From the IMG/VR virus record IMGVR_UViG_3300033146_004399, positions 62,001 through 126,000 of that record: a stretch of 64,000 nucleotides of DNA; one strand, written 5' to 3'. Positions 1 to 64,000 of this stretch are shown one piece after another (the first letter of the stretch is position 1; every line of letters starts with the position of its first letter). The position numbers were made by a program, and so were the translations under genes. The DNA is from a virus. Under the pieces are notes generated by a model that made no database searches, was not told the origin of the DNA, and saw nothing but the letters and a program-made list of their open reading frames with translations.

Positions 1-25
1 ATAAATCATTACAGGAGTAAAACTA

Positions 26-679
26 GTGGCAAATTATTATAATAACGACGAAGTACAAAATTGGGTAGTCTCATATTTAGATTATGAAAAAGAAGAAAGA
101 AAGACAGAAGAAGGAGCATTATTTTTACGTCAAAAAATAATGATTGAGGTAGGTAAAATAGTAAACGGAATAATATTTAAACATAGATTTACAGTATGGG
201 AATCATATGATGATTTATATCAAGAAGCTATGGAAGCATGTACTAAAGCATTAGAGAAGTTTAACCCTTTCTTTGTCACCTCTAAAGGTGAATATGCTAC
301 TACTTTTAACTACTTCTCTTTAACTGCAAAGAGATGTTTGAAGTTTTATACCATGCGTAATCAAAAGAATAGAAATAATTACGCTCTCGAAGATTATTCC
401 AATACTCTTCAATATACAGAAGAATTGACAGAACACTCTCAAGAAATGATTTCAGAAGAATTTATAAAACATTTAAAGGAAATTTTTATGGAATCAGGAC
501 ATAAAAAATTTCTACCTCTTATAGATATACTCAAAGAATATTTAGAAAAAATTGGTTCATTTAATAAACGTGATTTCTTCAGATTTTCAAAATCGTATGG
601 ATGGAGTCCCAACCTTATACGTAAATTTCTTAAAATAATTAAAGATAATAAAGACGCATTTTATGAAGTAAATGTATAA
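26..679 (+). CDS. T4 gp55-like late sigma factor
   Basis: 217-residue protein resembling phage late-transcription sigma factors that direct host RNA polymerase to late promoters. A sigma70 region 2-like helical stretch is visible at about residues 60-125 (YDDLYQEAMEACTKAL, then ATTFNYFSLTAKRCLKFY and a basic asparagine-rich segment), followed by a helical C-terminus. Length is close to T4 gp55 (185 residues). The start is GTG at 26, placed by AGGAG at 13-17. It is the first gene of a plus-strand run, with the next start 33 bp downstream. A recurring AAGATAA motif upstream of many genes here is a plausible target. Family assignment rests on pattern recognition, so a remote non-sigma helical protein is not excluded. 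Confidence 0.7.
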   Translation: MANYYNNDEVQNWVVSYLDYEKEERKTEEGALFLRQKIMIEVGKIVNGIIFKHRFTVWESYDDLYQEAMEACTKALEKFNPFFVTSKGEYATTFNYFSLTAKRCLKFYTMRNQKNRNNYALEDYSNTLQYTEELTEHSQEMISEEFIKHLKEIFMESGHKKFLPLIDILKEYLEKIGSFNKRDFFRFSKSYGWSPNLIRKFLKIIKDNKDAFYEVNV

Positions 680-686
680 GATAATT
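673..686 (+). promoter_or_regulatory. Candidate phage promoter (TATAAGATAA motif)
   Basis: TGTATAAGATAATT lies 26 bp before the start at 712. It is one of about 15 AAGATAA motifs placed 10-50 bp upstream of starts on both strands. A role as a late promoter is inference. Confidence 0.45.
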
Positions 687-711
687 GTATAATCGCGTAA
701 GGAGTAATATA

Positions 712-1872
712 ATGTTTAACGAAAAACCAATCGATCAATTCTTATTTGAATTAGATAACAGATATCCAAATATGACCATAACAGATGACGACTCAGGTAG
801 TCAAACTATGTTTTCTGCCAATTCTTTTAACGGTGTTAAAAGTGATCTTGGCTCATTTGAGAAAATGATGGCCATTCTAACAGGTCAGGAGAAGTTTGAA
901 TATGGTCTACTAGATGATAAAAGAAATGTTCGAGTTCTTATTGATCAAATTAAAAATATTAATGACAGAAAAGAAGAATTAAAAAAACAAAATAAAACTG
1001 TTAATGATCAAATTAAGAGTTTAGAAAGTAATGAACATAGAAGTCCAGAAGAAAGTGAAATACTAGATAATCTTAAAAGTAAATATAAAACTTATCAACT
1101 ACAAAAACGTTTGACTCAATTTGGAACTAAAATTAAAGACCTTGATGATATTCTTAAAGATATTGAAGATGGTGTTAACGTCGGTGAAAAGAGAATAGAT
1201 AAGTATGATAGTATTGTTGGTGATCTTGAAGATGCTCTCTTCGATGAAACTTACGTTAAAAGAAATCTCAACTCTCCTAAAGGTGAAATAGGACCTAAAA
1301 ATATACGTCCTAAAGTTATGAATAATTTTCCTATAAAATATATTTCAGATACCGGAATAACATACTTTGGTATAGTTAGACCCCCATCTGGTATAATAAC
1401 CTGGGAAGGTTCAGAAGCAAGACAGGCTTGGTTGGCAGATGAAGATATTAAATCTCTGTTTCGAAGTTTTGAAAATTCAAAACGTTTTTCAAAGAATGAC
1501 ATTCTTAAAATAAGACTTAATTCAGATTATACTGTCGCTAAAGAACAAATTAATGATGCACTTTTATCTATGCGAGCTAAAACTAGTATCAGAAAGATAA
1601 CTGTTAAAGATGACAGTTCGACCATTTTGGCAGTTAAAGATTACATATTTAATGGTATGGAAAATACTGGTCTACATCCAGGTAGAGCAGATAAATTACC
1701 TGGTATTGAAACAAGAAGTAAATCTCTCGGCAGCTTCATGGATAAAATGAAAGATACAACTTCCGATAAAGAAATAAGTGTTGGTATTGACAAAAGAACT
1801 GCATATTCTAAAGGTGTTATTGAAGTAATTGATACAGTAGAATTTTGGCGGTTTATTAGAAGTCTATTCTAA
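712..1872 (+). CDS. Unknown coiled-coil protein
   Basis: 386 residues, not recognised. The ATG at 712 is preferred over the TTG at 685 because AAGGAG sits at 699-704. A charged coiled-coil segment covers roughly residues 80-185. The C-terminal half is globular, with a conserved-looking patch around YFGIVRPPSGIITWEG. Its stop overlaps the next start (TAATG), so the two genes are probably translationally coupled. Its place beside the sigma factor is compatible with a structural or head-assembly role, but nothing in the sequence proves that. Confidence 0.8.
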   Translation: MFNEKPIDQFLFELDNRYPNMTITDDDSGSQTMFSANSFNGVKSDLGSFEKMMAILTGQEKFEYGLLDDKRNVRVLIDQIKNINDRKEELKKQNKTVNDQIKSLESNEHRSPEESEILDNLKSKYKTYQLQKRLTQFGTKIKDLDDILKDIEDGVNVGEKRIDKYDSIVGDLEDALFDETYVKRNLNSPKGEIGPKNIRPKVMNNFPIKYISDTGITYFGIVRPPSGIITWEGSEARQAWLADEDIKSLFRSFENSKRFSKNDILKIRLNSDYTVAKEQINDALLSMRAKTSIRKITVKDDSSTILAVKDYIFNGMENTGLHPGRADKLPGIETRSKSLGSFMDKMKDTTSDKEISVGIDKRTAYSKGVIEVIDTVEFWRFIRSLF

Positions 1873-2126
1873 TGTTCTATCCTGTATATGAAAATGACAA
1901 TAAATTAATTGTTGCTATATTTGAATTTACTGAAGATGATATAAATTATGAACCTGCACCGGCAAGTGGTTCCGATTATGATGAATATGTTTATTCAGAT
2001 GATATCAATGCAATAAATTATGTTGGTAATTTTAATGAATGGGGAGATTATTATTTAGAAGATAACGTTAAATGTAATACTTTTTATGATGCTCAAATTA
2101 TGTTAATACAATGGGTTATTAAGTGA
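1872..2126 (+). CDS. Small acidic protein, unknown
   Basis: 84 residues, very acidic and tyrosine-rich (SDYDEYVYSDD). The start overlaps the upstream stop in TAATG. No family recognised. It ends in TGA, which overlaps the GTG of the next small gene. Confidence 0.65.
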   Translation: MFYPVYENDNKLIVAIFEFTEDDINYEPAPASGSDYDEYVYSDDINAINYVGNFNEWGDYYLEDNVKCNTFYDAQIMLIQWVIK

Positions 2127-2290
2127 ATTACCTTAATAGAGTTATGAAACAAGTTAAACTTTCTTCAGAAGAATGGGATCAAATGATTGAAGATTATCAG
2201 AACGGTGAAACTAAAAATATTATGATACTAAAATATAAACTCAATACCATTCAATATAAAACTTTACGTAAACATTTTATAGGACGGTAA
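2123..2290 (+). CDS. Small basic helical protein
   Basis: 55 residues from GTG at 2123, overlapping the upstream TGA; an alternative ATG lies at 2144. The stretch LSSEEWDQMIEDYQNGETK followed by basic residues is predicted helical and resembles a short helix-turn-helix. Conserved junction spacing supports a real gene. Function unknown. Confidence 0.5.
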   Translation: MNYLNRVMKQVKLSSEEWDQMIEDYQNGETKNIMILKYKLNTIQYKTLRKHFIGR

Positions 2291-2291
2291 A

Positions 2292-2768
2292 TTAATAAAG
2301 TATATTTTCTGGATGCCACTCAGATACAAAATATGGATAATAATCATCTATATTATCAGTTCCAGCTTGCAATAAAAGTTTATTACTCTTCTTACAATAC
2401 AATTTCAATATATCACAATTCTCATCATTATTTGTCCCAAAATACTTAGCTACAACTTCTATAGGTTGGAAGGTATTTTTAACTTGATAAGTTTCTACAA
2501 TGAGATGACGCATAGAACTTCTATATCCATCACCAGGATCTTCAACAACACTATAAGTAACTCCATCTAATATAAATGAGAACACTTGTGAGTTTTCAAA
2601 ATCATTACTATAATTACTTTTTATTTGTGTTGTATCTCTATCAACGCCTGTGAGAGTAAATTCGCCTACTAAATCATTAAGTTCCATTTTAAGAGTACCA
2701 TTAGATAGAAGACGTTTTGCTATTTCTGAGTGGTTAAACATATTATAAACTATGCTAAAATTGCACAT
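2292..2768 (-). CDS. Unknown protein, opposite strand
   Basis: 158 residues, alone on the minus strand among plus-strand genes and nearly abutting the convergent small gene ending at 2290. It has a mixed alpha/beta appearance, with YSVVEDPGDGYRSSMRHLIVE as the most distinctive segment. No ribosome site is obvious before the first ATG; an internal Met at residue 10 is an alternative start. Not recognised. Confidence 0.6.
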   Translation of the reverse strand: MCNFSIVYNMFNHSEIAKRLLSNGTLKMELNDLVGEFTLTGVDRDTTQIKSNYSNDFENSQVFSFILDGVTYSVVEDPGDGYRSSMRHLIVETYQVKNTFQPIEVVAKYFGTNNDENCDILKLYCKKSNKLLLQAGTDNIDDYYPYFVSEWHPENILY

Positions 2769-2780
2769 TTAAGTAAATTT

Positions 2781-2796
2781 AAGTAAGATAATTTTA
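2781..2796 (+). promoter_or_regulatory. Candidate phage promoter (AAGATAA motif)
   Basis: AAGTAAGATAATTTTA lies 29 bp before the homing endonuclease start at 2825. It is the same motif as at 673-686. Confidence 0.4.
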
Positions 2797-2824
2797 TGAA
2801 TGATTTTATAAAGAGCGAGCAACT

Positions 2825-3931
2825 ATGATTAAAGCAATTAAGCTTTATAATTTAAACAAATCAATAATTGTTAATGACATTAAAATAATTGAAACAGAAT
2901 ACAGATTAAAAAAATTTAAAACGTTATTAATCAATAAAGAATATAAACTAATACAAAGAGATAAAATAACATTTATATGTGACGAGTGTAAAAGAGAATT
3001 TGAAGAAAAATTTGCTTTTAATAAAAAGTTTTTTGGATTAAAACAAAATTGTAGGACTTGCGATATATCAAAAACAAAGTTGATAAAATATGGTTCTAAA
3101 AATGGTTTTTCTCAAATAGAAAAAAGTGTTATGAATAAATATGGGGTTAAGAGTGTTTTTCAGTTAGATTTTGTTAAAAAGAAAATTGAAAAAACATTTA
3201 TAAAAAGATATAACGCTAAGAATAATTTTGGACGGTTTGAAGTTAGAAAAAAATTATATAATAAAGATGGCAGTTATAAAAATAATAGAAATAGAGCTAA
3301 AATGACTAATATTAAAAAATATGGCGTCGAAAATGTATCCCAGCTTAAAGAAATAAAAGAAAAAAAGAAAAAAACATGTTTAAAAAATTATGGAGTCGAG
3401 AATATATTTCAAGATAGAATTTTAATGGAAAAACTAATGTTTGCTAAATATGGCGTAAAACACCCGCTTGAATCAAAAATGATAAAAAACAAAATGAAAC
3501 AAAATTTTTTAAAACATTGGGGTGTGGAATATCCTGGTCAACATCCAGAAATTCACAAAAAGCAAATGCATTCTTTTAAAAATAAAACATCTGTTAAAAT
3601 TATAAATAATAATTTATATTACCAAACTAAGCCTGAATTAGAATACATTGTATATTGTCAAAATAATAACATTGATATATATAATGGGCCTTCTGTACCA
3701 TATATGTTTGAAGGTAAAAAACATATTTATCATATAGATTTTGAAACTGATAAATATGTAGTGGAAATTAAAGCATCTCATATATGGTATAAACAAAATC
3801 TAGTTTCGGGTAAGATAGAGGCTAAAAATAAAGCAGCTAAAAAATATGCAACATCTATAAATAAAGAATTTCTCTTTTTATTAGATGTTAAAGATTATAA
3901 AAAATATATGGAGAATTATAATGTCAGATAA
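2825..3931 (+). CDS. Homing endonuclease with KYGV repeats
   Basis: 368 residues. A zinc-ribbon-like CDEC...CRTC pair lies near residues 57-80. It is followed by at least six short repeats of the form K-Y-G-V-x-x-x-x-Q (KYGVKSVFQ, KYGVENVSQ, NYGVENIFQ, KYGVKHPLE, HWGVEYPGQ), likely DNA-binding modules. The C-terminus has a PD-(D/E)XK-like nuclease signature: E in TKPELEYI, D in HIDFETD, and E-x-K in VVEIKAS. This layout is typical of free-standing phage homing endonucleases. Its 3' end overlaps the next gene by 11 bp. Lysine-rich, AT-rich codon use fits a selfish gene. Confidence 0.75.
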   Translation: MIKAIKLYNLNKSIIVNDIKIIETEYRLKKFKTLLINKEYKLIQRDKITFICDECKREFEEKFAFNKKFFGLKQNCRTCDISKTKLIKYGSKNGFSQIEKSVMNKYGVKSVFQLDFVKKKIEKTFIKRYNAKNNFGRFEVRKKLYNKDGSYKNNRNRAKMTNIKKYGVENVSQLKEIKEKKKKTCLKNYGVENIFQDRILMEKLMFAKYGVKHPLESKMIKNKMKQNFLKHWGVEYPGQHPEIHKKQMHSFKNKTSVKIINNNLYYQTKPELEYIVYCQNNNIDIYNGPSVPYMFEGKKHIYHIDFETDKYVVEIKASHIWYKQNLVSGKIEAKNKAAKKYATSINKEFLFLLDVKDYKKYMENYNVR

Positions 3932-4322
3932 AGAACTAGAGGTTGTAGATGAAGCTTCACCAATGGATTTAGCTATTACACAAATGAATGAAATTGCTGC
4001 GGTTGTCGTTGAAAATATAGTTGACGATAGGGATAAAGCTGATGAATTATACGATTTCATGTGTTCAGAAATTGATATTAACGGAGATAAAAATCCTGCA
4101 ACCAGAGAAGCTATGTCTAAAGCCATGGAACTTAAAATGAAAGGGTCCGATCAAATGATTGAACTTCTTAAAGTTAAGGCTAAACTTATTAATCCTAATA
4201 AAGGTTTAAACGTTAACATTTCTTTGGGTAAATTTTCTGATAATAAAGGTGGAAATACAAGTGCTATGATTGATGTAGTTGAAAATATACAATATGAAAT
4301 CGACAATGAAGACAATGATTAA
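3921..4322 (+). CDS. Unknown helical protein
   Basis: 133 residues from ATG at 3921, chosen by GGAG at 3910-3913. Largely helical and acidic; the core reads as two amphipathic helices (DKADELYDFMCSEI and ATREAMSKAMELKMKGSDQMIELLKVKAKL). The helical layout is loosely like T4-type small terminases, but terL is 24 kb away, so I do not name it. A homing endonuclease begins immediately after its stop. Confidence 0.7.
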   Translation: MSDKELEVVDEASPMDLAITQMNEIAAVVVENIVDDRDKADELYDFMCSEIDINGDKNPATREAMSKAMELKMKGSDQMIELLKVKAKLINPNKGLNVNISLGKFSDNKGGNTSAMIDVVENIQYEIDNEDND

Positions 4323-5231
4323 GTGGGCAAAAAACTAACAACAGAACAATTTATAGAGAAAGCTAAAACTATACATGGCAATAAATATGATTATTCTCTC
4401 ACTGATTACAAAGGTGCTTTTAAAAAAGTTAAAATAATATGTCCAGAACATGGAATATTTGAACAAATAGCAAATTTACATATTCATAAAACAAAAAAAC
4501 AAATTTGTCCTATATGTACTAAAATTATAAAAAATAAAAAAATGTCTAAAACAACTGAAGAATTTATAAAAGAAGCAAAAGCTATACATGGTAATAAATA
4601 TTATTATTCATTAGTTGATTACAAAAATTCATACACTAAAGTTAAAATAATCTGCCCTGAGCACGGGATATTTAAAATACAACCTAGAGCCTTCATATTT
4701 AATAAACAAAGTTGCTCAAAATGTACAAACTATATTAGGAAAACAACTGAAGAATTTATAAAAGAAGCAGAGGCTATACATGGTAATAAATATAATTACT
4801 CGTTAGTTAAATATAAAGGTGCTAAAATTAAAATTGAAATAATATGTTCAAAACATGGAATCTTTAAACAATTACCAACTGTTCATATTAATGCAAAAAG
4901 TGGATGTCCTATATGTAATGAATCAAAAGGTGAAAAGGCAATAGCTCGGTACTTAGACAATAAAAATATACAATATATAAGAGAATATAAATTTAATGAT
5001 TGTAAAAACATAAAGCCTCTTCCGTTTGATTTTTATCTTCCTAATAAAAATATATTAATAGAATATGATGGAAAACAGCATTATAAACCGATTGAACATT
5101 TTGGTGGAAAAGAAACATTTAAACAACGTAAAATAAATGATGTTATTAAAACTAAATATTGTATAGATAATAATATTAAATTGATAAGAATTAGATATGA
5201 TGATAATATTATAAAGATGATTAACCTTTAA
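4323..5231 (+). CDS. Vsr-like homing endonuclease, three zinc repeats
   Basis: 302 residues. Three tandem repeats of about 60 residues (pattern FIxxAxxIHGNKYxYSLVxYK...VKIICPEHGIF...CxxC, DUF723-type) lie at about 1-62, 74-135 and 139-198. A C-terminal nuclease domain at about 198-302 (SKGEKAIARYL, PFDFYLP, IEYDGKQHY, LIRIRY) resembles Vsr and the EDxHD homing endonucleases. The start is GTG at 4323, directly abutting the upstream stop. The first codons (MGKKLTTEQF) match the starts of the copies at 15846 and 27331, supporting it. One of four relatives in the window. It converges on and overlaps the receiver gene by 11 bp. Confidence 0.8.
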   Translation: MGKKLTTEQFIEKAKTIHGNKYDYSLTDYKGAFKKVKIICPEHGIFEQIANLHIHKTKKQICPICTKIIKNKKMSKTTEEFIKEAKAIHGNKYYYSLVDYKNSYTKVKIICPEHGIFKIQPRAFIFNKQSCSKCTNYIRKTTEEFIKEAEAIHGNKYNYSLVKYKGAKIKIEIICSKHGIFKQLPTVHINAKSGCPICNESKGEKAIARYLDNKNIQYIREYKFNDCKNIKPLPFDFYLPNKNILIEYDGKQHYKPIEHFGGKETFKQRKINDVIKTKYCIDNNIKLIRIRYDDNIIKMINL

Positions 5232-5574
5232 TTTGATTTATTACAGCTTCTAATATATTTAAATCAATTGGTTTTTTTATGAAGCCTTTTATCTTATTTT
5301 CATATTCTTTAGACTTCTCTTCATAATCATAAGCGCTTTCAATAACAACAGGTATATTAATTCCCCTCTCTATAAGTATGTCTATAAGTTCAAAACCGTC
5401 AATACCTGGCATCTTAATATCAGTAAGAATGAGATCAAAGTTTTGATCTTTCTCTAGTAAAGATAGGGCTTCAGCAGCAAAATTAGTTGCTATAACCTCC
5501 CCGTTTATTTGTGACAATTGTGTCTGGAGATAAAACTGTACAATTGGTTCATCTTCAATCAACAAAATTCTCAC
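5221..5574 (-). CDS. CheY-like response regulator receiver
   Basis: 117 residues, a stand-alone receiver domain without an output domain. All switch residues are present: acidic pair Glu7/Asp8 (LLIEDEP), phosphoacceptor Asp52 (LILTDIKMPG), Ser80 and Lys101 (IKKPIDL). The GTG start at 5574 is preferred because GGAG lies 8 bp upstream; an in-frame ATG at 5604 would add ten residues. Such a protein normally takes phosphate from a histidine kinase or Hpt protein. An Hpt-like gene occurs in the same window at 50518-50814. A phage-borne receiver is uncommon. Capture from a host is likely, and the target is unknown. Confidence 0.85.
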   Translation of the reverse strand: MRILLIEDEPIVQFYLQTQLSQINGEVIATNFAAEALSLLEKDQNFDLILTDIKMPGIDGFELIDILIERGINIPVVIESAYDYEEKSKEYENKIKGFIKKPIDLNILEAVINQIKG

Positions 5575-5671
5575 AATATTTTCTCCAGATATTTTTCTAT
5601 ACAATATTTAGTTTTATATTTTGTTTGTTTACGCATATAGTATCTTACGTTATTTATTTATTAAATTAAAA

Positions 5672-5695
5672 AAACCCACACTTAAGTGTGGGTTT
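5672..5695. terminator. Rho-independent terminator hairpin
   Basis: AAACCCACACTT/AAGTGTGGGTTT is a perfect 12-bp palindromic stem flanked by A- and T-runs. It lies between the SLT-like gene's 3' end and the receiver gene, so on the minus strand it ends transcription of the upstream 5701-8128 block. Confidence 0.85.
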
Positions 5696-5700
5696 TTATA

Positions 5701-6573
5701 TTATTGATCTGCTGGTATTTGCCAACTTTTAAATGCATAAAAATATTTCAATGTTTCTGCTAAATTACCTTCTTTATAGAATTTATCAGGGATAGCTCCT
5801 TCACCATCGTTCCAATATTTAGCTATAACATCATATTCGTTAGTGAAAAGAGCGAGTATCACCCAGTCTTCTCTACTCCTAAAAGTAGTCATAAGATTAT
5901 CGATACGTGCAACTAAAACTTTCATCATTTCAGTGGGATTGTTTGCCGTCTCACTTCCTCTATATACGGTTCTAAATACAGGATCATTTCTCATAAGAGG
6001 AAGATTAATGGTATCTTCTATAGATTTAAGATAGAAAGCTGCAATACCTCTTTGCGAGTTAACGTTATGAATAGGATTAAAATTTGTAGCAACTTTCATA
6101 TAAGCCATGGGAAGAAAGAAATTAATTGATGGTATTTTTTTAGTTGTTCTCCACAGTTGGTCAAAAGTTTCAAGTATTTGCTCATCATTCATTTTTTTAT
6201 CATCAGGAAGTTCATTAGTATAGTAACGAATAATAGTATAATATTGTTCTCTAAGCCTAGACTTTTGTTGTTCTTCAGGAAGACGTTCCCAATCGTTTGT
6301 AGTTTGAATATTAGCACGGGAGGTTATAACCTCTTCAACATTATTGATATAAGTTGTGTGCATTTTATTTAAAGTATTAGAAACTAATATACCTGTCATT
6401 ATCATAATACCCATAAAAGCAACAACTATAATTATAAATGTAATCATCCAACCTTTAGATATACCATAATTAGGTCTTGCATCCATTTGAAGAATTTTTT
6501 GCATTACCTGTGTACTCATATCTGCATTATCCTCTTTAACTCGTTGCCTAGGCTTCTGTTGTAATTCTGCCAT
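5701..6573 (-). CDS. Membrane-anchored SLT-like protein, no catalytic Glu
   Basis: 290 residues. The N-terminal 42 residues are cytoplasmic, followed by one transmembrane helix (about 43-68, WMITFIIIVVAFMGIMIMTG) and an extracytoplasmic helical domain. The segment MAYMKVATNFNPIHNVNSQRGIAAFYLKS follows the lytic transglycosylase (SLT) pattern ESxFNPxAxSxxGAxGLMQ, but the expected catalytic Glu is Ala. It may therefore be an inactive glycan-binding relative or only a structural look-alike. The 12-bp gap to clpP upstream suggests one operon. Possible roles are lysis or cell-wall binding; both are inference. Confidence 0.7.
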   Translation of the reverse strand: MAELQQKPRQRVKEDNADMSTQVMQKILQMDARPNYGISKGWMITFIIIVVAFMGIMIMTGILVSNTLNKMHTTYINNVEEVITSRANIQTTNDWERLPEEQQKSRLREQYYTIIRYYTNELPDDKKMNDEQILETFDQLWRTTKKIPSINFFLPMAYMKVATNFNPIHNVNSQRGIAAFYLKSIEDTINLPLMRNDPVFRTVYRGSETANNPTEMMKVLVARIDNLMTTFRSREDWVILALFTNEYDVIAKYWNDGEGAIPDKFYKEGNLAETLKYFYAFKSWQIPADQ

Positions 6574-6584
6574 TTTATCTCCTA

Positions 6585-7178
6585 TTAAACTTCATCCCAT
6601 TTTTTAATTACTCTATCAACTAAACCAAAATCTACAGCTTCCGCAGAAGACATAAAAAAGTCTCTATCCATAGCCGTTTTTGTATCATCAAACGATTTAC
6701 CAACGTTATCAGCCATATACTGAGTAAGCATATTATTAAGACATTCCATTTCCTTTGCTTGGATTTGAACATCTAAAATTTGACCCTGAGCACCACCAGA
6801 AACTTGATGAATCATAATACGTGAGGATGGAAGAGAAAAACGTTTTCCTTTCTCACCATTAGAGAGGAGCATCGCTCCCATAGAGGCAGCTTGACCGATA
6901 CAGATAGTTCTTACATCTGGCTTAATATAATTCATTGTATCATAGATTGCCATCCCTGCTGTTACACTTCCACCAGGGGAGTTGATATACATATTAATAT
7001 CTTTTTCATCATCTGCACTTTCAAGGAAAAGAAGCTGAGCTACGATTAAATCAGCCATAGCATCTTCTACTACACCATCTACAAAAATTACTCTATCTTT
7101 TAGAAGTCTAGAAAATATATCATAAGACCGCTCACCACCACCTTCACTCTCAATTACTATTGGAACTAAATTACTCAT
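6585..7178 (-). CDS. clpP: ClpP-type serine protease
   Basis: 197 residues, full length for ClpP, the tetradecameric peptidase of the Clp system. The triad is complete: Ser99 (GQAASMGA), His124 ([10 protein letters not shown]) and Asp173 (MDRDFFMS). The [18 protein letters not shown] oxyanion and substrate region and the C-terminal AVDFGLVD are also present. ATG at 7178 is chosen because AAGAGG lies 7 bp upstream; the GTG at 7184 would sit against it. No Clp ATPase is encoded nearby, so it would need a host ClpX or ClpA, or act alone as a maturation protease. It shares a strand and short spacing with the SLT-like gene. Confidence 0.95.
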
Positions 7179-7225
7179 ATACACCTCTTATATTTATTTA
7201 TAATTAACTATGCATAAAGAAATAA

Positions 7226-7248
7226 AAAACCTCCTAAAAGGAGGTTTT
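7226..7248. terminator. Terminator hairpin after the M23 gene
   Basis: AAAACCTCC-TAAAA-GGAGGTTTT: a 9-bp stem followed by a T-run on either strand. It separates the M23 gene from clpP on the minus strand, so clpP probably has its own promoter. Confidence 0.8.
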
Positions 7249-7264
7249 ATTATGTAACAAACTT

Positions 7265-8128
7265 TCAATACGGCATCGCGAGAAGAGATAAGGGATCTAT
7301 AGAAACGCGATTGTTTCTTATTTCATAGTGAAGATGCGGTCCAGTAGAAGGTCCTGAACTGCCTATATAGCCGAGAATATCGCCTCTTTTAACATGTTGC
7401 CCCCATTTAACTATAAAATGATCTGCATGCCCATAATATGTTTCAAAACCATAATCATGTTTAACAATTAGAAATTTACCATAATCAGGATGTTCTCCTG
7501 TGCTATAGTTATTTGTATAGATTGGACCTACGATACCGTCGGCTGTCGCAAGAATAGGTGTAGAAGAATCACCTGGTATATCTATTCCGGCATGGAAACG
7601 TATTTCACCTGGTTTGAATGGATTTTCAATAAAGCCGTAACCTGCAGTAATACGAGGTATTCCCCCACTAACAGGCCAAGAAAATGGGAATGAATTTATA
7701 AATCCCTGTCTTGCTGTTAAATAATCTTTAACTCCAGACATAAGAAGGAGATCATCATTCATACTTGATATAGTCGTTTGCATTTGGAGCAAAACACTTT
7801 CATCACTTGTAGGTATTTTGAACTCTGTAGTACCACCTACAGCGGTATCTTTATTATATAGAAGTTTAACTATTTCTTTAACATTAAATCTATATTGATC
7901 TCGTATTTTAATAACATTTTTAAGTTGTTCTTTGTATTTGGTTATTTCGTCATCTCTCTGAAGAATTTGATATTCTAATACAGTAATTTGACTTTCAGTA
8001 TTATATTTTGATACGATGCTAGCTATGAATAAAGCAGAAGAGACCGTTATGACAAATGCTACAGCTAATATTATTATCACAACCTTTCGATGAACTAATA
8101 TAATAAATCTTTTAAAAAATTTATTCAT
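7265..8128 (-). CDS. Membrane-anchored M23 endopeptidase
   Basis: 287 residues. Short basic N-terminus, one transmembrane helix at about 15-37, a coiled coil at about 45-85, then a LytM/M23 peptidase domain from about residue 150. Zinc and catalytic residues are visible: His179 and Asp183 (FHAGIDI), the YYGHAD region at about 232-236, and His265-x-His267 (HLHYEIR). M23 enzymes cut peptidoglycan cross-bridges. The anchor plus coiled coil is the layout of bacterial envelope hydrolases rather than free phage endolysins, so it may act in lysis from the periplasm or be host-derived. A TTATCTT motif (AAGATAA on its own strand) lies upstream at 8150-8156. Confidence 0.9.
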   Translation of the reverse strand: MNKFFKRFIILVHRKVVIIILAVAFVITVSSALFIASIVSKYNTESQITVLEYQILQRDDEITKYKEQLKNVIKIRDQYRFNVKEIVKLLYNKDTAVGGTTEFKIPTSDESVLLQMQTTISSMNDDLLLMSGVKDYLTARQGFINSFPFSWPVSGGIPRITAGYGFIENPFKPGEIRFHAGIDIPGDSSTPILATADGIVGPIYTNNYSTGEHPDYGKFLIVKHDYGFETYYGHADHFIVKWGQHVKRGDILGYIGSSGPSTGPHLHYEIRNNRVSIDPLSLLAMPY

Positions 8129-8149
8129 TTATCCTCCAATATTTATATC

Positions 8150-8156
8150 TTATCTT
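8150..8156 (-). promoter_or_regulatory. Candidate phage promoter (AAGATAA motif)
   Basis: Minus-strand AAGATAA 22 bp upstream of the M23 gene start. A plus-strand copy lies at 8182-8188, so the two motifs are divergent. Confidence 0.35.
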
Positions 8157-8328
8157 AATACAACAATTTGAAATAATGTTAAAGATAAATATATATAACT
8201 AATATAAATATGCTAAGAGAGGTTTATGTGATTGACGATATTTAGATACTGCCATCTATTATAATAGAATGGTTGCTGGCCTTTATTTCTCTTATATTTA
8301 TTATCAAGGCGGTGATAATATTTCTAAT

Positions 8329-8649
8329 ATGTATGAACCTAAAGAAATTAGATGGGCTTGGAGAGAATTTAAAAATTGGGCTAATAAAAAAATGAATGAT
8401 ATAGACACTTATATTGATGAAGTTGAAGATGACGAAAGTGTCGAGATAGCAATAGAAGCTATTTTAAACTGGCCTGATTGTGAAGAGCTTGCCTCTCAGT
8501 TAAAAGAAGATAAATATTTCTATGAAGCTGAAAGTTTCGAAGAATTAAGAAAAAATATGAGAGAGAACAAAGATTACTCGGAGTGGGACAACGCAATAGA
8601 AACATATTGGGAAGAAATACGATATCAAATAATTGAGAGGTTGATGTGA
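8329..8649 (+). CDS. Acidic protein, unknown
   Basis: 106 residues, acidic and tryptophan-rich (EIRWAWREFKNWANKKM, NWPDCEELASQL). The frame is open from ATG at 8269, but a TATAAT at 8260-8265 abuts that codon and no ribosome site precedes it. I prefer ATG 8329, although its AAGGCGG is 15 bp away. The stop overlaps the next GTG, suggesting coupled translation. No family recognised. Confidence 0.6.
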   Translation: MYEPKEIRWAWREFKNWANKKMNDIDTYIDEVEDDESVEIAIEAILNWPDCEELASQLKEDKYFYEAESFEELRKNMRENKDYSEWDNAIETYWEEIRYQIIERLM

Positions 8650-9668
8650 TAAACGAAGCAATTAGTATGAATACAGTTGGTAATATGACCATTCAATATG
8701 CCGCTGAATACAGATATATAAAGAAATATATTATCAAAAGATTTAATAGTAAAGGCATTAAAGTTAAATTGAATAATTCATATGGTAAGAAGCAATATAG
8801 TAAAAATATATTAAAAACTTCTTTGTTTGAGGGATTTACCATCTATTTACATGATGAAGGATTAGCTTCCTCTAGCGATAAAATGAGTATGTCTAACTTC
8901 TCTGTTGAGTTTAGTACCCAAGGCAATAAAGTAGTAGTAAAGTTTGTTTTATATAATGATAAGGTTGAGAAAACAATACCTATAAATAACACAAAAATGG
9001 CTTCATTCATGGACGAAGTTTTATCCCTTTATCCAAGTGCCAAAGAGGAATTATTGCAAATTCATCAAACTAAATATGCAAACAGAGGCGGATTTACGTA
9101 TAATAATCAAGCCAATAGAGCAAAATTAGAAGAAATTGCAAAAGGCTTCAATTACAAAGGTTGTACTATAAGATATAGAGACAACAGTTATAATAACGAC
9201 AATCCTACATTAGCATTAGAAATAAAATATGAACATACTTCAAATAGTTCAAAATATAAATTAGCTACTGTTGTAAAGAAATTATTTCAGGACCCAACAA
9301 TTAAAAGATATATGGAAAAGGATGATAAGTTGGATAAAAATTTCAGGTGGGGTTTTAGTTTTAACGCTTCCCGATACGAAGCAAATTATGATTTTATAAA
9401 GGAAGCAATAAACGCTTTTGTAAATTATATAGATGGGAGAACAGATATATCTATTAAGTATGTTAGTTATAATAAATTGGAAGTTGGTATTCTCAAAAGT
9501 GGTGCTGGAGGTATGAAATCATATCATGCAAAGAAGGAAATGATTGAGGGTGTAAATTCACAAATTAAGAGTATGAATAGAGGTTTTGATAGAATGATTG
9601 AAAAGACACCGAAATATGGACAACTTCTTATAAAGAGATTTTGGGCTAAACCAGAGAAATATATATAA
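8646..9668 (+). CDS. Unknown basic protein
   Basis: 340 residues from a GTG that overlaps the upstream stop. Basic and serine/asparagine-rich, alternating beta and helical stretches. Two halves share a loosely similar pattern (a yNxx..Ykkk..i.gf.i.. theme near residues 45 and 160), hinting at an internal duplication. No recognised motif. Confidence 0.7.
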   Translation: MINEAISMNTVGNMTIQYAAEYRYIKKYIIKRFNSKGIKVKLNNSYGKKQYSKNILKTSLFEGFTIYLHDEGLASSSDKMSMSNFSVEFSTQGNKVVVKFVLYNDKVEKTIPINNTKMASFMDEVLSLYPSAKEELLQIHQTKYANRGGFTYNNQANRAKLEEIAKGFNYKGCTIRYRDNSYNNDNPTLALEIKYEHTSNSSKYKLATVVKKLFQDPTIKRYMEKDDKLDKNFRWGFSFNASRYEANYDFIKEAINAFVNYIDGRTDISIKYVSYNKLEVGILKSGAGGMKSYHAKKEMIEGVNSQIKSMNRGFDRMIEKTPKYGQLLIKRFWAKPEKYI

Positions 9669-9694
9669 TGTATTTTAAATTAGGAATAATATAA

Positions 9695-10051
9695 ATGGCT
9701 ATTAGACATAAAACGCTATATAATGTAACTAAAAAATATAATTGGGACTGGTTTATAGGAACAACTATTAATAAAGGCCATAGACACCAACTATACTATG
9801 ATGGCTTCCTATATAAAACACGTGTAGATAGGAATATTATGCCTTGGGCTTATGGTTCAGACTTAAATGCTGCCGCCTTCTCAATCTCAATAAAGGGGTT
9901 TAAATTCCTGTGTAAGGAATATCCTGGTACAACAGTAGACGAAATGAAATATGATATATTTGCTGAAACACTTAATAGTGGTATTAAAATATTTGCTCAT
10001 CTTAAAAATAGTGAAGGCTTCTATAAGAGAAGTGGAGAGAGATTGTTATGA
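9695..10051 (+). CDS. Unknown protein
   Basis: 118 residues, ATG preceded by AGGAATAATATAA. Aromatic-rich N-terminus (YNWDWFIGTTINKGHRHQLYYDGFLY). Stop and next start overlap as ATGA. Not recognised. Confidence 0.6.
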   Translation: MAIRHKTLYNVTKKYNWDWFIGTTINKGHRHQLYYDGFLYKTRVDRNIMPWAYGSDLNAAAFSISIKGFKFLCKEYPGTTVDEMKYDIFAETLNSGIKIFAHLKNSEGFYKRSGERLL

Positions 10052-10332
10052 AAAGAATAAGTATATTAAAACCAATCATATTTCAAGAATGGGAATTTAC
10101 TATGCGTATTATACAACCTAAATGCATTTACGGATTTGTAAATATAGAAGGAGACCGGATATACGGGTGACAATTAAAAGCTTATGGACAATTTGAAATG
10201 GGTTATTATTCTAAAAAAGAATGGATTCGAGCAATTAAAACATCAGATCCTGATAAGTTTAGAAAGTTTGATATTGATTCTTTAGGGAAAGTAAGAAAAA
10301 GAAACTTACTTAAAAATATTATGAAAAAATAA
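10048..10332 (+). pseudogene. Small gene with in-frame TGA
   Basis: Reading from the ATGA-coupled ATG at 10048, the frame is open for 40 codons, meets TGA at 10168-10170, then stays open for 53 codons to TAA at 10330. The two parts read as one protein (GDRIYG-[TGA]-QLKAYGQFEMGYY...SKKEWIRAIK). TGG to TGA, or CGA to TGA, would each be one transition. TGA is a normal terminator elsewhere here, so this is either a nonsense mutation, readthrough, or a sequencing error. Confidence 0.5.
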
Positions 10333-10343
10333 AGGAGTAAGAT

Positions 10344-10889
10344 ATGGCATTTCCAACAAGTCCAACTGATGAACAAATTTTTGAAGATTATAAATATGAT
10401 ACAAATATAGGAGCTTGGCTAACTGTAGAAGATTTAACTGTTTATGCAAAATATAAAAACAATAGTTCATCATTAACAGGTAATTCTGGTACAATTATAA
10501 ATTTTAATGTTAAAATAAGTGATTCGCTTAATACAGTAACTACTGGAAGTGATTGGAGATTTGTTGCACCATATGATGGAGTATACATTATCAATGGTTA
10601 TGCAGAAACTACTATAGAAAATACTACCCCTGCAGGGTTTTCAGAAATATATTTTAAATATTTAAAAAATGGAACTTTAGCAACTGATCATATAGGTGGC
10701 AAATATAATTATCCACAAACAACATATTCATCGTGTGGAGTTGGCGGAGCGTTTGGTACTACTATAAAATTATTAAAAAATGAGTATATATCTTTTATTA
10801 TAATATATACTTCAACTTATGGTATTATATCGTCTACTAATCCATGGTCTAGTATTTCATATATATCTATAGTAAGAGCAAGTTCATAA
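10344..10889 (+). CDS. MAFPTSP-type fibre tip, C1q-like fold
   Basis: 181 residues. The N-terminal signature MAFPTSPTDEQIFEDYKY...GAWL is shared with the genes at 59257 and 63257 and the broken gene at 61169, and probably docks the protein to a fibre or baseplate. The remainder is beta-rich, ending in a jelly-roll-like pattern (WRFVAPYDGVYIINGYAET, ISYISIVRAS) like C1q/TNF-fold receptor-binding tips. AAGGAG precedes the ATG by 6 bp. It is the plus-strand member of a family otherwise found in the right-hand receptor-binding cluster. Confidence 0.75.
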   Translation: MAFPTSPTDEQIFEDYKYDTNIGAWLTVEDLTVYAKYKNNSSSLTGNSGTIINFNVKISDSLNTVTTGSDWRFVAPYDGVYIINGYAETTIENTTPAGFSEIYFKYLKNGTLATDHIGGKYNYPQTTYSSCGVGGAFGTTIKLLKNEYISFIIIYTSTYGIISSTNPWSSISYISIVRASS

Positions 10890-10927
10890 AAATGAAATGT
10901 ATATTTAAGAAAAAAGGAGAAAATAAA

Positions 10928-11665
10928 ATGAAAGACGCTAATTATTACAACAAGAAGTGGAAAAGGTCCCCTATAATATATGGTGGACGAGCACTAAGAG
11001 GTAGAAAAGATAGGATCAACGTAGATGTTAAAAATTTTATAACAACAAACGATGCTATATTAGATAATATAGTAAAGAAATACAGGCTTAAAAAATCATC
11101 AACAGATGCTACGGTATTAGCTGTTCAAAAGTGGGTTGTTAAATTTCTCACGTATAAAAGTGATGATAAAGAAAATCAAACACCTGAATTTTGGCAATTT
11201 CCATTTGAAACCCTGCAATCACAGATCGGTGATTGCGAAGACGGTGCCATTCTTATTACATCACTTTGTATAGCAGCAGGAGTACCTCCATTCAGGGTTA
11301 AAGTATCTGCAGGTTATGTCCAATCAGCACCTCATGCAGAAACCGGTGGGCATGCATACGCAATATATTTAGCGTCAGATTCTGAATGGAGAATAATTGA
11401 CTGGTGCTACTTTCAAGATTCTAACATTAAAGTTTTGAAAAAACCATTGGCCAAAAATGGTGGGCAAAGAAACGCTTATAAAGAGACATGGTTTACTTTT
11501 AATAATGAATATTCATGGAATCAGACTTCACTTAAATTAGGTGGAAGAATTAGTAATGATGTAGCCGATTTATCATCTAATACTAAGGAAGAAACTTTAA
11601 CAGAGAGTAAAACTCAGATGAAAGATATACTAGCTGATATTGATAAGAAATATAAAGCTAAATAA
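10928..11665 (+). CDS. Transglutaminase-like cysteine protein
   Basis: 245 residues from ATG 10928, chosen by AAGGAG at 10915; the frame is open from 10892. The transglutaminase-fold triad is visible: Cys103 in GDCEDGAILITSLCIAAGVP, His in ETGGHAYAIYL, Asp in WRIIDWCY. Such proteins are papain-like proteases or crosslinking enzymes. In a phage tail neighbourhood a role in virion processing or host-surface digestion is plausible but inferred. The C-terminal 60 residues are polar and poorly structured. Confidence 0.8.
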   Translation: MKDANYYNKKWKRSPIIYGGRALRGRKDRINVDVKNFITTNDAILDNIVKKYRLKKSSTDATVLAVQKWVVKFLTYKSDDKENQTPEFWQFPFETLQSQIGDCEDGAILITSLCIAAGVPPFRVKVSAGYVQSAPHAETGGHAYAIYLASDSEWRIIDWCYFQDSNIKVLKKPLAKNGGQRNAYKETWFTFNNEYSWNQTSLKLGGRISNDVADLSSNTKEETLTESKTQMKDILADIDKKYKAK

Positions 11666-11701
11666 ATTTAGAATAATTCAATCTTTATACCAGGTGGAAT
11701 G

Positions 11702-11708
11702 AAGATAA
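11702..11708 (+). promoter_or_regulatory. Candidate phage promoter (AAGATAA motif)
   Basis: AAGATAATATAG, 35 bp before the structural gene at 11743, in the otherwise empty gap 11666-11742. Confidence 0.35.
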
Positions 11709-11742
11709 TATAGAATAAAACCTTATTTGGAGGAATGTATAT

Positions 11743-13659
11743 ATGAGTGGTAGAACGAAAATTAAACTACCTTGGCAGACTAGATTCTCTAAAGATGTAT
11801 CTTTAGAAAATGTAAGTTTAACTGATTTAGTAATGCCGGAAGATAAAGCAATACCTGAAGCAACATCACCCAATGATGTTATTAATAGACAATATGTAGA
11901 AGGCGTAATAGGCGGTGGTGGTGCTGCAGTTATTGGACCATCTGAAGATGGAACGTATGATGATGGATTATTTCAAGATTTTGAAGAAACTACAGAAGTT
12001 GGTACTGCAGTTGATAGATTTAATGAGCTTTTTAAAGCTCTTGCACCTGCTCCTGCACCGAGTCTTTCTAATATTGGAATAGCCGATTCTGGTGTGTCTG
12101 GGAAACTATCTTTCGGAACATCGAATGTAATAGCAGGATATACACCCGTTCCAGCTAAAGATGTAGGTGGAAGTTTTACATCCTCAGGAGAAGAAGCTGG
12201 TATCTTTGCGGCTGGAAGAGTAATTAACGGATCCATTGCTGATAATGTTCCAGTAGGTGGAGCAAATAATAGACCTTATCCAGCAAAAGCTTTTGGAGAT
12301 GCCGATCAAGGTTTATTACATCTTGAAGTAAACGGTACAATTATTCATACTGTGGATTTAACAACTTTTAATTCTGGTAATTCATTAAATGGAAACGGTT
12401 CAGGATTTAGTTTATCTACTGCTGCTCCTATTCAATTTGATTCAGGAGAAACATTAGACTTATTTAATTATAGAACAGGAACTTGGACAGTAAGTGCTGC
12501 AGATCAAGTCAACGGATATAATGTCGTAAAAGTGAGACACGAATACACGGCCGGATCATTTAGAGATACTAATATATATGGTTGGGTTATCGACAATGAT
12601 ACAACAGCAACAACATTTACAAGCGAAAACGTAGCAAATCCATCAATGTCTGGTATAAATCAGATTTCTGGTGTTACATATCATACAGCTGGTACAATTG
12701 ATTATTCAGTAACTATATCTAATCCGTATAGAAACACATACTCATCTTCTGGAAGTGCTGTTAATTATACTGGTACCAATATATCCCCAGTAGATGAACC
12801 GTTGGCGACGCCATCAACTGAAACGCAAGATGTAGCCATAGTTGCAAAAACTATAGCAATAAGTAGTGTTAGTAGAATGTTAAACGGGAGTGTTGAAGTT
12901 GGTGTTACTTTAGACAGAACAGTACAAGGTGATTTATCTTCATCCGGCGACTCTTTAGCAGGTTTCCTTGTAGACGCAACTACTGATTCTTCCACTGATA
13001 CTTCTGAACCATTCAATGGTGAAGGTTATAGACTCCATACAGGGTTAGTTTTAACTGATACAAATTATGGAAGTGGAAAAAATGCTTCAGCATACGATTG
13101 GGATTCTTCACAGAATTTAATGTCAGGTGGGGCAGATTATACTACTGGACTTTTAATTGCTAACGGACAATTGTCTTACCCTTCACAAACTAATCATATA
13201 CCAAATATTGCTGGTGGCGATTTCAGTTCTGTAACTTATGGTCCTGGTGGAAATCCAAATTATGCAACAGCTTCTGGTAATAGAACATATCTTAGATATT
13301 TTTATTCTTCAATGTCCTATTCAAATTTTAAATTAGCTCTTGCAGTGACAAATACATCTTTTGTGACTACTGCTACTGGTCCTTCCGCTAACAATGTAAC
13401 GCTTGAAATACTTGCACCTAACACAACAAAAAATACTGGCGGTACGGTTGAGTTTAAAGATGCTGTAGAACCGCATAACGCAAACGATAAAGACATCGGT
13501 TGTTTCGCATCAACATTCGGTGATACAATTCCTACAAATTGGGGATTAACTCTTGGCGCAGAAAACACATCAACTTCTGGTCAAGTAATAGTAGTTCGAA
13601 TCACTGCATCTTCAGCATGGACTGGAAGTATTGATTCAATGAACATAACTTGGCTATAA
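11743..13659 (+). CDS. Large structural (tail/fibre) protein
   Basis: 638 residues. The N-terminus (about 1-100) carries the motif ATSPNDVINRQYVEG common at the start of phage fibre and baseplate proteins, then alanine/proline and glycine-rich linkers and long beta-rich Thr/Ser/Asn-rich stretches. No catalytic motif seen. TTGGAGGAATGTATATATG supplies the ribosome site. A strong hairpin terminator follows directly. Most likely a virion surface protein. Confidence 0.7.
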   Translation: MSGRTKIKLPWQTRFSKDVSLENVSLTDLVMPEDKAIPEATSPNDVINRQYVEGVIGGGGAAVIGPSEDGTYDDGLFQDFEETTEVGTAVDRFNELFKALAPAPAPSLSNIGIADSGVSGKLSFGTSNVIAGYTPVPAKDVGGSFTSSGEEAGIFAAGRVINGSIADNVPVGGANNRPYPAKAFGDADQGLLHLEVNGTIIHTVDLTTFNSGNSLNGNGSGFSLSTAAPIQFDSGETLDLFNYRTGTWTVSAADQVNGYNVVKVRHEYTAGSFRDTNIYGWVIDNDTTATTFTSENVANPSMSGINQISGVTYHTAGTIDYSVTISNPYRNTYSSSGSAVNYTGTNISPVDEPLATPSTETQDVAIVAKTIAISSVSRMLNGSVEVGVTLDRTVQGDLSSSGDSLAGFLVDATTDSSTDTSEPFNGEGYRLHTGLVLTDTNYGSGKNASAYDWDSSQNLMSGGADYTTGLLIANGQLSYPSQTNHIPNIAGGDFSSVTYGPGGNPNYATASGNRTYLRYFYSSMSYSNFKLALAVTNTSFVTTATGPSANNVTLEILAPNTTKNTGGTVEFKDAVEPHNANDKDIGCFASTFGDTIPTNWGLTLGAENTSTSGQVIVVRITASSAWTGSIDSMNITWL

Positions 13660-13663
13660 AAAT

Positions 13664-13694
13664 AAAAAGGAGTTTATATTATAAGCTCCTTTTT
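13664..13694. terminator. Bidirectional terminator
   Basis: AAAAAGGAG ... CTCCTTTTT, a 9-bp stem with T-run, between convergent genes. The stop codon of the homing endonuclease at 13674 lies inside the loop, suggesting that gene was inserted up against an existing terminator. Confidence 0.75.
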
Positions 13695-14783
13695 TAATAC
13701 GTCTTTAATATTTTCATTATATTTTATTCTAATTAATTTTATATTATTATCTAAACAATATTGATTTTTAATTTTATCATTTTGTTGTATATATTTAAAA
13801 CCTTCTTCTCCGCCAAAAAAATCTATAGGTTCATAATGTTGTTTTCCATCGTATTCTATTAAAAGCTTATCATGTATATAAAAATCAAATGGAAGAGGAA
13901 GAATATTTTTACAGTCATTAAATCTTTTTTGTCTTATATATTGTATATTTTTATTATCTAAATAATGAGCTATTGCTTTTTCACCTTTTGATTCATTGCA
14001 TACCGGGCAACCTGTGTCACCATAAATATGATTTCTTGCTATTTGTTCAAATACTCCATGAATAGGACATATTATTTTAATTTTTTCTCTACCTATTGTA
14101 TATTTAGAAAGAGAGTAGTTATATTTATTACTATGTATTAATTTTGCTTTTTTTATAAATTTTTTTGTATCAATTCTGCTTTTCAATCTATAACATTTAT
14201 CACAACCTGCTCCATTTAAATGCGCAGGCGGGATTTGTTCAAATATTCCATGTTCTGGACATATTATTTTAACCTTGGTATTTGCATTAATATAACTAAC
14301 TAAAGAATAGTTATATTTACTACCATGTATTTGTTTAGCTGTAGTAATAAATTTTTCTTTAGTAAATGATTTTATACTTTTTATATAATTATGTTGACAT
14401 TTAATGCATCCTTTGCCACTTAAATGCGCATCTGGTCTTTGCTCAAATGTTCCGTGGATAGGACATATTATTTTAATTTTAGTTTTATTGTTTATATATT
14501 CAACCAAAGAATAATCATATTTATTGTCATGTTTTTTAGAAGCTTGTTTTATAAAAGTTTCAAGTGTTTTAGTTTTAAATTCTGTTCGTTTTCTTATACC
14601 ACATTTTTTACATCCTCTATTGTGTAAATGATTTTTGGGTGTTTGTGCAAATATACCGTGTTCAGGACATATTATTTTAACTTTAGTTTTATTATTTATA
14701 TATTCTACTAAAGAATAATCATATTTATTATTATGCACAATATTAGCTTCTTCTATAAATTCATTTAGCGACTTTCTCCCCAT
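13674..14783 (-). CDS. Vsr-like homing endonuclease, four zinc repeats
   Basis: 369 residues. ATG at 14783 (MGRKSLNEF) is chosen because it aligns with MGKxLTTEEF of the other copies; an upstream in-frame ATG at 14816 would add eleven residues. Four repeats with HGIF/HGTF/HGVF and CxxC signatures lie at about 1-60, 67-125, 134-193 and 199-258, then the Vsr-like domain (SKGEKAIAHYLDNKNIQYIR, PFDFYIH, IEYDGKQHYEPIDFFGG). It lies between two structural genes on the opposite strand. The region before its start (AAAGCATAATTAAATGTATGGG) nearly matches that before the copy at 15846. Confidence 0.8.
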   Translation of the reverse strand: MGRKSLNEFIEEANIVHNNKYDYSLVEYINNKTKVKIICPEHGIFAQTPKNHLHNRGCKKCGIRKRTEFKTKTLETFIKQASKKHDNKYDYSLVEYINNKTKIKIICPIHGTFEQRPDAHLSGKGCIKCQHNYIKSIKSFTKEKFITTAKQIHGSKYNYSLVSYINANTKVKIICPEHGIFEQIPPAHLNGAGCDKCYRLKSRIDTKKFIKKAKLIHSNKYNYSLSKYTIGREKIKIICPIHGVFEQIARNHIYGDTGCPVCNESKGEKAIAHYLDNKNIQYIRQKRFNDCKNILPLPFDFYIHDKLLIEYDGKQHYEPIDFFGGEEGFKYIQQNDKIKNQYCLDNNIKLIRIKYNENIKDVLKKELII

Positions 14784-14838
14784 ACATTTAATTATGCTTT
14801 TATACAATAAAAGCAAGACTATTGGTAATAAATAACTT

Positions 14839-14845
14839 AAGATAA
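14839..14845 (+). promoter_or_regulatory. Candidate phage promoter (AAGATAA motif)
   Basis: CTTAAGATAATTAAATATAACG upstream of the structural gene at 14879, in the divergent gap with the homing endonuclease. Confidence 0.4.
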
Positions 14846-14878
14846 TTAAATATAACGAAATATAAGGAGAAATTAATT

Positions 14879-15775
14879 ATGGCATTTATTGATAAAACTA
14901 AGGCGAATATAGCATATAAAAGAGTATTAGGCAAGATTCATACATCTAACGACAGAGAAGCTTTTAATGAACCTCTCTCTTCAAAATTTTTAATAGCAGC
15001 GCAGGATATATGGGCAGAAGATGTTCCACCTGTACCTGTTAGCGGAGGCACTTCAGTGGTAAGTGATCTTTTAGATTTGAATTTAGTACCGGTTTCGGGT
15101 ACAGATAATACTGGTATTTTCTCTGCTTACATGCTTAAACTAGGTGCTACTGTTCCTGCTTCACTTGTTGGTAAAAAAAACCGGTTGACTGGTGCAGTTT
15201 ATGCTGCATATGATAGAGTTGGGCAAATCATACCTATGGACATGGGGCCTGGTTATCAGCCTAAACCTTATGAAGGCACAACAGCAGTTTTCCCAATGGA
15301 TGCAAGTGATTGGTATATCGATAACTTCTCTGGTATTTTAACTCAAGAAACAGATAATCCCTCTTTCATGAGAGATTATACTCAAGCAAATTCTAAATTT
15401 CAATGTTATGTTTATATTGGTAAAATGATTACCGAAGCTTTTGGCGGTTTGGGTGGTGGTGCAACATATAATTTCTTTGATAAACAAAGTCCACAAGTTT
15501 TAGACGGACCTGGTGGGAATATAATTACAGCAGCTAATGGTATATCTGGGGACCAAGACGGAGTTAATAGAGTTTTTACTCTTAATGCTGCATGCGATTA
15601 CAATTCAGAGCATGTTTATATGAATGGTTCCCTTATGCAAGCTGGTAAAGATTATACTATAGCTGGAAGTGTAATAACTTTTTCAAATTCAGTAGAAATA
15701 TCTACTGGTGTATTCGCAGATAGAACACCCGAACCTACAGACTTAGTACAAGTTTCATACAGAGAAGAAGCTTAA
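14879..15775 (+). CDS. Structural (tail) protein
   Basis: 298 residues with AAGGAG before the ATG. Beta-rich and glycine-rich, with no cysteine motif or enzyme signature. The C-terminal part (GDQDGVNRVFTLNAACDYNSEHVYMNGSLM...DYTIAGSVITFSN) has the fold pattern of phage fibre modules that bear a small beta-sandwich. A similar segment (DLFVYVNGSLQRLDHDFEIV) occurs near residue 145 of the giant protein at 16679, so the two probably belong to one tail structure. Confidence 0.7.
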   Translation: MAFIDKTKANIAYKRVLGKIHTSNDREAFNEPLSSKFLIAAQDIWAEDVPPVPVSGGTSVVSDLLDLNLVPVSGTDNTGIFSAYMLKLGATVPASLVGKKNRLTGAVYAAYDRVGQIIPMDMGPGYQPKPYEGTTAVFPMDASDWYIDNFSGILTQETDNPSFMRDYTQANSKFQCYVYIGKMITEAFGGLGGGATYNFFDKQSPQVLDGPGGNIITAANGISGDQDGVNRVFTLNAACDYNSEHVYMNGSLMQAGKDYTIAGSVITFSNSVEISTGVFADRTPEPTDLVQVSYREEA

Positions 15776-15799
15776 TAAAGAGAAATTTAATATATAGAG

Positions 15800-15824
15800 G
15801 CTGGATTTAAATCCAGCTTTTTTT
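15800..15824 (+). terminator. Terminator hairpin
   Basis: GCTGGATTT/AAATCCAGC palindrome followed by seven or more T, 25 bp after the structural gene's stop. Confidence 0.85.
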
Positions 15825-15845
15825 ATTAAAAGCATAATTAAATAT

Positions 15846-16571
15846 ATGGGCAAAATTTTAACAACTGAAGAATTTATAAAAAGAGCTAAAGAGGTGCACA
15901 GTAATAAGTATGATTATTCAAAAACAAAGTATAAATTAGCCAGAGAAAAAATTGATATAATATGCCCAATTCATGGTTCTTTTAAACAACAGCCAAATCA
16001 TCATCTGAAGGGACACGGATGTGAAAAATGTGGTCATGTTAAGACTTCAAGTCATCATACGAAAACTGTTCAATATTTCATAAAAAAAGCTAAAAGAATA
16101 CATAATAATAAATATGATTATTCTTTGGTTGAATACATAAACAATAAAACTAAAGTTAAAATAATATGTCTAAAACATGGTATATTTGTTCAAACACCAG
16201 ATAATCATTATAAAGGTAAGGGTTGCCCAGTTTGTAAAGAGAGTAAAGGTGAAAAGGCTATAGCCCATTATTTAGACAATAAAAACATACAATATATAAG
16301 GGAACACAGATTCGATAATTGTAAAAATATTCAAGCGCTACCATTTGATTTTTATCTTCCTGAATATAATATATTAATAGAGTTTGATGGAATACAGCAT
16401 TTCTCCTCAAATTTTTTTGGTGGAGAAAACGGTTTAAAATATCGAAAACAAAATGATAAAATTAAAAATCAATATTGCATAAATAATAATATTAAGCTAA
16501 TACGGATAAAATATAATGAAGATATAAATTTAATATTAAACACGTTGGTCAGTACGAATACCTGTTTATAA
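15846..16571 (+). CDS. Vsr-like homing endonuclease, two zinc repeats
   Basis: 241 residues, the shortest of the family. Two DUF723-type repeats lie at about 1-60 and 68-126, then the nuclease domain (SKGEKAIAHYL, LPFDFYLPEYNILIEFDGIQHF, LIRIKY). There is no conventional ribosome site; the start is set by the shared MGKxLTTEEF opening. It lies just after a terminator, between two tail genes, as expected for a selfish gene dropped into a spacer. Confidence 0.8.
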   Translation: MGKILTTEEFIKRAKEVHSNKYDYSKTKYKLAREKIDIICPIHGSFKQQPNHHLKGHGCEKCGHVKTSSHHTKTVQYFIKKAKRIHNNKYDYSLVEYINNKTKVKIICLKHGIFVQTPDNHYKGKGCPVCKESKGEKAIAHYLDNKNIQYIREHRFDNCKNIQALPFDFYLPEYNILIEFDGIQHFSSNFFGGENGLKYRKQNDKIKNQYCINNNIKLIRIKYNEDINLILNTLVSTNTCL

Positions 16572-16635
16572 CACTTCCTTGTTTTTAAAATATTTAAAAT
16601 TCTTTTTAAATAATACCATACTATCTCCGTCTTAA

Positions 16636-16648
16636 TGTATAAGATAAT
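16636..16648 (+). promoter_or_regulatory. Candidate phage promoter (TATAAGATAA motif)
   Basis: TGTATAAGATAAT, 30 bp before the giant fibre gene start and identical over 13 bases to the copy at 673. Confidence 0.5.
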
Positions 16649-16678
16649 ATAAGAAATTAAAATGACAGGAGGCACAAA

Positions 16679-19600
16679 ATGCCGAGATTAAGATCGGAGC
16701 AGATTCAAAATTTAACATTAACTAACGCCCAAATAGGTGATGGTTATACATATGATGCTAATGGCGTCCAAATTGCTGGGTTTGATCCTACAAGATTAAT
16801 AGATCAGCAAAAAATTAAAGATTTAGAATTTCAACCTAATGGTTGGATTTCTCGTGGTATTGTAAATAAAGTAGATGTTTTGCCGGAATGGACAGCAGAC
16901 CTAGAAGGTCGTCTTTTTTATATTGATAGTACTGACCAATTATACTTAGGTATAGGAACAGAACCATGGTTTATATTAATAAGTGGTGATCAGGCTTCAG
17001 GATGGGATGCTGAACTTACAACCCGTATGGGATCAGATGGTACAAATTGGAATGGTACAATGGCTACACAGTTTCAGACTCTCTCTTATACATTTGCAGC
17101 TGATGGTTCAGATTTGTTTGTATATGTCAATGGTTCATTACAAAGATTAGATCATGATTTTGAAATTGTAGATGAAAGAACTATTAGAACTTTACGAAAT
17201 CTAAATGCTAATGACGTAGTAACTATGTTGGTTATTTTATCCAACTCAATGTTAAATTACGCAACTAAAGCTTGGGTATTTGAAAAAATACAGGCTGGTG
17301 GTATTAATCATTCTCTCGATGCTGCTTATGATGACGGAGCAGTGGTAAGCGTTGATTCTCGAGATGTAGATTGGAGATTAGCTCAAGATACTAAATTTAT
17401 AGTAAGTGAAGCTATATCTGGTATAGCTCTTCCTGCTACACATTTAGGTACTAAAGATATAACATCAGGTCACAATTGGCAAACAAGATGGCAAACATTT
17501 GATGTCGTATTAACTAATGCTGGTACAGTTACTGGACCCAAAACGGTAACCTTAAACAATCCAACAGTAACACTTGCAGAAGTAGCAACAGAAATTAGTG
17601 AAGCTTTAGTTACAGCTGGTATTTCAAATTTATATGGTTTTGGTGATACTGGCTTTGCAGGTCTTCAATCAACTGTAGTAGGTAATGACATATCTTTTAC
17701 TCTTGCATCTGGGTCGAATGCACTTCCAATTTTTGGTCTTGCACCACAAGTAGTATTGGGTGATGATGCTTATTCATCTTACCATGAGTTTGGTTTAGAT
17801 GTAGACGCATCTAGTGATGCAGGCCTTGAAGCTGGAGAAAAATTTTGGTTTTCAGTAAATGGAACAGAATATTTTATTACAACTGGTGCCAACGCAACAT
17901 ATGACCAAGTACGTTCTTCAATTGATACAGTATTAGATATTTCGGGGTTTGCAGCCTCAACTGAAGGCGTTTCACCTAATCAAGATATTCGCGTGACAAC
18001 TGATTTAGTTGGATTAGCTAATCCAACAGTGTTAGCTGATATCAATTATGCTGGACAAATTGAAATTACTCAAGTAACTACAGTAGCTGACGTTAATAGA
18101 TCTTTAGATGGTAAATATTTTGCTATTAATTCTATTGATGCTAATCTTTTTGGACATGAAAAACCTTACTATGTTTGGTATCATATTGATGCTGAGCAAG
18201 AAGTAAGTACCATAACTACTACAGCTGAAGATTCAAATGTTACTCTTGCAGGTTCATATTTTGATCTTCATTCACCTACAACAGATTATTTTGTATGGTT
18301 TGAGGTAGAAACACCAGTGTCTGCTGGTTATCAAGAACTTGGTTTGTCAGCACTTAATGCTGGAACAACTACTGGTTTAACAGAGAATACAACTTATTAT
18401 TTTAAGGTTGCAGTGGATGGGCAAGCTCAGCAAGAGTTTAACATCACAACAGCTCCAGATATTCAACCGGTTGCGGAAATTACAGATGTAACTTTCCCTG
18501 CTGATGTTGCTCAAACATATTCTGGTAGGTATTGGGAATTAAATTCACAAACAGGTTCTGGTTATTATGTATGGTATAATATAGATACAGCTGCTGGATC
18601 AGAAGTTACTGATGTAACAACTGTTGCAGACACAGCGCAATCTCTTTCGGGGTTACAGTTTGATATACATACTCCTAGTCAACAATATTATGCATGGCTT
18701 TCTATGATGACCGATCCAGGTCTTCCAGAATTAGCAGAAACTACAGATATAACTACTGTCGCTGATGTTGCACAATCTCTTTCTGGTTCAACATTTTATA
18801 TAAATTCTGCGGATGGTTCACCATACTATGTGTGGTATGAAATGATTACAGATCCTGGTGCTGCTGCAGTTGGTGAAATATCTGAAATAGTAACTGTTGC
18901 AGATAGTGGTCAATCTCTTTCTGGTAAATATTTTGAAGTAAGTACAATAAGTACAGATTATTATGGTTGGTACAGAATGTTGGTTGCCGGTCCTGTCGTT
19001 GGCCAAGAAGAAATTACAGAAATAACAACCGTTAGTGATGCTGCTAAATCTCTTTCCGGAACTTATTGGACATTTAATACTCCTTATAACGAATATTATG
19101 TTTGGAACAGAATGGAATTGACTGCCGCAGAACCTGCTACTGCTGAAGAAAGTACAGCTACTTTTAATTCAAATGTTGTCGGCGATTACGCTGGTCAATA
19201 TATTACAATCCATAATTTTACAACAGCTTATGATATTTGGTTTGATACAACTGGTAGTGATACAGCGCCGGCTGGAGCGATTTCAAATCCAATTGTTGCT
19301 GATATTTCTGGGGCTGCGGATGCAACTGCTATAGCTCTTATTGTAGTTAACGCGGTTAAAGCTGCCACAACAATGTTTTCAACTTCATCGTCTACAGGTG
19401 CTACTATAACATTTGTTGAAGATAACGCTGGTGCTCAGAACAATTCTGCAGACGGTTCAAATGCTGCAGACGTTGACGTTGCAACTTCAGTAACTGGTGC
19501 AGACTATGTTGTTGCTACTTATTCTACAGACCCTGCTCCTGCTTCAAAAACTGGTGTTCAGATTAATGTTGCTGAGAATGATGCTAATACAGTGATTGCT

Positions 19601-22600
19601 TCTGCTATAAATACTCAAATTAATCTTCTTGGTGATGTATCATCTTCAGTACTTGGTGCTGTTATAACAATAACAAATGATGATATTGGTGCTGTTGCAG
19701 ATGCTGTTGATGTTGATTCTGGTTTCTCTACAAATGTAACACAACAAGGTATTTCATCTGCTCCTGCTACTTATTCCACAGACCCTGCAGTCGTTGGTAA
19801 AACGGGAATACAAATTAATATTGCTGAAGATGATAGCGCTGATGCTGTTGCATCTGCAACACAAACGGTATTAGACGGCATGGCTCAGTTTGATGCTGGT
19901 GTTGTTAATAATACTGTAACAATTACTGCTACTACTTCTGGTGCTACGGCTGATGCTACTGCAGGTAATTCTGGTTTTGCGGTTTCAACTACGCAACAAG
20001 GTTCAGATTATATTGCCCCTACTTATTCTACGGATCCTGCACCTGCTTCAAAAACTGGTATTAAAGTTGTAATAGCTGAAGATGATATTGCTGCCGATGT
20101 TGCAGAAGCAACACGAACTGCTATTGATTTACTTGGAAGTTTTAGTGCTACAAGATCAAACAGCACTATTACTATTATTGATGCTACAACTGGTCCTGTT
20201 ACTGATGCTGTTGATATTGATACAGGTTTTGCGATTTCTGTAACTCAACAGGGTCAAGATTATATTGCTCCTACTTATACAACTGAACCCGCTGGTACAG
20301 GCATTGGTATTAAAGTTGATATAGTGGAAAATGATACAAATATAGCAGTTGCTCAAGCTGTCGAGGCTGCATTTAATGGAACAGTTGGTTTTTCAGCTAC
20401 TCGTACAAATGAAACAGTAACTATAACAAATGATGTTGGTGGAGTTGCAACTAACGCAGCAGCTTCAAACTCTGGTTTTACAATTAATATCGTTGAACAA
20501 GGTTATGAAGCTTATAGTTCTACAGACCCTGCTATTATTGGCCGTACTAGTTTACAAGTTAACATAATTGAAAACGATACAGCAGACGCAATTGCTGCAA
20601 AAACTTCTACTGTTATTAACGCTTCAGCACATTTTTCATCTAGTGCTTCTAATGATACGGTAACAATTATTGATGCTAATGGCGGTGCTGTTACAGATGC
20701 TGTTAATGTTGACATTCCTGCTGGTTTTTCGGTTAATGTTTCTACTCCTGGTGTAGATTTTATATCTGCCGATGTTTCTTGGGGACAAATTCTTACATTA
20801 TTAAATGTTTCTACAACATCAGCTGCAACCTGGGCGTTTAATAATGGTGATATTAGACTTACTTCTGATACTATTGGTTCTTGGACTGCTATATCGTTAG
20901 CTGCTGGCACTACTGGAAATGATTTTTTCAGTTCTGTGAATGATTTTGTATCTTTTGATGCTGAAATTCCTGGTGTCTCTTCTTATTCTGCTCAACCTGC
21001 TGGCGTAGGTACTCCTATTAAAGTGCCTGTACTCGTTGGTGCAAACGCTGTTAATGTTGCTTCTTCGATACAAACTGCTGTTGATACTGAAGGTGATTTC
21101 AATGCTGCTGTTGGTGTAAATGTGGGTGTTGATGATCACATTATAACAGTTACAAATGTTGCTACTGGTTTTGTTACAGATATTGCAGATCATGGTACTG
21201 CTTTTGGGCTTACTGTTTTTAATCAAGGTGCTAACGAGTCTACAGACCCAGTTGGTATAGGTACTGGTATTCAGGTTGATATCAATAAAGATGATAGTGC
21301 AACTGATGTTGCAACAAAAACACAAGCGGCTGTTGACTCTGATGGTGAATTTTACGTTACCAGATTAGATGCTGTTCTTTCAGTACAAAATGATTTCTCT
21401 GGTGCTGTTACACTTGCTGCTGATGTTGATTCTGGTTTTGCTTTTACACGGACTGGTCTTGGTGAAGATGTTAAATATGGTATTTTTAGTGCTAATGGTT
21501 TAAACATAACACTTCCTGCAGCTGTTGATGGTATTGATGCTGTTCCAGCGTCTATCGCTGTTGGTACTGCTGATTTATCTGGTGGTTATAATTTTTACAC
21601 ATTTCCTAAAGACTTCGCAGTTGTTATTAGCGGTGAACCTTTAGTTGAAGTTTTCCTAGATGAAGCAGCTTATAATGCAAGTGAAGTAGTTAGTAAAGCA
21701 AATACAAAAATAGCTGATGCTGGTATTACAAATCTTGAAGCTTATCAAGAAGCTGGACATATAGGTTTTAGAACACTTCTTACTGGTTTAGCTCAAAGTC
21801 TTGATCTTAGAGATTCATTATCTGATGCTCTTGTGACTCTTGGTTGGACAGCAGGTATTTATTCCGGTACGTTAGGTCCTGCAGATTCTATCTTTCAAGT
21901 TGACGCTCTTGCATCTGGTAATGAAATTAGATTTGATGCTGATGTTTTACCTCTTGCAACCGGTACAAATAACATTGGTTCTGAAGATTATAAAGTTAAA
22001 GAAATTTGGGCTCAAGATGCTCACTTTGATGCCGGTACAATTTATATTGGTAATGCAAAAATATCAGAAGAAACTAATGAATTTGCCTTTACTGTTGATG
22101 ATGGTGTTAATGAATGGGATCATTTTGGTAATACAAACTCCGCTATTGCTCCTGTTGGTGCTGACAGAATTGGTGTTGCTGGTGTTGTCGGTGTTATTCC
22201 TGAAATCAGTGGTGGCAGTGCTGCTCCTGGTGATCCTGGTACTCTTCAAGAAATGCTTACTGGTTTTGCTAAAAGCGCTGGTGGTGTAAAAGTATTTCCT
22301 GATATGGGAACAACAACTGGTACATACGGCGATCCAACTAATCTTAAAGGTTTTTTACTTGAAAAAGCTGCTGGTCTCTATTTAAAAGTTGGTGAAATTG
22401 TATATATTAAAGACATTAACCGTTCAGTTATGGTACTCTTGCAAGGAACCGGTGTGGTTGAAGATTTCGACTGGACATACTTAGAAGGTGCTGTTCATGC
22501 TGTTGGTGGAGAGAGCATTAAATATGACTTAACTGCACTTGATGCTAATGGTGCTCCTACTACTGGTACTCTTCCAGTTGATTCCTTTTATGTTAAAACT

Positions 22601-23152
22601 ACTGGTGGTATTAAATTAGAAGTAGGGGAAAATGGAGAAGCTGTATCGATAACAGATAATAATGTAAGTGGTATAGCATTATTAGGTCCAGGAACCTCAG
22701 GCTCTAAAATTGATAATTTTGAAAAAGTATATAATGCTGTATGGAATGATATTGCCGACTTTATAGAAGTTGAAGCTGGAATCGAATTAGAGTTTGGTAA
22801 AGTATACACTCGTAAAGCAGATGGTACTCATGGTATCTCTTCTACATATATGGAGAAAGGTATATTAGGTCTTGCCTCTGATACGTACGGTTTTGGTGTT
22901 GGTAAGAAAGATAATGCTGTTGGAACTCAAATTCCTGTAGCTATCGGCGGTATTGTACTTGCTCATGTTAAAGAAGAATACGAACCCGGTACTGCATTAA
23001 CATGTGGTCCTAACGGTATTCTCATGGAATTTAAACTTGAAGATAAGAGAAACTTCCCTGAAAGAATAATCGCTACATATTATAAGCCCGAAGTCAGTGA
23101 AGAATGGAATGGTATTACTGTTGATGGAAGACATTGGGTAAAGATTAAATAA
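16679..23152 (+). CDS. Giant repeat fibre / adhesin (2157 aa)
   Basis: The largest gene in the window, with ACAGGAGG before the ATG. Residues about 1-460 are a fibre-like head (WISRGIVNKVDVLPEW, DLFVYVNGSLQRLDHDFEIV). About 460-860 holds roughly eight repeats of 43 residues (EITDVTTVADVAQSLSGxxF...YYVWYxM). About 945-1600 holds seven repeats of 80 residues (YSTDPA...TGIQINIAEDD...VTITN...DSGF...QQG). A low-complexity core follows. The C-terminus (about 1860-2157; YNAVWNDIADFIEV, GILGLASDTYGFGVG) resembles autoprocessing or chaperone ends of phage fibres. It is probably a long side fibre or tail spike. No enzymatic motif is seen. Confidence 0.85.
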   Translation: MPRLRSEQIQNLTLTNAQIGDGYTYDANGVQIAGFDPTRLIDQQKIKDLEFQPNGWISRGIVNKVDVLPEWTADLEGRLFYIDSTDQLYLGIGTEPWFILISGDQASGWDAELTTRMGSDGTNWNGTMATQFQTLSYTFAADGSDLFVYVNGSLQRLDHDFEIVDERTIRTLRNLNANDVVTMLVILSNSMLNYATKAWVFEKIQAGGINHSLDAAYDDGAVVSVDSRDVDWRLAQDTKFIVSEAISGIALPATHLGTKDITSGHNWQTRWQTFDVVLTNAGTVTGPKTVTLNNPTVTLAEVATEISEALVTAGISNLYGFGDTGFAGLQSTVVGNDISFTLASGSNALPIFGLAPQVVLGDDAYSSYHEFGLDVDASSDAGLEAGEKFWFSVNGTEYFITTGANATYDQVRSSIDTVLDISGFAASTEGVSPNQDIRVTTDLVGLANPTVLADINYAGQIEITQVTTVADVNRSLDGKYFAINSIDANLFGHEKPYYVWYHIDAEQEVSTITTTAEDSNVTLAGSYFDLHSPTTDYFVWFEVETPVSAGYQELGLSALNAGTTTGLTENTTYYFKVAVDGQAQQEFNITTAPDIQPVAEITDVTFPADVAQTYSGRYWELNSQTGSGYYVWYNIDTAAGSEVTDVTTVADTAQSLSGLQFDIHTPSQQYYAWLSMMTDPGLPELAETTDITTVADVAQSLSGSTFYINSADGSPYYVWYEMITDPGAAAVGEISEIVTVADSGQSLSGKYFEVSTISTDYYGWYRMLVAGPVVGQEEITEITTVSDAAKSLSGTYWTFNTPYNEYYVWNRMELTAAEPATAEESTATFNSNVVGDYAGQYITIHNFTTAYDIWFDTTGSDTAPAGAISNPIVADISGAADATAIALIVVNAVKAATTMFSTSSSTGATITFVEDNAGAQNNSADGSNAADVDVATSVTGADYVVATYSTDPAPASKTGVQINVAENDANTVIASAINTQINLLGDVSSSVLGAVITITNDDIGAVADAVDVDSGFSTNVTQQGISSAPATYSTDPAVVGKTGIQINIAEDDSADAVASATQTVLDGMAQFDAGVVNNTVTITATTSGATADATAGNSGFAVSTTQQGSDYIAPTYSTDPAPASKTGIKVVIAEDDIAADVAEATRTAIDLLGSFSATRSNSTITIIDATTGPVTDAVDIDTGFAISVTQQGQDYIAPTYTTEPAGTGIGIKVDIVENDTNIAVAQAVEAAFNGTVGFSATRTNETVTITNDVGGVATNAAASNSGFTINIVEQGYEAYSSTDPAIIGRTSLQVNIIENDTADAIAAKTSTVINASAHFSSSASNDTVTIIDANGGAVTDAVNVDIPAGFSVNVSTPGVDFISADVSWGQILTLLNVSTTSAATWAFNNGDIRLTSDTIGSWTAISLAAGTTGNDFFSSVNDFVSFDAEIPGVSSYSAQPAGVGTPIKVPVLVGANAVNVASSIQTAVDTEGDFNAAVGVNVGVDDHIITVTNVATGFVTDIADHGTAFGLTVFNQGANESTDPVGIGTGIQVDINKDDSATDVATKTQAAVDSDGEFYVTRLDAVLSVQNDFSGAVTLAADVDSGFAFTRTGLGEDVKYGIFSANGLNITLPAAVDGIDAVPASIAVGTADLSGGYNFYTFPKDFAVVISGEPLVEVFLDEAAYNASEVVSKANTKIADAGITNLEAYQEAGHIGFRTLLTGLAQSLDLRDSLSDALVTLGWTAGIYSGTLGPADSIFQVDALASGNEIRFDADVLPLATGTNNIGSEDYKVKEIWAQDAHFDAGTIYIGNAKISEETNEFAFTVDDGVNEWDHFGNTNSAIAPVGADRIGVAGVVGVIPEISGGSAAPGDPGTLQEMLTGFAKSAGGVKVFPDMGTTTGTYGDPTNLKGFLLEKAAGLYLKVGEIVYIKDINRSVMVLLQGTGVVEDFDWTYLEGAVHAVGGESIKYDLTALDANGAPTTGTLPVDSFYVKTTGGIKLEVGENGEAVSITDNNVSGIALLGPGTSGSKIDNFEKVYNAVWNDIADFIEVEAGIELEFGKVYTRKADGTHGISSTYMEKGILGLASDTYGFGVGKKDNAVGTQIPVAIGGIVLAHVKEEYEPGTALTCGPNGILMEFKLEDKRNFPERIIATYYKPEVSEEWNGITVDGRHWVKIK
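18061..19260 (+). repeat. Repeat array 1 in giant fibre (about 43 aa units)
   Basis: About eight degenerate coding repeats of around 130 bp. Each carries a TTVADxAQSLSG motif followed by YYVWY about 20 residues later. One non-repeat insert (LSALNAGTTTGLTENTTYYFKV) interrupts the array. Confidence 0.8.
19510..21475 (+). repeat. Repeat array 2 in giant fibre (about 80 aa units)
   Basis: Seven degenerate coding repeats of about 240 bp beginning YSTDPA or STDP. Asp-rich motifs (IAEDD, ITNDD, VDSGF) resemble calcium-binding beta-sandwich repeats of bacterial adhesins; that comparison is inference. Confidence 0.8.
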
Positions 23153-23160
23153 TTACATAA

Positions 23161-23185
23161 AAACCTCCTCCGGGAGGTTTTTTTT
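23161..23185 (+). terminator. Strong terminator after giant fibre gene
   Basis: AAACCTCC-TCCG-GGAGGTTT followed by T-run, 8 bp after the stop codon. Confidence 0.9.
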
Positions 23186-23208
23186 ATACTCTTTCAGCAT
23201 ACTTAATT

Positions 23209-23236
23209 TTGGACAATTTTAATAATATGGTATAAT
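23209..23236 (+). promoter_or_regulatory. Sigma70-like promoter
   Basis: TTGGAC, 16-bp spacer, TATAAT with TGG before the -10. It directs the lipoprotein gene at 23287 and has the same geometry as eight other promoters in the window. Confidence 0.75.
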
Positions 23237-23286
23237 TAAACATAACAAAGTACAGATGGTGCTTAATAAGAATAAGAGGTGATAAG

Positions 23287-24681
23287 ATGAAAAAAATTAT
23301 AAGTTTAGTTATTTTGGTTCTTTTGGTATTTATGAGTTGTGATATAAACAACTTGGTTGATAACGCTACAGATAATAGTGCTACAGATAATAGTGCTACA
23401 GATAATAGTGCTACAGATAATAGTGCTACAGATGATAGTTATATGATTGAAGGTAGGATTATAAATCTTATTGCAAATTATAGTTCTGCTACATTAGTAT
23501 ATAATTATGAAATAACTTCAAAAAGTTCTTTTAGAGGTATTATTGCTATTGACAATGAAGTAGTTATAGCAGTAAGTGAAATTCCTGGTATTGGTACAGT
23601 GGTTAAAACTGAGAATGGTAAGTATTATTTAGAAGATGTAAATACTTTTAATGAAATTATGCTGCCAGCTGGTACAACTACTTTACATATTTATCAGTTT
23701 AGTAAATATGGTACAGATATTTATTATGGTGTTGATAATAAACTTTATAAAGAACCTTTTAGTGGATTTGATAATAATTTTAATGGTACGGTTATAGTTG
23801 ATGGCCAGATATTTTCTGATACTGGAAACCTTATAACTGAACTTCAATATGTTGTAAGTGATACAGGAGAAGTACGATATAATACAAGAGGAGTTAGTGA
23901 TGGCGTCCACATGGATAGTGTTCAATTGGAATGGGATAGTAATGGAACTGCTACTGTAGACGATGATACTTCTCATTTTAATGATAATAAAACTTCTGTA
24001 AATTTTTCTTATGCATATTGTAATGCTGATGGTAATTTAGTTGCAATGTCAGATAATACAATTTTAAGTTATGATGTTTTGGTAAATGGATCATCTTATA
24101 TTGCTCCATTAGGGTTCAACATTATGTTTTTTGGCCAAAATCAGGAATTAAATAATGTTGCAGTATATAATAGAATTGATTCATCTAACCCATGTGCATG
24201 GACTGGAGATTTTTCTTTTCCACGAGATACTATGTTTCATTCTTATAGAGATCATCAAGTATATTTTGTAAATGATAATGAAAGAAAATATATTGAATTA
24301 AATTCTGACGGTGATGATGTGGTTGTCAAAGTTCATACAACATCTTCAACTGGTATAACGGAAGTGGGAACATTTAACGTTAATTTTGAGACTGTTGATA
24401 CTTATGACAAATTGATTCCTAATATGTGGGTTGATACTAACAATGATGTATACATAATAGTAGGAAATAAACTTTATAAAAATACTATTACAGATGGATA
24501 TGAAAATATAACTGATATGACTGCGTTTTATACTCACGGTTCAAGGCTTGATGCTGTAACTGTACTTCCTCGAGCAAACGTTAATGATCCTGCAACAATT
24601 ATAGTTATGGACGAAGGTGTTAATTGGTATAATACTGACGGTTCTCCTTATACTGGTGCTAATATAGTAGCAGAATATTAA
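23287..24681 (+). CDS. Phage-encoded lipoprotein
   Basis: 464 residues. Signal peptide with basic MKK start, hydrophobic core and lipobox FMSC; Cys18 is the likely lipidated residue. A linker of five ATDNS repeats follows at about residues 27-51, then a beta-rich domain with regularly spaced strands suggesting a propeller (repeating NKLYKxxxx and DGxx turns). It has its own strong sigma70-like promoter, so it may be made early. It would be anchored in the host membrane; superinfection exclusion or receptor masking is plausible by analogy with other phage lipoproteins, but unproven. Confidence 0.8.
   Translation: MKKIISLVILVLLVFMSCDINNLVDNATDNSATDNSATDNSATDNSATDDSYMIEGRIINLIANYSSATLVYNYEITSKSSFRGIIAIDNEVVIAVSEIPGIGTVVKTENGKYYLEDVNTFNEIMLPAGTTTLHIYQFSKYGTDIYYGVDNKLYKEPFSGFDNNFNGTVIVDGQIFSDTGNLITELQYVVSDTGEVRYNTRGVSDGVHMDSVQLEWDSNGTATVDDDTSHFNDNKTSVNFSYAYCNADGNLVAMSDNTILSYDVLVNGSSYIAPLGFNIMFFGQNQELNNVAVYNRIDSSNPCAWTGDFSFPRDTMFHSYRDHQVYFVNDNERKYIELNSDGDDVVVKVHTTSSTGITEVGTFNVNFETVDTYDKLIPNMWVDTNNDVYIIVGNKLYKNTITDGYENITDMTAFYTHGSRLDAVTVLPRANVNDPATIIVMDEGVNWYNTDGSPYTGANIVAEY
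23365..23439 (+). repeat. 15-bp tandem repeat (5 units)
   Basis: GCTACAGATAATAGT repeated four times exactly plus a fifth copy with one change. Encodes the ATDNS linker after the lipidation site and is prone to in-frame length change. Confidence 0.95.
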
Positions 24682-24702
24682 ACCTAATAAGATTAAATTT
24701 CA

Positions 24703-24727
24703 GGCTCCCGAAAGGGAGTCTTTACTA
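24703..24727 (+). terminator. Hairpin after lipoprotein gene
   Basis: GGCTCCC-GAAA-GGGAGTC, a 7-bp stem with a GNRA tetraloop followed by a short TTTA tail. Probably a weak terminator. Confidence 0.55.
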
Positions 24728-24741
24728 GGTAGGGGGGATAT

Positions 24742-25338
24742 GTGAAGAGTGTAATAAAAGTGTTAAAAGATAAAAATCTTAATTTTAAAGTTAAAGAACG
24801 TAAAAATAAAATTATTTTTAAATTTGAGAATAAAAAAGATTTAGATGCTGCAATTATGATTGTTAGAACTCCTCTGAATAGTGGTAATGACGTGCTTGAC
24901 ACACATTGGGAAGAGCATAAACAATTATTTGTTCAGAAATCTAATGCTAAGAAATTAACAATGACATTAATTGACATAGATGTTATAAAGCAAGAACCAA
25001 ATCCAATAGTTAAAAATGACGACGGATCATATACACTTACAGCTACTAAGAATGGAATGGAGAATTTTCTTAAATTAACATTTCAAAATGAATTTGGTAT
25101 TACTTTGAAAAAAGGCGTAGGTAAATTTAAGACTGAAAGAGAAGCAAGTGAAGCATACGATTCTTTAATTAAAGATGATTTTATTCCATCTTGGGGTTAT
25201 ACTTTCAATCTTAAGGGTAGAAAAATTATTTGTGGTATCGCTTTTTTACACGAAATGACATTTTTTGATTCATTAGATGATTCTAGTTATATGGATGAAG
25301 CTGTAAAGAAATATAAAGCTATTGAAATAAATCCTTAA
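24742..25338 (+). CDS. Unknown protein
   Basis: 198 residues from GTG; a GGGGGG run at 24733-24738 may serve as the ribosome site. Lysine-rich with alternating beta strands (LNFKVKERKNKIIFKF) and a helical C-terminus. Converges on and overlaps the minus-strand gene by 20 bp. Not recognised. Confidence 0.65.
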   Translation: MKSVIKVLKDKNLNFKVKERKNKIIFKFENKKDLDAAIMIVRTPLNSGNDVLDTHWEEHKQLFVQKSNAKKLTMTLIDIDVIKQEPNPIVKNDDGSYTLTATKNGMENFLKLTFQNEFGITLKKGVGKFKTEREASEAYDSLIKDDFIPSWGYTFNLKGRKIICGIAFLHEMTFFDSLDDSSYMDEAVKKYKAIEINP

Positions 25339-25960
25339 GGCTATCGTCCTCTTGCTCTATTTCATCGGCACCTATTATTCTACCATATGTTTTAGCCCCA
25401 TATTCAATTTGGGGCTTTATTAAATTAGTTTTATGGCCTCGTCGAAATATAATATGCATATCCCATGATGTATGTTGTTCTCCTGGTAATGATTTTATTT
25501 TAGAGTCATATGATAGAGATTTATTTTTATTTGTAGCATTTAATGCATACTCTCTTATACTACGAATCATTTGAAGATATACATTATCGTCCATAACAAA
25601 TTTATTTATTTTACTAGGAACGCTTTTCTCGAAACCGTAATTTTTAGCAAAATTTCGTCGTAAACTATCTTCAAATTCTGATAATGATTTAAATTGTTTT
25701 ATACCATTACCAAATATAGAATCTAGTCCTTCGGTTTTAATTATTACGGGTATGTGTACTTTACCCTCTACGTCAATATGGGCAAATTCTATAGTCATTT
25801 CACCTACTTCTCTTCCAGAGTTTATTGTGCGATCTCGTCTTATTTTTTTCTTTCTGTTAATTTCTATTGTTTTTGTATTATTCTTAATACGTTCTTTTCG
25901 TCTAAGATGAAGTTGTTTATCAAATTTATTATTTTCATTCATTACTTGTTTTAATTTCAT
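25319..25960 (-). CDS. Unknown basic protein
   Basis: 213 residues with a strongly basic N-terminus (residues about 16-43, RRKERIKNNTKTIEINRKKKIRRDR) that could bind nucleic acid, then a mixed domain (DGRRG-poor, HIPVIIKTEGLDSIFG). Ends in TAG inside the 3' end of the convergent gene. Its promoter-like AAGATAA motif lies 5 bp upstream of the start region. Function unknown. Confidence 0.65.
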   Translation of the reverse strand: MKLKQVMNENNKFDKQLHLRRKERIKNNTKTIEINRKKKIRRDRTINSGREVGEMTIEFAHIDVEGKVHIPVIIKTEGLDSIFGNGIKQFKSLSEFEDSLRRNFAKNYGFEKSVPSKINKFVMDDNVYLQMIRSIREYALNATNKNKSLSYDSKIKSLPGEQHTSWDMHIIFRRGHKTNLIKPQIEYGAKTYGRIIGADEIEQEDDSLKDLFQ

Positions 25961-25964
25961 ACAA

Positions 25965-25971
25965 TTATCTT
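25965..25971 (-). promoter_or_regulatory. Candidate phage promoter (TATAAGATAA motif)
   Basis: Minus-strand TGTATAAGATAATTGTAT matches the copy at 673-690 over 18 bases, but lies so close to the start (25960) that the leader would be very short. Confidence 0.4.
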
Positions 25972-26000
25972 ATACAAAAAGCATATTTATTTATACTTGT

Positions 26001-26010
26001 TGTAAGATAA
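26001..26010 (+). promoter_or_regulatory. Candidate phage promoter (AAGATAA motif)
   Basis: TGTAAGATAA, 18 bp before the start at 26028. Confidence 0.4.
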
Positions 26011-26027
26011 AATCAAAGGAGATATTA

Positions 26028-26684
26028 ATGCCGATAGAAATTGGTCTACTAAATGTAGATATGAATTTTATAAATAAACCTGAAGTTGTAGGAAATCAAT
26101 TGATAAATAATGATTTTATAAGTACAACCGATATAAAAACTATGCTTCATAGAAATTTGAAACCTGAAGCAATAGTAAAAAAAATGAAATTAAAACATAA
26201 ACATAGAGGGGTTATAACCTCATCAACAGAACAAATTCTCCCTTATTATAAAAAACTTATAGATAAGAAAGTACTTATACCAAAGAGATTTTCATTTGTT
26301 AACGTTAGTTCCCATTGTAACATATATTCATATGGTGGTAGTGCAGAATATATGGGTAAAGATGAGATACATGATTACAACCACCATAATGCATTTGTTT
26401 ATCTTTTTAAGAAAGGATATATAGATAAAATAACTTGGGTTGTTCCAGATCACTATACCGAGAATCAAATAGACGGACATTTTAAAGCTATGGATTTTTA
26501 TAAAAAAAATGCTTATCATATTATAAGTATAAATCAAGGATTAAGAATTATAGTACAAGTAATTAAATGGAGTCAATTTTTAACATCTAAATATGAATGG
26601 AAAGCAATAACACTTATTGCAAATCCACACACAGCTAAATATACATCGGAAGATTTACAAGAATTAAAAAAGTTAATTAGTTAG
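26028..26684 (+). CDS. Unknown protein
   Basis: 218 residues, AAAGGAG before the ATG. Mixed alpha/beta with histidine-rich patches (KHKHRG, HDYNHHN, VVPDHYTENQIDGH). It ends in TAG, with a TGA three codons further overlapping the next start as ATGA. Lies at the head of the run leading to terL. No family recognised. Confidence 0.65.
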   Translation: MPIEIGLLNVDMNFINKPEVVGNQLINNDFISTTDIKTMLHRNLKPEAIVKKMKLKHKHRGVITSSTEQILPYYKKLIDKKVLIPKRFSFVNVSSHCNIYSYGGSAEYMGKDEIHDYNHHNAFVYLFKKGYIDKITWVVPDHYTENQIDGHFKAMDFYKKNAYHIISINQGLRIIVQVIKWSQFLTSKYEWKAITLIANPHTAKYTSEDLQELKKLIS

Positions 26685-26692
26685 GAGAAAAA

Positions 26693-26956
26693 ATGAACAA
26701 TATTAGAATGGTAAAAGATGAAAAAGGCGATATATATTTAAGTCAAGACGATTTATTATCGATTTTTGCGGATAGGTTAAAACTCTTCCCCGGGGAAATA
26801 GAAGCCCTTAAAACAGAAAAAGAAAGTTCGATAGTTAATTTAGATGGTTCAAGAAATATAATTCCACCAACAGAGAAAGATGTATTAGATTCTATAAGAT
26901 ATGAAGGTATGCAAAAAATGCTCGAGGGTATTATAGCCATGATTGATATTGAATGA
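26693..26956 (+). CDS. Unknown small protein
   Basis: 87 residues, TAGGAG ribosome site. Acidic, helical (DLLSIFADRLKLFPGEIEALK). Stop overlaps the next ATG (ATGA). Given its position upstream of terL, a packaging role is conceivable but unsupported by motifs. Confidence 0.65.
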   Translation: MNNIRMVKDEKGDIYLSQDDLLSIFADRLKLFPGEIEALKTEKESSIVNLDGSRNIIPPTEKDVLDSIRYEGMQKMLEGIIAMIDIE

Positions 26957-27297
26957 TTAGCGACCCGGCTAGTATAACTGCAGATGTAAGTAATATAGAA
27001 GGCGTAAAGCTTAAAGCTATGTTATACACACACACTAACACTACTGTTTCGGTAGGTATTGCAATTGGTTCTGGTCCTGTTGCCTTGAAAAAAGATTTTA
27101 GAATAAATGAAATAAAAAAAGAAATTCATTCTGTGTCTATAGTTGGATTTAATATAAACGAAGGTATAATTATACAAATAATAGCCGGTAGCTTTGCAGA
27201 TGATACTATGGAAATTATAGAAGAAAGTCTTATTTTAACTAATAAAGAAATAGGATTATTAACATCTGATATAGCTTTAAAATTATTAGTTGAATAG
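26953..27297 (+). CDS. Unknown beta-rich protein
   Basis: 114 residues, coupled to the upstream gene by ATGA. Alternating short hydrophobic strands (TVSVGIAIGSGPVAL, SVSIVGFNINEGIIIQIIAG) suggest a beta domain. Ends in TAG at 27295; the frame beyond TAG is open into the homing endonuclease. Not recognised. Confidence 0.65.
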   Translation: MISDPASITADVSNIEGVKLKAMLYTHTNTTVSVGIAIGSGPVALKKDFRINEIKKEIHSVSIVGFNINEGIIIQIIAGSFADDTMEIIEESLILTNKEIGLLTSDIALKLLVE

Positions 27298-27318
27298 CAT
27301 ATTTTTACACTTTTTTAC

Positions 27319-27325
27319 AAGATAA
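27319..27325 (+). promoter_or_regulatory. Candidate phage promoter (AAGATAA motif)
   Basis: ACAAGATAAACTATATGGG: the motif lies only 5 bp before the homing endonuclease start, so a transcript from it would have little or no leader. Confidence 0.3.
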
Positions 27326-27330
27326 ACTAT

Positions 27331-28227
27331 ATGGGAAAAAAACTAACAACGCAAGAATTTATAGAAAAAGTTAAAGCTATTCATGGTAATAGATATGATT
27401 ATTCTTTAGTTAATTATAGAGGTGCACATAAGAAAATAAATATAATATGTCTAAAGCATGGAGTATTTGTACAAACCGCAAATAATCATTACCGCGGAAA
27501 TAATTGTCCTAAATGTTATGCAGATATATTAAAAAATTCACGTAAAGACGACTATAATAGTTTTATATCAAAAGTTAAAAAGCTTAATAATAAATATGAT
27601 TATTCTTTGGTAGAATATGTAGATAGTCAAACTAAAGTTAAAATAATATGCTCTGAACATGGTGTGTTTGAACAAACACCAAATAACCATATAACTAAAA
27701 AACAAGGTTGCCCTATATGCGGTGGAAGTAAAAAGCTAACTACTGATATTTTTATTCAGAGAGCAAAAAAAATACACAATAATAAATATGATTATTCTAA
27801 ATCTTTATATATGGGTATGGAGGTAAAAATTGATATAATATGTTCAAAACATGGAATATTTAAACAAGTTCCAAAACATCATTTAAATAATCATGGGTGC
27901 CCGATATGCAATGAATCTAAAGGCGAAAAAGCTGTGGCAAAATATCTAGATGATAATAATATTAAATATATAAGACAAAAAAGATTTAATGATTGTAGGA
28001 ATAAACACCCGCTATCTTTTGATTTTTATGTTCCAAAAAATAATATTTTAATAGAATATGACGGAATACAACATTTTGAAATAAATGAACATTTTGGCGG
28101 TAAGAAAGGTCTAGAACATATACAAAAAAATGATGGAATAAAAAATAAATATTGCAAAAATAATAATATAAAACTTATCAGAATAAAATATAATGAAAAT
28201 ATCAAAAATAAATTGGAGCTGATATAA
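27331..28227 (+). CDS. Vsr-like homing endonuclease beside terL
   Basis: 298 residues. Three DUF723-type repeats lie at about 1-61, 70-130 and 134-193, with HGVF/HGIF and CxxC signatures, then the nuclease domain (SKGEKAVAKYLDDNNIKYIR, SFDFYVPKNNILIEYDGIQHFE, HFGG). The start MGKKLTTQEF matches the copy at 4323. Its stop overlaps the terL start (TAATG), so it is inserted exactly at the 5' boundary of terminase. Homing endonucleases often sit beside or within the gene they cleave, making terL the natural candidate target. Confidence 0.8.
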   Translation: MGKKLTTQEFIEKVKAIHGNRYDYSLVNYRGAHKKINIICLKHGVFVQTANNHYRGNNCPKCYADILKNSRKDDYNSFISKVKKLNNKYDYSLVEYVDSQTKVKIICSEHGVFEQTPNNHITKKQGCPICGGSKKLTTDIFIQRAKKIHNNKYDYSKSLYMGMEVKIDIICSKHGIFKQVPKHHLNNHGCPICNESKGEKAVAKYLDDNNIKYIRQKRFNDCRNKHPLSFDFYVPKNNILIEYDGIQHFEINEHFGGKKGLEHIQKNDGIKNKYCKNNNIKLIRIKYNENIKNKLELI

Positions 28228-30188
28228 TGGCGCAGTCGGCAATAACTCGAAAACAATATGTACAAAATCTTGTAAAAGAAAAGTATGAGCAGTACGCTTT
28301 AAAAATACCATATAATAAATTAAGATGGTCTGATGATTACATTGATGTTACCTTAAATGATGGTACTGTCGAAGTAGTTGATCGCCTTGTTGAGTTCACG
28401 TTATGCAAGACATCATCGTACTATTTCATTGATAGATATTGTTTTACTAATCATCCTAAACTGGGATTCGTTCCATTTAAATTGCACGACTTTCAAAAGC
28501 AAGCTTTAAAAGACTTCCAGGAACATAATAAAGTTATTTTCAGAAAATCTAGGCAAATTGGTATAAGTGTAATATCTGGTGCTTACGCCCTTTGGCGGGG
28601 CAATTTCTATAAAAATCAAATGATTAAAGTAATCTCCCTCACCAAGGCAGACGCCATAGAATTTAAAGATAAAACTATCGATCTCAACTATGAGAAAATG
28701 CCTGGTTTTCTTAAAACAGCTGCTAAAGCTGGAAGGCTTGGTAGAACTAAATTTGAATTAATAAATGGTTCTCAAATACAGGTACTTCCAAAAAGTAAAA
28801 ATGCTGGTCGTGGTTCTACACCATCACTGGTAATAATCGATGAAGCAGCTTTTAATGAGTGGATGGATGATATATGGAAAGCAATCGAACCGGCATTAGA
28901 TAAAGGTGGAGATATAATTGTAATTTCAACGACAAATGGTGTTGGTAATTGGTATCACTTAACATATACAAGGGCTGAAGAAGAATTGAATGAATTCTAT
29001 CCCATTTTTATCCCTTGGTGGAGATATCCAGACCGTTCTAATCCTTGGCTTCCTATGGTTATGGAAAAAATTAAGAATAAAGAATGGGATGATAATAAAG
29101 TACAAGAATATGTTAAAAAAATGGAAACTGAACAACTATCATACAAGGGTAGTCCTAAAACTGCTCCTTGGTTATGGATAAGAAGAGCTAACGCAAAGTC
29201 AGAGCAAGAATTTAACCAAGAAATCATGGCTCAATTTTTAGGTTCTGGTTCTACCGTTATACCTTACAGAGAAATTGAAAGAATTGATGAGGAATGGGTT
29301 TGTGAACCTAAGTGGAAGGATGTTCTTCCACAAGACGAAAATAATGAAATTATAAAAGGTTTGTGGATTTGGAAGGATAGAAATATAAATTCTATGTATA
29401 TGTTAACATCAGATACTGCGACAGGTCACGGAAAAGATTATTCAACTATGCATGTTATAGATGTCTATCAAAGGGAACAAGTTGCTGAATATAAATGGCA
29501 AGTACCAACAGATGAGATGGGCAGACTAATAAAAAAAGTTGCTACATATTATAATGGTGCGTATGTTCTTATAGAATGTAATCATCCAGGACCTGCAACA
29601 TTTAATGAAGTTTATAAGCATAAAACTGATCCTTATTACAATTGTTACGTTAAAATGAAAAGTGGTAACCCATGGGGTTGGGATACAACTGCCAAAAGTC
29701 GCGTTCTTCTAGTTGAGGACTTTTACAAAGATATTCTTAATCAAACAACAAAAATATATTCATCACGTCTTTCTAACGAAATTAAAACTTTTATCTGGAC
29801 TGAAGGTGGTAAGCCGGAAGCAGCCCGTGGTAATAACGACGACCTTCTTATAGCTTATACATTTTATACTCATTTAGTTGATAATGTTTTTTCAGCTCAA
29901 CCAGCTGCAATACACAGTAGTAAAAAAATTGTAGATTATAATAACATGAACAAATTTGAAGAAGATTGGGAAGAGAGAGAAGACATGTTTATTAACTCCC
30001 ATGGTATGAGTATGAAAGACTGGTATTGGATACAAGGTAAACCTTTACCGAAAGAATATGTTGAATGGAAAAGAGCAGAAGAGGCTGAAGATGGTATTGT
30101 AGATAGAGAAAGTGATATTTCACTTTTAGAAGATATAAATAACAGAAAAAATTTAGGCTTAACTCCGCCACCTTCTTGGATTAAATAA
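28227..30188 (+). CDS. terL: Terminase large subunit
   Basis: 653 residues, T4 gp17-like packaging motor. ATPase: adenine and Walker A region FRKSRQIGISV around residue 110, Walker B LVIIDEAAF around residue 206, coupling motif STTNG around 236. Nuclease domain: Asp in TSDTATGHGKDYS around 395, Glu in VLIECNHPG around 450, Asp pair in NNDDLLIA around 535. It cuts and pumps concatemeric DNA into proheads. No frameshift or intron is seen. The small subunit is not identified nearby. Its own ribosome site is weak, so translation may depend on the overlapping homing endonuclease. Confidence 0.95.
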   Translation: MAQSAITRKQYVQNLVKEKYEQYALKIPYNKLRWSDDYIDVTLNDGTVEVVDRLVEFTLCKTSSYYFIDRYCFTNHPKLGFVPFKLHDFQKQALKDFQEHNKVIFRKSRQIGISVISGAYALWRGNFYKNQMIKVISLTKADAIEFKDKTIDLNYEKMPGFLKTAAKAGRLGRTKFELINGSQIQVLPKSKNAGRGSTPSLVIIDEAAFNEWMDDIWKAIEPALDKGGDIIVISTTNGVGNWYHLTYTRAEEELNEFYPIFIPWWRYPDRSNPWLPMVMEKIKNKEWDDNKVQEYVKKMETEQLSYKGSPKTAPWLWIRRANAKSEQEFNQEIMAQFLGSGSTVIPYREIERIDEEWVCEPKWKDVLPQDENNEIIKGLWIWKDRNINSMYMLTSDTATGHGKDYSTMHVIDVYQREQVAEYKWQVPTDEMGRLIKKVATYYNGAYVLIECNHPGPATFNEVYKHKTDPYYNCYVKMKSGNPWGWDTTAKSRVLLVEDFYKDILNQTTKIYSSRLSNEIKTFIWTEGGKPEAARGNNDDLLIAYTFYTHLVDNVFSAQPAAIHSSKKIVDYNNMNKFEEDWEEREDMFINSHGMSMKDWYWIQGKPLPKEYVEWKRAEEAEDGIVDRESDISLLEDINNRKNLGLTPPPSWIK

Positions 30189-30657
30189 TATTAAAAAATA
30201 TTAATTCGTTTTCTTCTTCTTTGTTTAAATCTATTACATTGTACTCTTCTTGCAATTTTAAATGTTTTGTTATAAACACATGGTTAAATAATATTACATT
30301 TTTAATTTTTATATTTGGATATTTTTGTTTAATAGTATTTAAAAACAATATATCTTTGTCGACATTTATTATTGCAATACTCCATTCTATATCTGTTACG
30401 AAGTTTTCATTCATGTATTTTTTTTCTAAAATATAATTTAAATTGTCATGATATGGAATTTCATTTATATTTGGAAAAATAGAAACAAATTCTTTAATAT
30501 CGAATATACATGCGCTGCCTTGCTGGTGGTTTACATTAAAAATTTCAAATAAAGATGTATACATGTCAAAATCATAATTTTTACTGTCAAAATTTCTTAC
30601 TAATTCATCACTTATATTGTTTAGATTAAATTTTTTTGTTTTTAATAATATTAGCAT
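30181..30657 (-). CDS. Unknown protein
   Basis: 158 residues, converging on terL with an 8-bp overlap and following the glycine-rich adhesin gene by 1 bp, so probably its operon partner. AT-rich and Asn/Ile-rich. A C-terminal alpha/beta pattern (WSIAIINVDKDILFLNTIKQKYPNIKIKNVILFNHVFI) is visible. A chaperone or assembly factor for the adhesin is possible by position only. Confidence 0.55.
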   Translation of the reverse strand: MLILLKTKKFNLNNISDELVRNFDSKNYDFDMYTSLFEIFNVNHQQGSACIFDIKEFVSIFPNINEIPYHDNLNYILEKKYMNENFVTDIEWSIAIINVDKDILFLNTIKQKYPNIKIKNVILFNHVFITKHLKLQEEYNVIDLNKEEENELIFFNII

Positions 30658-30658
30658 T

Positions 30659-32155
30659 TTAAGTCCTTACTTGTAAATTTTTTATACCATTATGTCCGTG
30701 TACGCCACCCGTACCTTTATTTACATGGGATTTAGAGAGTGGGTTAACATTGTAATTATGACATTTAATAATTATTAAACCACCATTACCGTTAGTACTA
30801 GCACCACTATAACCTCCGTCTCCACCTTTTCCTCCATTTCCACCATCACCACCACCACCACCATAACCATCATCATCATCACCACCATTACCACCATTAC
30901 CACCATCACCACCATCACCACCATCACCACCATCACCACCAGATTTTCTAGTAACACCATTTCCACCGTTGGAATTTATTGATGCTGAAGTATTTAGATT
31001 TAAATGTTTCGCTTCTATATAAATAATTTTACCGTGTTCTCCACTTGTACCGTGCGTAGCTCCAGTTCCTTTGGTTCCTAGTAATCCTGCTGAGCCTCCT
31101 TGTCCACCACCACCACCACCACGGCCACCTTTTCCCCACTTCCAAACATTATGCCAGTAGGCGCTTCCGTCCCCGCCATTACCGCCAGAACCTCCTTTAC
31201 CATCCGTTCCATCCTCACCGTCCGTTCCATCAGTCCCGCTAGTCCCATCCATTGTTGATGTTTTATTTAAAGAATTTATACTCAAAACATCATTAAAATT
31301 TAGTATGCTAGTAAAACCTAAAGAAACGTTTGAACCATCTGTTCCGTCCGTTCCGTCCGTTCCGTCCGCACCATCCGTTCCGTCATTACCCGCTCCTGTT
31401 TGAGTTCCTCCACTCCCACCAACTCCAGCATTATTACCACCTCCACCGCCAGAACCTCCACCGCCACCTTGTCTTCCTGTAGCTGCGGTACCAGGTTTTC
31501 CATTAGTATCATAATTTACCCGTGCACCTCCAGCTCTGTTATAATAACCTGTACCTCCTTTACCTCCATACGGATTACAAGGCCAGTGACAATCATATCC
31601 TGAAGAGCCGTGAGTTCCTGAACCACCATCCGAACCATCCGCACCCTTTGTACCTGATGTACCAGCTACACCATTTGTCCCGTTTTCACCACTGAAATTT
31701 ATAGAGGAATTCGCACCCATTAATAATGTATCTTTAACCAATATTACTAATCTATTGCCTGTTCCTGTTGGTTTAATTTTAGAATTAGTTTTCATAGTTA
31801 TATTTTGATATTGATGTATAGTATTAACGCTTAAAAATATAGTTGTATTTGCGGGAACTACTAAATTTCCACCAGAGCCATTCCCGCCTGGATAATTAGT
31901 AGCCCATTCTTCAGCAGTTATGGTTGAAGCAAGTGCAGTATTAACATCTATATCATCTATATATTCATCAACTCCAGGTAAAAGATTAGCATTTCCTCCA
32001 TGTGAGGTTATGTATGCTTTTAATTCGTTAACAGTTATTTCTTCGTTATCTGCAAAATCACTTGAAATCCAATATTCAGATAATGCTTCTTCAATACCTG
32101 AACCAGCAGCTCCAGTGTCTTGTATAAATTTATTTTCTATTACTTCCCAAGCCAT
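30659..32155 (-). CDS. Glycine-rich adhesin / tail fibre tip
   Basis: 498 residues. N-terminal helical and beta domain to about residue 150, then long stretches of G-x-D, G-G-N and GGDGG repeats (about 150-480). This composition resembles gp38-type phage adhesins, in which packed polyglycine helices present variable loops to the receptor. Six cysteine and tryptophan residues near GYDCHWPCNPYGG may form a loop. AAGGAG precedes the ATG at 32155. The coding DNA is locally GC-richer and highly repetitive, so it is a recombination hotspot. Confidence 0.75.
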   Translation of the reverse strand: MAWEVIENKFIQDTGAAGSGIEEALSEYWISSDFADNEEITVNELKAYITSHGGNANLLPGVDEYIDDIDVNTALASTITAEEWATNYPGGNGSGGNLVVPANTTIFLSVNTIHQYQNITMKTNSKIKPTGTGNRLVILVKDTLLMGANSSINFSGENGTNGVAGTSGTKGADGSDGGSGTHGSSGYDCHWPCNPYGGKGGTGYYNRAGGARVNYDTNGKPGTAATGRQGGGGGSGGGGGNNAGVGGSGGTQTGAGNDGTDGADGTDGTDGTDGSNVSLGFTSILNFNDVLSINSLNKTSTMDGTSGTDGTDGEDGTDGKGGSGGNGGDGSAYWHNVWKWGKGGRGGGGGGQGGSAGLLGTKGTGATHGTSGEHGKIIYIEAKHLNLNTSASINSNGGNGVTRKSGGDGGDGGDGGDGGNGGNGGDDDDGYGGGGGDGGNGGKGGDGGYSGASTNGNGGLIIIKCHNYNVNPLSKSHVNKGTGGVHGHNGIKNLQVRT

Positions 32156-32173
32156 TTAATACTCCTTATTTAT

Positions 32174-32180
32174 TTATCTT
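32174..32180 (-). promoter_or_regulatory. Candidate phage promoter (AAGATAA motif)
   Basis: Minus-strand AAAGATAAATA, 19 bp upstream of the adhesin start; divergent with the plus-strand copy at 32205-32211. Confidence 0.35.
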
Positions 32181-32204
32181 TTAATATAAAATAAAATTAT
32201 TGTA

Positions 32205-32211
32205 AAGATAA
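32205..32211 (+). promoter_or_regulatory. Candidate phage promoter (AAGATAA motif)
   Basis: TGTAAAGATAATATATAA, 31 bp before the start at 32242. Confidence 0.4.
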
Positions 32212-32241
32212 TATATAAACCTTATAATATGGAGAAAAATT

Positions 32242-32541
32242 ATGACTTTGAAAAAAATGATAAATGAAATAGTAAATAAACCTAAAAGATATACTTCAGC
32301 TACAGGTATACAAGCAACACAAAAATCAAAAACTCAAAGAATTACTCGTGCTTCAAGAATGGATTTAGTTAAATCTAAAGATCTTGATACCTTAAAAGGT
32401 CAAATGGATGCATCTTTTAAAATGATATTGGCTGCAGCTGATAATACAACAATTGAAGCATATGTTATTGGACGACTTAACATGGTTGCGAAACAAATAA
32501 ATGCTCGTATCGATGCTGAGAAGAAAAAACAAACAAAATAA
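32242..32541 (+). CDS. Unknown basic protein
   Basis: 99 residues, ATATGGAG ribosome site. Basic N-terminal half with many Lys/Arg/Thr/Gln, helical C-terminal half (AAADNTTIEAYVIGRLNMVAKQI). Could bind nucleic acid. Stop overlaps the next start as TAATG. Confidence 0.6.
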   Translation: MTLKKMINEIVNKPKRYTSATGIQATQKSKTQRITRASRMDLVKSKDLDTLKGQMDASFKMILAAADNTTIEAYVIGRLNMVAKQINARIDAEKKKQTK

Positions 32542-32813
32542 TGACTATATTTGATTATAAAGCTACGCTTATTGAGGATGAACATGATTCACTTTTATAT
32601 GTATATGACGCTGTAGTTAAGAATGATGCTTTCTATGTTCTTGTATATACTCTTGACGATGAAACTTTATATAAAAAAAAAGTTCCTTTTGATTTTGATA
32701 CAGATAAGAAGTGGAAAATTGTAAGGTCTATGGTGTCATATGATTATCGTTATGTTTTCCATGAAGTATTTAAATATAAAGATATATTTGGTATAGAACG
32801 TTTTTATCAATAA
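32541..32813 (+). CDS. Unknown acidic protein
   Basis: 90 residues, coupled to the preceding gene by TAATG. Tyrosine- and aspartate-rich beta pattern (SLLYVYDAVVKNDAFYVLVYTLDDETLYKKKVPF). Not recognised. A terminator follows directly. Confidence 0.6.
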   Translation: MTIFDYKATLIEDEHDSLLYVYDAVVKNDAFYVLVYTLDDETLYKKKVPFDFDTDKKWKIVRSMVSYDYRYVFHEVFKYKDIFGIERFYQ

Positions 32814-32815
32814 AA

Positions 32816-32840
32816 AAACTTTCCTATTAGGAGAGTTTTT
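32816..32840 (+). terminator. Terminator hairpin
   Basis: AAACTTTCCT-ATT-AGGAGAGTTT followed by TT; a 10-bp stem with one G-T pair, 2 bp after the stop at 32813. Confidence 0.75.
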
Positions 32841-32881
32841 AATCCCCTTGTGCATATTTAATTATAAATAGGAGATAATAT

Positions 32882-33091
32882 ATGATTGAAATAGGTAAAG
32901 ATATTCACGTAGAACATTCTGAGTATAAAGGTAAGGATTATGTTGCAATTCGTAGATATTATGAAGCTGATGGTGAAATGAAACCTGGTCGTCAAGGTAT
33001 CAATATGAAGGCCGAGGAATGGCTTGAATTCTGTGATAAATTTGAGGATATTAAAGCTGAAGTGAATGCTAATTTATTAGCTGAGGAATAA
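32882..33091 (+). CDS. PC4/Sub1-like ssDNA-binding protein
   Basis: 69 residues. The whole protein fits the PC4 family: IGKDIHVEHSEYKGKDYVAIRRYYEADGEMKPGRQGINMKAEEW matches the conserved beta-sheet core (YKGK...DIRxYYE...ELKPGKKGI) and the helix that follows. PC4-like proteins bind single-stranded DNA as dimers and can influence transcription or replication. TAGGAG ribosome site. Small PC4 relatives occur in some large phages; the role here is unknown. Confidence 0.8.
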   Translation: MIEIGKDIHVEHSEYKGKDYVAIRRYYEADGEMKPGRQGINMKAEEWLEFCDKFEDIKAEVNANLLAEE

Positions 33092-33093
33092 GT

Positions 33094-33612
33094 ATGGGTA
33101 ATTATACAACTATATTTTTAGATATGTGGAAGAGAATGAAGGTGTTGATGATTGTTGTGGGTATACTTTTAGGTATTTCTACATATCTTGGTATGATTAA
33201 TTCAACTCCAATAACGAGTAATTTTTCTATAGGTCTCATTCTTGTTATATTCGCAATATATACTTTTGATATACGGAAAGTGTTGAAAAATGCTGCTATA
33301 GTAAATAAATATTTCTTATATACACCTGCTAAAAATGCAGATGAAACTATAAAAAATGCAACTTTAGGTAATATAAGTACTAATACATATTTTATACTTG
33401 GAACATTATACCTTTTTAATGTAGTTATAAATAGATTAGAATTTGCCAACTTAACACGTTTTACATATGTTATTGGAGATTTTTTATATCTTGGAGCGAT
33501 ACTTTACTTTGTTCAAGCGAAACGATATTTAAATAAATATATAAATCTTGCTATCGAAGACAGCACTGAGGATATTAAAAATAAATTGTTTAAGGGCGGG
33601 AAGGATGACTAA
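33094..33612 (+). CDS. Four-helix membrane protein
   Basis: 172 residues with four predicted transmembrane helices (about residues 11-35, 43-62, 90-110, 121-142) and a charged C-terminus. Starts 2 bp after the PC4-like gene with its ribosome site (GAGGAATA) inside that gene. Not recognised; inner-membrane location inferred. Confidence 0.65.
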   Translation: MGNYTTIFLDMWKRMKVLMIVVGILLGISTYLGMINSTPITSNFSIGLILVIFAIYTFDIRKVLKNAAIVNKYFLYTPAKNADETIKNATLGNISTNTYFILGTLYLFNVVINRLEFANLTRFTYVIGDFLYLGAILYFVQAKRYLNKYINLAIEDSTEDIKNKLFKGGKDD

Positions 33613-33953
33613 AAATTGGGGTAATTTTATTAGTTGGTATTATTTGTATATCATTAGTAGTTATGATAATAGTAAGACCTATTGTTAACGATAAACAACC
33701 TGAAATCATAACCGAAACAGTAGAAGTAGAGAATGTTATCATTCAAGATAACATGTTGAATAGACTAATTGATGAACCTGGAATAAATTTTTGGAATATA
33801 TCATCTTATGAGGATGATACTAGTTTCTATTTAACAGTAGAATTTGACTTTGTTAAAGATACTAAAGTTAAACTTCAAAGAAAGTTTAAATCACCAATGG
33901 AATTGAATGAAAATATAAACTTAATATTAGAAGAAGCAAGGAGTTTAAAATGA
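33605..33953 (+). pseudogene. Single-TM protein gene with N-terminal frameshift
   Basis: From ATG 33605 (ribosome site GGGCGG), removing one A from the run at 33609-33614 gives a continuous 115-codon gene that starts MTKIGVILLVGIICISLVVMI, a clean transmembrane helix, and continues into the open frame to 33953. As written, only an internal ATG at 33663 (96 codons) is available and it cuts the helix. The fault may be an assembly indel, a true mutation, or slippage. The C-terminal part is beta-rich and of unknown function. Confidence 0.5.
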
Positions 33954-34150
33954 GGAATAAAACTATAGGTTGGATATTAGCTTTTCTACCAGTTACATTT
34001 ATTGGTCTTATAGGTATAACAGTAATTCCTGCATTAGAAGCTTATTCCATCCTTATAACAGGTATTATGGTTATACTAGCTTTTTTAAGCACTCTTGTAT
34101 GGGATATGTTTCACATTACTATTTTGGCTAAAGAAGCTTCTGTGGTATAA
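33950..34150 (+). CDS. Two-helix membrane protein
   Basis: 66 residues, ATGA-coupled to the upstream gene. Two hydrophobic helices (about 6-27 and 32-52). The promoter for the HD-hydrolase gene lies inside its 3' end. Confidence 0.6.
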   Translation: MRNKTIGWILAFLPVTFIGLIGITVIPALEAYSILITGIMVILAFLSTLVWDMFHITILAKEASVV

Positions 34151-34151
34151 T
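34124..34151 (+). promoter_or_regulatory. Sigma70-like promoter
   Basis: TTGGCT, 16-bp spacer, GTGG-TATAAT; 20 bp before the HD hydrolase start. Confidence 0.65.
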
Positions 34152-34170
34152 TAAGTAAGAGGGTGGAGAT

Positions 34171-34716
34171 ATGTTGAAAGCAGTTGTAATAAAAGCTTAT
34201 AATTTCTCAGAGAAGGCGCATGAAGGCGTAGAGAGAAAATTTTCTGGTCTTCCATATTTCACTCATCCTAAATTTGTTGCCAGAACTATTGAGCACCTTA
34301 CCAAAGATGCAACACTTATAGCTGTTGGTTTTCTTCATGATGTTATAGAAGATACTGATACGATGTATGATGAATTGGTTATTGAATTTGGTATGGAAAT
34401 TGCTAACTTAGTACAGGAAGTAACATCAGATGATAATGAAATGAAGTTGATGGGTGGGAAGAGAATATATATGGCCAACAAAGTATTAAATATGTCTGAA
34501 AGGGCATTAATTATTAAGCTGGCCGATAGATATCATAATGTTCTTTTCCTTGAAAGCGATACGACTCCCTTATCTTTTATAACTAAATATTATAAAGAAA
34601 CAAGATTTGTTTTGGATGAATTAACAGCAGGAAGAGAATTAAATAATATACATGAAGCTTTAATTAAGAGAATTGAAGCTATATTAGCTTTTCTTAAGAT
34701 TAGATATGACTTTTGA
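34171..34716 (+). CDS. MESH1/SpoT-type HD hydrolase
   Basis: 181 residues. HD-domain metal ligands of (p)ppGpp hydrolases are all visible: His32 (YFTHPKFVA), His56-Asp57 with ED after (GFLHDVIEDT), and Asp119/Asn123 (IIKLADRYHN). EVTSDDNEM fits the family's loop after the FG helix. It lacks a synthetase domain, as in small alarmone hydrolases (MESH1). Expected reaction: removal of the 3' pyrophosphate from ppGpp. Its own sigma70-like promoter suggests early expression, which would let the phage blunt the stringent response or alarmone-based defence. Substrate unproven. Confidence 0.85.
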   Translation: MLKAVVIKAYNFSEKAHEGVERKFSGLPYFTHPKFVARTIEHLTKDATLIAVGFLHDVIEDTDTMYDELVIEFGMEIANLVQEVTSDDNEMKLMGGKRIYMANKVLNMSERALIIKLADRYHNVLFLESDTTPLSFITKYYKETRFVLDELTAGRELNNIHEALIKRIEAILAFLKIRYDF

Positions 34717-35008
34717 TGATTTTATGGAGGATCAGATACCTCAACTAAAAAGCTCATACTATCCTGTCGCTTATACAGATCTTGCCTTTATTAATAATAC
34801 ATTAGCACAAGAGTTATATGATAGAGAACAGTATAATATAAGGAAGGAACATATTTTTATGGAAGATTCTTTTGAAATGTTTGAAATGATAATGGAAGAG
34901 GAGAATGCTATAGCCGCGGCTCTCTTTCTCCATGAACAATATAAAGTTTTACATGCCGAAAGAGCTAAACTCCATTTGCTAGATAAAGACAAAAGATTTG
35001 GTGTATAA
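34706..35008 (+). CDS. Acidic helical protein, unknown
   Basis: 100 residues overlapping the hydrolase gene by 11 bp. Glu-rich helices (DSFEMFEMIMEEENAIAAALFLHEQYKVLHAERAKLHLL). Not recognised; may act with the hydrolase by operon position. Confidence 0.55.
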   Translation: MTFDDFMEDQIPQLKSSYYPVAYTDLAFINNTLAQELYDREQYNIRKEHIFMEDSFEMFEMIMEEENAIAAALFLHEQYKVLHAERAKLHLLDKDKRFGV

Positions 35009-35018
35009 AGAATAAAAA

Positions 35019-35504
35019 ATGGATAAAAAAGAAATTGTACCCGGTATAACATTAAGTGATATTTTAAACGACAACGTAAAAGTACCTGCTACAGACACTA
35101 CTACAATAAATTATGCTTTAGTTGAATTGGCTGCTACAAACATTAAATTAACCAAGGATCAGACCGCTAATTTTTGGTTGTATATTGATACTCTAGATTT
35201 ACTCGATTGGCTTTTTTTAATGAGTGCTATAGCTTCTGCTAGTGTAACGTCCTGTTCTATGAAGAATCCATCTTTTATTGATAATTTACTTGATGCGTCA
35301 ATACCACATTGCGATATTATTATTAGTCTTTCAAATAAAAATCCAGAGCGTTTTAAGAAAAAAATAAAAGAAGTATATAATAAAGATCTTACACTTGATG
35401 AGGTTGATATGTTGATACATATTTATAAATATGAAAAAGATGGCAAGTTATATCCTGACTTAAAGAAAAATCCATATTATAAGCAACTTGGACAACCCAC
35501 CTAA
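35019..35504 (+). CDS. Unknown helical protein
   Basis: 161 residues. Hydrophobic centre (FWLYIDTLDLLDWLFLMSAIASASV) in an otherwise polar helical protein. Weak ribosome site (AAAGAATAAAAA). The promoter for the next gene overlaps its 3' end. Confidence 0.55.
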   Translation: MDKKEIVPGITLSDILNDNVKVPATDTTTINYALVELAATNIKLTKDQTANFWLYIDTLDLLDWLFLMSAIASASVTSCSMKNPSFIDNLLDASIPHCDIIISLSNKNPERFKKKIKEVYNKDLTLDEVDMLIHIYKYEKDGKLYPDLKKNPYYKQLGQPT

Positions 35505-35515
35505 TATGGTATAAT
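35488..35515 (+). promoter_or_regulatory. Sigma70-like promoter
   Basis: TTGGAC, 16-bp spacer, TATGG-TATAAT; 18 bp before the start at 35533. Confidence 0.7.
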
Positions 35516-35532
35516 TGTTGTAAGAGGTAAAT

Positions 35533-35787
35533 ATGTATTTGAAACAGAAAATGAGTTATTTTGAGAAGAGGATTAAAAGTCTTAAATTTGTTATAGTTGT
35601 TAACATTATAGGTGTTTTATTTTGTTTAACAGCATTTGTTACAAATTTAATATCAGGCCATTCTTTTTGGTGTTTAATCCAATTAGCTTTTGTATTATTA
35701 AACAGTTGGTTATTATTTAATAATGTTAAGTCATTGAATAAGACAAAACTAGACTTCACTAAAAACTTACTTAGATACGGGGAGTAA
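35533..35787 (+). CDS. Two-helix membrane protein
   Basis: 84 residues; TAAGAGG ribosome site 6 bp upstream. Two transmembrane helices (about 18-41 and 45-63) separated by a short SGHSFW loop, charged ends. Function unknown. Confidence 0.6.
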   Translation: MYLKQKMSYFEKRIKSLKFVIVVNIIGVLFCLTAFVTNLISGHSFWCLIQLAFVLLNSWLLFNNVKSLNKTKLDFTKNLLRYGE

Positions 35788-35788
35788 A

Positions 35789-35941
35789 ATAATTATAAAT
35801 ATTGTTGCTGTTATTTCTTGCAGTGTGGCATTAGTTTTTCATATTATGGTTAATAATATGATATGGAGTATTATACTTAGTATATTACTTATTGCTATAG
35901 TCGCATGGGTTAATATGAGACTCCAAAAAAATAAAAAATAA
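35789..35941 (+). CDS. Small membrane protein with ATA start
   Basis: 50 codons open from ATA at 35789, the position where a start is expected: GGGGAG lies 4 bp upstream. The product would be NIVAVISCSVALVFHIMVNN followed by a second helix and LQKNKK, a two-helix membrane peptide like its upstream neighbour. No ATG, GTG or TTG fits. ATG to ATA is one transition, so this is either a rare start codon or a disabled gene. Confidence 0.4.
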   Translation: MIINIVAVISCSVALVFHIMVNNMIWSIILSILLIAIVAWVNMRLQKNKK

Positions 35942-35943
35942 TT

Positions 35944-35984
35944 TTGGATATAGAAGCAAATATGTTATAATTATTATAGTAATT
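35944..35984 (+). promoter_or_regulatory. Promoter plus palindrome (RNA-repair set)
   Basis: TTGGAT, 16-bp spacer, TATAAT at 35966-35971, overlapped by AATTATTATAGTAATT at 35969-35984. The same composite site precedes 45267, RtcB and the RNA ligase. The palindrome would straddle the start of transcription and is a candidate operator. Confidence 0.75.
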
Positions 35985-36011
35985 GAGGTTTTAATATATC
36001 AAGGAGTGAAT

Positions 36012-36971
36012 ATGGAGAGGAAAATATTATTTAAGGTAAAAAGTGGATCTCATATGTATGGTCTTAATACTCCCGAAAGTGATGAAGACTATATGGGTAT
36101 ATTCATGCCTACATCCGAAGATTTATTAGGTCTTAATAAATTAGAAGAAATAGATAATTCTACTAAATCATCTAAAGAAGATCGACGTAATACTAAAGAA
36201 GATGTAGATGAAAAACTTTATTCACTTAAGAAATATCTTCATCTCGCATTACAGAATAACCCTAATATAGTAGAAGTTTTATTTTCCTCTCCTGAATCAA
36301 TTATAGAAATGACTCCTGTGTTTCAGGAGTTGATAGATAATAGAGATAAAATAGTCTCACAGAAAATATATTATTCATTTACGGGATATGCATTTGCTCA
36401 AAGAAAGAAACTCATAGTTAAGAAGGAAAGATATACTTCACTTGTAGAAGGCGTTAAATTTCTAGAAACCGTGTATAAAGATAAACTTGGTAGTAAGTAT
36501 CCCATTAAAGATGAAGACGCAGATGCTTTAAACACAAGTTTAAAATATTATAAAGGAAAAAAGAATAATACTGAATCTTTCCATAGAGGTATGGATCTAG
36601 ATATGATTATAGAAAAACTCAGAGCTGAAAGAGATAGATATGGCTGGAGAGTTAATACCTCAACTTTTGAAAAATTATTTTATGATGTAAAATTTGCCTA
36701 TCATTTGATCAGATTATTAGGGCAGGGAGAACAGTTATTAGAAACTGGTAAAATTGATTTTCCAATAACTGGAAAATTAAAAGATGATATAATGCGAATA
36801 AGAAATGGTGAAGTTGAGTACGACGAATTAATGAAGATGTATGAGACTTATAATAAAAGGTGTGATGTAGCATTTGAAAATACTAAGTTGAGGAAAACTC
36901 CTGATTTCAAATGGGCTAATAAATGGTTGATTAAAATTCTTAAGGAGAGTATTATAAATGAAGAAGAGTAA
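36012..36971 (+). CDS. RlaP-like nucleotidyltransferase
   Basis: 319 residues; ATG 36012 is chosen by AAGGAG at 36001-36006. The N-terminus has the nucleotidyltransferase fold signature Gly12-Ser13 (KSGSHMYGL) followed by Asp24 and Asp26 (PESDEDYMGIF). The rest is helical (KYLHLALQNNPNIVEVLFS, YSFTGYAFAQRKKL, FEKLFYDVKFAYHLIRLL), matching the family of predicted nucleotidyltransferases found next to RNA ligases (RlaP). The acceptor substrate is unknown. It shares its promoter-operator with RtcB and the RNA ligase, which supports a place in RNA repair. Confidence 0.75.
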   Translation: MERKILFKVKSGSHMYGLNTPESDEDYMGIFMPTSEDLLGLNKLEEIDNSTKSSKEDRRNTKEDVDEKLYSLKKYLHLALQNNPNIVEVLFSSPESIIEMTPVFQELIDNRDKIVSQKIYYSFTGYAFAQRKKLIVKKERYTSLVEGVKFLETVYKDKLGSKYPIKDEDADALNTSLKYYKGKKNNTESFHRGMDLDMIIEKLRAERDRYGWRVNTSTFEKLFYDVKFAYHLIRLLGQGEQLLETGKIDFPITGKLKDDIMRIRNGEVEYDELMKMYETYNKRCDVAFENTKLRKTPDFKWANKWLIKILKESIINEEE

Positions 36972-37269
36972 AAATCTTGGCAATGTTTTCTATGATATAG
37001 ATGGAATGCTTTTGGATGATTTGATTAAATGGGCGGAAAAACAAAAAGAATTTCATCCTGAGTATGATTCTTTTAAATTAGAATTCGAAAAAGAATATCA
37101 CTACGATGGGGAATATACTGCTTTAAATCTTTATGGTCTTAGAGAAGAAACCAAAGAAGAGGAAAAATCTCGAGAAGCTATTAGGATTAAGAAATTGGAT
37201 GATGCTAAAGCAAAAAGAAAAAAGGAATGGGATAGATTGAATAAGGAGTTTGGGAATGAAGAGACATAG
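36958..37269 (+). CDS. Charged helical protein, unknown
   Basis: 103 residues overlapping the upstream gene by 14 bp. C-terminal half is a highly charged coiled coil (KEEEKSREAIRIKKLDDAKAKRKKEWDRL). Ends in TAG inside the next gene. Confidence 0.6.
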   Translation: MKKSKNLGNVFYDIDGMLLDDLIKWAEKQKEFHPEYDSFKLEFEKEYHYDGEYTALNLYGLREETKEEEKSREAIRIKKLDDAKAKRKKEWDRLNKEFGNEET

Positions 37270-37450
37270 ATTATTCACAAGAAGAGAAGTTATAGAAATA
37301 TGGTTAAAGCAGAAAGATGAAGATTTAGATACTTATGTTTGTCCTCACTGTAGAGATCTTCTGTTTAAGAAAGGTGAAACTTATTTTTGTAATAATTTTG
37401 ATTGTAGTTATTATGGAGAGACTATTGAACTAATTGGAGAAGAAGAATGA
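37256..37450 (+). CDS. Zinc-ribbon microprotein 1
   Basis: 64 residues from ATG 37256, set by AAGGAG at 37243-37248. Two Cys pairs, CPHC and CNNFDC, form a zinc ribbon (xxVCPHCRDLLFKK-x6-YFCNNFDCSYYGE). It is a tandem paralogue of the next gene. Confidence 0.65.
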   Translation: MKRHRLFTRREVIEIWLKQKDEDLDTYVCPHCRDLLFKKGETYFCNNFDCSYYGETIELIGEEE

Positions 37451-37629
37451 TAAAAGCTAAATTGCTCACATTAAGAGAATTAGGCATAGTTGATAATGAT
37501 AAGGATTTAGATAGTAAAGTCTGTCCTATGTGTAAGAATATACTTCGTAAGAAGAATGGTGTTTACTTCTGTAACAATTTAGAATGTGATGGGTATAGAG
37601 AAGGATTCGAGGAGATTAAAAATGAATAA
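37447..37629 (+). CDS. Zinc-ribbon microprotein 2
   Basis: 60 residues, ATGA-coupled. Same layout as the preceding gene (VCPMCKNILRKK...YFCNNLECDGY), clearly a tandem duplication. Small zinc ribbons of this kind may bind nucleic acid or a protein partner. Confidence 0.65.
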   Translation: MIKAKLLTLRELGIVDNDKDLDSKVCPMCKNILRKKNGVYFCNNLECDGYREGFEEIKNE

Positions 37630-37975
37630 GGGTGCAATTGCATTCATTATTATTTTAGTATTTATTCTTGGACTGGTGTTAGGTGCTTTATTTATTAGTG
37701 TGTCGCTTAGTTCTAATAGCCATAGAGTTCATACTGTCAGAATAAATGATTTCGTAAATATTAAAGTTTATACAAACTCATATTATGATTTATATAAACT
37801 TAAACGATATATATCAAATATGGAGAATTTCGTTTATACAAATGATAATATGATTATACTAACTAAAACAATACATGACAGATTTATATCTGTTGCAAAT
37901 ATTAGATTTTATAAATTTGATGGTACTTATTATGATACTTGGGGGCGATATACAAAAAACGTATCTGAAGAGTAG
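37622..37975 (+). CDS. Single-TM protein, possible TAG extension
   Basis: 117 residues from ATG 37622, set by GAGG upstream. N-terminal transmembrane helix (about 5-28) followed by a soluble beta-rich domain. It ends in TAG at 37973-37975, but the frame stays open for 38 more codons to TGA at 38090. If the suppressor tRNA acts here, a 156-residue form would result. The extension is Trp/Ile-rich and has no independent support. Confidence 0.6.
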   Translation: MNKGAIAFIIILVFILGLVLGALFISVSLSSNSHRVHTVRINDFVNIKVYTNSYYDLYKLKRYISNMENFVYTNDNMIILTKTIHDRFISVANIRFYKFDGTYYDTWGRYTKNVSEE

Positions 37976-38148
37976 AGAAGGTTAACCTCACCATCCCTAA
38001 CTCAATGGTTTATTCAAACATGGAAATGTATAAGAGGGAAGCATATTTGGATTGTGAGTGATATAGTTGAAAACGATGAAAATAATAAGTGAGTTTAAAA
38101 AATGCGAATATTGCGGAGAGTATAAACTCTTATAATATAGGTGGTAAA
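37976..38148 (+). other. Short interval with possible micro-ORFs
   Basis: Besides the possible TAG readthrough frame, it holds an 18-codon ORF (38005-38061) and a 19-codon ORF (38076-38135, MKIISEFKKCEYCGEYKLL) with a CxxC pair like the zinc ribbons upstream. None has a strong ribosome site. No promoter or terminator seen. Confidence 0.3.
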
Positions 38149-38622
38149 ATGAATAATGTAGATAAATTAGTAAAAGAAGTTGAGGCTAATGAAAAAGCGT
38201 TGAAACATACTAAAGAAGAAGTTGCTGATGCTATTATGAAAATATATACTTCTTATATATATTCTATTAATAAACAGTTACGTACCTTCTTTGGAAGAAG
38301 AAGAAAAATAGGTAAATTTACTATTAAAAGCAAATGGATAGGCGTAAATGAATATAATGATGGGTATCCTTTAATTAAGGTGTATTACAGAAAAAGACTT
38401 ATATTAAAAGTAAGTGGTAGAGAAAATGGTAATGCTAATACTTGGAAAGATGCTAAATTTAGATTACGTCACGTTTATAAACTTGATATGTCTAAAATTG
38501 TTGAACTTCAAACATTTCACAATATTTTAATTACGTTAACCCAGGAACAATTACATATAAAAAATGAAAAAATAAATAAGTTGAATAATTTTCAATTAGC
38601 GTTAAAGGAGTTGGAAGTATGA
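38149..38622 (+). CDS. Unknown basic protein
   Basis: 157 residues from ATG 38149 with AGGTGG upstream. Helical ends and a basic beta-rich centre (GRRRKIGKFTIKSKWIGVNEYNDGYPLIKVYYRKRLILKVSG). Could bind nucleic acid. Stop overlaps the next ATG. Confidence 0.6.
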   Translation: MNNVDKLVKEVEANEKALKHTKEEVADAIMKIYTSYIYSINKQLRTFFGRRRKIGKFTIKSKWIGVNEYNDGYPLIKVYYRKRLILKVSGRENGNANTWKDAKFRLRHVYKLDMSKIVELQTFHNILITLTQEQLHIKNEKINKLNNFQLALKELEV

Positions 38623-38756
38623 TATTTGCAGTTAAATATAGAAGAGCGCAAACAGCTGAATTAATTACAGCAGATAACTATAGAGGAAAATGGACCTTTC
38701 TTAGAGAATGGTTTCAATCTAACAAAGTAGCTAAAGATATACTGGAGGAAAAATGA
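38619..38756 (+). CDS. Small basic protein
   Basis: 45 residues, coupled on both sides by ATGA overlaps; own GGAG inside the upstream gene. Sequence includes YRRAQTAELI and KWTFLREWFQSNK. Not recognised. Confidence 0.55.
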   Translation: MIFAVKYRRAQTAELITADNYRGKWTFLREWFQSNKVAKDILEEK

Positions 38757-39178
38757 GTTGGACGGATAGATGGTACAATGCTGAATATGCTAATTTAACT
38801 CCTATAGGACGAGTGGTTTTAACTCTTATAATTATAGGTTTATTTTTACTCCCTTTACTAATTTTTGGACCAATAGAAATAATTGATATGGAATCAGGAC
38901 CAGTATCAATATTCCTTGGTAATTTTATGACTGTTTTAGTAGCTACAGTAGTTGTAATAATAAGTATTGTAATTATATTTTTAATTTGGATGTTTGTGTC
39001 ATGGATTTTAACTGGTCGTTCTGGTATTAATAGTTTAAACTTTTTTTTGGTAGAGAAGCCGTGGGATTTTACAGCTACTTTATTTAGAGTATTCTTTGGC
39101 TCCTATAGAAATAAGTGGCTTTTCCTTCATGAAATATTATACCCAAATAAAATAGCAAAGGAGATGCTAGATGAATAA
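38753..39178 (+). CDS. Two-helix membrane protein
   Basis: 141 residues, GGAGG ribosome site. Transmembrane helices at about 19-42 and 55-85, with a soluble C-terminus ending NKIAKEMLDE. Function unknown. Confidence 0.65.
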   Translation: MSWTDRWYNAEYANLTPIGRVVLTLIIIGLFLLPLLIFGPIEIIDMESGPVSIFLGNFMTVLVATVVVIISIVIIFLIWMFVSWILTGRSGINSLNFFLVEKPWDFTATLFRVFFGSYRNKWLFLHEILYPNKIAKEMLDE

Positions 39179-39356
39179 CTTAAGAGTTAAAAGTTTTATA
39201 GCTTCCTATTATCAAGACGGTTGGAAAGAAGGTGTTGAGATTCTTGATACGGAAATTAATGCATAGATGATAGAATACTCAAATATAATAGTAGATAGAA
39301 TAGAACATATTAAGTTTGAAACACATGAAATAGTTCATATTTGGTATACTATATGA
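39171..39356 (+). CDS. Small gene with in-frame TAG
   Basis: From ATG 39171 (GGAG upstream, overlapping the previous gene by 8 bp) the frame meets TAG at 39264-39266 after 31 codons. It continues open for 29 codons to a TGA that overlaps the next start as ATGA. The codon after TAG is ATG, so two tiny coupled ORFs are also possible. The parts read well as one helical protein (EGVEILDTEINA-[TAG]-MIEYSNIIVDRIEHI). Confidence 0.45.
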
Positions 39357-39637
39357 TTGAAAATGAAGAAGCTAAAAATAATTTATTAGGATATACTGTA
39401 ATAAATATGAATGATAGGGTCGAGGTTCGTTTAACAGATAGGGGAAGATATATATTTTCACATAGGAATGATGACTTAAATCAATTAGGCATAGCACATT
39501 TTCCACAGGATAAACCTAAAGAGGTAGACGGCTGGTTTAAATGTCAGCTATGGGAATTGATGCAAACATTCGGCCCTTATATAGGTATGGGTTTTGATAC
39601 CTTATTTGAAACAACAATAAGAATAAAGCATAATTAA
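39353..39637 (+). CDS. Unknown protein
   Basis: 94 residues, coupled to the upstream frame by ATGA. Mixed alpha/beta (RVEVRLTDRGRYIFSHRNDD, WFKCQLWELMQTFGP). Not recognised. Confidence 0.6.
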   Translation: MIENEEAKNNLLGYTVINMNDRVEVRLTDRGRYIFSHRNDDLNQLGIAHFPQDKPKEVDGWFKCQLWELMQTFGPYIGMGFDTLFETTIRIKHN

Positions 39638-39667
39638 TATAAAGAAGTATAATATGTTACATGATAT

Positions 39668-39877
39668 ATGGGTCTTTTTACTGAGATGTATGGGTTTATA
39701 TGGTTTATAGTTTTTATAATTATAATAGAGATTTTGTCCCTTCCATTTCGAGCTATATTATCCTAGATTAAAATAAATAATAAAAGACTTTTGATAGAAA
39801 GTTTAGTCAATAAAGGTTATACCCTTGAAGATATAAATAAGATAATATTAATAATGGACGGTAACGATGACGAATGA
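39668..39877 (+). CDS. Small membrane protein with in-frame TAG
   Basis: 69 codons. Codons 1-32 give a transmembrane helix (MGLFTEMYGFIWFIVFIIIIEILSL) and a short tail. TAG stands at 39764-39766. The remaining 36 codons give a soluble helical domain (INNKRLLIESLVNKGYTLEDINKIILIMDGND) ending in TGA that overlaps the next gene. There is no start codon just after the TAG, and anchor plus cytosolic helix is a coherent protein. With the window's CTA-anticodon tRNA this is one of the best candidates for amber suppression. Confidence 0.6.
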
Positions 39878-40184
39878 GAAGAAAGAGAAAATAACAAATT
39901 GTGAGTTAGACCAAACAGGTAGATTAAAAATGCTTGTATCTATCCTACTCTTCGTTTTTATTGATGTAGGGATATTCGTAGCCCTCTTCTATACTGGTAA
40001 TTCAGATTTTCCATTTATGTGGATATTATCACAATTTGTTATTGTATTTATTCTTCCCTTCTTTGTAAATTTATTTCTACTTACTAAGGTATGGGTAAAG
40101 ACTGGAAAATTTATTCCTTATCTTGACATTTTTGATAAAATTGAATTTATAAAAAAATATCTTTTCGGAGACTGGAGAAAATAA
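39867..40184 (+). CDS. Two-helix membrane protein
   Basis: 105 residues. Helices at about 22-42 and 52-75, short basic C-terminus. Abuts the J-domain gene start directly. Function unknown. Confidence 0.6.
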   Translation: MTNEKKEKITNCELDQTGRLKMLVSILLFVFIDVGIFVALFYTGNSDFPFMWILSQFVIVFILPFFVNLFLLTKVWVKTGKFIPYLDIFDKIEFIKKYLFGDWRK

Positions 40185-41102
40185 TTGAATCCTCATAAAA
40201 TTTTAGGTGTTGAACCCGGTGCTAACGCAAACGACATAAAGAAAGCTTATAAGTCTTTAGCTAAAAAATATCATCCGGACGCTAACGGTGGTGATGACAC
40301 TAAATTCAAAGAAATAAGTCATGCATATGAAATATTAACCGATCCTAAAGCTAAAGCTCAATATGAGTCAGAACAATTTAAAAAAACTGCTAATTCTTTT
40401 GGCGGAATGGGTGGTATGGATTTTGGGGATATATTTAGAAGTTTTTCTCAAGGTTCTAACGGTTTTTCTCAAGGGCCTGGCGGGTTTAGATTTACTTATG
40501 GTGATACTAAAAGGAAAATACACGGAAAAGATATCCAAGTTAGAATTTTTATCACTCTTGAAGAGGTTTTTAACGGTAAAACCATTGAAATGGAAATACA
40601 GCGTAACGAGAGAATAAATTCTGAGAAGAGAGAAGTAAGAAGCAGGAAGATAAAACTTAATATACCAAAAGGTGTTGAAAACGGAAAAGTTTTACATCTC
40701 CGTGGTGAAGGACATCAAGGATTAAATGGTGGACGAGATGGTAACGTAAATATAATAATTCAAACTAAACCACATGATTATTTCTGGAAGAAAAAAGATG
40801 GTCTTTATACTCAAGTTGAGATTTTCTTTACTCAAGCTATTCTCGGGGCAACTGTTGAATTTCTTAATTTAAATAGTGAAATAGTAGAATTGGTAATACC
40901 TCCAGGAACGCAGCCAGGAGATATAATAGAATTGAGAGGTGAAGGCGTGCCTTTTACGGGAAGTGATACTCGAGGATATCTTAAAGTTATTATAAAAGTT
41001 AAACTTCCAACTCAATTAGAATCTTACCAAAAAGAAAATTTAAGAATATTCCAGGAGCAATTCAATATAAAACCTATTGCTTCCTCAGTTAAAATAAAAT
41101 GA
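40185..41102 (+). CDS. DnaJ/CbpA-type co-chaperone
   Basis: 305 residues from TTG, with GGAG 8 bp upstream. J-domain at 1-65 with His30-Pro-Asp32, then a Gly/Phe-rich linker (FGGMGGMDFGDIFRSFSQGSNGF). Two C-terminal substrate-binding beta domains (residues about 105-290; VRIFITLEEVFNGKTIEMEI, LHLRGEGHQG, VIPPGTQPGDIIELRGEGVP) follow without the zinc-finger of DnaJ. That is the class B (CbpA) architecture. It should stimulate host DnaK. A full-length J-protein is rare in phages; it may aid virion assembly or redirect host DnaK. Confidence 0.9.
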   Translation: MNPHKILGVEPGANANDIKKAYKSLAKKYHPDANGGDDTKFKEISHAYEILTDPKAKAQYESEQFKKTANSFGGMGGMDFGDIFRSFSQGSNGFSQGPGGFRFTYGDTKRKIHGKDIQVRIFITLEEVFNGKTIEMEIQRNERINSEKREVRSRKIKLNIPKGVENGKVLHLRGEGHQGLNGGRDGNVNIIIQTKPHDYFWKKKDGLYTQVEIFFTQAILGATVEFLNLNSEIVELVIPPGTQPGDIIELRGEGVPFTGSDTRGYLKVIIKVKLPTQLESYQKENLRIFQEQFNIKPIASSVKIK

Positions 41103-41227
41103 GAAAATTAGTTGATAATTATATTGTTTTAAATAAATCTTTCAAAGAAGAATTTTATAAACTTATTCAAGACTTCATAAATAGAAATATACTACTCAAC
41201 AATATATTTATATATTTCATCTTTTAA
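41099..41227 (+). CDS. Small hypothetical protein
   Basis: 42 codons, ATGA-coupled to the J-protein gene. Helical and hydrophobic at the C-terminus (NRNILLNNIFIYFIF). Too short to classify. Confidence 0.4.
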   Translation: MRKLVDNYIVLNKSFKEEFYKLIQDFINRNILLNNIFIYFIF

Positions 41228-41270
41228 AAATTGTGCAGCAAACTGATAAAAAGGTAGTTAAATATTTATA

Positions 41271-41408
41271 ATGCAAGGCGTGGAAAAGTATACTCATGAA
41301 ACTAAAAATTTAACTATACAAGATTTTATAAAAGCGGGTGAAATAATTGATAGGAAAGTATTAAAAGAATTAAGTGCTGAACTTGCTAAATTTATGCTTC
41401 AAAGATAA
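41271..41408 (+). CDS. Small helical protein
   Basis: 45 residues; AAAAAGGTAG lies 14 bp upstream. Sequence TIQDFIKAGEIIDRKVLKELSAELAKFML is amphipathic. Its end overlaps the convergent minus-strand gene by 17 bp. Confidence 0.45.
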   Translation: MQGVEKYTHETKNLTIQDFIKAGEIIDRKVLKELSAELAKFMLQR

Positions 41409-41631
41409 ATCTAATCCAGTCTACATTAGGTTCAACTTCAACTTTTAGTTCGCTAAAGTAGAAAGGTATTGGTGATTCAGATTCATCATACCATACAGCA
41501 GTAACATCATCTTGGAAGTAAACATCGTCTAATTTATGTTTTCCAATAACAACACGTTTCGCCCACTTCCATGTCCTAACATAATCTAAACCAGCGTCCT
41601 GTAAGAGATCAAAAAATTCGTTATAGTCCAT
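41392..41631 (-). CDS. Unknown small acidic protein
   Basis: 79 residues, last of a three-gene minus-strand operon (42267 to 41392) with overlapping ends. Beta-rich, acidic (DDVYFQDDVTAVWYDESES). Not recognised. Confidence 0.6.
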   Translation of the reverse strand: MDYNEFFDLLQDAGLDYVRTWKWAKRVVIGKHKLDDVYFQDDVTAVWYDESESPIPFYFSELKVEVEPNVDWIRFIFEA

Positions 41632-42007
41632 TTGTTGTTATCCACATATTAAAGTCTTCATATTCATAAGCATCAAACTTTCTCATCTCTTCATACTTAA
41701 ATCCTATTAAATCTAAAATCCATATAAGAACTGAGGCATAAGTATCATCAACTGCAATCACACTAAAGTCACTGTCACTTTTTTGTGTTACATTTAATGA
41801 ATATGCATTTTTTAAATTAGTTAATCTTTTCATTCCCTTTGCTCCGTCCATATCCATACTATATTTAAAAAAAGATGCTCCCCAAGAGGCTGGAAGCCAA
41901 TGGTCATAATCATAAGGATCAAAATCTCCAGAGAAATAATTTTTTAAAAGGGTGGAAAATTCATCATTTATGAATAATTCTTTTATTGCTCTTTTACTTA
42001 CTTTCAT
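41621..42007 (-). CDS. Unknown acidic protein
   Basis: 128 residues, overlapped on both sides in the minus-strand operon. Asp/Tyr-rich (SGDFDPYDYDHWLPASWGASFFKYSMDMDG). No family recognised; small acidic phage proteins often inhibit host enzymes, but no evidence here. Confidence 0.6.
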   Translation of the reverse strand: MKVSKRAIKELFINDEFSTLLKNYFSGDFDPYDYDHWLPASWGASFFKYSMDMDGAKGMKRLTNLKNAYSLNVTQKSDSDFSVIAVDDTYASVLIWILDLIGFKYEEMRKFDAYEYEDFNMWITTNGL

Positions 42008-42267
42008 CTAAATATTGCTCCTATAGCCAACTTCAAAAGTTTTTTACTAATTTCTTCCATATTAATCTTCTTTACATTATGTATATCAGGTATAAAATTT
42101 ACAGGAAAAACATCTGTTCCAGCTCCAGCTTGTGAGTGGGAAATAAGGATAATATCGTTTTCACTATATTTAAAATAATATAAATCCCAAGTATCAACAT
42201 GTTCTAATTCACCCCATTGGTGTTGTTCTGTCTGGTCATCTTTTCCATAAAATATTTCTACTTTCAT
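42004..42267 (-). CDS. Unknown acidic protein
   Basis: 87 residues, first gene of the minus-strand trio. An AAGATAA motif lies just upstream at 42272-42278. Beta pattern with LEHVDTWDLYYFKYSENDIILISHS. Not recognised. Confidence 0.6.
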   Translation of the reverse strand: MKVEIFYGKDDQTEQHQWGELEHVDTWDLYYFKYSENDIILISHSQAGAGTDVFPVNFIPDIHNVKKINMEEISKKLLKLAIGAIFR

Positions 42268-42271
42268 AATA

Positions 42272-42296
42272 TTATCTTACTTACTATACAAGATAA
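42272..42296. promoter_or_regulatory. Divergent pair of AAGATAA motifs
   Basis: Minus-strand copy at 42272-42278 and plus-strand copy at 42290-42296, back to back in a 32-bp gap between divergent genes. The arrangement strongly suggests the motif is a promoter element. Confidence 0.5.
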
Positions 42297-42299
42297 ATT

Positions 42300-42548
42300 A
42301 TGTTATTTAAACTATATAAATATACTACTAAGGGCGGACATATATACTATGATATCCCCATATATCAAGAAGGGGATAAGTATATATATTATGAATATGA
42401 TGTTAATGGGAAGGTGTGGCTTGGGCCGCATAGTGTTTTTATTCGCAGATGGTTTGGTCCAGAGACAGATAAAGAGCCTTATACTTTTAATATCATTCCT
42501 GCAGAGGTATTAAAAGATTTAATTATGAAATTATTTAAGGAAACCTAG
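42300..42548 (+). CDS. Unknown protein, tandem paralogue A
   Basis: 82 residues. Tyr/Gly-rich (YIYYEYDVNGKVWLGPHS), resembling the next gene (YVAYDVEKAIWGIYAG). It ends in TAG at 42546, directly followed by the in-frame ATG of that gene, so suppression would fuse the two. Confidence 0.55.
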   Translation: MLFKLYKYTTKGGHIYYDIPIYQEGDKYIYYEYDVNGKVWLGPHSVFIRRWFGPETDKEPYTFNIIPAEVLKDLIMKLFKET

Positions 42549-42824
42549 ATGAACAAGTTATATTATGAAACAGGAAAAAATATTTATGGTGCTTGGGAAC
42601 AATATTCTTACCCTGTTTTAAAAGCTCCTAAAAGAGGTCCAAATTATGTGGTATATGTTGCGTATGATGTAGAAAAAGCTATTTGGGGCATATATGCAGG
42701 TGATGATTTAGATTACTCAGATGAAGTAGAATTTGATGATATTAAAGATGCGTTTGCAAAATCTAATTTAATTGAAAAAATATTTAGTGATGAATTTATT
42801 GAGATAATAAATAAATGGCAATAA
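42549..42824 (+). CDS. Unknown protein, tandem paralogue B
   Basis: 91 residues. See the preceding gene for the shared segment. C-terminus acidic and helical (DYSDEVEFDDIKDAFAKS). AAGGAA upstream inside paralogue A. Confidence 0.55.
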   Translation: MNKLYYETGKNIYGAWEQYSYPVLKAPKRGPNYVVYVAYDVEKAIWGIYAGDDLDYSDEVEFDDIKDAFAKSNLIEKIFSDEFIEIINKWQ

Positions 42825-43216
42825 AAAAGAAAGGACTTATGGCTAAAGCAAAAAAGAAAAGGAAGAAAATAACTTTAAGACAGTATTATAAAACTAAACA
42901 CTGGTCGCAATTGAGAAATAAATATTCATACGGAGACGAGGCTGAATGTCAAGTGTGTCACAGTAGACGTTGGGAAAATTATAAGATCGGTAAGAAAAAA
43001 GGACAAAGAAAACCTAAAAGTGTAAACCATTTACATCTCCACCATAAACATTATGATACAATGATGAATGAATCGAGGGATGACTTAATGCTTCTCTGTG
43101 ACTCATGTCATAAATTTTTCCATCAATTAGAAAAAATGAGGAAAAGATCTCCAATATATGAAGAAGCTTATATAAAATTAAAAAATCAGTCAGGGTGGGA
43201 ATTCAAAAAGAGATGA
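42815..43216 (+). CDS. HNH endonuclease
   Basis: 133 residues; an internal ATG at 42839 with AAAGGA upstream may be the real start. HNH fold: zinc Cys pair CQVC near residue 47, HLHHKHY near 73, Asn/Asp-rich ESRDDLMLLCDSCHKFFH near 88 with a second Cys pair. The N-terminus is very basic (KAKKKRKK). Probably a small homing or nicking endonuclease. Its last 19 codons are duplicated downstream by an exact 55-bp tandem repeat. Confidence 0.85.
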   Translation: MAIKKKGLMAKAKKKRKKITLRQYYKTKHWSQLRNKYSYGDEAECQVCHSRRWENYKIGKKKGQRKPKSVNHLHLHHKHYDTMMNESRDDLMLLCDSCHKFFHQLEKMRKRSPIYEEAYIKLKNQSGWEFKKR

Positions 43217-43267
43217 AGAAGCTTATATAAAATTAAAAAATCAGTCAGGGTGGGAATTCAAAAAGAG
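43158..43267 (+). repeat. Exact 55-bp tandem duplication
   Basis: Copies at 43158-43212 and 43213-43267 are identical. Copy 1 is the 3' end of the HNH gene up to its stop; copy 2 is a non-translated duplicate after the stop. Both begin ATGAAGAAGC, and the short match ATGAA recurs at 43268, suggesting slippage or a nick-repair origin. Confidence 0.95.
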
Positions 43268-43328
43268 ATGAATAATTTAATAAAAGAGGTATTTGAACTC
43301 GAAAAATTCATTAAATGGAGTTTATCAT

Positions 43329-43934
43329 ATGGTAAATAGAGAAGATTTAAAACAGACAACTGGATATAAACGATTGTTAAGTATGGGTGCTAAAGATGAC
43401 TCTGGTCCTAGACAACAAAAGACTGGAGCTTTCCTATTCCATAGATATAACTTGAAAACTGGTGTTAAGAATGATTACGGTGATTATAAAATTACTAGCA
43501 AAGGTGATGTTAAGAGACAATCAGCAGGTCCTGCATTTGATTTAGGGTATGTTAACATGGATAGCTTATCTTCTTATGATAAAGCATTTAATAATATAGC
43601 AAACAAAATGGATCAAATTTTAGCTAAAGAAAATCGGGCAAAAGAAATTGAAAAAGAAAAACAAGTGTTTAATAAAGAGTTGCTATATAATATTATTAAT
43701 GGGAAACCGGTGATGACTAGTATCAAATATAAAAATTTTATTAAACGCATTTTTAGTGGTAAAATGAAACCAGTAGAAAAAAGAGTAATGGGAGTTGAAT
43801 ATGAATGGAATGGCGAAATTGATTGGGGTGTTAAGCGATTTTTAGGCAACGTTAGCGTTGTGGATATTGACGCAGTGAAAAGAATGTATCAAATACCTGG
43901 AGCAGTGGGCCTTTTCCACTTATTAAAAAAATGA
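43329..43934 (+). CDS. Unknown basic protein
   Basis: 201 residues from ATG 43329, set by GGAG 8 bp upstream. N-terminus polar and Gly-rich, centre helical (NNIANKMDQILAKENRAKEIEKEKQ), C-terminus mixed. Not recognised. Confidence 0.6.
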   Translation: MVNREDLKQTTGYKRLLSMGAKDDSGPRQQKTGAFLFHRYNLKTGVKNDYGDYKITSKGDVKRQSAGPAFDLGYVNMDSLSSYDKAFNNIANKMDQILAKENRAKEIEKEKQVFNKELLYNIINGKPVMTSIKYKNFIKRIFSGKMKPVEKRVMGVEYEWNGEIDWGVKRFLGNVSVVDIDAVKRMYQIPGAVGLFHLLKK

Positions 43935-44203
43935 TTAATGACAATTTAAAATTAGAAACTCTGTATATAAATAGACGCTCTGGCCAACAAACATATTTTT
44001 TTATTAAAGAAAATAATAAATTATTTGGTGTAAGAAAAGACAGAAGAACAAATTGGAAATGGAATTTTGGTATATGGTCTGATTACAGTAATCCAAATAA
44101 TACTGATGATATCGGAGAATTGGAACATAGTGAATTAATAAAATTACGAAGATTAGCTGTTGATGATTTATTTTTAAAAAGTGCACATAATTTAGGAGTT
44201 TAA
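43931..44203 (+). CDS. Unknown protein
   Basis: 90 residues, ATGA-coupled. Basic aromatic core (FGVRKDRRTNWKWNFGIWSDY). Not recognised. Confidence 0.6.
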   Translation: MINDNLKLETLYINRRSGQQTYFFIKENNKLFGVRKDRRTNWKWNFGIWSDYSNPNNTDDIGELEHSELIKLRRLAVDDLFLKSAHNLGV

Positions 44204-44205
44204 AC

Positions 44206-44466
44206 TTGATTGAATTATATAGAGCTAAATCAAATGATAAAACAGTTAAATATCATTTTTATTATTATACTATTTATATAGATAACGAGCCAGCATTTGA
44301 AATAGAATTGGCTGAACATAAAGAGGTGCATGTCATCTCTGATAGTTCAATATTTAATTTAGGTGTAGATAATTATAGAAAGGTGAGTTTCGAGAAGAGT
44401 GATTTGGTTAAATATGGAAATGAAAGAGATATTATATGGCAATATTTTGGGAGAATTGGCGAATGA
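44206..44466 (+). CDS. Unknown protein
   Basis: 86 residues from TTG at 44206; TTAGGAG lies 9 bp upstream at 44190-44196. Beta-rich N-terminus (YHFYYYTIYIDNEPAFEIELAEHKEVHV). ATGA-coupled to the next gene. Confidence 0.55.
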   Translation: MIELYRAKSNDKTVKYHFYYYTIYIDNEPAFEIELAEHKEVHVISDSSIFNLGVDNYRKVSFEKSDLVKYGNERDIIWQYFGRIGE

Positions 44467-44702
44467 AATTGTGGTACTTATATTACTCACCTGATACTAT
44501 AAATAAATACTTTTTCATTCCTATAAAACTTGAAAATGAAGAAGTAACAATGTATAGGTCTGATGGCGGGCAAGGCTTCTTGTGGATGGAAGGTGTTAAA
44601 TACTTCCCAAACCAATGGCCAGATGATGAAATCGTTGATAGCGGAGAAACGGCTTATATAGCAATTAAAGCATTATTCACACATGGGTTGGGGGTGTTAT
44701 GA
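44463..44702 (+). CDS. MKLW-family protein, copy 1
   Basis: 79 residues (MKLWYLYYSPDTINKYFFIPIKL...VTMYRSDGG...WPDDEIVDSGETAYIAIKALF). Tandem paralogue of the frameshifted gene that follows. Stop and next start overlap as ATGA. Function unknown. Confidence 0.6.
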   Translation: MKLWYLYYSPDTINKYFFIPIKLENEEVTMYRSDGGQGFLWMEGVKYFPNQWPDDEIVDSGETAYIAIKALFTHGLGVL

Positions 44703-44939
44703 AACTTTGGCATTTATATCGTATTGTTGACCATGATGAGAAATATTTTTTCATCCCTATAGATACGACTGAGACTAATACAGTTATGTATAAGATCTTA
44801 CAATTATGGAAAGTTTGAATTGGTGGAAGCCGGTTTTCCTAGCACTGATAACGATTGGCCTGAGAATGAAATTGTATATAGTGGTTTTTATGCTCACTTT
44901 GCAATAGAAACATTATTTGAGCAGGGAGTGGATAAATGA
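44699..44939 (+). pseudogene. MKLW-family protein, copy 2, frameshifted
   Basis: Begins MKLWHLYRIVDHDEKYFFIPID, then after MYK the frame shifts by one base and continues SYNYGKFELVEAGFPSTDND-WPENEIVYSG to TGA at 44937. Copy 1 has MYRS at this place, so one extra A at about 44791 breaks the gene. Without it the protein is 79 residues. Either a recent mutation, an assembly error, or a recoding site. Confidence 0.6.
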
Positions 44940-45207
44940 CTGAAGTAAAAAAATCTGGTGTAATATCATCTTTATTTGAAAATAAAATATTTCTGTATAT
45001 GCTCATGCAATAACCGGTGAAAAATTCCCATATGATAATAGATGGAATAAACTAAGTTATAATAATATGTGGAGTAGAAAAAGCGCAGTAGATAAGGCTG
45101 ATACCGGCAATGAATTAACAAGTGAAGAAAAAGAACTTTTATTAATAACAGGACTTTTCGATATTAAAAGTAATCAATTTTTTGAAGATAATTTTAAAGT
45201 AATATAG
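44936..45207 (+). pseudogene. Small gene with frameshift
   Basis: From ATGA-coupled ATG 44936 the frame gives MTEVKKSGVISSLFENKIF and soon stops. One base more in the TTT at about 44992 joins it to a long open frame (SVYAHAITGEKFPYDNRWNK...LLLITGLFDIKSNQFF) ending in TAG at 45205. Combined length about 90 codons. Function unknown. Confidence 0.5.
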
Positions 45208-45208
45208 T

Positions 45209-45249
45209 TTGGACGTAAGCATATTTATGATATAATTACTGTAGTAATT
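45209..45249 (+). promoter_or_regulatory. Promoter plus palindrome (RNA-repair set)
   Basis: TTGGAC, 16-bp spacer, TATAAT at 45231-45236, overlapped by AATTAC-TGTA-GTAATT at 45234-45249, the most perfect copy of the palindrome. Confidence 0.75.
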
Positions 45250-45266
45250 GGAGTTATAATATAAGT

Positions 45267-45716
45267 ATGAAGAAGATTGAACTTGTTAGGTGGGGAGGGC
45301 TCTCCTCTGTAAACCACAAAAAAATATTTAGAAACGACTCTTTTCATGCTCCTCCTGTAAAAAGAGGTATATATGTTTTTCATCCTCAATGGATTGAACT
45401 TTTCCTTGTTGCGTGGAAATGGTATGATGATGATACAGGAGAGAAGAAGAAACATATAGATAAACAAAGACGTTTCAAATATGAAGGAAAGATATGGACT
45501 CATATCTTTCACTCCCATCCAGAAATAACCTACTACAGACACAAAGGGGAATGGTATGAAACCGACACTTCTTATATCCCTAAAATTTTCTCCCTTGAAA
45601 GTAAAAAAATGGCTAAACAAATAAACTCAGATCCCAATTGGGGTGGTAAATGGCATAGACATGCAAACAAGTGGGTGAGTAAGGATCATATGGAATTGTT
45701 CATTGAAAAAGTATAA
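45267..45716 (+). CDS. Unknown protein in RNA-repair-type promoter set
   Basis: 149 residues; a GGAG at 45250-45253 is the ribosome site. Trp/His-rich (VRWGGLSSVNHKK, HAPPVKRGIYVFHP, HIFHSHPEITYYRHKGEWYETDT, GGKWHRHANKWVSKDH). Many His residues could bind metal, but no known motif is recognised. It shares its promoter-operator with three RNA-repair genes, so a role in RNA repair is predicted by regulation only. Confidence 0.65.
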   Translation: MKKIELVRWGGLSSVNHKKIFRNDSFHAPPVKRGIYVFHPQWIELFLVAWKWYDDDTGEKKKHIDKQRRFKYEGKIWTHIFHSHPEITYYRHKGEWYETDTSYIPKIFSLESKKMAKQINSDPNWGGKWHRHANKWVSKDHMELFIEKV

Positions 45717-45888
45717 AGTAATAATTGAACAATACGAAGGAATTGCTAAAAACATACTCTTAAACAAAGTATGTGATAATTGTTTCTTTAATAGTGGCGA
45801 AAATAATTGTTCATTTACAGTCCCATGGAATCATATATTAAAAAAACAATCAAAAAATAAAACATGTTCTTTTTGGGGCGCTAAATGA
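45703..45888 (+). CDS. Cys-rich repeat protein 1
   Basis: 61 residues, TTG start overlapping the upstream gene. Shows the family pattern IAKNxLLNxxCxNCxxN...C...KTCxxW: Cys pair, third Cys, then a C-terminal Cys before Trp. First of three adjacent genes carrying four copies of this module. Confidence 0.55.
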   Translation: MKKYKVIIEQYEGIAKNILLNKVCDNCFFNSGENNCSFTVPWNHILKKQSKNKTCSFWGAK

Positions 45889-46076
45889 ACGAACATAATG
45901 ATTTAGACACTAAAATAGCAAGAAATTTACTTTTAAATCATGTATGCTATAATTGTAATTTTAATTTTAATTTTGGGAATATATGCGGAAGAGAAAGGTT
46001 ACTATATGGTTCTTTAAAGCCAATGACTCAATATCCTGAAGAAAAAACATGCATCAATTGGCAGAAAATAACATGA
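45885..46076 (+). CDS. Cys-rich repeat protein 2
   Basis: 63 residues, ATGA-coupled. Same module (IARNLLLNHVCYNCNFN...CGRERLLYGS...YPEEKTCINW). Four cysteines likely bind zinc. Confidence 0.6.
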   Translation: MNEHNDLDTKIARNLLLNHVCYNCNFNFNFGNICGRERLLYGSLKPMTQYPEEKTCINWQKIT

Positions 46077-46438
46077 ATGGTATTATTGCTAAAAATCTTC
46101 TATCAAATAGAACGTGTCGTAATTGTTGTCATAATTATAACAATAAATGTAGAAAAGATAGATTGATATATGGCCCTCATGAGCCATATGCAGCTTATCC
46201 GGAAGAAGAAACTTGTATCGATTGGGAACAGATTAACATTTTGAATCACGAAATCTCTTTAGAGAACGAAGATGAAAAGATGGCTAAAAATATGCTTTTG
46301 GATAGAAGTTGTATGAATTGCGATTGGCTTCGAGGTCATGATATGAAATGTCAAAAAAGAGTTATACTTCCTTCATATGAATATGGAGAACTCCCAGAAG
46401 AGAGAATATGTAATTACTGGAAAGAGAGATATAGTTGA
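46073..46438 (+). CDS. Cys-rich repeat protein 3 (two modules)
   Basis: 121 residues from ATG 46073, ATGA-coupled. Two modules in one chain: IAKNLLSNRTCRNCCHN...YPEEETCIDW and MAKNMLLDRSCMNCDWL...LPEERICNYW. It looks like a fusion of two tandem duplicates. Function unknown; a zinc-binding host-interaction protein is possible. Confidence 0.65.
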   Translation: MNGIIAKNLLSNRTCRNCCHNYNNKCRKDRLIYGPHEPYAAYPEEETCIDWEQINILNHEISLENEDEKMAKNMLLDRSCMNCDWLRGHDMKCQKRVILPSYEYGELPEERICNYWKERYS

Positions 46439-46440
46439 CT

Positions 46441-46468
46441 TTGGACAATTGCTCAAATATGGTATAAT
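46441..46468 (+). promoter_or_regulatory. Sigma70-like promoter
   Basis: TTGGAC, 16-bp spacer, TATGG-TATAAT. Nearly the same sequence as the promoter at 23209-23236, including TTGGACAATT and TATGGTATAATTAAACAT. Confidence 0.75.
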
Positions 46469-46497
46469 TAAACATATTTAATTAAAGGAGTTTACAC

Positions 46498-46761
46498 ATG
46501 GCAGGAAAGAATATAAGCAAGTTTAAGAATACTATGGCTCATATATTGAATGAAGACTTCATGCAGAAAATCGGTAGTATGGAGAGTGAAGATATTAAGG
46601 CAGAGTTCCTTGACATTATCCGCAATCCTAATATTGTTATGGCTCCAGCAACTCGTAGGAAGTATGAAAGAGATATGGGTAGACAACATGGTGAATATGC
46701 TGTGAAGAATTATATATATCAACTTGGTATGAAGAGTGCTGGGATGGGAGTATTTAAGTAA
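46498..46761 (+). CDS. Unknown basic protein, strong promoter
   Basis: 87 residues, AAAGGAG ribosome site and strong promoter, so likely abundant early. Helical, Met-rich (MAHILNEDFMQKIGSMESEDIKAEFLDII, APATRRKYERDMGRQ). Not recognised. Confidence 0.65.
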   Translation: MAGKNISKFKNTMAHILNEDFMQKIGSMESEDIKAEFLDIIRNPNIVMAPATRRKYERDMGRQHGEYAVKNYIYQLGMKSAGMGVFK

Positions 46762-46829
46762 TGGAAATTGATGTCAGGGAAGCTGAAATTAAGAAAAAGA
46801 TTGAAGTGAGTATGGTAGATATAATATGA
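46761..46829 (+). CDS. Leader peptide-like micro-ORF 1
   Basis: 22 codons (ends EIKKKIEVSMVDII), TAATG-coupled before and ATGA-coupled after. A near copy precedes the gene at 47167. Either a real microprotein or a translational coupling leader. Confidence 0.45.
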   Translation: MEIDVREAEIKKKIEVSMVDII

Positions 46830-47098
46830 CACTTAAAGATGACTTGGAAAGATACATAGACAAGTGGTACAAACGTTGTGACGAAGAAAACACATATATT
46901 AAACCAATTAAAATAGTTCCAGATGGTATTAAGTGTTGGGAATATGAAGTAAATGGGCCTCACTTCTCTTTATTTGATAGACGTATTATTGAATGGCGGA
47001 ATTTAAATATTATTTTAAATATAGACGAAAGTGATAGAAAAATTATTGATTTAGCTACAATAAGAGTGGCAAAAAGGTTGTTACTGAATAAAGCTTAA
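46826..47098 (+). CDS. Unknown protein
   Basis: 90 residues, coupled to leader 1. Helical start (LKDDLERYIDKWYKRCDEEN), C-terminus with IIDLATIRVAKRLLLNKA, which resembles the first helix of the Cys-rich modules. Not recognised. Confidence 0.55.
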   Translation: MTLKDDLERYIDKWYKRCDEENTYIKPIKIVPDGIKCWEYEVNGPHFSLFDRRIIEWRNLNIILNIDESDRKIIDLATIRVAKRLLLNKA

Positions 47099-47116
47099 TT
47101 ATATAAAAAGGTAGTT

Positions 47117-47170
47117 ATGGAAGTAGAAATAAAGAAAAAGTTTGAAGTAAGTATGGTAGATATAACGTGA
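47117..47170 (+). CDS. Leader peptide-like micro-ORF 2
   Basis: 17 codons (EIKKKFEVSMVDIT). About 38 of 45 bases match leader 1, and it too ends in a TGA overlapping the next start. AAAAAGGTAG lies upstream. Confidence 0.45.
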   Translation: MEVEIKKKFEVSMVDIT

Positions 47171-47373
47171 CGAAAGAGAAGCTGGAAAAGTTAACAACTA
47201 AGAGATTGTTAGCCTATTTAAGAAGTCAGTAGAAGACGCTTTTCCACTTCCGTTATGGCTGGGATGATTGGGCAAGAGATATGCCTATAGGTTTTGATCC
47301 CGAGGAGAAAGTCCTTCAAGATCAATATGATTTAACAAAAGAAGTTTTGGCTACACGTGAAAATGTGGTATAA
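47167..47373 (+). CDS. Small gene with in-frame TAG
   Basis: From GTG 47167, coupled to leader 2, 21 codons (VTKEKLEKLTTKRLLAYLRSQ) are followed by TAG at 47230-47232 and then 46 open codons (KTLFHFRYGWDDWARDM...DQYDLTKEVLATRENVV) to TAA. The C-terminal helix ending in VLATRENV is a common phage motif. No start codon follows the TAG closely, so the whole reads as one protein. A prime candidate for amber suppression, or a C-to-T nonsense mutation of CAG. Confidence 0.6.
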
Positions 47374-47387
47374 TTACTATAGTAATA
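47347..47387 (+). promoter_or_regulatory. Promoter plus palindrome before rtcB
   Basis: TTGGCT, 16-bp spacer, GTGG-TATAAT at 47369-47374, overlapped by ATTAC-TATA-GTAAT. Twelve bp before the rtcB start. The -35 and spacer lie inside the upstream gene. Confidence 0.75.
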
Positions 47388-47398
47388 AGAGGTAAAAA

Positions 47399-48676
47399 AT
47401 GGATGTTATAGGAAAATACGGAACAGCAATTATATATAACGATGATGTAGAACAGGAAGCTATATCGCAAGTTTATGCTCTTATGAATGATTCTATGATT
47501 GAGGGATCTACAGTTCGTATAATGCCGGATATTCATGCAGGAGCTGGTTGTGTTATTGGATACACTGCTATGCTTACAGATAAAGTTGTTCCTCAGCTCG
47601 TAGGAGTTGACATTTCGTGTGGGCTCTTGGGATTTAACTTGGGTCATAAAAAAGATATAAAGTTGAAATTTGATAAACTTGATAAATTTATTAGAAAAAA
47701 TATTCCTGCTGGTCAAACAGTAAATGATGAATTTGATGAAAATTTAATAAATAATATTTTTTCTTATATGAATGTTAAGTTTAAAACTTGGGATAAATAT
47801 AAAAAAGAATTAGAAAAAGCTTGTAATAGAACACATCAAGATTTTGATTATGTGTTACGATCATTAGGTTCCATGGGTGGAGGAAACCATTATTTAGAAC
47901 TTGGTGAAAGTAATGAAGGTGAATTGTGGATGATAGTCCATTCAGGGAGCAGAAACTTTGGTTTGAAAACAGCCCTCCACCACCAGAAGATAGCTGAAGA
48001 TCAAACTCTCACTATGTCTAAAGATGATTATGACGCTAAAGTTGAAGAGATTAGAAAGACTAAGAAAGGGAAAGGCATTGAAGTTGCTATACAGAAGTTG
48101 AGAAAACAATCTAAAGTTCGGAAGCATAAAAGAACTGGTCTTGAATACCTTGAAGGTGAAAAAGCAGAAGATTATTATAAAGATATGTATATTGCTCAAA
48201 TTTATGCAAGTTTAAGCCGTCATATTATGATTTATAAAATTGTTAAATTTTATGGGTTGAAATTTGATAAAGATAAATTGCTAGAAACAGTTCATAACTA
48301 TATAAATTTTAAGGATAGAGTATTAAGGAAAGGAGCTGTATCTGCTCATAAAGACGAGATGTTATTTATTCCTATGAATATGAAAACAGGAACGCTTTTG
48401 TGCCGAGGCAAAGGAAATGAAGCGTGGAATTGTTCCGCACCGCACGGTGCGGGTCGCAAAATATCTCGTACTAAAGCTAAAGCTTCCATAAGATTAGAAG
48501 ATTATCAAAAGGTTATGAGAGATGCTAAAGTATGGACAACATGTGTAAATAAATCAACTTTGGATGAAGCACCTGCTGCATATAAAAAACCAGAGGATAT
48601 TATTAAATACATAGAACCAACTGTTGACATTATTACTATGATAAAACCTTTGTACAATTATAAAGCAAATTCATAA
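47399..48676 (+). CDS. rtcB: RNA ligase RtcB
   Basis: 425 residues, full length. RtcB joins 2',3'-cyclic phosphate or 3'-phosphate RNA ends to 5'-OH ends using GTP and manganese. Conserved motifs are visible: MPDIHAGAGCVIGYTA, GVDISCGLLG with the metal Cys, GSMGGGNHYLELG, IVHSGSRNFG, and APHGAGRKISRTKAK with the guanylylated His near residue 350. AGAGG precedes the ATG. It shares its promoter with the other RNA-repair genes. Likely job: resealing host or phage tRNAs cut by anticodon nucleases. Confidence 0.95.
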   Translation: MDVIGKYGTAIIYNDDVEQEAISQVYALMNDSMIEGSTVRIMPDIHAGAGCVIGYTAMLTDKVVPQLVGVDISCGLLGFNLGHKKDIKLKFDKLDKFIRKNIPAGQTVNDEFDENLINNIFSYMNVKFKTWDKYKKELEKACNRTHQDFDYVLRSLGSMGGGNHYLELGESNEGELWMIVHSGSRNFGLKTALHHQKIAEDQTLTMSKDDYDAKVEEIRKTKKGKGIEVAIQKLRKQSKVRKHKRTGLEYLEGEKAEDYYKDMYIAQIYASLSRHIMIYKIVKFYGLKFDKDKLLETVHNYINFKDRVLRKGAVSAHKDEMLFIPMNMKTGTLLCRGKGNEAWNCSAPHGAGRKISRTKAKASIRLEDYQKVMRDAKVWTTCVNKSTLDEAPAAYKKPEDIIKYIEPTVDIITMIKPLYNYKANS

Positions 48677-48717
48677 TTTCCTTAGCCAAATTTATGAATA
48701 ACTCCAACAGGTTATAA

Positions 48718-48724
48718 AGATAAC
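48718..48724 (+). promoter_or_regulatory. Candidate phage promoter (AAGATAA motif)
   Basis: TATAAAGATAACTTC, 19 bp before the GIY-YIG gene and the only conspicuous element in the gap after rtcB. Confidence 0.35.
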
Positions 48725-48742
48725 TTCACAAAGGAGTTATTT

Positions 48743-49609
48743 ATGAATTATTATGTTTATTGTTATATTGATGGAAAAAAGGGAAATACGATTTATAAAA
48801 ATTATGAATTTAACGGAGAACCTTTTTATATTGGAATGGGATCTAATGACAGATATTTAAACCACTTAGTAAATGCTAAAAAAGAAAATTATAATTTTTT
48901 GCCAAAACATTATAAAATAAGAAAAATGTTTAAAGAAAGTAATGAGCCTATAATAATAAAATTATTAGAAAATATTTCAAAAGAAGAAGCTATTAAAGCT
49001 GAAATATTTTTTATAAATTTAATAGGAAGACGAGATCTTCAACAAGGTCCTCTATTTAATCTTACAAAAGGTGGAGAAGGAGGTAATACAGGAATTCCAT
49101 GGAACAAAGGAATGAAATATAAAAATAAAAAAAATTCTGTAATGTTTAGTGGCCCTGGCAACCCGTTTTATGGTAAACATCATACGAACGAAACAAAGAA
49201 AAAAATAAGTGATTTCCATAAAGGTAATCAATACGCAAAAGGGGCAGTAAGGTCTGAAGAAACAAGAAAGAAAATAAGTGAAGCTCGTAAAGGTAAATAT
49301 TTAGGAGAAGATAGTTTTTGGTATGGTAAACACCACACCGAAGAAACAAGAAAGAAAATAGGTGAAGCTAATAAAGGTAAATTAAAGGGTGATAAAAATC
49401 CTTCTAAACGCTTAGACGTGAGAGAAAAGATTAGCCTGGCAATATCAAAAACATATAAAATAATAAATCCAGATGGGGTTGAAATTATATATAAAGGTAA
49501 TTTACGAACATTTTGCGAAAAAAGAAATTTAGTTCCTCATTTATTACGTAGTGTTGCAAAAGGAAGAAGAAAAGAATATAAAGGATGGAAATGTGAGTAT
49601 GTTGAGTAG
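48743..49609 (+). CDS. GIY-YIG homing endonuclease with NUMOD3 motifs
   Basis: 288 residues, AAAGGAG ribosome site. N-terminal GIY-YIG domain: YYVYCYIDG followed by EPFYIGMGSNDRYLNHL, catalytic Glu in EAIKAEIFFINLIGR. C-terminal DNA-binding NUMOD3 repeats (NPFYGKHHTNETKKKISDFHKG, RSEETRKKISEARKG, FWYGKHHTEETRKKIGEANKG) and a final wHTH-like segment (LRTFCEKRNLVPHLLRSVAKGRRKEYKGWKC). It is inserted between rtcB and unknown genes. Confidence 0.9.
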   Translation: MNYYVYCYIDGKKGNTIYKNYEFNGEPFYIGMGSNDRYLNHLVNAKKENYNFLPKHYKIRKMFKESNEPIIIKLLENISKEEAIKAEIFFINLIGRRDLQQGPLFNLTKGGEGGNTGIPWNKGMKYKNKKNSVMFSGPGNPFYGKHHTNETKKKISDFHKGNQYAKGAVRSEETRKKISEARKGKYLGEDSFWYGKHHTEETRKKIGEANKGKLKGDKNPSKRLDVREKISLAISKTYKIINPDGVEIIYKGNLRTFCEKRNLVPHLLRSVAKGRRKEYKGWKCEYVE

Positions 49610-49677
49610 AATAAAAAAAGTATTTCTATGAGATTATGGCGTTTAAATAATGCATAGTTTATTGAGGGAAGGGTGAG

Positions 49678-49887
49678 ATGACTAGAAGCGATATTCTATT
49701 AGATACAAAAGACACTTTAAAAGAAATGGATGAAGCAATTTGTTCTCCTAAAGCTAAAAATCATGTGGAAGAAATGGCTGATATATTGGAAGATTTTTGG
49801 ACTCTGACGCTAACAATCGAGAAGGATGAAGACTTCAAACCCCTAGGACAGCACATGAGAAAAATATTTTATAGAGAGAACAAATGA
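49678..49887 (+). CDS. Unknown acidic protein
   Basis: 69 residues with GGGAAGGG upstream. Helical and acidic (DILLDTKDTLKEMDEAICSP, EEMADILEDFWTLT). ATGA-coupled to the next. Just upstream, a 17-codon frame starting MRLWRLNNA carries another in-frame TAG and resembles a truncated MKLW-family start. Confidence 0.6.
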   Translation: MTRSDILLDTKDTLKEMDEAICSPKAKNHVEEMADILEDFWTLTLTIEKDEDFKPLGQHMRKIFYRENK

Positions 49888-50210
49888 CTGGACTAGACAT
49901 CTTCTATAATGCCTTTGAAGAGTCCTGGTTCGAGTTTAAACATCCAGCAAGAGTGAGCATTTCCTGGGTTAAAGTTATTGATTTCAGTCCGAAATATAGC
50001 GGTGATGTTGGTTCAAACATTAGAGTCATCTCTGTTTATAAAGATGGTAAGATTGGTCCTCGTAAAAATTCAATTGATAAAATAAAAAATATCATCAATG
50101 CTACAGAAAACCTTTCATACTATAAATTACTTAAAAATTGCACTGTCATAGAAGATGAAGAGAAAATTAATGAATTAACACTCATAGAAGTTAAGCTGAG
50201 ACTTCTATGA
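49884..50210 (+). CDS. Unknown protein
   Basis: 108 residues, coupled by ATGA on both sides. Alternating strands (VSISWVKVIDFSPKY, NIRVISVYKDGKIG) and C-terminal helices. Not recognised. Confidence 0.6.
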   Translation: MTGLDIFYNAFEESWFEFKHPARVSISWVKVIDFSPKYSGDVGSNIRVISVYKDGKIGPRKNSIDKIKNIINATENLSYYKLLKNCTVIEDEEKINELTLIEVKLRLL

Positions 50211-50518
50211 CTATAATTGAACACACCATCCAAGAGATGATGGGGGAATGGTATTACTATATAATATGGGAAGACACACAATACGAGTATACTAATTATA
50301 TATTGGTTGATAGTGATGCATACTCATTAAGTAGTGTAAAAGTTTATATTGTTAGTATCGCCTCCTCCAAAGGCATCCTAAGTAATATTAGGTGGAGTGG
50401 AGTTTATGCTGATGTAAAGTTGGCAAAACTTTTAGAGTATGAACGGCTCGAAGATGGAGATACAAAAGATAAATTGATTGCATCATATACTAAAAAACTA
50501 TTACAGCAAAGGATATAA
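50207..50518 (+). CDS. Unknown protein, paralogue of 51020 gene
   Basis: 103 residues. N-terminus TIIEHTIQEMMGEWYYYI matches NIIECIIDMMLNNWYIKI of the gene at 51020, and both end in a helix followed by a short basic tail. Overlaps the Hpt gene start by one base. Confidence 0.6.
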   Translation: MTIIEHTIQEMMGEWYYYIIWEDTQYEYTNYILVDSDAYSLSSVKVYIVSIASSKGILSNIRWSGVYADVKLAKLLEYERLEDGDTKDKLIASYTKKLLQQRI

Positions 50519-50814
50519 TGGATATTGAAAAATTAGCATAAGATATTGGACTTGATGCCACTACTTATAAAGCCCTACTTGAGATGTTTATTGAAGATAC
50601 TTTTAGAAGTTTAGTAACGATAAAAAAAGCCTTAAAGACAAATAACCATGAGTTGATATCATTTGAAATACACTTAATTAAGGGTGCAGCGTTAAATTTA
50701 TCGTTGGATAATATAGTTTAAATTATAGAGCTTGATGAAATTGAAACGTTAATTAAGAAATGTGAAATTGAGTTACATGATATGGAGGTAGAATGTGAGA
50801 AAAACACTATGTGA
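50518..50814 (+). pseudogene. Hpt phosphotransfer gene with two in-frame TAA
   Basis: 98 codons with a clear histidine-phosphotransfer domain. The helix bearing the phospho-His reads FEIHLIKGAALNLSLDNIV (His at codon 52), matching the Hpt consensus AHxLKGxAxNLG; flanking helices (LDATTYKALLEMFIEDTFRSLVTIKKAL, ELDEIETLIKKCEIEL) fit too. TAA stands at codon 8 (50539-50541) and codon 68 (50719-50721), where relatives often have polar residues. There is no frameshift. TAA is the main stop codon here, so this is either a recent pseudogene, readthrough, or recoding. A partner receiver exists at 5221-5574. Confidence 0.7.
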
Positions 50815-51007
50815 AGGATGTAAATTTTATTCTTTAGAAAAGAAGAAAATTAGATTAAATGCAAAATTTATAGAAGAAGAATTGACTGAATATACTTTTA
50901 AGGTATGTAGTGCTTTTTATCCTCCCATATATATTAATGGAAATTCATCAGAATGTAATTTCTATAAAGAAAAAAAGACGAGGAAAAATATTAATAGTAA
51001 AAGCTAG
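50795..51007 (+). CDS. Cys-rich small protein
   Basis: 70 residues from GTG 50795, GGAGG 6 bp upstream, overlapping the Hpt gene. Four cysteines: CEGC at the start, then C...C (KVCSAFYPP, SSECNFYKE), reminiscent of the modules at 45703-46438. It ends in TAG; the frame then stays open into the next gene's ATG. Confidence 0.6.
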   Translation: MRKTLCEGCKFYSLEKKKIRLNAKFIEEELTEYTFKVCSAFYPPIYINGNSSECNFYKEKKTRKNINSKS

Positions 51008-51019
51008 GATGTTATTATT

Positions 51020-51313
51020 ATGAATATAATTGAATGTATTATAGATATGATGTTAAACAATTGGTATATAAAAATTGATAAATACAATAGAATTAATGCT
51101 ATTAAATTATTAGATAAAACTATATATTATGAAGACAGTTTAGAGTTTTATACTATTATTTTTTATGAAAGTGATAATTTTAAAGATTTTAAAGACGGCT
51201 ATTATAGTATGAAAAAAATAAAAGATATATTAAAATATATCCCAATAAGTGAAGCTAATTTGAATGAAAAAGTGTTAATAACATTTGCTAAAGAATTATT
51301 AAGTGAAACCTAA
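51020..51313 (+). CDS. Unknown protein, paralogue of 50207 gene
   Basis: 97 residues. See the gene at 50207 for the shared N-terminus. In frame with the upstream TAG-terminated gene. Confidence 0.6.
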   Translation: MNIIECIIDMMLNNWYIKIDKYNRINAIKLLDKTIYYEDSLEFYTIIFYESDNFKDFKDGYYSMKKIKDILKYIPISEANLNEKVLITFAKELLSET

Positions 51314-51342
51314 AATATTATTGTGAAAGTGAGAAAAAAGAA

Positions 51343-51564
51343 ATGAATGAAGGAAATTATCAAGGTGTAAAGCTACCACCAACTACGCCAAAACCACCTA
51401 TTATAGTTAGAGGCAGAAAAACGGATACATATAAACAAGCTTTTATTGATGGTCTTATTTGTTATGCGTGGTGGAAGGACGGCGTTCAATATGTAGGAAT
51501 GGCAGGAACTACTTTAAAGGAAGCTATAAAAGAAGTAGAAGCATCATGGAATTATCATGGGTAA
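51343..51564 (+). CDS. Unknown small protein
   Basis: 73 residues. Proline-rich N-terminus (KLPPTTPKPPIIVRGRK) and a beta-hairpin-helix C-terminus (YAWWKDGVQYVGMAGTTLKEAIKEVEASW). Not recognised. Confidence 0.6.
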   Translation: MNEGNYQGVKLPPTTPKPPIIVRGRKTDTYKQAFIDGLICYAWWKDGVQYVGMAGTTLKEAIKEVEASWNYHG

Positions 51565-51615
51565 ACAAAGATTTTACAGAAGTTTTATGATTAAGAAGCA
51601 TAGTTATGTTTATAT

Positions 51616-51687
51616 GTTGTTATGGTCTAATGGTATGATGCGGGATTCTAAATCCTTGCGGTTTGGGTTCGATTCCCAATAACGACA
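51616..51687 (+). tRNA. Suppressor tRNA, anticodon CTA
   Basis: 72-nt cloverleaf read by hand. Acceptor stem GTTGTTA/TAACGAC (7 bp, one G-T), T8, three-base-pair D stem with loop TAATGGTAT, anticodon stem with one wobble and one terminal mismatch, loop TTCTAAA with T33 and anticodon CTA at 51648-51650. Five-base variable loop, T stem TTGGG/CCCAA (perfect) with loop TTCGATT, discriminator A, no encoded CCA. CTA pairs with the stop codon UAG. The amino acid identity cannot be told from sequence; glutamine is the usual choice in phages. It lies 2 bp before a small gene and has no visible promoter of its own. Confidence 0.85.
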
Positions 51688-51689
51688 AT

Positions 51690-51953
51690 ATGATTACTAG
51701 AGAAATTATAGAATTAACAAGGGAGTGGCTTGGGGATGAAGGTATAACTGCATTTACTAAGATAGTGTTAGGAAGTGATTTAATTTACTTCCATTTTACA
51801 GCAGGTATGGACGTGAGAAATTTCCTTAGAGATACTACTTTATGTAAAAATTGGAACCCTCATGACTTTGATAATAACTGGCAAAAAATAATAATGAAAG
51901 CGATAGCAGAAGATTATACAGAAGAGGAGCTTATTAATGATAGAGATAGCTAG
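51690..51953 (+). CDS. Unknown protein after tRNA
   Basis: 87 residues from ATG 51690, 2 bp after the tRNA. The longer frame from 51663 runs through the tRNA and is not credible. Helical start (TREIIELTREWLGDEG). Ends in TAG within the next gene. Confidence 0.55.
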   Translation: MITREIIELTREWLGDEGITAFTKIVLGSDLIYFHFTAGMDVRNFLRDTTLCKNWNPHDFDNNWQKIIMKAIAEDYTEEELINDRDS

Positions 51954-52134
51954 AGAATGGTATAAGAAACACACACGTCATATTGATGACTTGATGACTT
52001 CAAGAATGGAAGCATTGTATCTTAGACAAATCGATAAGGTTGGGTTTGAACCTCCTGAAGAGGATATGAAAAACCCTGAACGTTGGAAAGGTGATCATTG
52101 GCTGTGGTTTTCTAAAGAATACGGAATGGAGTAA
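51937..52134 (+). CDS. Unknown small protein
   Basis: 65 residues, GAGGAG upstream. Helical, Trp-rich C-terminus (ERWKGDHWLWFSKEYGME). Overlaps the neighbours at both ends (17 bp, TAATG). Confidence 0.6.
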   Translation: MIEIAREWYKKHTRHIDDLMTSRMEALYLRQIDKVGFEPPEEDMKNPERWKGDHWLWFSKEYGME

Positions 52135-52499
52135 TGGAAATTATAAGACGGCAAAATTTTAATCTTGAATTTTATGAAATTCAAGATGGAATTAATACTC
52201 TCCGTATAGGACTTGCTGGTTTTAGAAAAGGCGAACCAGGCGCTTCAATGTTCTATCCTGAAAGTGGCGATGATTATATATTGGTCATTTATGATAATGG
52301 TTGGTATAAATTTCATATTAATGAGTTTACACATGAAGCAGGTTTAGAATATATCTCTGAAAAATTACATTGCTCCCTAGGTGATGCTAAAATTATTCGT
52401 GCTTTCATCAATGATTTATTTGAGCAAGATTCTCTTCTCCCACTTCTAACTGATGGAGCCACAGATTTCCATCTTAAAAATCCATATTTAATGAGGTAA
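52134..52499 (+). CDS. Unknown protein
   Basis: 121 residues, TAATG-coupled. Beta-rich N-terminal half (FEIQDG-like strands, YILVIYDNGWYKFHI), helical C-terminal half. Not recognised. Confidence 0.6.
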   Translation: MEIIRRQNFNLEFYEIQDGINTLRIGLAGFRKGEPGASMFYPESGDDYILVIYDNGWYKFHINEFTHEAGLEYISEKLHCSLGDAKIIRAFINDLFEQDSLLPLLTDGATDFHLKNPYLMR

Positions 52500-52501
52500 T
52501 A

Positions 52502-53083
52502 ATGTCTACACCAAATTTTCCTAAATTATGTATTGATGAGGATATTTCTATATTATCAAATCAAAAAAAAGACAAAATTGTTGATATTAGAGAACAACTT
52601 TGGCTGGAAGAACAACGGCAAAAGCCTGAAATAAGTAAAGAACAGATTCTTAGAAATAGAGAATACGAGCTAGATAGGAGAATTGAAAAAATACAAAAAG
52701 ATAAAGAAAGTTTTATAGAAAAATTTATTATATTATATTATTATTATTTGAAATTGAAAAATATAGATAAATATAAAGGCTTTTATAAAATTAAACTGGG
52801 TTCTTACATTATGAAAAAATATATAGTTTTCGGAAATGCGGAAAACTCAAACCATAGATTGGTAATATATAATAATAATAAGAAAATACTATTTAAAATA
52901 AAAGATAAATGGTATAATTTGTTTGATAATTTTGAAATAATAAAATTTGAATCTGAAGCAATATTTGAATTAGAGGAATTTTACAATTTACTTATTGATG
53001 TGATAAACGAAGAATTAAGAAAGAAGGAAGAAATACTAGATAATATAGATTTAACTAATATATCTTTAAAGGAGTTAATATGA
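52502..53083 (+). CDS. Unknown coiled-coil protein
   Basis: 193 residues, GAGG upstream. Charged coiled coil at about 25-70 (REQLWLEEQRQKPEISKEQI, RRIEKIQKDKESFIEKF), a tyrosine-rich strand region and an acidic helical C-terminus. ATGA-coupled to the MBL gene. Confidence 0.6.
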   Translation: MSTPNFPKLCIDEDISILSNQKKDKIVDIREQLWLEEQRQKPEISKEQILRNREYELDRRIEKIQKDKESFIEKFIILYYYYLKLKNIDKYKGFYKIKLGSYIMKKYIVFGNAENSNHRLVIYNNNKKILFKIKDKWYNLFDNFEIIKFESEAIFELEEFYNLLIDVINEELRKKEEILDNIDLTNISLKELI

Positions 53084-53997
53084 TAATAAAAATTATAGGG
53101 GCTGGCAATGCCTTTTCATACAAAAATTATAATCAATCATTCTTATTAGAGGAAGGCGGAAAGAAAATGCTCATTGATATAGGAGCAAGAGTACCTTTAG
53201 CTCTCCATGATGCAAATATCCCGCTTTCAGATATTGATGCAGTTTATATTTCACATGCACACGCAGATCATATTGGTGGTCTTGAAGAAATGGCATTTAT
53301 GAGATATGATTGGATGAATAAACCTCGTAAGTGGGACGATTATAAATATTTGAAGAATCCTAGAGATTATATGTCAGGGAATGAAAAAAAATATGCACCT
53401 AAATTAATAGCAAATGAACTTTTGCTTAAAGAGCTGTGGGATCATTCTTTGAAGGGCGGTTTAGATTCTATGGAAGGATTTGATTCTTCTTTAGAAACAT
53501 TTTTTGAACCAATCCCAGTTAAAGCCAATGTCCCGTTCACTTGGCAGGGATGGAAGTTTGATCTTATTCAACAAATTCATATAATGACAGGAAGTATAAT
53601 TAAATATACATTCGGCCTCCTCATGTCTAAGAAGGGACATAAAACAATATATTTCACAACTGATAGTCAGCATTGCTCTCCAAGACAGATTGAGACATTC
53701 TACAAAAAGGCTGATATTATATTTCAGGATTGTGAATGCGTCGGAGTTGATACATCTACAAAAGAATATAAATTCGGTTCTGGAGTACATGCAAATTATG
53801 CTCAGCTTGCTGGTTACTCATCTGCTAATTCTGTACGTCTAGACGATGATATTAAGGCCAAGATGTGGTTATCTCATTATCAAGATTTTGTATCAGAAGG
53901 AAAAGATGGTTTTGGCAATAATTGTGATTGGAGTAATCTTGCGCATAGTGATGGGTTTAATGGATTTGTCGCAGTTGGGCAGGAATTTGAAATTTAA
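53080..53997 (+). CDS. Metallo-beta-lactamase-fold hydrolase
   Basis: 305 residues, AAGGAG upstream. Metal motif His59-x-His61-x-Asp63-His64 (ISHAHADHIGG), Asp in YFTTDSQH and DCE, late His in WLSHYQD. N-terminal GAGNAFS and LLIDIG strands fit the MBL core as in RNase Z and phosphodiesterases. Substrate unknown. MBL enzymes in phages include cyclic-nucleotide hydrolases that defeat Pycsar defence, so such a role is worth testing, as is RNA processing given the repair genes nearby. Confidence 0.8.
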   Translation: MIIKIIGAGNAFSYKNYNQSFLLEEGGKKMLIDIGARVPLALHDANIPLSDIDAVYISHAHADHIGGLEEMAFMRYDWMNKPRKWDDYKYLKNPRDYMSGNEKKYAPKLIANELLLKELWDHSLKGGLDSMEGFDSSLETFFEPIPVKANVPFTWQGWKFDLIQQIHIMTGSIIKYTFGLLMSKKGHKTIYFTTDSQHCSPRQIETFYKKADIIFQDCECVGVDTSTKEYKFGSGVHANYAQLAGYSSANSVRLDDDIKAKMWLSHYQDFVSEGKDGFGNNCDWSNLAHSDGFNGFVAVGQEFEI

Positions 53998-54023
53998 TTA
54001 AACCTTGGGAGAGGAGAGGAGAT

Positions 54024-54275
54024 ATGATTAAGAAGACTGCACTATGGATTTTATGGACATTTATTAAAGGATTCAAAATAATTGGTATATCTATACTTAT
54101 GCTGGGATTTATGGCAGGTTTAATTGGTATAATTATTATATTAGTATGGTGGGGGATTAAAAATAAAGAATATTTAATTCTTTCAAGTATTATTGTTAAT
54201 TGCATATTTATATATGGATTAATATATAGAGTTGTATGGAATTTAAAGTTACCGGAACCATTAAGGAGACTATGA
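54024..54275 (+). CDS. Two-helix membrane protein
   Basis: 83 residues, GAGGAGAGGAGA upstream. Hydrophobic helices at about 20-45 and 49-71. Function unknown. ATGA-coupled to the next frame. Confidence 0.6.
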   Translation: MIKKTALWILWTFIKGFKIIGISILMLGFMAGLIGIIIILVWWGIKNKEYLILSSIIVNCIFIYGLIYRVVWNLKLPEPLRRL

Positions 54276-54422
54276 ATAAGGAAGAATTAATAAGATTCAT
54301 CCTTAAAGAAAAAGAAACTTTAGTCAAGATTGAAAAAAAAAAATGGATTAATCGAAGAGAAAAAAGAAGTTGCTAAAAAGAGATTGTATTTAAAATTGAA
54401 GGATGAATATGAGGAAAGATAA
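54272..54422 (+). pseudogene. Coiled-coil gene with A11 frameshift
   Basis: From ATG 54272 the frame reads MNKEELIRFILKEKETLVKIEK, enters a run of eleven A at 54343-54353 and stops early. With ten A it would continue NGLIEEKKEVAKKRLYLKLKDEYEER to TAA at 54420, a coherent 49-residue coiled coil. An A11 tract is a classic site of polymerase slippage, so it may be expressed by slippage; a sequencing error is equally possible. Confidence 0.5.
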
Positions 54423-54753
54423 AAAATTAATATCTCTTCGAAGGGAGAAAAATTATTTAGATATTATAGATGATGTTACAAACAATTATGTTAGATTAAT
54501 ACCAGATAAAGTAGATTTAAATATGGGTGTTGAATTTTATAAAACTAAATCTGTAATAGAGAACGGGCAATTTCTTTTAGAAGTTAAAGATGATTATCTT
54601 GAAATAATTAATGGTAAAAGTAATTATTCTATTAGGCTTATTGTTGAAGGGCCTGGAAGAAGTGTAACTGTTAAATTTTGTAAACCTGGTAAAAGAGGTG
54701 GATTTTCTACAGTATACATTTCACAAAAAAATGCAAAAATAAAGGAGAAATAA
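54409..54753 (+). CDS. Unknown basic protein
   Basis: 114 residues from ATG 54409 (GAAGG upstream); ATG 54403 is an alternative. Beta-rich, ending with GRSVTVKFCKPGKRGGFSTVYIS. Followed by the ribbon-helix-helix gene at 2 bp. Not recognised. Confidence 0.6.
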   Translation: MRKDKKLISLRREKNYLDIIDDVTNNYVRLIPDKVDLNMGVEFYKTKSVIENGQFLLEVKDDYLEIINGKSNYSIRLIVEGPGRSVTVKFCKPGKRGGFSTVYISQKNAKIKEK

Positions 54754-54754
54754 A

Positions 54755-54904
54755 ATGGAAACTATAGAAATTGACCTCTCATTAGAAGATTATTTTACTC
54801 TTAATGAGATGGCTCGAGAGAAAGAACAATTGTTAGGTGGTTTTATAAACGATATAATCAAAGATTATATTAAGACTTTGGAAAAGGATAAACCTGTAGT
54901 ATAA
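54755..54904 (+). CDS. Ribbon-helix-helix regulator
   Basis: 49 residues, AAAGGAG upstream. One N-terminal strand (TIEIDLS) followed by two helices (EDYFTLNEMAREK and GGFINDIIKDYIKTLEK) gives the ribbon-helix-helix pattern of small dimeric DNA-binding proteins such as Arc and antitoxins. Its 3' end contains the promoter-palindrome of the RNA ligase gene, so it is well placed to regulate that set or itself. Target site unproven. Confidence 0.7.
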   Translation: METIEIDLSLEDYFTLNEMAREKEQLLGGFINDIIKDYIKTLEKDKPVV

Positions 54905-54918
54905 TTATTATAGTAATT
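54878..54918 (+). promoter_or_regulatory. Promoter plus palindrome before RNA ligase
   Basis: TTGGAA, 16-bp spacer, TATAAT at 54900-54905, overlapped by AATTATTATAGTAATT at 54903-54918, identical to the palindrome at 35969-35984. Confidence 0.75.
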
Positions 54919-54935
54919 GGGAGTTGTAATTACTT

Positions 54936-55565
54936 ATGAACAGATATAAATATCCACGAACATTTCATCTCACATTTTCTCCAGGTAAAACATCAGATGA
55001 TAAAACCATCTCTGATATGTCTGCCTTTGAAGGTGAAAGGGTGGTAATAACAGAGAAAATGGATGGCGAATCATGTACTATTTATTCTGATGGTTTTACA
55101 CATGCTCGTTCCATAGATAGTAAATTTCATCCTTCAAGATCATGGGTTAAAAGTTTAGCATCTTCTTTGGATTTTACTGGTATAGGCGAAGACATTAGAC
55201 TTTGTGGCGAAAATATGTATGCTAAACATTCCATCCATTATAAAAATTTAAAGTCTTATTTCTACCTCTTTGGTGTCTGGACTGATAATGTATGTCAGCC
55301 ATGGGAAATTACTAAACAAATAGCTGATGTATTAAGTGTTGAGTTGGTGCCAGTTCTGTATGAAGGAATATATGACCCGTTATTTCTTGCAGCTCTTCCG
55401 TCATCTCTAAGAGATGACCAGGAAGGTTTTGTAATAAGAAGAACCGGAATAATAACTCTTAAAGATTGGCCTACTCATGTAGCTAAATGGGTTAGACCAA
55501 ACCACGTACAAACAGATAAACATTGGATGTATCAGGAAATGATAAAAAACATACTAAGAAGTTAA
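54936..55565 (+). CDS. ATP-dependent RNA ligase (Rnl2-like)
   Basis: 209 residues. Nucleotidyltransferase ligase motifs: Lys41 in TEKMDGES (adenylylated lysine), LCGENMYAKHSI and FYLFGVW (motifs III/IIIa), DDQEGFVIRR (IV), HVAKWVR (V). It is shorter than T4 Rnl2 (334) and lacks the C-terminal domain. It would seal 3'-OH/5'-phosphate RNA ends, complementing RtcB. GGAG lies at 54921-54924. It shares its operator with rtcB and the RlaP-like gene. Confidence 0.85.
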   Translation: MNRYKYPRTFHLTFSPGKTSDDKTISDMSAFEGERVVITEKMDGESCTIYSDGFTHARSIDSKFHPSRSWVKSLASSLDFTGIGEDIRLCGENMYAKHSIHYKNLKSYFYLFGVWTDNVCQPWEITKQIADVLSVELVPVLYEGIYDPLFLAALPSSLRDDQEGFVIRRTGIITLKDWPTHVAKWVRPNHVQTDKHWMYQEMIKNILRS

Positions 55566-55567
55566 TT

Positions 55568-55861
55568 ATGGAAGTTGAAACTCACTGGATTGAAAATGAA
55601 TTTGGATATTGTTGTTATGTATTTGATCATGATAATACTAAAGAAAACAAATTATATGCTGAAGTATTTCATTTGCGTGTTTATCCAGAATTTAGAAAAC
55701 AAGGTAAATCAAGAAAAATTCTGCAAGAAGCGATTGATTCTATAAGAAAAACAGGTTATAGTGATGAAATAAGAATTGAAGCTTTACCAGAGGAAAATAG
55801 TATTAGTTTGGAAGAACTTACTTTATTTTATAAACGTATGGGGTTTAAAATTTATAAATAA
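55568..55861 (+). CDS. GNAT acetyltransferase
   Basis: 97 residues from ATG 55568, 2 bp after the ligase stop. Compact GNAT: strand HLRVYPEFRKQGKSRKIL (acetyl-CoA loop R-x-x-G-x-S), helix, strand EIRIEALPEE and the final LTLFYKRMGFKIY. It lacks the N-terminal part of larger members. Substrate unknown; operon position next to the RNA ligase may be meaningful. Confidence 0.75.
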   Translation: MEVETHWIENEFGYCCYVFDHDNTKENKLYAEVFHLRVYPEFRKQGKSRKILQEAIDSIRKTGYSDEIRIEALPEENSISLEELTLFYKRMGFKIYK

Positions 55862-55863
55862 TT

Positions 55864-55891
55864 TTGGAGATTTATTAATATATGTTATAAT
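55864..55891 (+). promoter_or_regulatory. Sigma70-like promoter
   Basis: TTGGAG, 16-bp spacer, TATGT-TATAAT; 29 bp before the start at 55921. Confidence 0.7.
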
Positions 55892-55920
55892 GTAAATATA
55901 AAGAAACAAAGAGGTGAACG

Positions 55921-56166
55921 GTGAAAATTAAATTTATTAAAGAGTATGAAGGTTGGCCAGGTCAATCAGTAGATTACATGGCAACTTATGATAATGGTTC
56001 TTCTCAAAGGCATACTTGCTCGAAAAATGAATGGATTGTTATAGAAACTCGTGAACTGTTGTTAAAAGCTGGTGCAGATAAAGACTTACTCGAGAGATTT
56101 GCGAGGGCAATTAAAGACGTTGCGCAAGAGGATGAGTGGATGTCTAATGTTGGAGAAGAATTATGA
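55921..56166 (+). CDS. Unknown protein
   Basis: 81 residues from GTG, AGAGGTG upstream. Strand-rich N-terminus (VDYMATYDNGSSQRHTCSKNEW), helical C-terminus (LLERFARAIKDVAQEDEW). ATGA-coupled. Confidence 0.6.
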   Translation: MKIKFIKEYEGWPGQSVDYMATYDNGSSQRHTCSKNEWIVIETRELLLKAGADKDLLERFARAIKDVAQEDEWMSNVGEEL

Positions 56167-56339
56167 CAACTAAAAAAATATTAGAAGAATATCAAGAAAA
56201 AGCTGAAATTATCTTAAAGGCTAAGAATTTAGAAATAAATCCTATAGGTCAGAGATTGAGAGTTCTTGCCCTCGCTGCTGTTTTAAAAGAAAATGACAAA
56301 TTAATATGGAAAAGTCAAAAGGCTATAAATAATGGATGA
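56163..56339 (+). CDS. Small helical protein
   Basis: 58 residues, ATGA-coupled. Two helices (KKILEEYQEKAEIILKAK, QRLRVLALAAVLKENDKLIW). Not recognised. Confidence 0.55.
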   Translation: MTTKKILEEYQEKAEIILKAKNLEINPIGQRLRVLALAAVLKENDKLIWKSQKAINNG

Positions 56340-56439
56340 AAATAAATCTAAGAAATTACAGAGTAAAATAAATAAATATGTAAAGTACTCTCCACTTAAG
56401 TTAAATTTAGATTTAGGTACTTGGAATGAGTTTATTTAG
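56332..56439 (+). CDS. Small basic protein
   Basis: 35 residues overlapping the upstream gene by 8 bp and the next by 14. Lys-rich (ENKSKKLQSKINKYVKYSP). Ends in TAG. Confidence 0.4.
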   Translation: MDENKSKKLQSKINKYVKYSPLKLNLDLGTWNEFI

Positions 56440-56629
56440 TTTATTTAGTTTGTATTTTATACCACCACTGATAACAGTAATTATTATTGCTACTTTCTTT
56501 CATCATATGAAGATGGAGTTTACTCGTGGATATTTAATAATGTATTATATAATGCTTATGTTTGGACCAGTTGGTTTTATATTTGGTCTACTTTTTATAA
56601 AAGACAATTTTACAAAGGATGAATGGTAA
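56426..56629 (+). CDS. Two-helix membrane protein
   Basis: 67 residues. Hydrophobic helices at about 2-26 and 36-57 with a basic loop between. Last plus-strand gene before the receptor-binding cluster. Confidence 0.55.
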   Translation: MSLFSLFSLYFIPPLITVIIIATFFHHMKMEFTRGYLIMYYIMLMFGPVGFIFGLLFIKDNFTKDEW

Positions 56630-56663
56630 TCAGAAAGGAAAGTTAATGCTTTCCTTTCTGATT
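56628..56663. terminator. Bidirectional terminator, 15-bp stem
   Basis: AATCAGAAAGGAAAG and its exact complement CTTTCCTTTCTGATT with loop TTAATG. It lies between convergent genes; no long T-run follows. Confidence 0.8.
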
Positions 56664-56680
56664 GTTATAAATCTTTTAAT

Positions 56681-57550
56681 TTATGAATTTAACTTAATAG
56701 CTGTAATAACCTCTTGCATTAGTCCAACGGTATCCCATGGGTTATCCATAATATCGTCGGTGACATAAACCCAACCATAATATTCTAAAACTTCTGCAAA
56801 TATAGTGGCATCGGCCCCAGCTAAAGCACCTACAGTTGAGGTATGTTTAAGAAGACCTCTTTTCCATAGCTTAGAGCCACCAGGCCAAGGACCGTCGGTC
56901 ATAGGTGAAGAAGGCCAAACTGAATTTTCCCATTCAATTACGATATCAAATATATCTTGGAATGCCATTTCATCCAAATTATAGCCAGGATTTGAAACTG
57001 TAATTCCTAAACCAACTTCTCTAGCATAATCAGCTACTTCTAAATAGTATGCTAGTTCTTCTGATAAATTTGTAGTACCATCAGATTGTTCATCAAAGAA
57101 AATACCTGAGATTTCAGGGTAAAGACTTTTCCAATTATCTATAGCAGCTTTAACTGTAGTAACTGAAGCTGCTCTGTATTGTGTAGGAACATACCCTATT
57201 ACTTTAATACCAGCAGCCTGCATTCTATTATGAACTTCTGTATATTGCGCGTCTACTGAAGCACCAGCTCCTTCATCTGGATTTGTAATAGCAATCATTG
57301 GAATTGTTCTATTTTTCCTTTTAAAATCAATTAATGAAAGATAATCTGCATTTGTATATGAATTTGTTGGATAAATATACATAGGAATTATTATTCCTGT
57401 TTGTTGTGATGAGGAGATTCCAGGACTCTCCATAAATCTTTTAAGTTTCGCGAGTGTTTCTACGCCGTCTGCAGCAGTCTGCCCAACAAGTATTTTGTCG
57501 GCAGTCGTTAACGTGCCGGCAGCAGCAATTGTACTAAAATCTTTAGCCAT
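56681..57550 (-). CDS. Fibre with spherulin-4/GH135-like glycosidase domain
   Basis: 289 residues. Residues 1-40 (DFSTIAAAGTLTTADKILVGQT) match the start of the fibre at 59788 and probably dock to the tail. From about 51 the protein fits the spherulin-4 family: GIIIPMYIYP, IPMIAITNPDEGAGA, KVIGYVPTQYR, and catalytic-type acids in GIFFDEQSDG (Asp153, Glu154). Family members such as Sph3 cut alpha-1,4-galactosamine polymers. A tail-borne depolymerase for a biofilm or capsule polysaccharide is likely. AAGGAG upstream. Confidence 0.8.
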   Translation of the reverse strand: MAKDFSTIAAAGTLTTADKILVGQTAADGVETLAKLKRFMESPGISSSQQTGIIIPMYIYPTNSYTNADYLSLIDFKRKNRTIPMIAITNPDEGAGASVDAQYTEVHNRMQAAGIKVIGYVPTQYRAASVTTVKAAIDNWKSLYPEISGIFFDEQSDGTTNLSEELAYYLEVADYAREVGLGITVSNPGYNLDEMAFQDIFDIVIEWENSVWPSSPMTDGPWPGGSKLWKRGLLKHTSTVGALAGADATIFAEVLEYYGWVYVTDDIMDNPWDTVGLMQEVITAIKLNS

Positions 57551-57565
57551 TTTCTATCTCCTTAT

Positions 57566-57919
57566 TTATGCAATTCTAATTTCTAAATTATTACCATCTG
57601 ATAACATAAACGCTTCTCCATCAATTGTAAAAGCATTTTCTCCAAATGCTACATTAGGTTGTACATCATCAGTAAGATCGTCATCTTCTATAATGATTGC
57701 ATTCTTAGTAAATGATGCAATTTTACCAGTAACATTCCATTCCATTGCTACACCAAAAACCTCTGTTGGTAAAAGTTCTGGTTCCGTAATTATTGTATCA
57801 GCATTTATAGCAGCGTCGTATAAAGACCTTGCACTTTCTACCAATTCGGTATCAGTAAAACTGCCTTTGTCTCTACGTCTAATTTGATATTTTATTTTTT
57901 TTAATCTATCTTCAATCAT
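57566..57919 (-). CDS. Cassette protein A, copy 3
   Basis: 117 residues. N-terminus RLKKIKYQI and centre (YDAAINADT...LPTEVFGVAMEWN) match the genes at 60795 and 62882. It precedes a fibre gene each time, so it probably links or chaperones that fibre. GGAG upstream. Confidence 0.75.
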   Translation of the reverse strand: MIEDRLKKIKYQIRRRDKGSFTDTELVESARSLYDAAINADTIITEPELLPTEVFGVAMEWNVTGKIASFTKNAIIIEDDDLTDDVQPNVAFGENAFTIDGEAFMLSDGNNLEIRIA

Positions 57920-57920
57920 T

Positions 57921-58580
57921 TTACAACTCCTTTAAATATCCTTTATTAAAAAGATGATTTTTCACACTTGGGAAAAATCCTCTTTTACCTAATTTAATTA
58001 ATAAACCAACATGTTTAAATCCCCATCCGCCGAAAGGTACAAGAGGAACAATATCATGCCCATATACATATCTTGTAGTCGCAGGTACCCTCTTATCATA
58101 TGAAGCAGCTAAAGCCCCGTTACCAACCCTAGGGCTTCCGGTAGTCATACATTCAATTTCTAAGGAAGGAAAATTATATTGGAAGTCTAATGCCATTATA
58201 GTAGCAATAGCAGCTCCAAAACTTTGACCCATTATTATAATTTTCTTTCTATCTTTGATTATCTTATGCATATCTTCTCTAATAAGTAAATAACTTTTAT
58301 AAAAACCCCTATGCATTTTAATTTTTTTATTAGACCCTTTATACGGTGTTTTCATTAACGGGAAACTAAGATTATACATCCAATCCATAAATTCATTTGA
58401 ACCTAGAATAAATATAATTTCATCTCCGTTATATCTTCCGATAGCTATTTGAACATGTTTCTTTTGGAGAGTTGCAACTATGGTATTTATTTTTATCTCC
58501 CCTTTGAATACTTTTTTTCTATCTGCCGATCTTACATCCCAATATTTTTGAGCTATATAATGAATTAATTCTTTAGTCAT
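57921..58580 (-). CDS. Class 3 lipase
   Basis: 219 residues from ATG 58580, set by AAGGAG; the longer frame begins at 58607. Alpha/beta hydrolase with Ser120 in GQSFGAA, Asp176 in YGHDIVP and His190 in GFKHVG, plus GSPRVGN. This is the class 3 lipase pattern. No signal peptide. It lies inside the receptor-binding cluster, one bp before cassette protein A, so it may be a virion enzyme attacking surface lipids, or act in lysis. Confidence 0.85.
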   Translation of the reverse strand: MTKELIHYIAQKYWDVRSADRKKVFKGEIKINTIVATLQKKHVQIAIGRYNGDEIIFILGSNEFMDWMYNLSFPLMKTPYKGSNKKIKMHRGFYKSYLLIREDMHKIIKDRKKIIIMGQSFGAAIATIMALDFQYNFPSLEIECMTTGSPRVGNGALAASYDKRVPATTRYVYGHDIVPLVPFGGWGFKHVGLLIKLGKRGFFPSVKNHLFNKGYLKEL

Positions 58581-58596
58581 TTGTAATCTCCTTACA

Positions 58597-58603
58597 TTAT
58601 CTT
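58597..58603 (-). promoter_or_regulatory. Candidate phage promoter (AAGATAA motif)
   Basis: Minus-strand GCAAGATAATGTAAGGAG, 17 bp before the lipase start; the only such motif in the right-hand minus-strand cluster. Confidence 0.4.
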
Positions 58604-58628
58604 GCAACTATTGTGCATACTTATTATT

Positions 58629-59051
58629 ATGGGTACAAACTATTACATAAGATATAATATTTGCTCTTGTTGTAACAGAAGTGATGAAGTGCATATAGGG
58701 AAGTCGTCTATGGGTTGGCAATTCACCTTCCATTCTGTAGATGATTATGATATCAAGATGTCCTCTTTCGATGCTAAAAATATGTTGGCAGAAGATGATT
58801 CTCATCTCATTATTAAGAGTTTCCAGGATTGGCGAAAATTCATTGAGAAATATGTTATAGAACAAGGAACTGCTAAAATATATAACGAGTATGGGGAAGA
58901 AGAGTCTGCACAAGAGTTTTTTAATTTGGTAGAAAGTAAGAGAGATGGTAAGAATCATGCTGAATATATAAATAATGATTATACATCCATAGACCATGGA
59001 GATTATGTAGATGAGGAAGGATATTCCTTCTCACCAGGAGAGTTTAGCTAA
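58629..59051 (+). CDS. MGTNYY-family conserved protein
   Basis: 140 residues from ATG 58629; the frame opens at 58602 but homologues I know of begin MGTNYY. CSCC (likely zinc) and DEVHIGKSSMGWQFTFH form the conserved core of this widespread phage and bacterial family of unknown function. Together with the next gene it forms a two-gene plus-strand insert in a minus-strand cluster. Confidence 0.75.
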   Translation: MGTNYYIRYNICSCCNRSDEVHIGKSSMGWQFTFHSVDDYDIKMSSFDAKNMLAEDDSHLIIKSFQDWRKFIEKYVIEQGTAKIYNEYGEEESAQEFFNLVESKRDGKNHAEYINNDYTSIDHGDYVDEEGYSFSPGEFS

Positions 59052-59260
59052 TGGATTATTTTATTATGCATGCAAGTATTAAAGGGAAGAAAAGCACAGT
59101 AAGTTTTTATTTGGAGTCAGAATTGATGAATGCATTAGAAGATATGTCTTCTATGGCTGCATTTATGTTTGAAGGAGAGGGAATTCCTTTCGAAGATGGA
59201 AGTGTAGGATATTTCACTCCAGACGATGATTTCATCTATCTGGAGGAAAAGATTGTTTAA
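59051..59260 (+). CDS. Unknown acidic protein
   Basis: 69 residues, TAATG-coupled to the preceding gene. Acidic, with VSFYLESELMNALEDMSSMAAF. Overlaps the convergent fibre gene by 4 bp. Confidence 0.6.
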   Translation: MDYFIMHASIKGKKSTVSFYLESELMNALEDMSSMAAFMFEGEGIPFEDGSVGYFTPDDDFIYLEEKIV

Positions 59261-59769
59261 ATATAGTATCCTATAACATTTGCACTAAAACTACCAAATG
59301 TTCCTGTAGCTGTCCATAAACAATTTATTTGATAATTTTCATCCAATGGTATTGTGATAACAGCATGCTGATAAACTCCTGAATTGGGCATTGCACTACC
59401 AATAGCAATAGTTCCGCCATCTGCCGGAAGTGCTTCGTTTCCTTTACCAAACCCAGCCCAATACCAATCATTTGCGCCTGTTTCTGATTTATAGACCCAC
59501 CATCTTAACACAACAGCTTTTGCTCCAACTGGAAGTCTTGACGCTAAAGAAGGTGATAGATATAATGTACCAGTTATTGGACTGGCTTGTGACCAAATAG
59601 ACGTAGCGTTTCTGTTAGAATAGTCAACCATATGTAAAGTACCAAGGTTATCGTCACCTAAAGATGATTGAGCTTTTTCTAATTCAATTTTTAGCCAAGC
59701 TCCTGCACTTGTATTATATCTATAATTTTCAAATATTTGTCCATTAGATGGACTTGTTGGGAATGCCAT
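59257..59769 (-). CDS. Cassette protein C (MAFPTSP), copy 3
   Basis: 170 residues. Starts MAFPTSPSNGQIFENYRYNTSAGAWL, the shared docking signature; the rest is a beta-rich tip domain without known motif (LRWWVYKSETGANDWYWAGFG). Third gene of a cassette with those at 60795 and 59788. Confidence 0.75.
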   Translation of the reverse strand: MAFPTSPSNGQIFENYRYNTSAGAWLKIELEKAQSSLGDDNLGTLHMVDYSNRNATSIWSQASPITGTLYLSPSLASRLPVGAKAVVLRWWVYKSETGANDWYWAGFGKGNEALPADGGTIAIGSAMPNSGVYQHAVITIPLDENYQINCLWTATGTFGSFSANVIGYYI

Positions 59770-59787
59770 TTTTATTACTCCTTATTT

Positions 59788-60780
59788 TTATAATTGTATC
59801 CATTCTGAGCCCGTATATTTAAAAAAGGCATTCAAATCTGTTCTGAAACAATCGTCTCCTGCAACAGGACTTCCTGGGAAGGATGTTCCAGATGTGAAAG
59901 TAACATAATTTCTAACAACAGTATCAAACCTCTTCTCAACATCATTCCATACTGCAATACCACCATCTATAGGTGAAGTTTCACGAGTTGCTACTGCTTG
60001 TTCTGAACCTTGTTCACCTATTACAAATGTATCAGTTAATTCCTCAAATACAAATCTATAATTTAATTCATCACCTCTCTCAACTTCCATACCACCAACT
60101 AATGAAGTCGCTGGAGTCCCTGTTTGACTTTTATTAACTGTAATCATATTGTCTTCAACAAGGAGGGTTGCCGTGTCAATAGTAGTCGTTGTGCCTGAAA
60201 CTATTAAATCACCTGCTACAGTTAAGTTATTATTAGCTATCGTATCTCCAGCAAATTGAATATTACCACCAGCGGAAGAGTTGGAGAAAACAATATTCTT
60301 ACTAGCAACACCAGTTACTGTAAATTCCATACCACCAGGAGCTATTGTATTTACTTCATTGCCTGCTTGAAGAGTAAGGTTACCGTTACCTGTACCAGGA
60401 GTTGATGAGGAGGTTTTAATCTCAATAGCTTGATCTGTATCTGTTTGAAAGGTCATAACGCTCGCTGCATCTTCAATTACCTTCTTACCATTTACATATA
60501 AAGAGGAAGCACCAACAAAAATTTCGTCAGCATATACAGAATTAAACTTCTGTGTTGCGGAACCAAGATTTCTTACAGAAACTTCACCAGTTGCACCAGT
60601 CATTTCTGGGAGGATATCTTCAGTTGTTATATCATTCGTGAGAGTGAGACCTTTAGCTTCTATGTATGTTACTAAAGATGATAGAGTTGTTGCTCTATCT
60701 AAATCAGTTTGTCCTACAACTAATTTATCTACATCGTTTAATGAACTCGTAAGTTCTATCGTACTAAAATTCTCTGCCAT
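59788..60780 (-). CDS. Cassette fibre protein B, copy 2
   Basis: 330 residues. N-terminal dock (ENFSTIELTSSLNDVDKLVVGQT), then repeated beta modules (ATGEVSVRNLGSATQKFNSVYADEIFVGASSLYVNGKKVIED; LLVEDNMITVNKS; NYRFVFEELTDTFVIGE) and a C-terminal FPGSPVAGDDCFRTDLNAFFKY segment. Nearly the same modules occur in the gene at 61575. Long-tail-fibre or baseplate-tip protein. Confidence 0.8.
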   Translation of the reverse strand: MAENFSTIELTSSLNDVDKLVVGQTDLDRATTLSSLVTYIEAKGLTLTNDITTEDILPEMTGATGEVSVRNLGSATQKFNSVYADEIFVGASSLYVNGKKVIEDAASVMTFQTDTDQAIEIKTSSSTPGTGNGNLTLQAGNEVNTIAPGGMEFTVTGVASKNIVFSNSSAGGNIQFAGDTIANNNLTVAGDLIVSGTTTTIDTATLLVEDNMITVNKSQTGTPATSLVGGMEVERGDELNYRFVFEELTDTFVIGEQGSEQAVATRETSPIDGGIAVWNDVEKRFDTVVRNYVTFTSGTSFPGSPVAGDDCFRTDLNAFFKYTGSEWIQL

Positions 60781-60794
60781 AATTTATACTCCTA

Positions 60795-61157
60795 TTACGC
60801 TGTTTGTAATTCAAAAATTTCGTTATTTATATAGAAAAACTCATTATTAGTTTGAAAAGCTCCTGTGATGAGTTGATCATTTATCGTTGGTGTTACTTCA
60901 TCTGTTAAATCATCATTATTGATTTCATATTCTCCACCATCAATTGAAAGTGAGAGATTATCCGCACTCCATAATAAAGTGAGTCCTAAAGCTTCAGTAG
61001 GGAAAGTGTCTCCTGAGAGATCAGGAGAATCTGCATTTATAGCAGAATCATATATAGATTGAACCATAGGTATTCTATCTGCAACAGACCAATCACCATC
61101 TTGTTCTTTAAGAATTTGATATTTTAATTTCTTTAGCCTCTCTTTAACTTCTTGCAT
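60795..61157 (-). CDS. Cassette protein A, copy 2
   Basis: 120 residues; see the copy at 57566 for the shared RLKKLKYQI and YDSAINADS...FPTEALGLTLLWS pattern. AAGGAG upstream. Confidence 0.75.
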   Translation of the reverse strand: MQEVKERLKKLKYQILKEQDGDWSVADRIPMVQSIYDSAINADSPDLSGDTFPTEALGLTLLWSADNLSLSIDGGEYEINNDDLTDEVTPTINDQLITGAFQTNNEFFYINNEIFELQTA

Positions 61158-61168
61158 TTCTTACTCCT

Positions 61169-61575
61169 TTATGCTATTCTTCCTATAGCTGTTGCTGTAT
61201 AATATGAAGTCCCGGTGCTTGTTGCATAACCAGAAAATGAAATTGATGTACCGGTCGTAAAATTACTTGCCGCACTATTATGATAACCAAGTTCACTTGT
61301 TCCTTCCATAAAATACCATGAAACACCGACAGATCCCGCAACAAAAGCTTTCGGAAAAGTCCAAGTACCAACTCGAGTTGAATTTGCAGCTGTACCGTTC
61401 ATAGCTGTTCTTGCTTTATAATATATTAATGTCCCATCTGAAAATTCTGTCTATCCTCCATTTAAATTGGAACCGGATGATATAATTCCCCAGCTTTTTT
61501 CCAAGCGCCCCGTGTTGAGTTATAATAGTATTCGTTATAAATGTCATCATCTGAAGGAGATGTTGGAAATACCAT
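61169..61575 (-). pseudogene. Cassette protein C (MVFPTSP), interrupted copy
   Basis: Starts MVFPTSPSDDDIYNEYYYN-TRGAWKK at 61575. A run of six A (61500-61495 on this strand) appears one base short. With it restored the frame reads SWGIISSGSNLNGG, meets TAG at 61453-61451, then TEFSDGTLIYYKARTAMNGTAANSTRVGTW to TAA at 61169. So one frameshift and one amber codon interrupt an otherwise complete gene of about 135 codons. Only its last 77 codons are open from an ATG. Confidence 0.65.
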
Positions 61576-62882
61576 TACATCTGCATCCAAGTTGCACCAT
61601 TATATTTATACCACTCATCTAAATCTGTTCGATAACATTCATCCGCAAAACCCGGTGTTCCAGGAAAGGCAATACCTGCAGAAGCGGTAACAACTCTACG
61701 AGCTTGAATCAAAAGGTCAGTTCCGTTATAAGTCATATTTGAATGAGTATCAAATCTTTTAGTACTATCATTCCAAAAAGCAACACCAGCAGCAGCTGGA
61801 GCATCTTCACGAGTTGCAACTGCTTGGAGAGTACCAGACTCACCAACTTTAAAAGAATCAGTTAATTCTTCAAATATAAATCTATAATTAGGTGAATCAC
61901 CGCGATTAACTTCAATACCTGAAACAAGACTTTCAGCTGGTACGCCAACTTGTCCCTTATTAACTTCAATTATATTATCTTCAACAAGGAGAGTCTGTGT
62001 ATCAAGAGTAACTGTTGCACCTTCGACTGTTAAATCTCCAGATATAATAAGATTTGTTGCTTGAACAGTACCATTAAGATCGATAGTAGTTGCTGTTATG
62101 TCAACTTCCTCAGTGGAGGATATTAAAACTTGACCATTAGTTGCAGCGTTAGATATTGTTAAATTTTTATTTGTAATTCCAACTGGCACTGTTATTTCAA
62201 CACCACCTTTACCTAGAATATTAACTTCATTATCTGACTGGAAGGCAAGATTACCATTACCAGAACCAGGAGTTGAAGCAAGAGTTTTAATTGCAAGACC
62301 TTGATCTTCATCTGTTTTAAAAGTCATAGTGTCTGCAACATCTTCAATTACCTTCTTACCATTTACATATAAAGAAGAAGCCCCAACAAAAACTTCATCA
62401 GCATAGACTGCGTTAAATTTTTGAGTGGCTGAACCTATATTTCTTACAGAAACTTCACCAGTTGCACCAACCATATTAGGTAATATATCTCTTACAACTA
62501 TGTTTCCTTCTATTGGTCCACCAGCAAGCACATCTAATTTTGTATTTAATTGTGCTTGGAGGTCTGTAATATCTGTCGCATTTAAAGTATCACCAACTCC
62601 TACAAAATTAATTGTTAACATACCTGTTTGATATATTGGGTTTAAAATGTATAGTTGTTTGTATACATTTTTACCAAATAAATTGGTTAAGTTTGAATCT
62701 AAAGTTACTAATGAATAATCTTCAGATAATAAAGTTTCTCCATCAATATGTTCAATAGTTAAACCATCTTCATAAAATAATCGTACAGGTAAATTTACCT
62801 GTTCAACCCCTACATCACTAATTTGATAATCTACAAAATTGTGCCCTGATTCTATAATATCGTACATTTGTTTTAACGCCAT
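61575..62882 (-). CDS. Cassette fibre protein B, copy 1
   Basis: 435 residues. N-terminal part (about 1-130) differs from copy 2 (MALKQMYDIIESGHNFVDYQ, LFGKNVYKQLYILNPIYQTG), while the middle and C-terminal modules (VSVRNIGSATQKFNAVYADEVFVG, NIIEVNKGQ, FPGTPGFADECYRTDLDEWYKYNGATW) are shared with it. This suggests domain exchange between fibres. Confidence 0.8.
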   Translation of the reverse strand: MALKQMYDIIESGHNFVDYQISDVGVEQVNLPVRLFYEDGLTIEHIDGETLLSEDYSLVTLDSNLTNLFGKNVYKQLYILNPIYQTGMLTINFVGVGDTLNATDITDLQAQLNTKLDVLAGGPIEGNIVVRDILPNMVGATGEVSVRNIGSATQKFNAVYADEVFVGASSLYVNGKKVIEDVADTMTFKTDEDQGLAIKTLASTPGSGNGNLAFQSDNEVNILGKGGVEITVPVGITNKNLTISNAATNGQVLISSTEEVDITATTIDLNGTVQATNLIISGDLTVEGATVTLDTQTLLVEDNIIEVNKGQVGVPAESLVSGIEVNRGDSPNYRFIFEELTDSFKVGESGTLQAVATREDAPAAAGVAFWNDSTKRFDTHSNMTYNGTDLLIQARRVVTASAGIAFPGTPGFADECYRTDLDEWYKYNGATWMQM

Positions 62883-63241
62883 TATAATGCTCCTCCATAA
62901 TATGATTTACCGAAATACCCCATCCCAATATTTGGGGAATTTACATAATTTCTTTTTTCTATATTTTCTGCTGTTAAGTCTTGAATAACGTAAACGCCAG
63001 TTTTTTTAATTTTAACTATTGTATCATTGTCCTCTCCAGCACTCCAATCTAAATTACAATCCAGAAAAGTGGTTGGCATTTCGGAATCTTGTACTGTTGT
63101 AAGGTCATTTAGTACAAGACCATTAAGAGTAGATTCTGCAGCAGCTACATAATCTGCGTCTTCCCAGTTTACTAATATACCAGGTTTTTGTGGTTTTAAA
63201 TGTTGAAACTGTATTTTTTTTAAACGATCTAATCGTGTCAT
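62882..63241 (-). CDS. Cassette protein A, copy 1
   Basis: 119 residues, start RLDRLKKIQFQHLKPQ. The most diverged copy. Its stop and the next ATG overlap (TAATG on the minus strand). Confidence 0.7.
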   Translation of the reverse strand: MTRLDRLKKIQFQHLKPQKPGILVNWEDADYVAAAESTLNGLVLNDLTTVQDSEMPTTFLDCNLDWSAGEDNDTIVKIKKTGVYVIQDLTAENIEKRNYVNSPNIGMGYFGKSYYGGAL

Positions 63242-63256
63242 TTATTACTCCTTTTA

Positions 63257-63754
63257 TTAATTTATCAAATACATGGACCAGGAGTAGTTGCCATAATAAT
63301 AGTCACTACTTAAAAGAACTTTTACTTGGTCATCTTTATTAAGTTGAACAATTCCGTTAATTGTGGCAGCACCATGAATATAAGCATTTGCAGCTATTCC
63401 AGTTGTATTAAGACCGGCTTTTACAATTAATTCTGCATTTCCGTTTATTACGAGATACGAAGCACGGTCTCTTAATATATTTGGTTCGTATGCATTAGTA
63501 GCTAATATTACATTAACTTGATATTGCCCTGATAAAGGACATGTCCAAATACTATTTACCATAGTATTATGAGAATCAATACTAGCCACAAATGGTACAT
63601 AAAATGGGTCAGTAATAGATAAAGGCGGTGATTGAGAACAACTACTTACCATAATAACTTTATTTTTATTAATATCATCCCATAATGATTGTAATTCATT
63701 ATAATAATAATTTTTATATCGTTGTCCATCTACTGGACTTGTTGGAAATGCCAT
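63257..63754 (-). CDS. Cassette protein C (MAFPTSP), copy 1
   Basis: 165 residues. MAFPTSPVDGQRYKNYYYNELQSLW dock, then a C1q-like beta domain (WTCPLSGQYQVNVILATNA, DQVKVLLSSDYYYGNYSWSMYLI) like the protein at 10344. AAGGAGTAAT upstream. Confidence 0.75.
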   Translation of the reverse strand: MAFPTSPVDGQRYKNYYYNELQSLWDDINKNKVIMVSSCSQSPPLSITDPFYVPFVASIDSHNTMVNSIWTCPLSGQYQVNVILATNAYEPNILRDRASYLVINGNAELIVKAGLNTTGIAANAYIHGAATINGIVQLNKDDQVKVLLSSDYYYGNYSWSMYLIN

Positions 63755-63765
63755 TTAATTACTCC

Positions 63766-64000
63766 TTAAACTGTTCTTTTCCGTATTCTTACTGTTTGGT
63801 TAACTGGCCTAGCTTCTATATCACCAGATGAATTAGTACTATTTCCATAGCTTGATCTATTTAATGCTACTTCAGTAAAACCATATTCAGTTTTGTTATT
63901 TACAATGCCTTGCAAAAATGACATATTTGATAGACTATAGCTGTAACTTTTATTATCGCCACTTTGTTGGCCATTTTCAAATGTTGATGCATCACCACCT
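63766..64000 (-). CDS. Tail fibre, C-terminal end only
   Basis: 78 codons open to the window edge; no start inside. Ends DIEARPVNQTVRIRKRTV, the E-x-RP-x-N pattern at the end of phage tail-collar-type fibres. Upstream of the first cassette and probably the previous fibre gene of the cluster. Confidence 0.6.
   Translation of the reverse strand, partial: GGDASTFENGQQSGDNKSYSYSLSNMSFLQGIVNNKTEYGFTEVALNRSSYGNSTNSSGDIEARPVNQTVRIRKRTV

Follow-up and report, generated by a model that had tools for sequence, protein, structure and literature searches.

To our knowledge, the control of RNA-repair genes in phages has been little studied. Cluster K mycobacteriophages carry start-associated sequences (SAS and ESAS), in which an asymmetric 13-mer at the ribosome-binding site is joined in the ESAS by an upstream 17-bp inverted repeat with a spacer (PMC3203893). 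T4-type phages carry mobile promoter cassettes (PeSLs), near-identical early promoters combined with a terminator-like stem-loop at many gene boundaries (as cited in PMC4503421). In bacteria, the rtcBA operon is controlled by RtcR, an activator of this single operon that senses damaged tRNA (PMC7790460, PMC9650030). Finally, RtcB, Rnl-type ligases and RlaP have been reported to occur together in single genomes of large phages (PMC7824862).

The promoter element described here resembles each of these systems in part. As with SAS and ESAS, some of the non-structural genes have a short repeat close to their starts, always in one orientation, and the likeness extends to an extra inverted-repeat feature on about half of the copies and to RtcB, which subcluster K1 phages encode too (PMC3203893). 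However, the extra feature in our phage is a compact 16-bp palindrome overlapping the -10 element and +1 of a sigma70-type promoter, and the asymmetric SAS GGGATAGGAGCCC, expected 3-7 bp before the start codon, is absent from the four leaders concerned. As with PeSLs, similar promoters stand at many gene boundaries, but here the promoter bears an operator and its flanks are no longer alike, whereas PeSLs, as PMC4503421 presents them, pair the promoter with a stem-loop. A terminator scan of window 33000-52900, a range that ends before the fourth site, gave 8 sites against 5.2 expected; a predicted terminator lies at 47269-47287, just before the third site. As in bacteria with RtcR, an RtcB gene is under transcriptional control, but through a sigma70-type promoter and with several operons per element. 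The large-phage survey concerned gene content; here separate repair operons carry a common promoter-operator element.

The window is a 64,000-base stretch (bases 62,001-126,000) of an uncultured phage record, G000, of 179,366 bp and 30% GC. A megablast search with window positions 45000-56700 against 50,697 phage records returned no match, and hence no near relative. When the promoter class consensus was searched in 2.9 million viral contigs, only two further records emerged, both from metagenome 3300033146: G001 (IMGVR 3300033146_007470), a fragment of 53.9 kb, and G002 (IMGVR 3300033146_003955), of 158.8 kb. G000, G001 and G002 make up the 392 kb of our three-phage comparison, and few homologous proteins are common to them.

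The promoter class was collected with a profile trained on the composite sites described below. Its consensus is TTTGGACAAT-N6-AAATATGGTATAATTA (also given as ATATGGTATAAT), and it reads as a strict sigma70-type promoter with an extended -10 element placed along rightward gene blocks: TTTGG-N18-TATAAT precedes genes, and TGn is present in three of the four palindrome-bearing copies. In G000, thirteen sites exceed 19 bits, the next best falls below 10 bits, and a first-order genome model expects 0.3 sites above 14 bits. All thirteen lie on the plus strand, twelve with an obvious gene immediately downstream. Four carry the palindrome (hereafter, marked promoters) and nine do not. The window holds the four marked promoters and five unmarked ones, exactly the number of further promoters that the initial annotation had counted, and the other four unmarked members lie outside it. 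The relatives contribute about nine class promoters (G001) and seven (G002).

Several of these promoters have features of separate interest. The promoter before the lipoprotein-like gene (window 23208-23290) shares a near-identical leader, including a short inverted repeat, with G002 27434, although the genes that follow differ. Beyond the window, a class promoter at 105532-105660 (window numbering) has a leader with a strong inverted repeat, AGTAATTATTCAAAAG/CTTTTGAATAATACT. Class promoters at 48601, 50729 and 53010 of G001 head genes that read as nicotinamide-nucleotide adenylyltransferase-, nicotinamidase- and NAD synthetase-like, so NAD salvage in that phage is possibly under the same promoter class. 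In G002, a complete eukaryote-type topoisomerase IB (L118:16072-17799, PF02919 and PF01028, ~1e-64) lies behind a class promoter. Lipoprotein-type signal sequences behind some promoters suggest spirochaetes as a possible host group.

Composite sites, in which promoter and palindrome are fused, stand at 35943-35983, 45208-45248, 47346-47386 and 54877-54917 without a mismatch. The initial annotation had correctly recognized all four, with coordinates that began one base late because the first T of TTTGG was omitted. TTTGG-N18-TATAATTAYTRTAGTAAT occurs without mismatch exactly four times in the window, against 0.02 expected per window from shuffled sequences, none of which gave four. A search of the whole G000 record allowing up to 3 mismatches, the genome-wide check that had been proposed, found these four sites and no fifth. 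Site 3 ends in AATA instead of AATT. The features discussed here are collected in the table.

Table. Coordinates of the promoter elements, genes and candidate proteins (window numbering unless stated otherwise).
Feature	Position	Strand	Details
Composite site 1	35943-35984	+	TTTGG, N18, TATAAT at 35966-35971, palindrome AATTATTATAGTAATT at 35969-35984
RlaP-like nucleotidyltransferase (site 1)	36012-36971	+	PF10127 1.3e-23, phrog_388 1.8e-70
Composite site 2	45208-45249	+	palindrome AATTACTGTAGTAATT at 45234-45249
149-aa orphan (site 2)	45267-45716	+	no Pfam/PHROG match, no IMG/VR relative
Composite site 3	47346-47387	+	palindrome AATTACTATAGTAATA at 47372-47387
RtcB-type RNA ligase (site 3)	47399-48676	+	PF01139 2.8e-59, phrog_1075 1.3e-120
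Composite site 4	54877-54918	+	palindrome AATTATTATAGTAATT at 54903-54918
RNA ligase (site 4)	54936-55565	+	PF09414 1.8e-27
Unmarked class promoter	23208-23236	+	before lipoprotein-like gene (23287)
Unmarked class promoter	34123-34151	+	before HD-domain gene (34171)
Unmarked class promoter, CTTGG variant	35487-35515	+	before 84-aa gene
Unmarked class promoter	46440-46468	+	before 87-aa gene
Unmarked class promoter	55863-55891	+	before 81-aa gene
GCATATTTA copies	25981, 32852, 45219, 54202; beyond window end 65117, 80250, 82209, 107676
TAAGATAAT copies	677, 2784, 14838, 16640; also -8571, -21569, -57438
Late-sigma-factor homologue (gp55-like)	26-679		phrog_234, E 1.2e-5
Arc/RHH-like small protein, weak candidate	genome 126,780-126,872 (outside window)	-	RHH_4, E 0.0016
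Arc-like small protein, weak candidate	genome 150,381 (outside window)	+	phrog_3180, E 1e-4

The four genes directly downstream are those named in the initial annotation, and Pfam and PHROG matches place three of the four among RNA-repair types. The site 4 RNA ligase is about 48% identical to phage RNA ligases. The composite is absent from the 63 loci that carry relatives of this ligase. No close relatives of the RtcB or the 149-aa orphan were found in IMG/VR, and a single-sequence fold of the orphan (pLDDT 34) is meaningless. The long region downstream of the RtcB promoter includes a protein (window 53080-53997) that exceeds the Pfam cut-off for anti-Pycsar Apyc1 (PF23023, 6.8e-23). An apparent amber suppressor tRNA with anticodon CUA lies at window 51615-51688, and G002 has one too (L113:13503-13575).

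Two other promoter-like words occur in these genomes. The word GCATATTTA is found mostly 30-50 bp before gene starts: the three phages have 11 copies near starts, where shuffled words give 0.3, and the spacer of site 2 contains a copy (45219-45227). The word TAAGATAAT lies 12-50 bp before genes that include very large open reading frames (11 copies near starts, where shuffled words give 1.9 and at most 6), and it may be the late promoter that the gp55-like sigma factor serves. The T4-type late promoter TATAAATAC is not enriched near gene starts.

The initial annotation described the palindrome as AATTA-N6-TAATT. In this bare form it is ordinary, with 34 matches at up to one mismatch against 30 expected in so AT-rich a window, which is the level of chance. 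The 16-mer AATTAYTRTAGTAATT in a fixed promoter register is unusual. With at most one mismatch, the consensus AATTACTATAGTAATT has seven copies in the 392 kb of the three records, and all seven sit in the same register on class promoters, whereas 0.17 near-perfect copies are expected in the largest record. Three of the seven belong to the relatives (G001 16548 and 19968, G002 72058). The palindrome therefore covers the core of several promoters and is absent elsewhere.

Sequence comparison of marked and unmarked promoters separates the palindrome from its surroundings. Over the 13 bases 3′ of the -10 element, pairwise identity is 89% among the seven marked promoters and 38% among the 20 unmarked ones, whereas the spacers are equally diverged in both sets (49% and 53%) and the leader 3′ of the palindrome is 54% identical among the marked promoters. 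Because the spacers have diverged while the operator is conserved, the palindrome appears to be a constrained element rather than the product of recent duplication. The shared promoter-operator that had been claimed is thus well supported, by the strictness of the class, by the common register of all seven palindromes in three phages and by the diverged spacers. From these patterns, the 16-base palindrome is probably the docking site of a regulatory protein, and most likely a repressor operator over the -10 element and +1.

The explanation that we consider rather probable is that 4 of the 13 members of a sigma70-type class carry a 16-bp operator through which four operons are jointly switched. 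The operator, with consensus AATTACTATAGTAATT, overlaps the 3′ half of the -10 hexamer and extends to about +7, so that its axis falls where transcription is expected to begin. There, a dimeric DNA-binding protein that recognizes the TAGTAATT half-site would block RNA polymerase. The operons headed by the RlaP-like, 149-aa, RtcB and RNA ligase genes, each with the genes behind, would then be switched together. We infer the binding of a protein, repression as its effect and the phage origin of that protein.

A different account of the same bases deserves weight, though we judge it unlikely. The right arm could be significant as the transcript's 5′ end (AGUAAUUG...), where it would act on promoter escape, RNA stability or translation, with the palindrome as a by-product. 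Indeed, the right arm hardly varies (96% pairwise identity), most of the left arm is -10 sequence, and in six of seven sites the right arm is followed by a G and then by purine-rich bases of a ribosome-binding stretch. Part of the left arm belongs to the promoter itself (TATAATTA, which is frequent in unmarked promoters), and therefore the extra information resides only in the right arm and its symmetry. It is because of this near-invariant right arm and largely promoter-derived left arm that a signal at the RNA 5′ end keeps some probability. The three mismatches at palindrome position 6 are confined to the left arm; this pattern, like a near-invariant right arm, would equally be expected of an asymmetric signal. 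Against it stands the symmetry itself: all seven copies have 7-8 of 8 palindromic pairs on one fixed axis, 1.9% of random genomic stretches do so when 14 axes are allowed, and the copy at G001 16574 is a perfect palindrome. Moreover, the expected start lies inside the palindrome, and therefore both arms cannot be in the RNA, which makes recognition at the DNA level the simpler reading.

What the operator controls is a separate question. The initial annotation saw an RNA-repair regulon, which in its strict form would mean that the operator switches on RlaP, RtcB, the RNA ligase and an unrecognised fourth repair factor, for example upon tRNA cutting by host anticodon nucleases. Within G000 this idea has a basis, as repair genes lead three of the four marked operons and none of the nine unmarked ones (chance 10/715 = 0.014, post hoc), and cooperation of RlaP with RNA ligases has been reported for large phages (PMC7824862). 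In the relatives, however, none of the three marked operons starts with a repair gene; their first genes are a radical-SAM gene (PF04055, 6e-14), an 82-aa unknown and an unknown with an apparently interrupted reading frame. Conversely, a CCA-adding enzyme gene of G002 (137850, 136294; its identity read from sequence), apparently split by a homing-endonuclease-like insert, lies behind class promoters without the palindrome. When the three phages are pooled, the repair excess weakens to about p = 0.04, again post hoc. In addition, the marked promoters head multi-gene operons whose further genes are mostly small and unknown and include one for a homing endonuclease. A tblastn search with the window's RtcB, RNA ligase and RlaP found no homologue in G002 or in the G001 fragment. 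Because of the relatives' marked genes and the unmarked CCA-adding enzyme, the operator is not tied to RNA repair across the group, and we hold a dedicated repair regulon to be improbable. Still less likely is a damage-response version, in which tRNA or RNA damage would release one regulator and open the dispersed operons through the operator of their common promoter, with the 149-aa orphan as a new repair factor beside RlaP, RtcB and the RNA ligase. The regulon is instead an operon subset that differs between phages, with RNA repair over-represented in G000 only.

If a phage-encoded repressor reads the operator, its gene is not conspicuous. A ribbon-helix-helix (RHH) protein had been proposed for this role, but none was found in the window, and PF01402 (RHH_1) gives nothing in the whole record. 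No clear repressor family appears among the 25 commonest families listed for 58 proteins near the sites and for 129 others. Two weak Arc/RHH-like candidates (see the table) are unlinked to the composite sites, and G002 has an RHH_4-like stretch at 136,385. The window also encodes a PC4-type (p15) ssDNA-binding transcription cofactor (32882-33091, PF02229, 6.8e-18).

That no linked phage regulator was found, together with the resemblance of the promoter to a host sigma70 type, would suit a host repressor whose operator the phage has adopted, such that the phage operons follow the host's own regulon. We find this quite doubtful, as a search of one genome for each of 84,980 bacterial and archaeal species gave a single match to the composite, inside the tatA coding region of a Thermovibrio MAG and taken as chance, although the host may lie outside that collection. 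Operator matches at other IMG/VR loci (L078-L093, L120-L126, L128 and L129) were likewise rejected, as they lack the TTTGG promoter class. The proposal that the marked promoters are copied cassettes without regulatory meaning, spread by recombination like PeSLs, draws on the shuffling of repeated operon-head promoters in T4-like phages (as named in PMC4503421) but is largely refuted and very improbable, since recent copying would have brought the flanks along, whereas the spacers and flanks of marked promoters have drifted apart to the same extent as those of unmarked ones and the operator is retained in three distantly related phages.

Our preferred reading thus remains an operator placed on a subset of promoters. 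Judged by its pattern of conservation, this promoter-operator is real and probably defines a small phage regulon that includes three RNA-repair operons in G000. The finding gives this group of large uncultured phages a clear promoter and operator code that can be tested, together with a list of operons that are likely co-regulated, RNA repair included. If a link to tRNA damage were established, it would be a strong finding, but the relatives favor a more general role, in which RNA repair is not the dedicated purpose of this regulatory switch.

Follow-up and report, generated by a model that had tools for sequence, protein, structure and literature searches.

What does a phage do with a single tRNA gene whose anticodon would read the amber stop codon, and does such a gene mean that the phage has reassigned that codon? 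The question arises from the window, the whole stretch of 64,000 bases analysed here, which covers bases 62001–126000 of a 179,366-base virus record. The phage is T4-like, with a major head protein (phrog_138), a portal (phrog_213), a baseplate wedge and a T4-type terminase.

A lone tRNA gene with an amber anticodon

ARAGORN called one tRNA in the window, at 51615–51688 on the + strand, with the anticodon CTA. No second tRNA was found in the remainder of the record, read in pieces, leaving the CTA tRNA as the only one. Rfam RF00005 matched it over its full length at 54.7 bits (E = 5e-9, 64 kb searched; gathering score 29).

51616–51687, + strand: tRNA(CTA), called by ARAGORN and Rfam (54.7 bits), nearest relatives tRNA-Trp(CCA)
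51648–51650, + strand: anticodon CTA, middle base changed from C35 to T relative to the CCA anticodon of tRNA-Trp

An earlier note had described this locus as a phage amber-suppressor tRNA folded into a well-formed cloverleaf. The designation as an amber suppressor is well supported by the anticodon and the covariance-model match, and by the compensated stem pairs and the tRNA-Trp parent set out below; the U33, A37 and perfect T stem that it listed are all present. The fold is indeed that of a complete tRNA, but two stem pairs are mismatched. With positions numbered from G1, the acceptor stem (GTTGTTA/TAACGAC) is paired at all seven positions, one of them G·U, and ends in G1-C72, and the T stem has five perfect pairs. 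The D stem (GTCT/TGAT) contains a mismatch at 13-22 (U13·U22), and the anticodon stem (CGGGA/TCCTT) is reduced to 4 bp by a mismatched top pair, C27·U43. The anticodon loop, TTCTAAA, presents C34-U35-A36 between U33 and A37. The D loop is normal, with GG, the discriminator is A73, and CCA is not encoded. The tRNA also has a U11-A24 pair, as in the Hirsh suppressor, A24 being the Hirsh position.

The label "tRNA-Pyl" given by ARAGORN is merely its name for a CTA anticodon and provides no evidence for a pyrrolysine tRNA. The normal, GG-bearing D loop and the clear kinship with tRNA-Trp would argue against such an identity.

The phage keeps the standard genetic code

The earlier note further held that the suppressor marks a phage that recodes stops and that the phage also has genes in which TAG is the sole interruption. 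Neither claim was supported by the reading frames. TAG is a working stop in 11–12% of genes: in the record it ends 13 of the 112 ORFs of at least 150 aa (11.6%) and 17 of the 159 that reach 100 aa or more. Among the ORFs ending in TAG are three from the structural region, 2131, 610 and 356 aa long, of which the first terminates in TAG TAA. The longest ORFs, up to 2157 aa, are free of in-frame TAG, and no long ORF needs TAG as a sense codon. When TAG was read as sense, ORF coverage, which we used as the measure of coding gain instead of Prodigal, rose by 1.3–1.9 points, and a stop-to-stop count rose by 0–4.5 points depending on the stretch. The coverage gain falls below the 5–10% gain in coding density that serves as the threshold for recoded phages (PMC10879173, PMC13037316). 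The release-factor domain PF00472 had no match in the record, although a phage release factor 2 is not universal in code 15 phages. Backup stops after TAG were not significantly enriched, either within three codons (Fisher p = 0.14) or within ten (p = 1.0).

The candidates for TAG-interrupted genes turned out to be adjacent genes that share a reading frame but have separate start codons. At 26953–28227, a small gene and an in-frame TAG precede a homing endonuclease (27331–28227) that has its own ATG, and the lipase at 57921–58607 likewise has its own start. Two abutting small genes without a family match (42300–42548 and 42549–42824) are joined in frame through TAG, as are a homing endonuclease and a small gene at L007:6530–7825. 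In-frame junctions through TAA are present as well.

Wholesale recoding, with TAG standing for an amino acid throughout as in code 15, was the reading that the earlier note implied, and CTA tRNAs are the usual companions of TAG-recoded phages (PMC13037316). TAG is also somewhat under-used as a stop: it ends 11.6% of the long ORFs, whereas 19.6% of the stop triplets across the record are TAG. TAG ends 37 of 183 ORFs in 26 loci around MCP relatives, so its use as a stop is lower in the phage, in a comparison in which base composition differs and gene sets are unmatched. Yet the genome already contradicts recoding: the stops in use, the small gain in coverage and the uninterrupted long ORFs speak against it on a genome-wide scale and leave this reading almost no probability. 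The phage keeps the standard genetic code.

Origin from a tRNA-Trp(CCA)

In a blastn search against 50,697 phage records, tRNA-Trp genes came out on top, and the best plasmid match was the tRNA-Trp(CCA) of the Pseudomonas sp. Leaf58 megaplasmid pBASL58 (87% over 54 bases). With the anticodon masked, the pBASL58 tRNA-Trp ranked first among 881 tRNAs (44.3), the next five also being tRNA-Trp; it was still first among 1,813 tRNAs, where the best other isotype reached 33.8. An origin from an arginine or glycine tRNA, suspected by eye, was ruled out by this similarity ranking.

Positions 8–47 are identical to the pBASL58 tRNA-Trp at 37 of 40 bases, the differences lying at 10, 20 and 35, and both stem mismatches (13-22 and 27-43) are shared with it. 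The acceptor and T arms, which differ greatly from one tRNA-Trp relative to the next as well, agree at only 16 of 32 bases. Seven pairs in these arms have changed on both sides (2-71, 3-70, 4-69, 6-67, 50-64, 51-63 and 52-62) and none is broken; as this is one pairwise comparison, the changes belong to both lineages jointly. Such two-sided changes suggest structural selection and argue for a working tRNA rather than a decaying gene. The CTA tRNA has a clear parent in a tRNA-Trp(CCA) of the phage and megaplasmid type, from which it differs by the change of C35 to U in the anticodon.

The family to which this parent belongs, including the genes of pBASL58, phiPsa374, Proteus phage 1 and S-PM2, is nearly identical to it from the D arm through the anticodon arm to the variable loop, C27·U43 included, whereas the phage tRNA carries CTA for CCA, A73 for G73 and other acceptor and T stems. 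A pattern search of IMG/VR yielded 65 members of the family, every one with the CCA anticodon, and G73 is present in all 39 of the members with an encoded CCA end. Since the pattern itself imposes C27 and U43, C27·U43 cannot be counted there as a frequency; it occurs also in phiPsa374, Proteus phage 1 and S-PM2, which were found by blastn. The 4-bp anticodon stem with C27·U43 and the A24 are features of a tRNA-Trp(CCA) family that is widespread among phages and megaplasmids, and the literature links both to UGA read-through; a survey of bacteria does not mention phages (PMC13092985). Members with C27·U43 include the following:

L048:992–1068: tRNA-Trp(CCA) family member
L050:994–1067: tRNA-Trp(CCA) family member
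L052:992–1067: tRNA-Trp(CCA) family member
L235:1495–1569: tRNA-Trp(CCA) family member

CTA tRNAs in general are common: in IMG/VR one pattern matched 39 contigs and another at least 120. None of them is as close to the phage tRNA as tRNA-Trp is. Strict patterns found no further CTA tRNA derived from tRNA-Trp in IMG/VR, and none of 11 pattern matches in bacterial genomes was a tRNA by ARAGORN. Anticodon stems of 4 bp are weakly enriched among CTA tRNAs generally (24/142 vs 128/1095, p = 0.08). The related phage G020, whose MCP is 53% identical, carries 36 tRNAs, among them a tRNA-Trp and a CTA tRNA:

L230:8149–8220: CTA tRNA of phage G020, accompanied by 35 other tRNAs

Kinship with this G020 gene was rejected. 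The two being unrelated, amber suppressors entered these phages independently. No close relative of the phage with the same tRNA was found, and a search of IMG/VR through RtcB returned no close relatives.

Charging and decoding

In bacteria, Trp identity depends on G73 and C35, with G73 serving Gln as well, and Lys identity depends on A73 and U35 (PMC9976931). In place of the bacterial tRNA-Trp determinants G73, A1-U72 and C35, the CTA tRNA has A73, G1-C72 and U35, and the second pair of its acceptor stem is U2-A71. With A73, G1-C72 and U2-A71 it would be expected to be a poor substrate for TrpRS or GlnRS, and by the identity rules the change of G73 to A73 should have cost it both Trp and Gln identity. 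A plant tRNA-Trp(CUA) with discriminator A73 is mischarged by LysRS (PMC9976931). Our best guess, from A73 and U35, is charging with lysine by the host LysRS; Glu, Gln or Tyr, through GluRS or TyrRS among others, are possible alternatives. Synthetases of the Trp/Tyr type (PF00579) and the Lys type (PF00152) had no match in the record.

The combination of a CUA anticodon with C27·U43 and A24 in a tRNA-Trp body might also extend decoding to UAA, because the literature ties such states in E. coli tRNA-Trp to C:A wobble and stop read-through. An E. coli tRNA-Trp(CUA) in which the top pair of the anticodon stem is unpinned reads through UAA efficiently (PMC13092985, citing Schultz and Yarus 1994), and the G43U change in tRNA-Trp(CCA), giving the C·U state, mediates UGA read-through (PMC13092985). 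We consider reading of both UAA and UAG a rather doubtful prospect. If it were true, the amino acid placed at stops by the A73 tRNA would be a new one, probably lysine, and termination would be weakened broadly, with host genes late in infection hit most.

Genes around the tRNA

The tRNA lies within a compact block of small genes on the + strand, and genes for RtcB, an Apyc1/RNase Z-like hydrolase and an RNA ligase are nearby.

47399–48676, + strand: RtcB RNA ligase of the tRNA repair or splicing family (PF01139, E = 2.8e-59; phrog_1075)
51343–51564, + strand: small upstream gene of 73 aa, function unassigned, read from the sequence, no PHROG match
51557–51682, + strand: 41-codon ORF read from the sequence, running in the sense direction through the tRNA
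51690–51953, + strand: small downstream gene of 87 aa, start codon 3 bases past the tRNA
53080–53997, + strand: metallo-beta-lactamase-fold protein of the Apyc1/RNase Z-like group (PF23023, phrog_392; NCBIfam RNase Z below cut-off)
54936–55565, + strand: RNA ligase (PF09414, E = 1.8e-27; phrog_24030)

The 41-codon ORF begins around the stop codon of the upstream gene and is probably not a gene. The downstream gene ends in a TAG that is overlapped by the start of the next gene, and read-through would add a few residues only. The protein at 53080–53997 matches the Pfam family Anti-Pycsar Apyc1 (6.8e-23) in its N-terminal part only and RNase Z weakly. Its role, close to the tRNA gene, might be counter-defence against Pycsar or something akin to tRNA 3' processing. 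A permissive Rfam scan of 51400–52100 detected the tRNA only, with no theta ribozyme or other RNA family beside it. The family search across the record found no CCA-adding enzyme (PF01743).

Function of the tRNA and rival explanations

We favour, as the probable explanation, a functional but leaky amber suppressor derived from tRNA-Trp(CCA) in a phage that uses the standard code. A tRNA-Trp(CCA) of the kind found in large phages and megaplasmids would have acquired the C35 to U change and a G73 to A discriminator. Transcribed inside the block of small genes, the tRNA would presumably be trimmed and given its CCA by host enzymes, and then charged by a host synthetase, perhaps with lysine. It could then compete with release factor 1 at UAG, so that phage and host genes ending in UAG would be read through in part, mostly with short C-terminal extensions, possibly to the benefit of the phage. 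Because the standard code is kept, the expected outcome is partial read-through of UAG and not reassignment of TAG. Several points weigh against this explanation. No gene clearly needing read-through was found, and a strong suppressor would lengthen TAG-terminated proteins of the phage, among them the one of 2131 aa with its TAG TAA. The mismatches at 13-22 and 27-43 weaken the fold, although the pBASL58 tRNA-Trp has both. Expression, charging and UAG-spanning peptides are predictions.

The gene could instead be a relic, all that is left of a former tRNA array. Its anticodon would then have drifted to CTA, and the tRNA would now be weakly expressed, uncharged or neutral. That it is the sole tRNA of the record, with two mismatched stem pairs and Trp identity gone at two positions, while the related G020 keeps 36 tRNAs, would fit such a history. 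We nevertheless think a relic unlikely, given seven two-sided compensatory changes without a broken pair in the acceptor or T stem, the full-length covariance-model match and the lack of an obvious reason to keep an uncharged tRNA. The RtcB and the RNA ligase, at most 5 kb away on the same strand, bring to mind a counter-defence or decoy RNA whose altered anticodon loop would evade a host anticodon nuclease or titrate it, in concert with repair by these two enzymes, decoding being incidental. A CUA tRNA cannot replace the host tRNA-Trp, however, no specific nuclease is implicated, and three MCP relatives carry RtcB with no tRNA found in those fragments; we regard a decoy as quite improbable. 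The in-frame TAG junctions described above might point to targeted regulation, the suppressor serving one or a few programmed UAG read-throughs, for example between such joined neighbours. This possibility has very little to recommend it, since TAA junctions occur too, the second gene at each junction can start independently, homing endonucleases account for several of the genes, the pair at 42300–42824 matches no family and backup stops do not accumulate after TAG.

Relation to known suppressors

The change of CCA to CUA in tRNA-Trp is that of the E. coli su+7 (supU) suppressor. The phage tRNA shares with su+7 the tRNA-Trp parent, the single C35 to U anticodon change and the UAG-reading anticodon, and repeats in nature a classic laboratory suppressor. 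It differs from su+7 in occurring naturally in a phage and in having A73 and a different acceptor stem, and its C27·U43 and U11-A24 are states that the related tRNA-Trp genes have as well. In E. coli, Gln is the amino acid that the amber tRNA-Trp receives (PMC9976931); with A73 and a different acceptor stem, such charging is not expected for the phage tRNA.

The closest published precedent is the Xanthomonas jumbo phage XacN1, which has CUA tRNAs, still uses amber stops and has no read-through target found (PMC5852040). XacN1 carries two CUA tRNAs together with 26 canonical ones, whereas here a single tRNA has a traced tRNA-Trp origin. The suppressor tRNAs of code 15 gut phages likewise have a CTA anticodon and no encoded CCA, but neither TAG reassignment, a theta ribozyme beside the tRNA nor a release factor gene was found here. 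A Blastocrithidia-like tRNA-Trp with a 4-bp stem (PMC13092985) shares the C·U mismatch atop the anticodon stem and the tRNA-Trp body; its anticodon is CCA, whereas that of the phage tRNA is CUA with a decoding effect that is only predicted. Amber suppressor tRNAs in phages with UAG stops are known already, though unexplained. What is new is a suppressor with no other tRNA beside it in its phage and with a parent that can be traced to tRNA-Trp, which makes it a concrete test case for the inserted amino acid, for re-targeting to another synthetase through the discriminator and for a widening of stop-codon decoding by the 4-bp stem.

Homing endonucleases and other genes of the record

Homing-endonuclease-like genes of the HNH, GIY-YIG and DUF723/treble-clef types are unusually numerous across the record.

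2825–3931, 4323–5231, 13674–14816, 15846–16571, 27331–28227 and 48743–49609: homing-endonuclease-like genes of the window
L004:468–2060, L006:17123–18706 and L007:4243–5379: homing-endonuclease-like genes in other pieces of the record

The portal gene (L008:10559–13897, - strand, 1112 aa) has an HNH-endonuclease-like middle with portal matches on both sides, and likely carries an intein or an inserted homing endonuclease. An ORF of 421 aa (L006:3751–5016, + strand) matches HSP70 in the C-terminal two thirds only (profile 196–598, E = 7.8e-168). The missing N-terminal portion may be encoded upstream, perhaps split off by an inserted element, for which the GIY-YIG-like gene at L006:2897–3682 is a candidate. 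A phage protein of 602 aa (L006:14990–16798, + strand) contains several PAS sensor domains.
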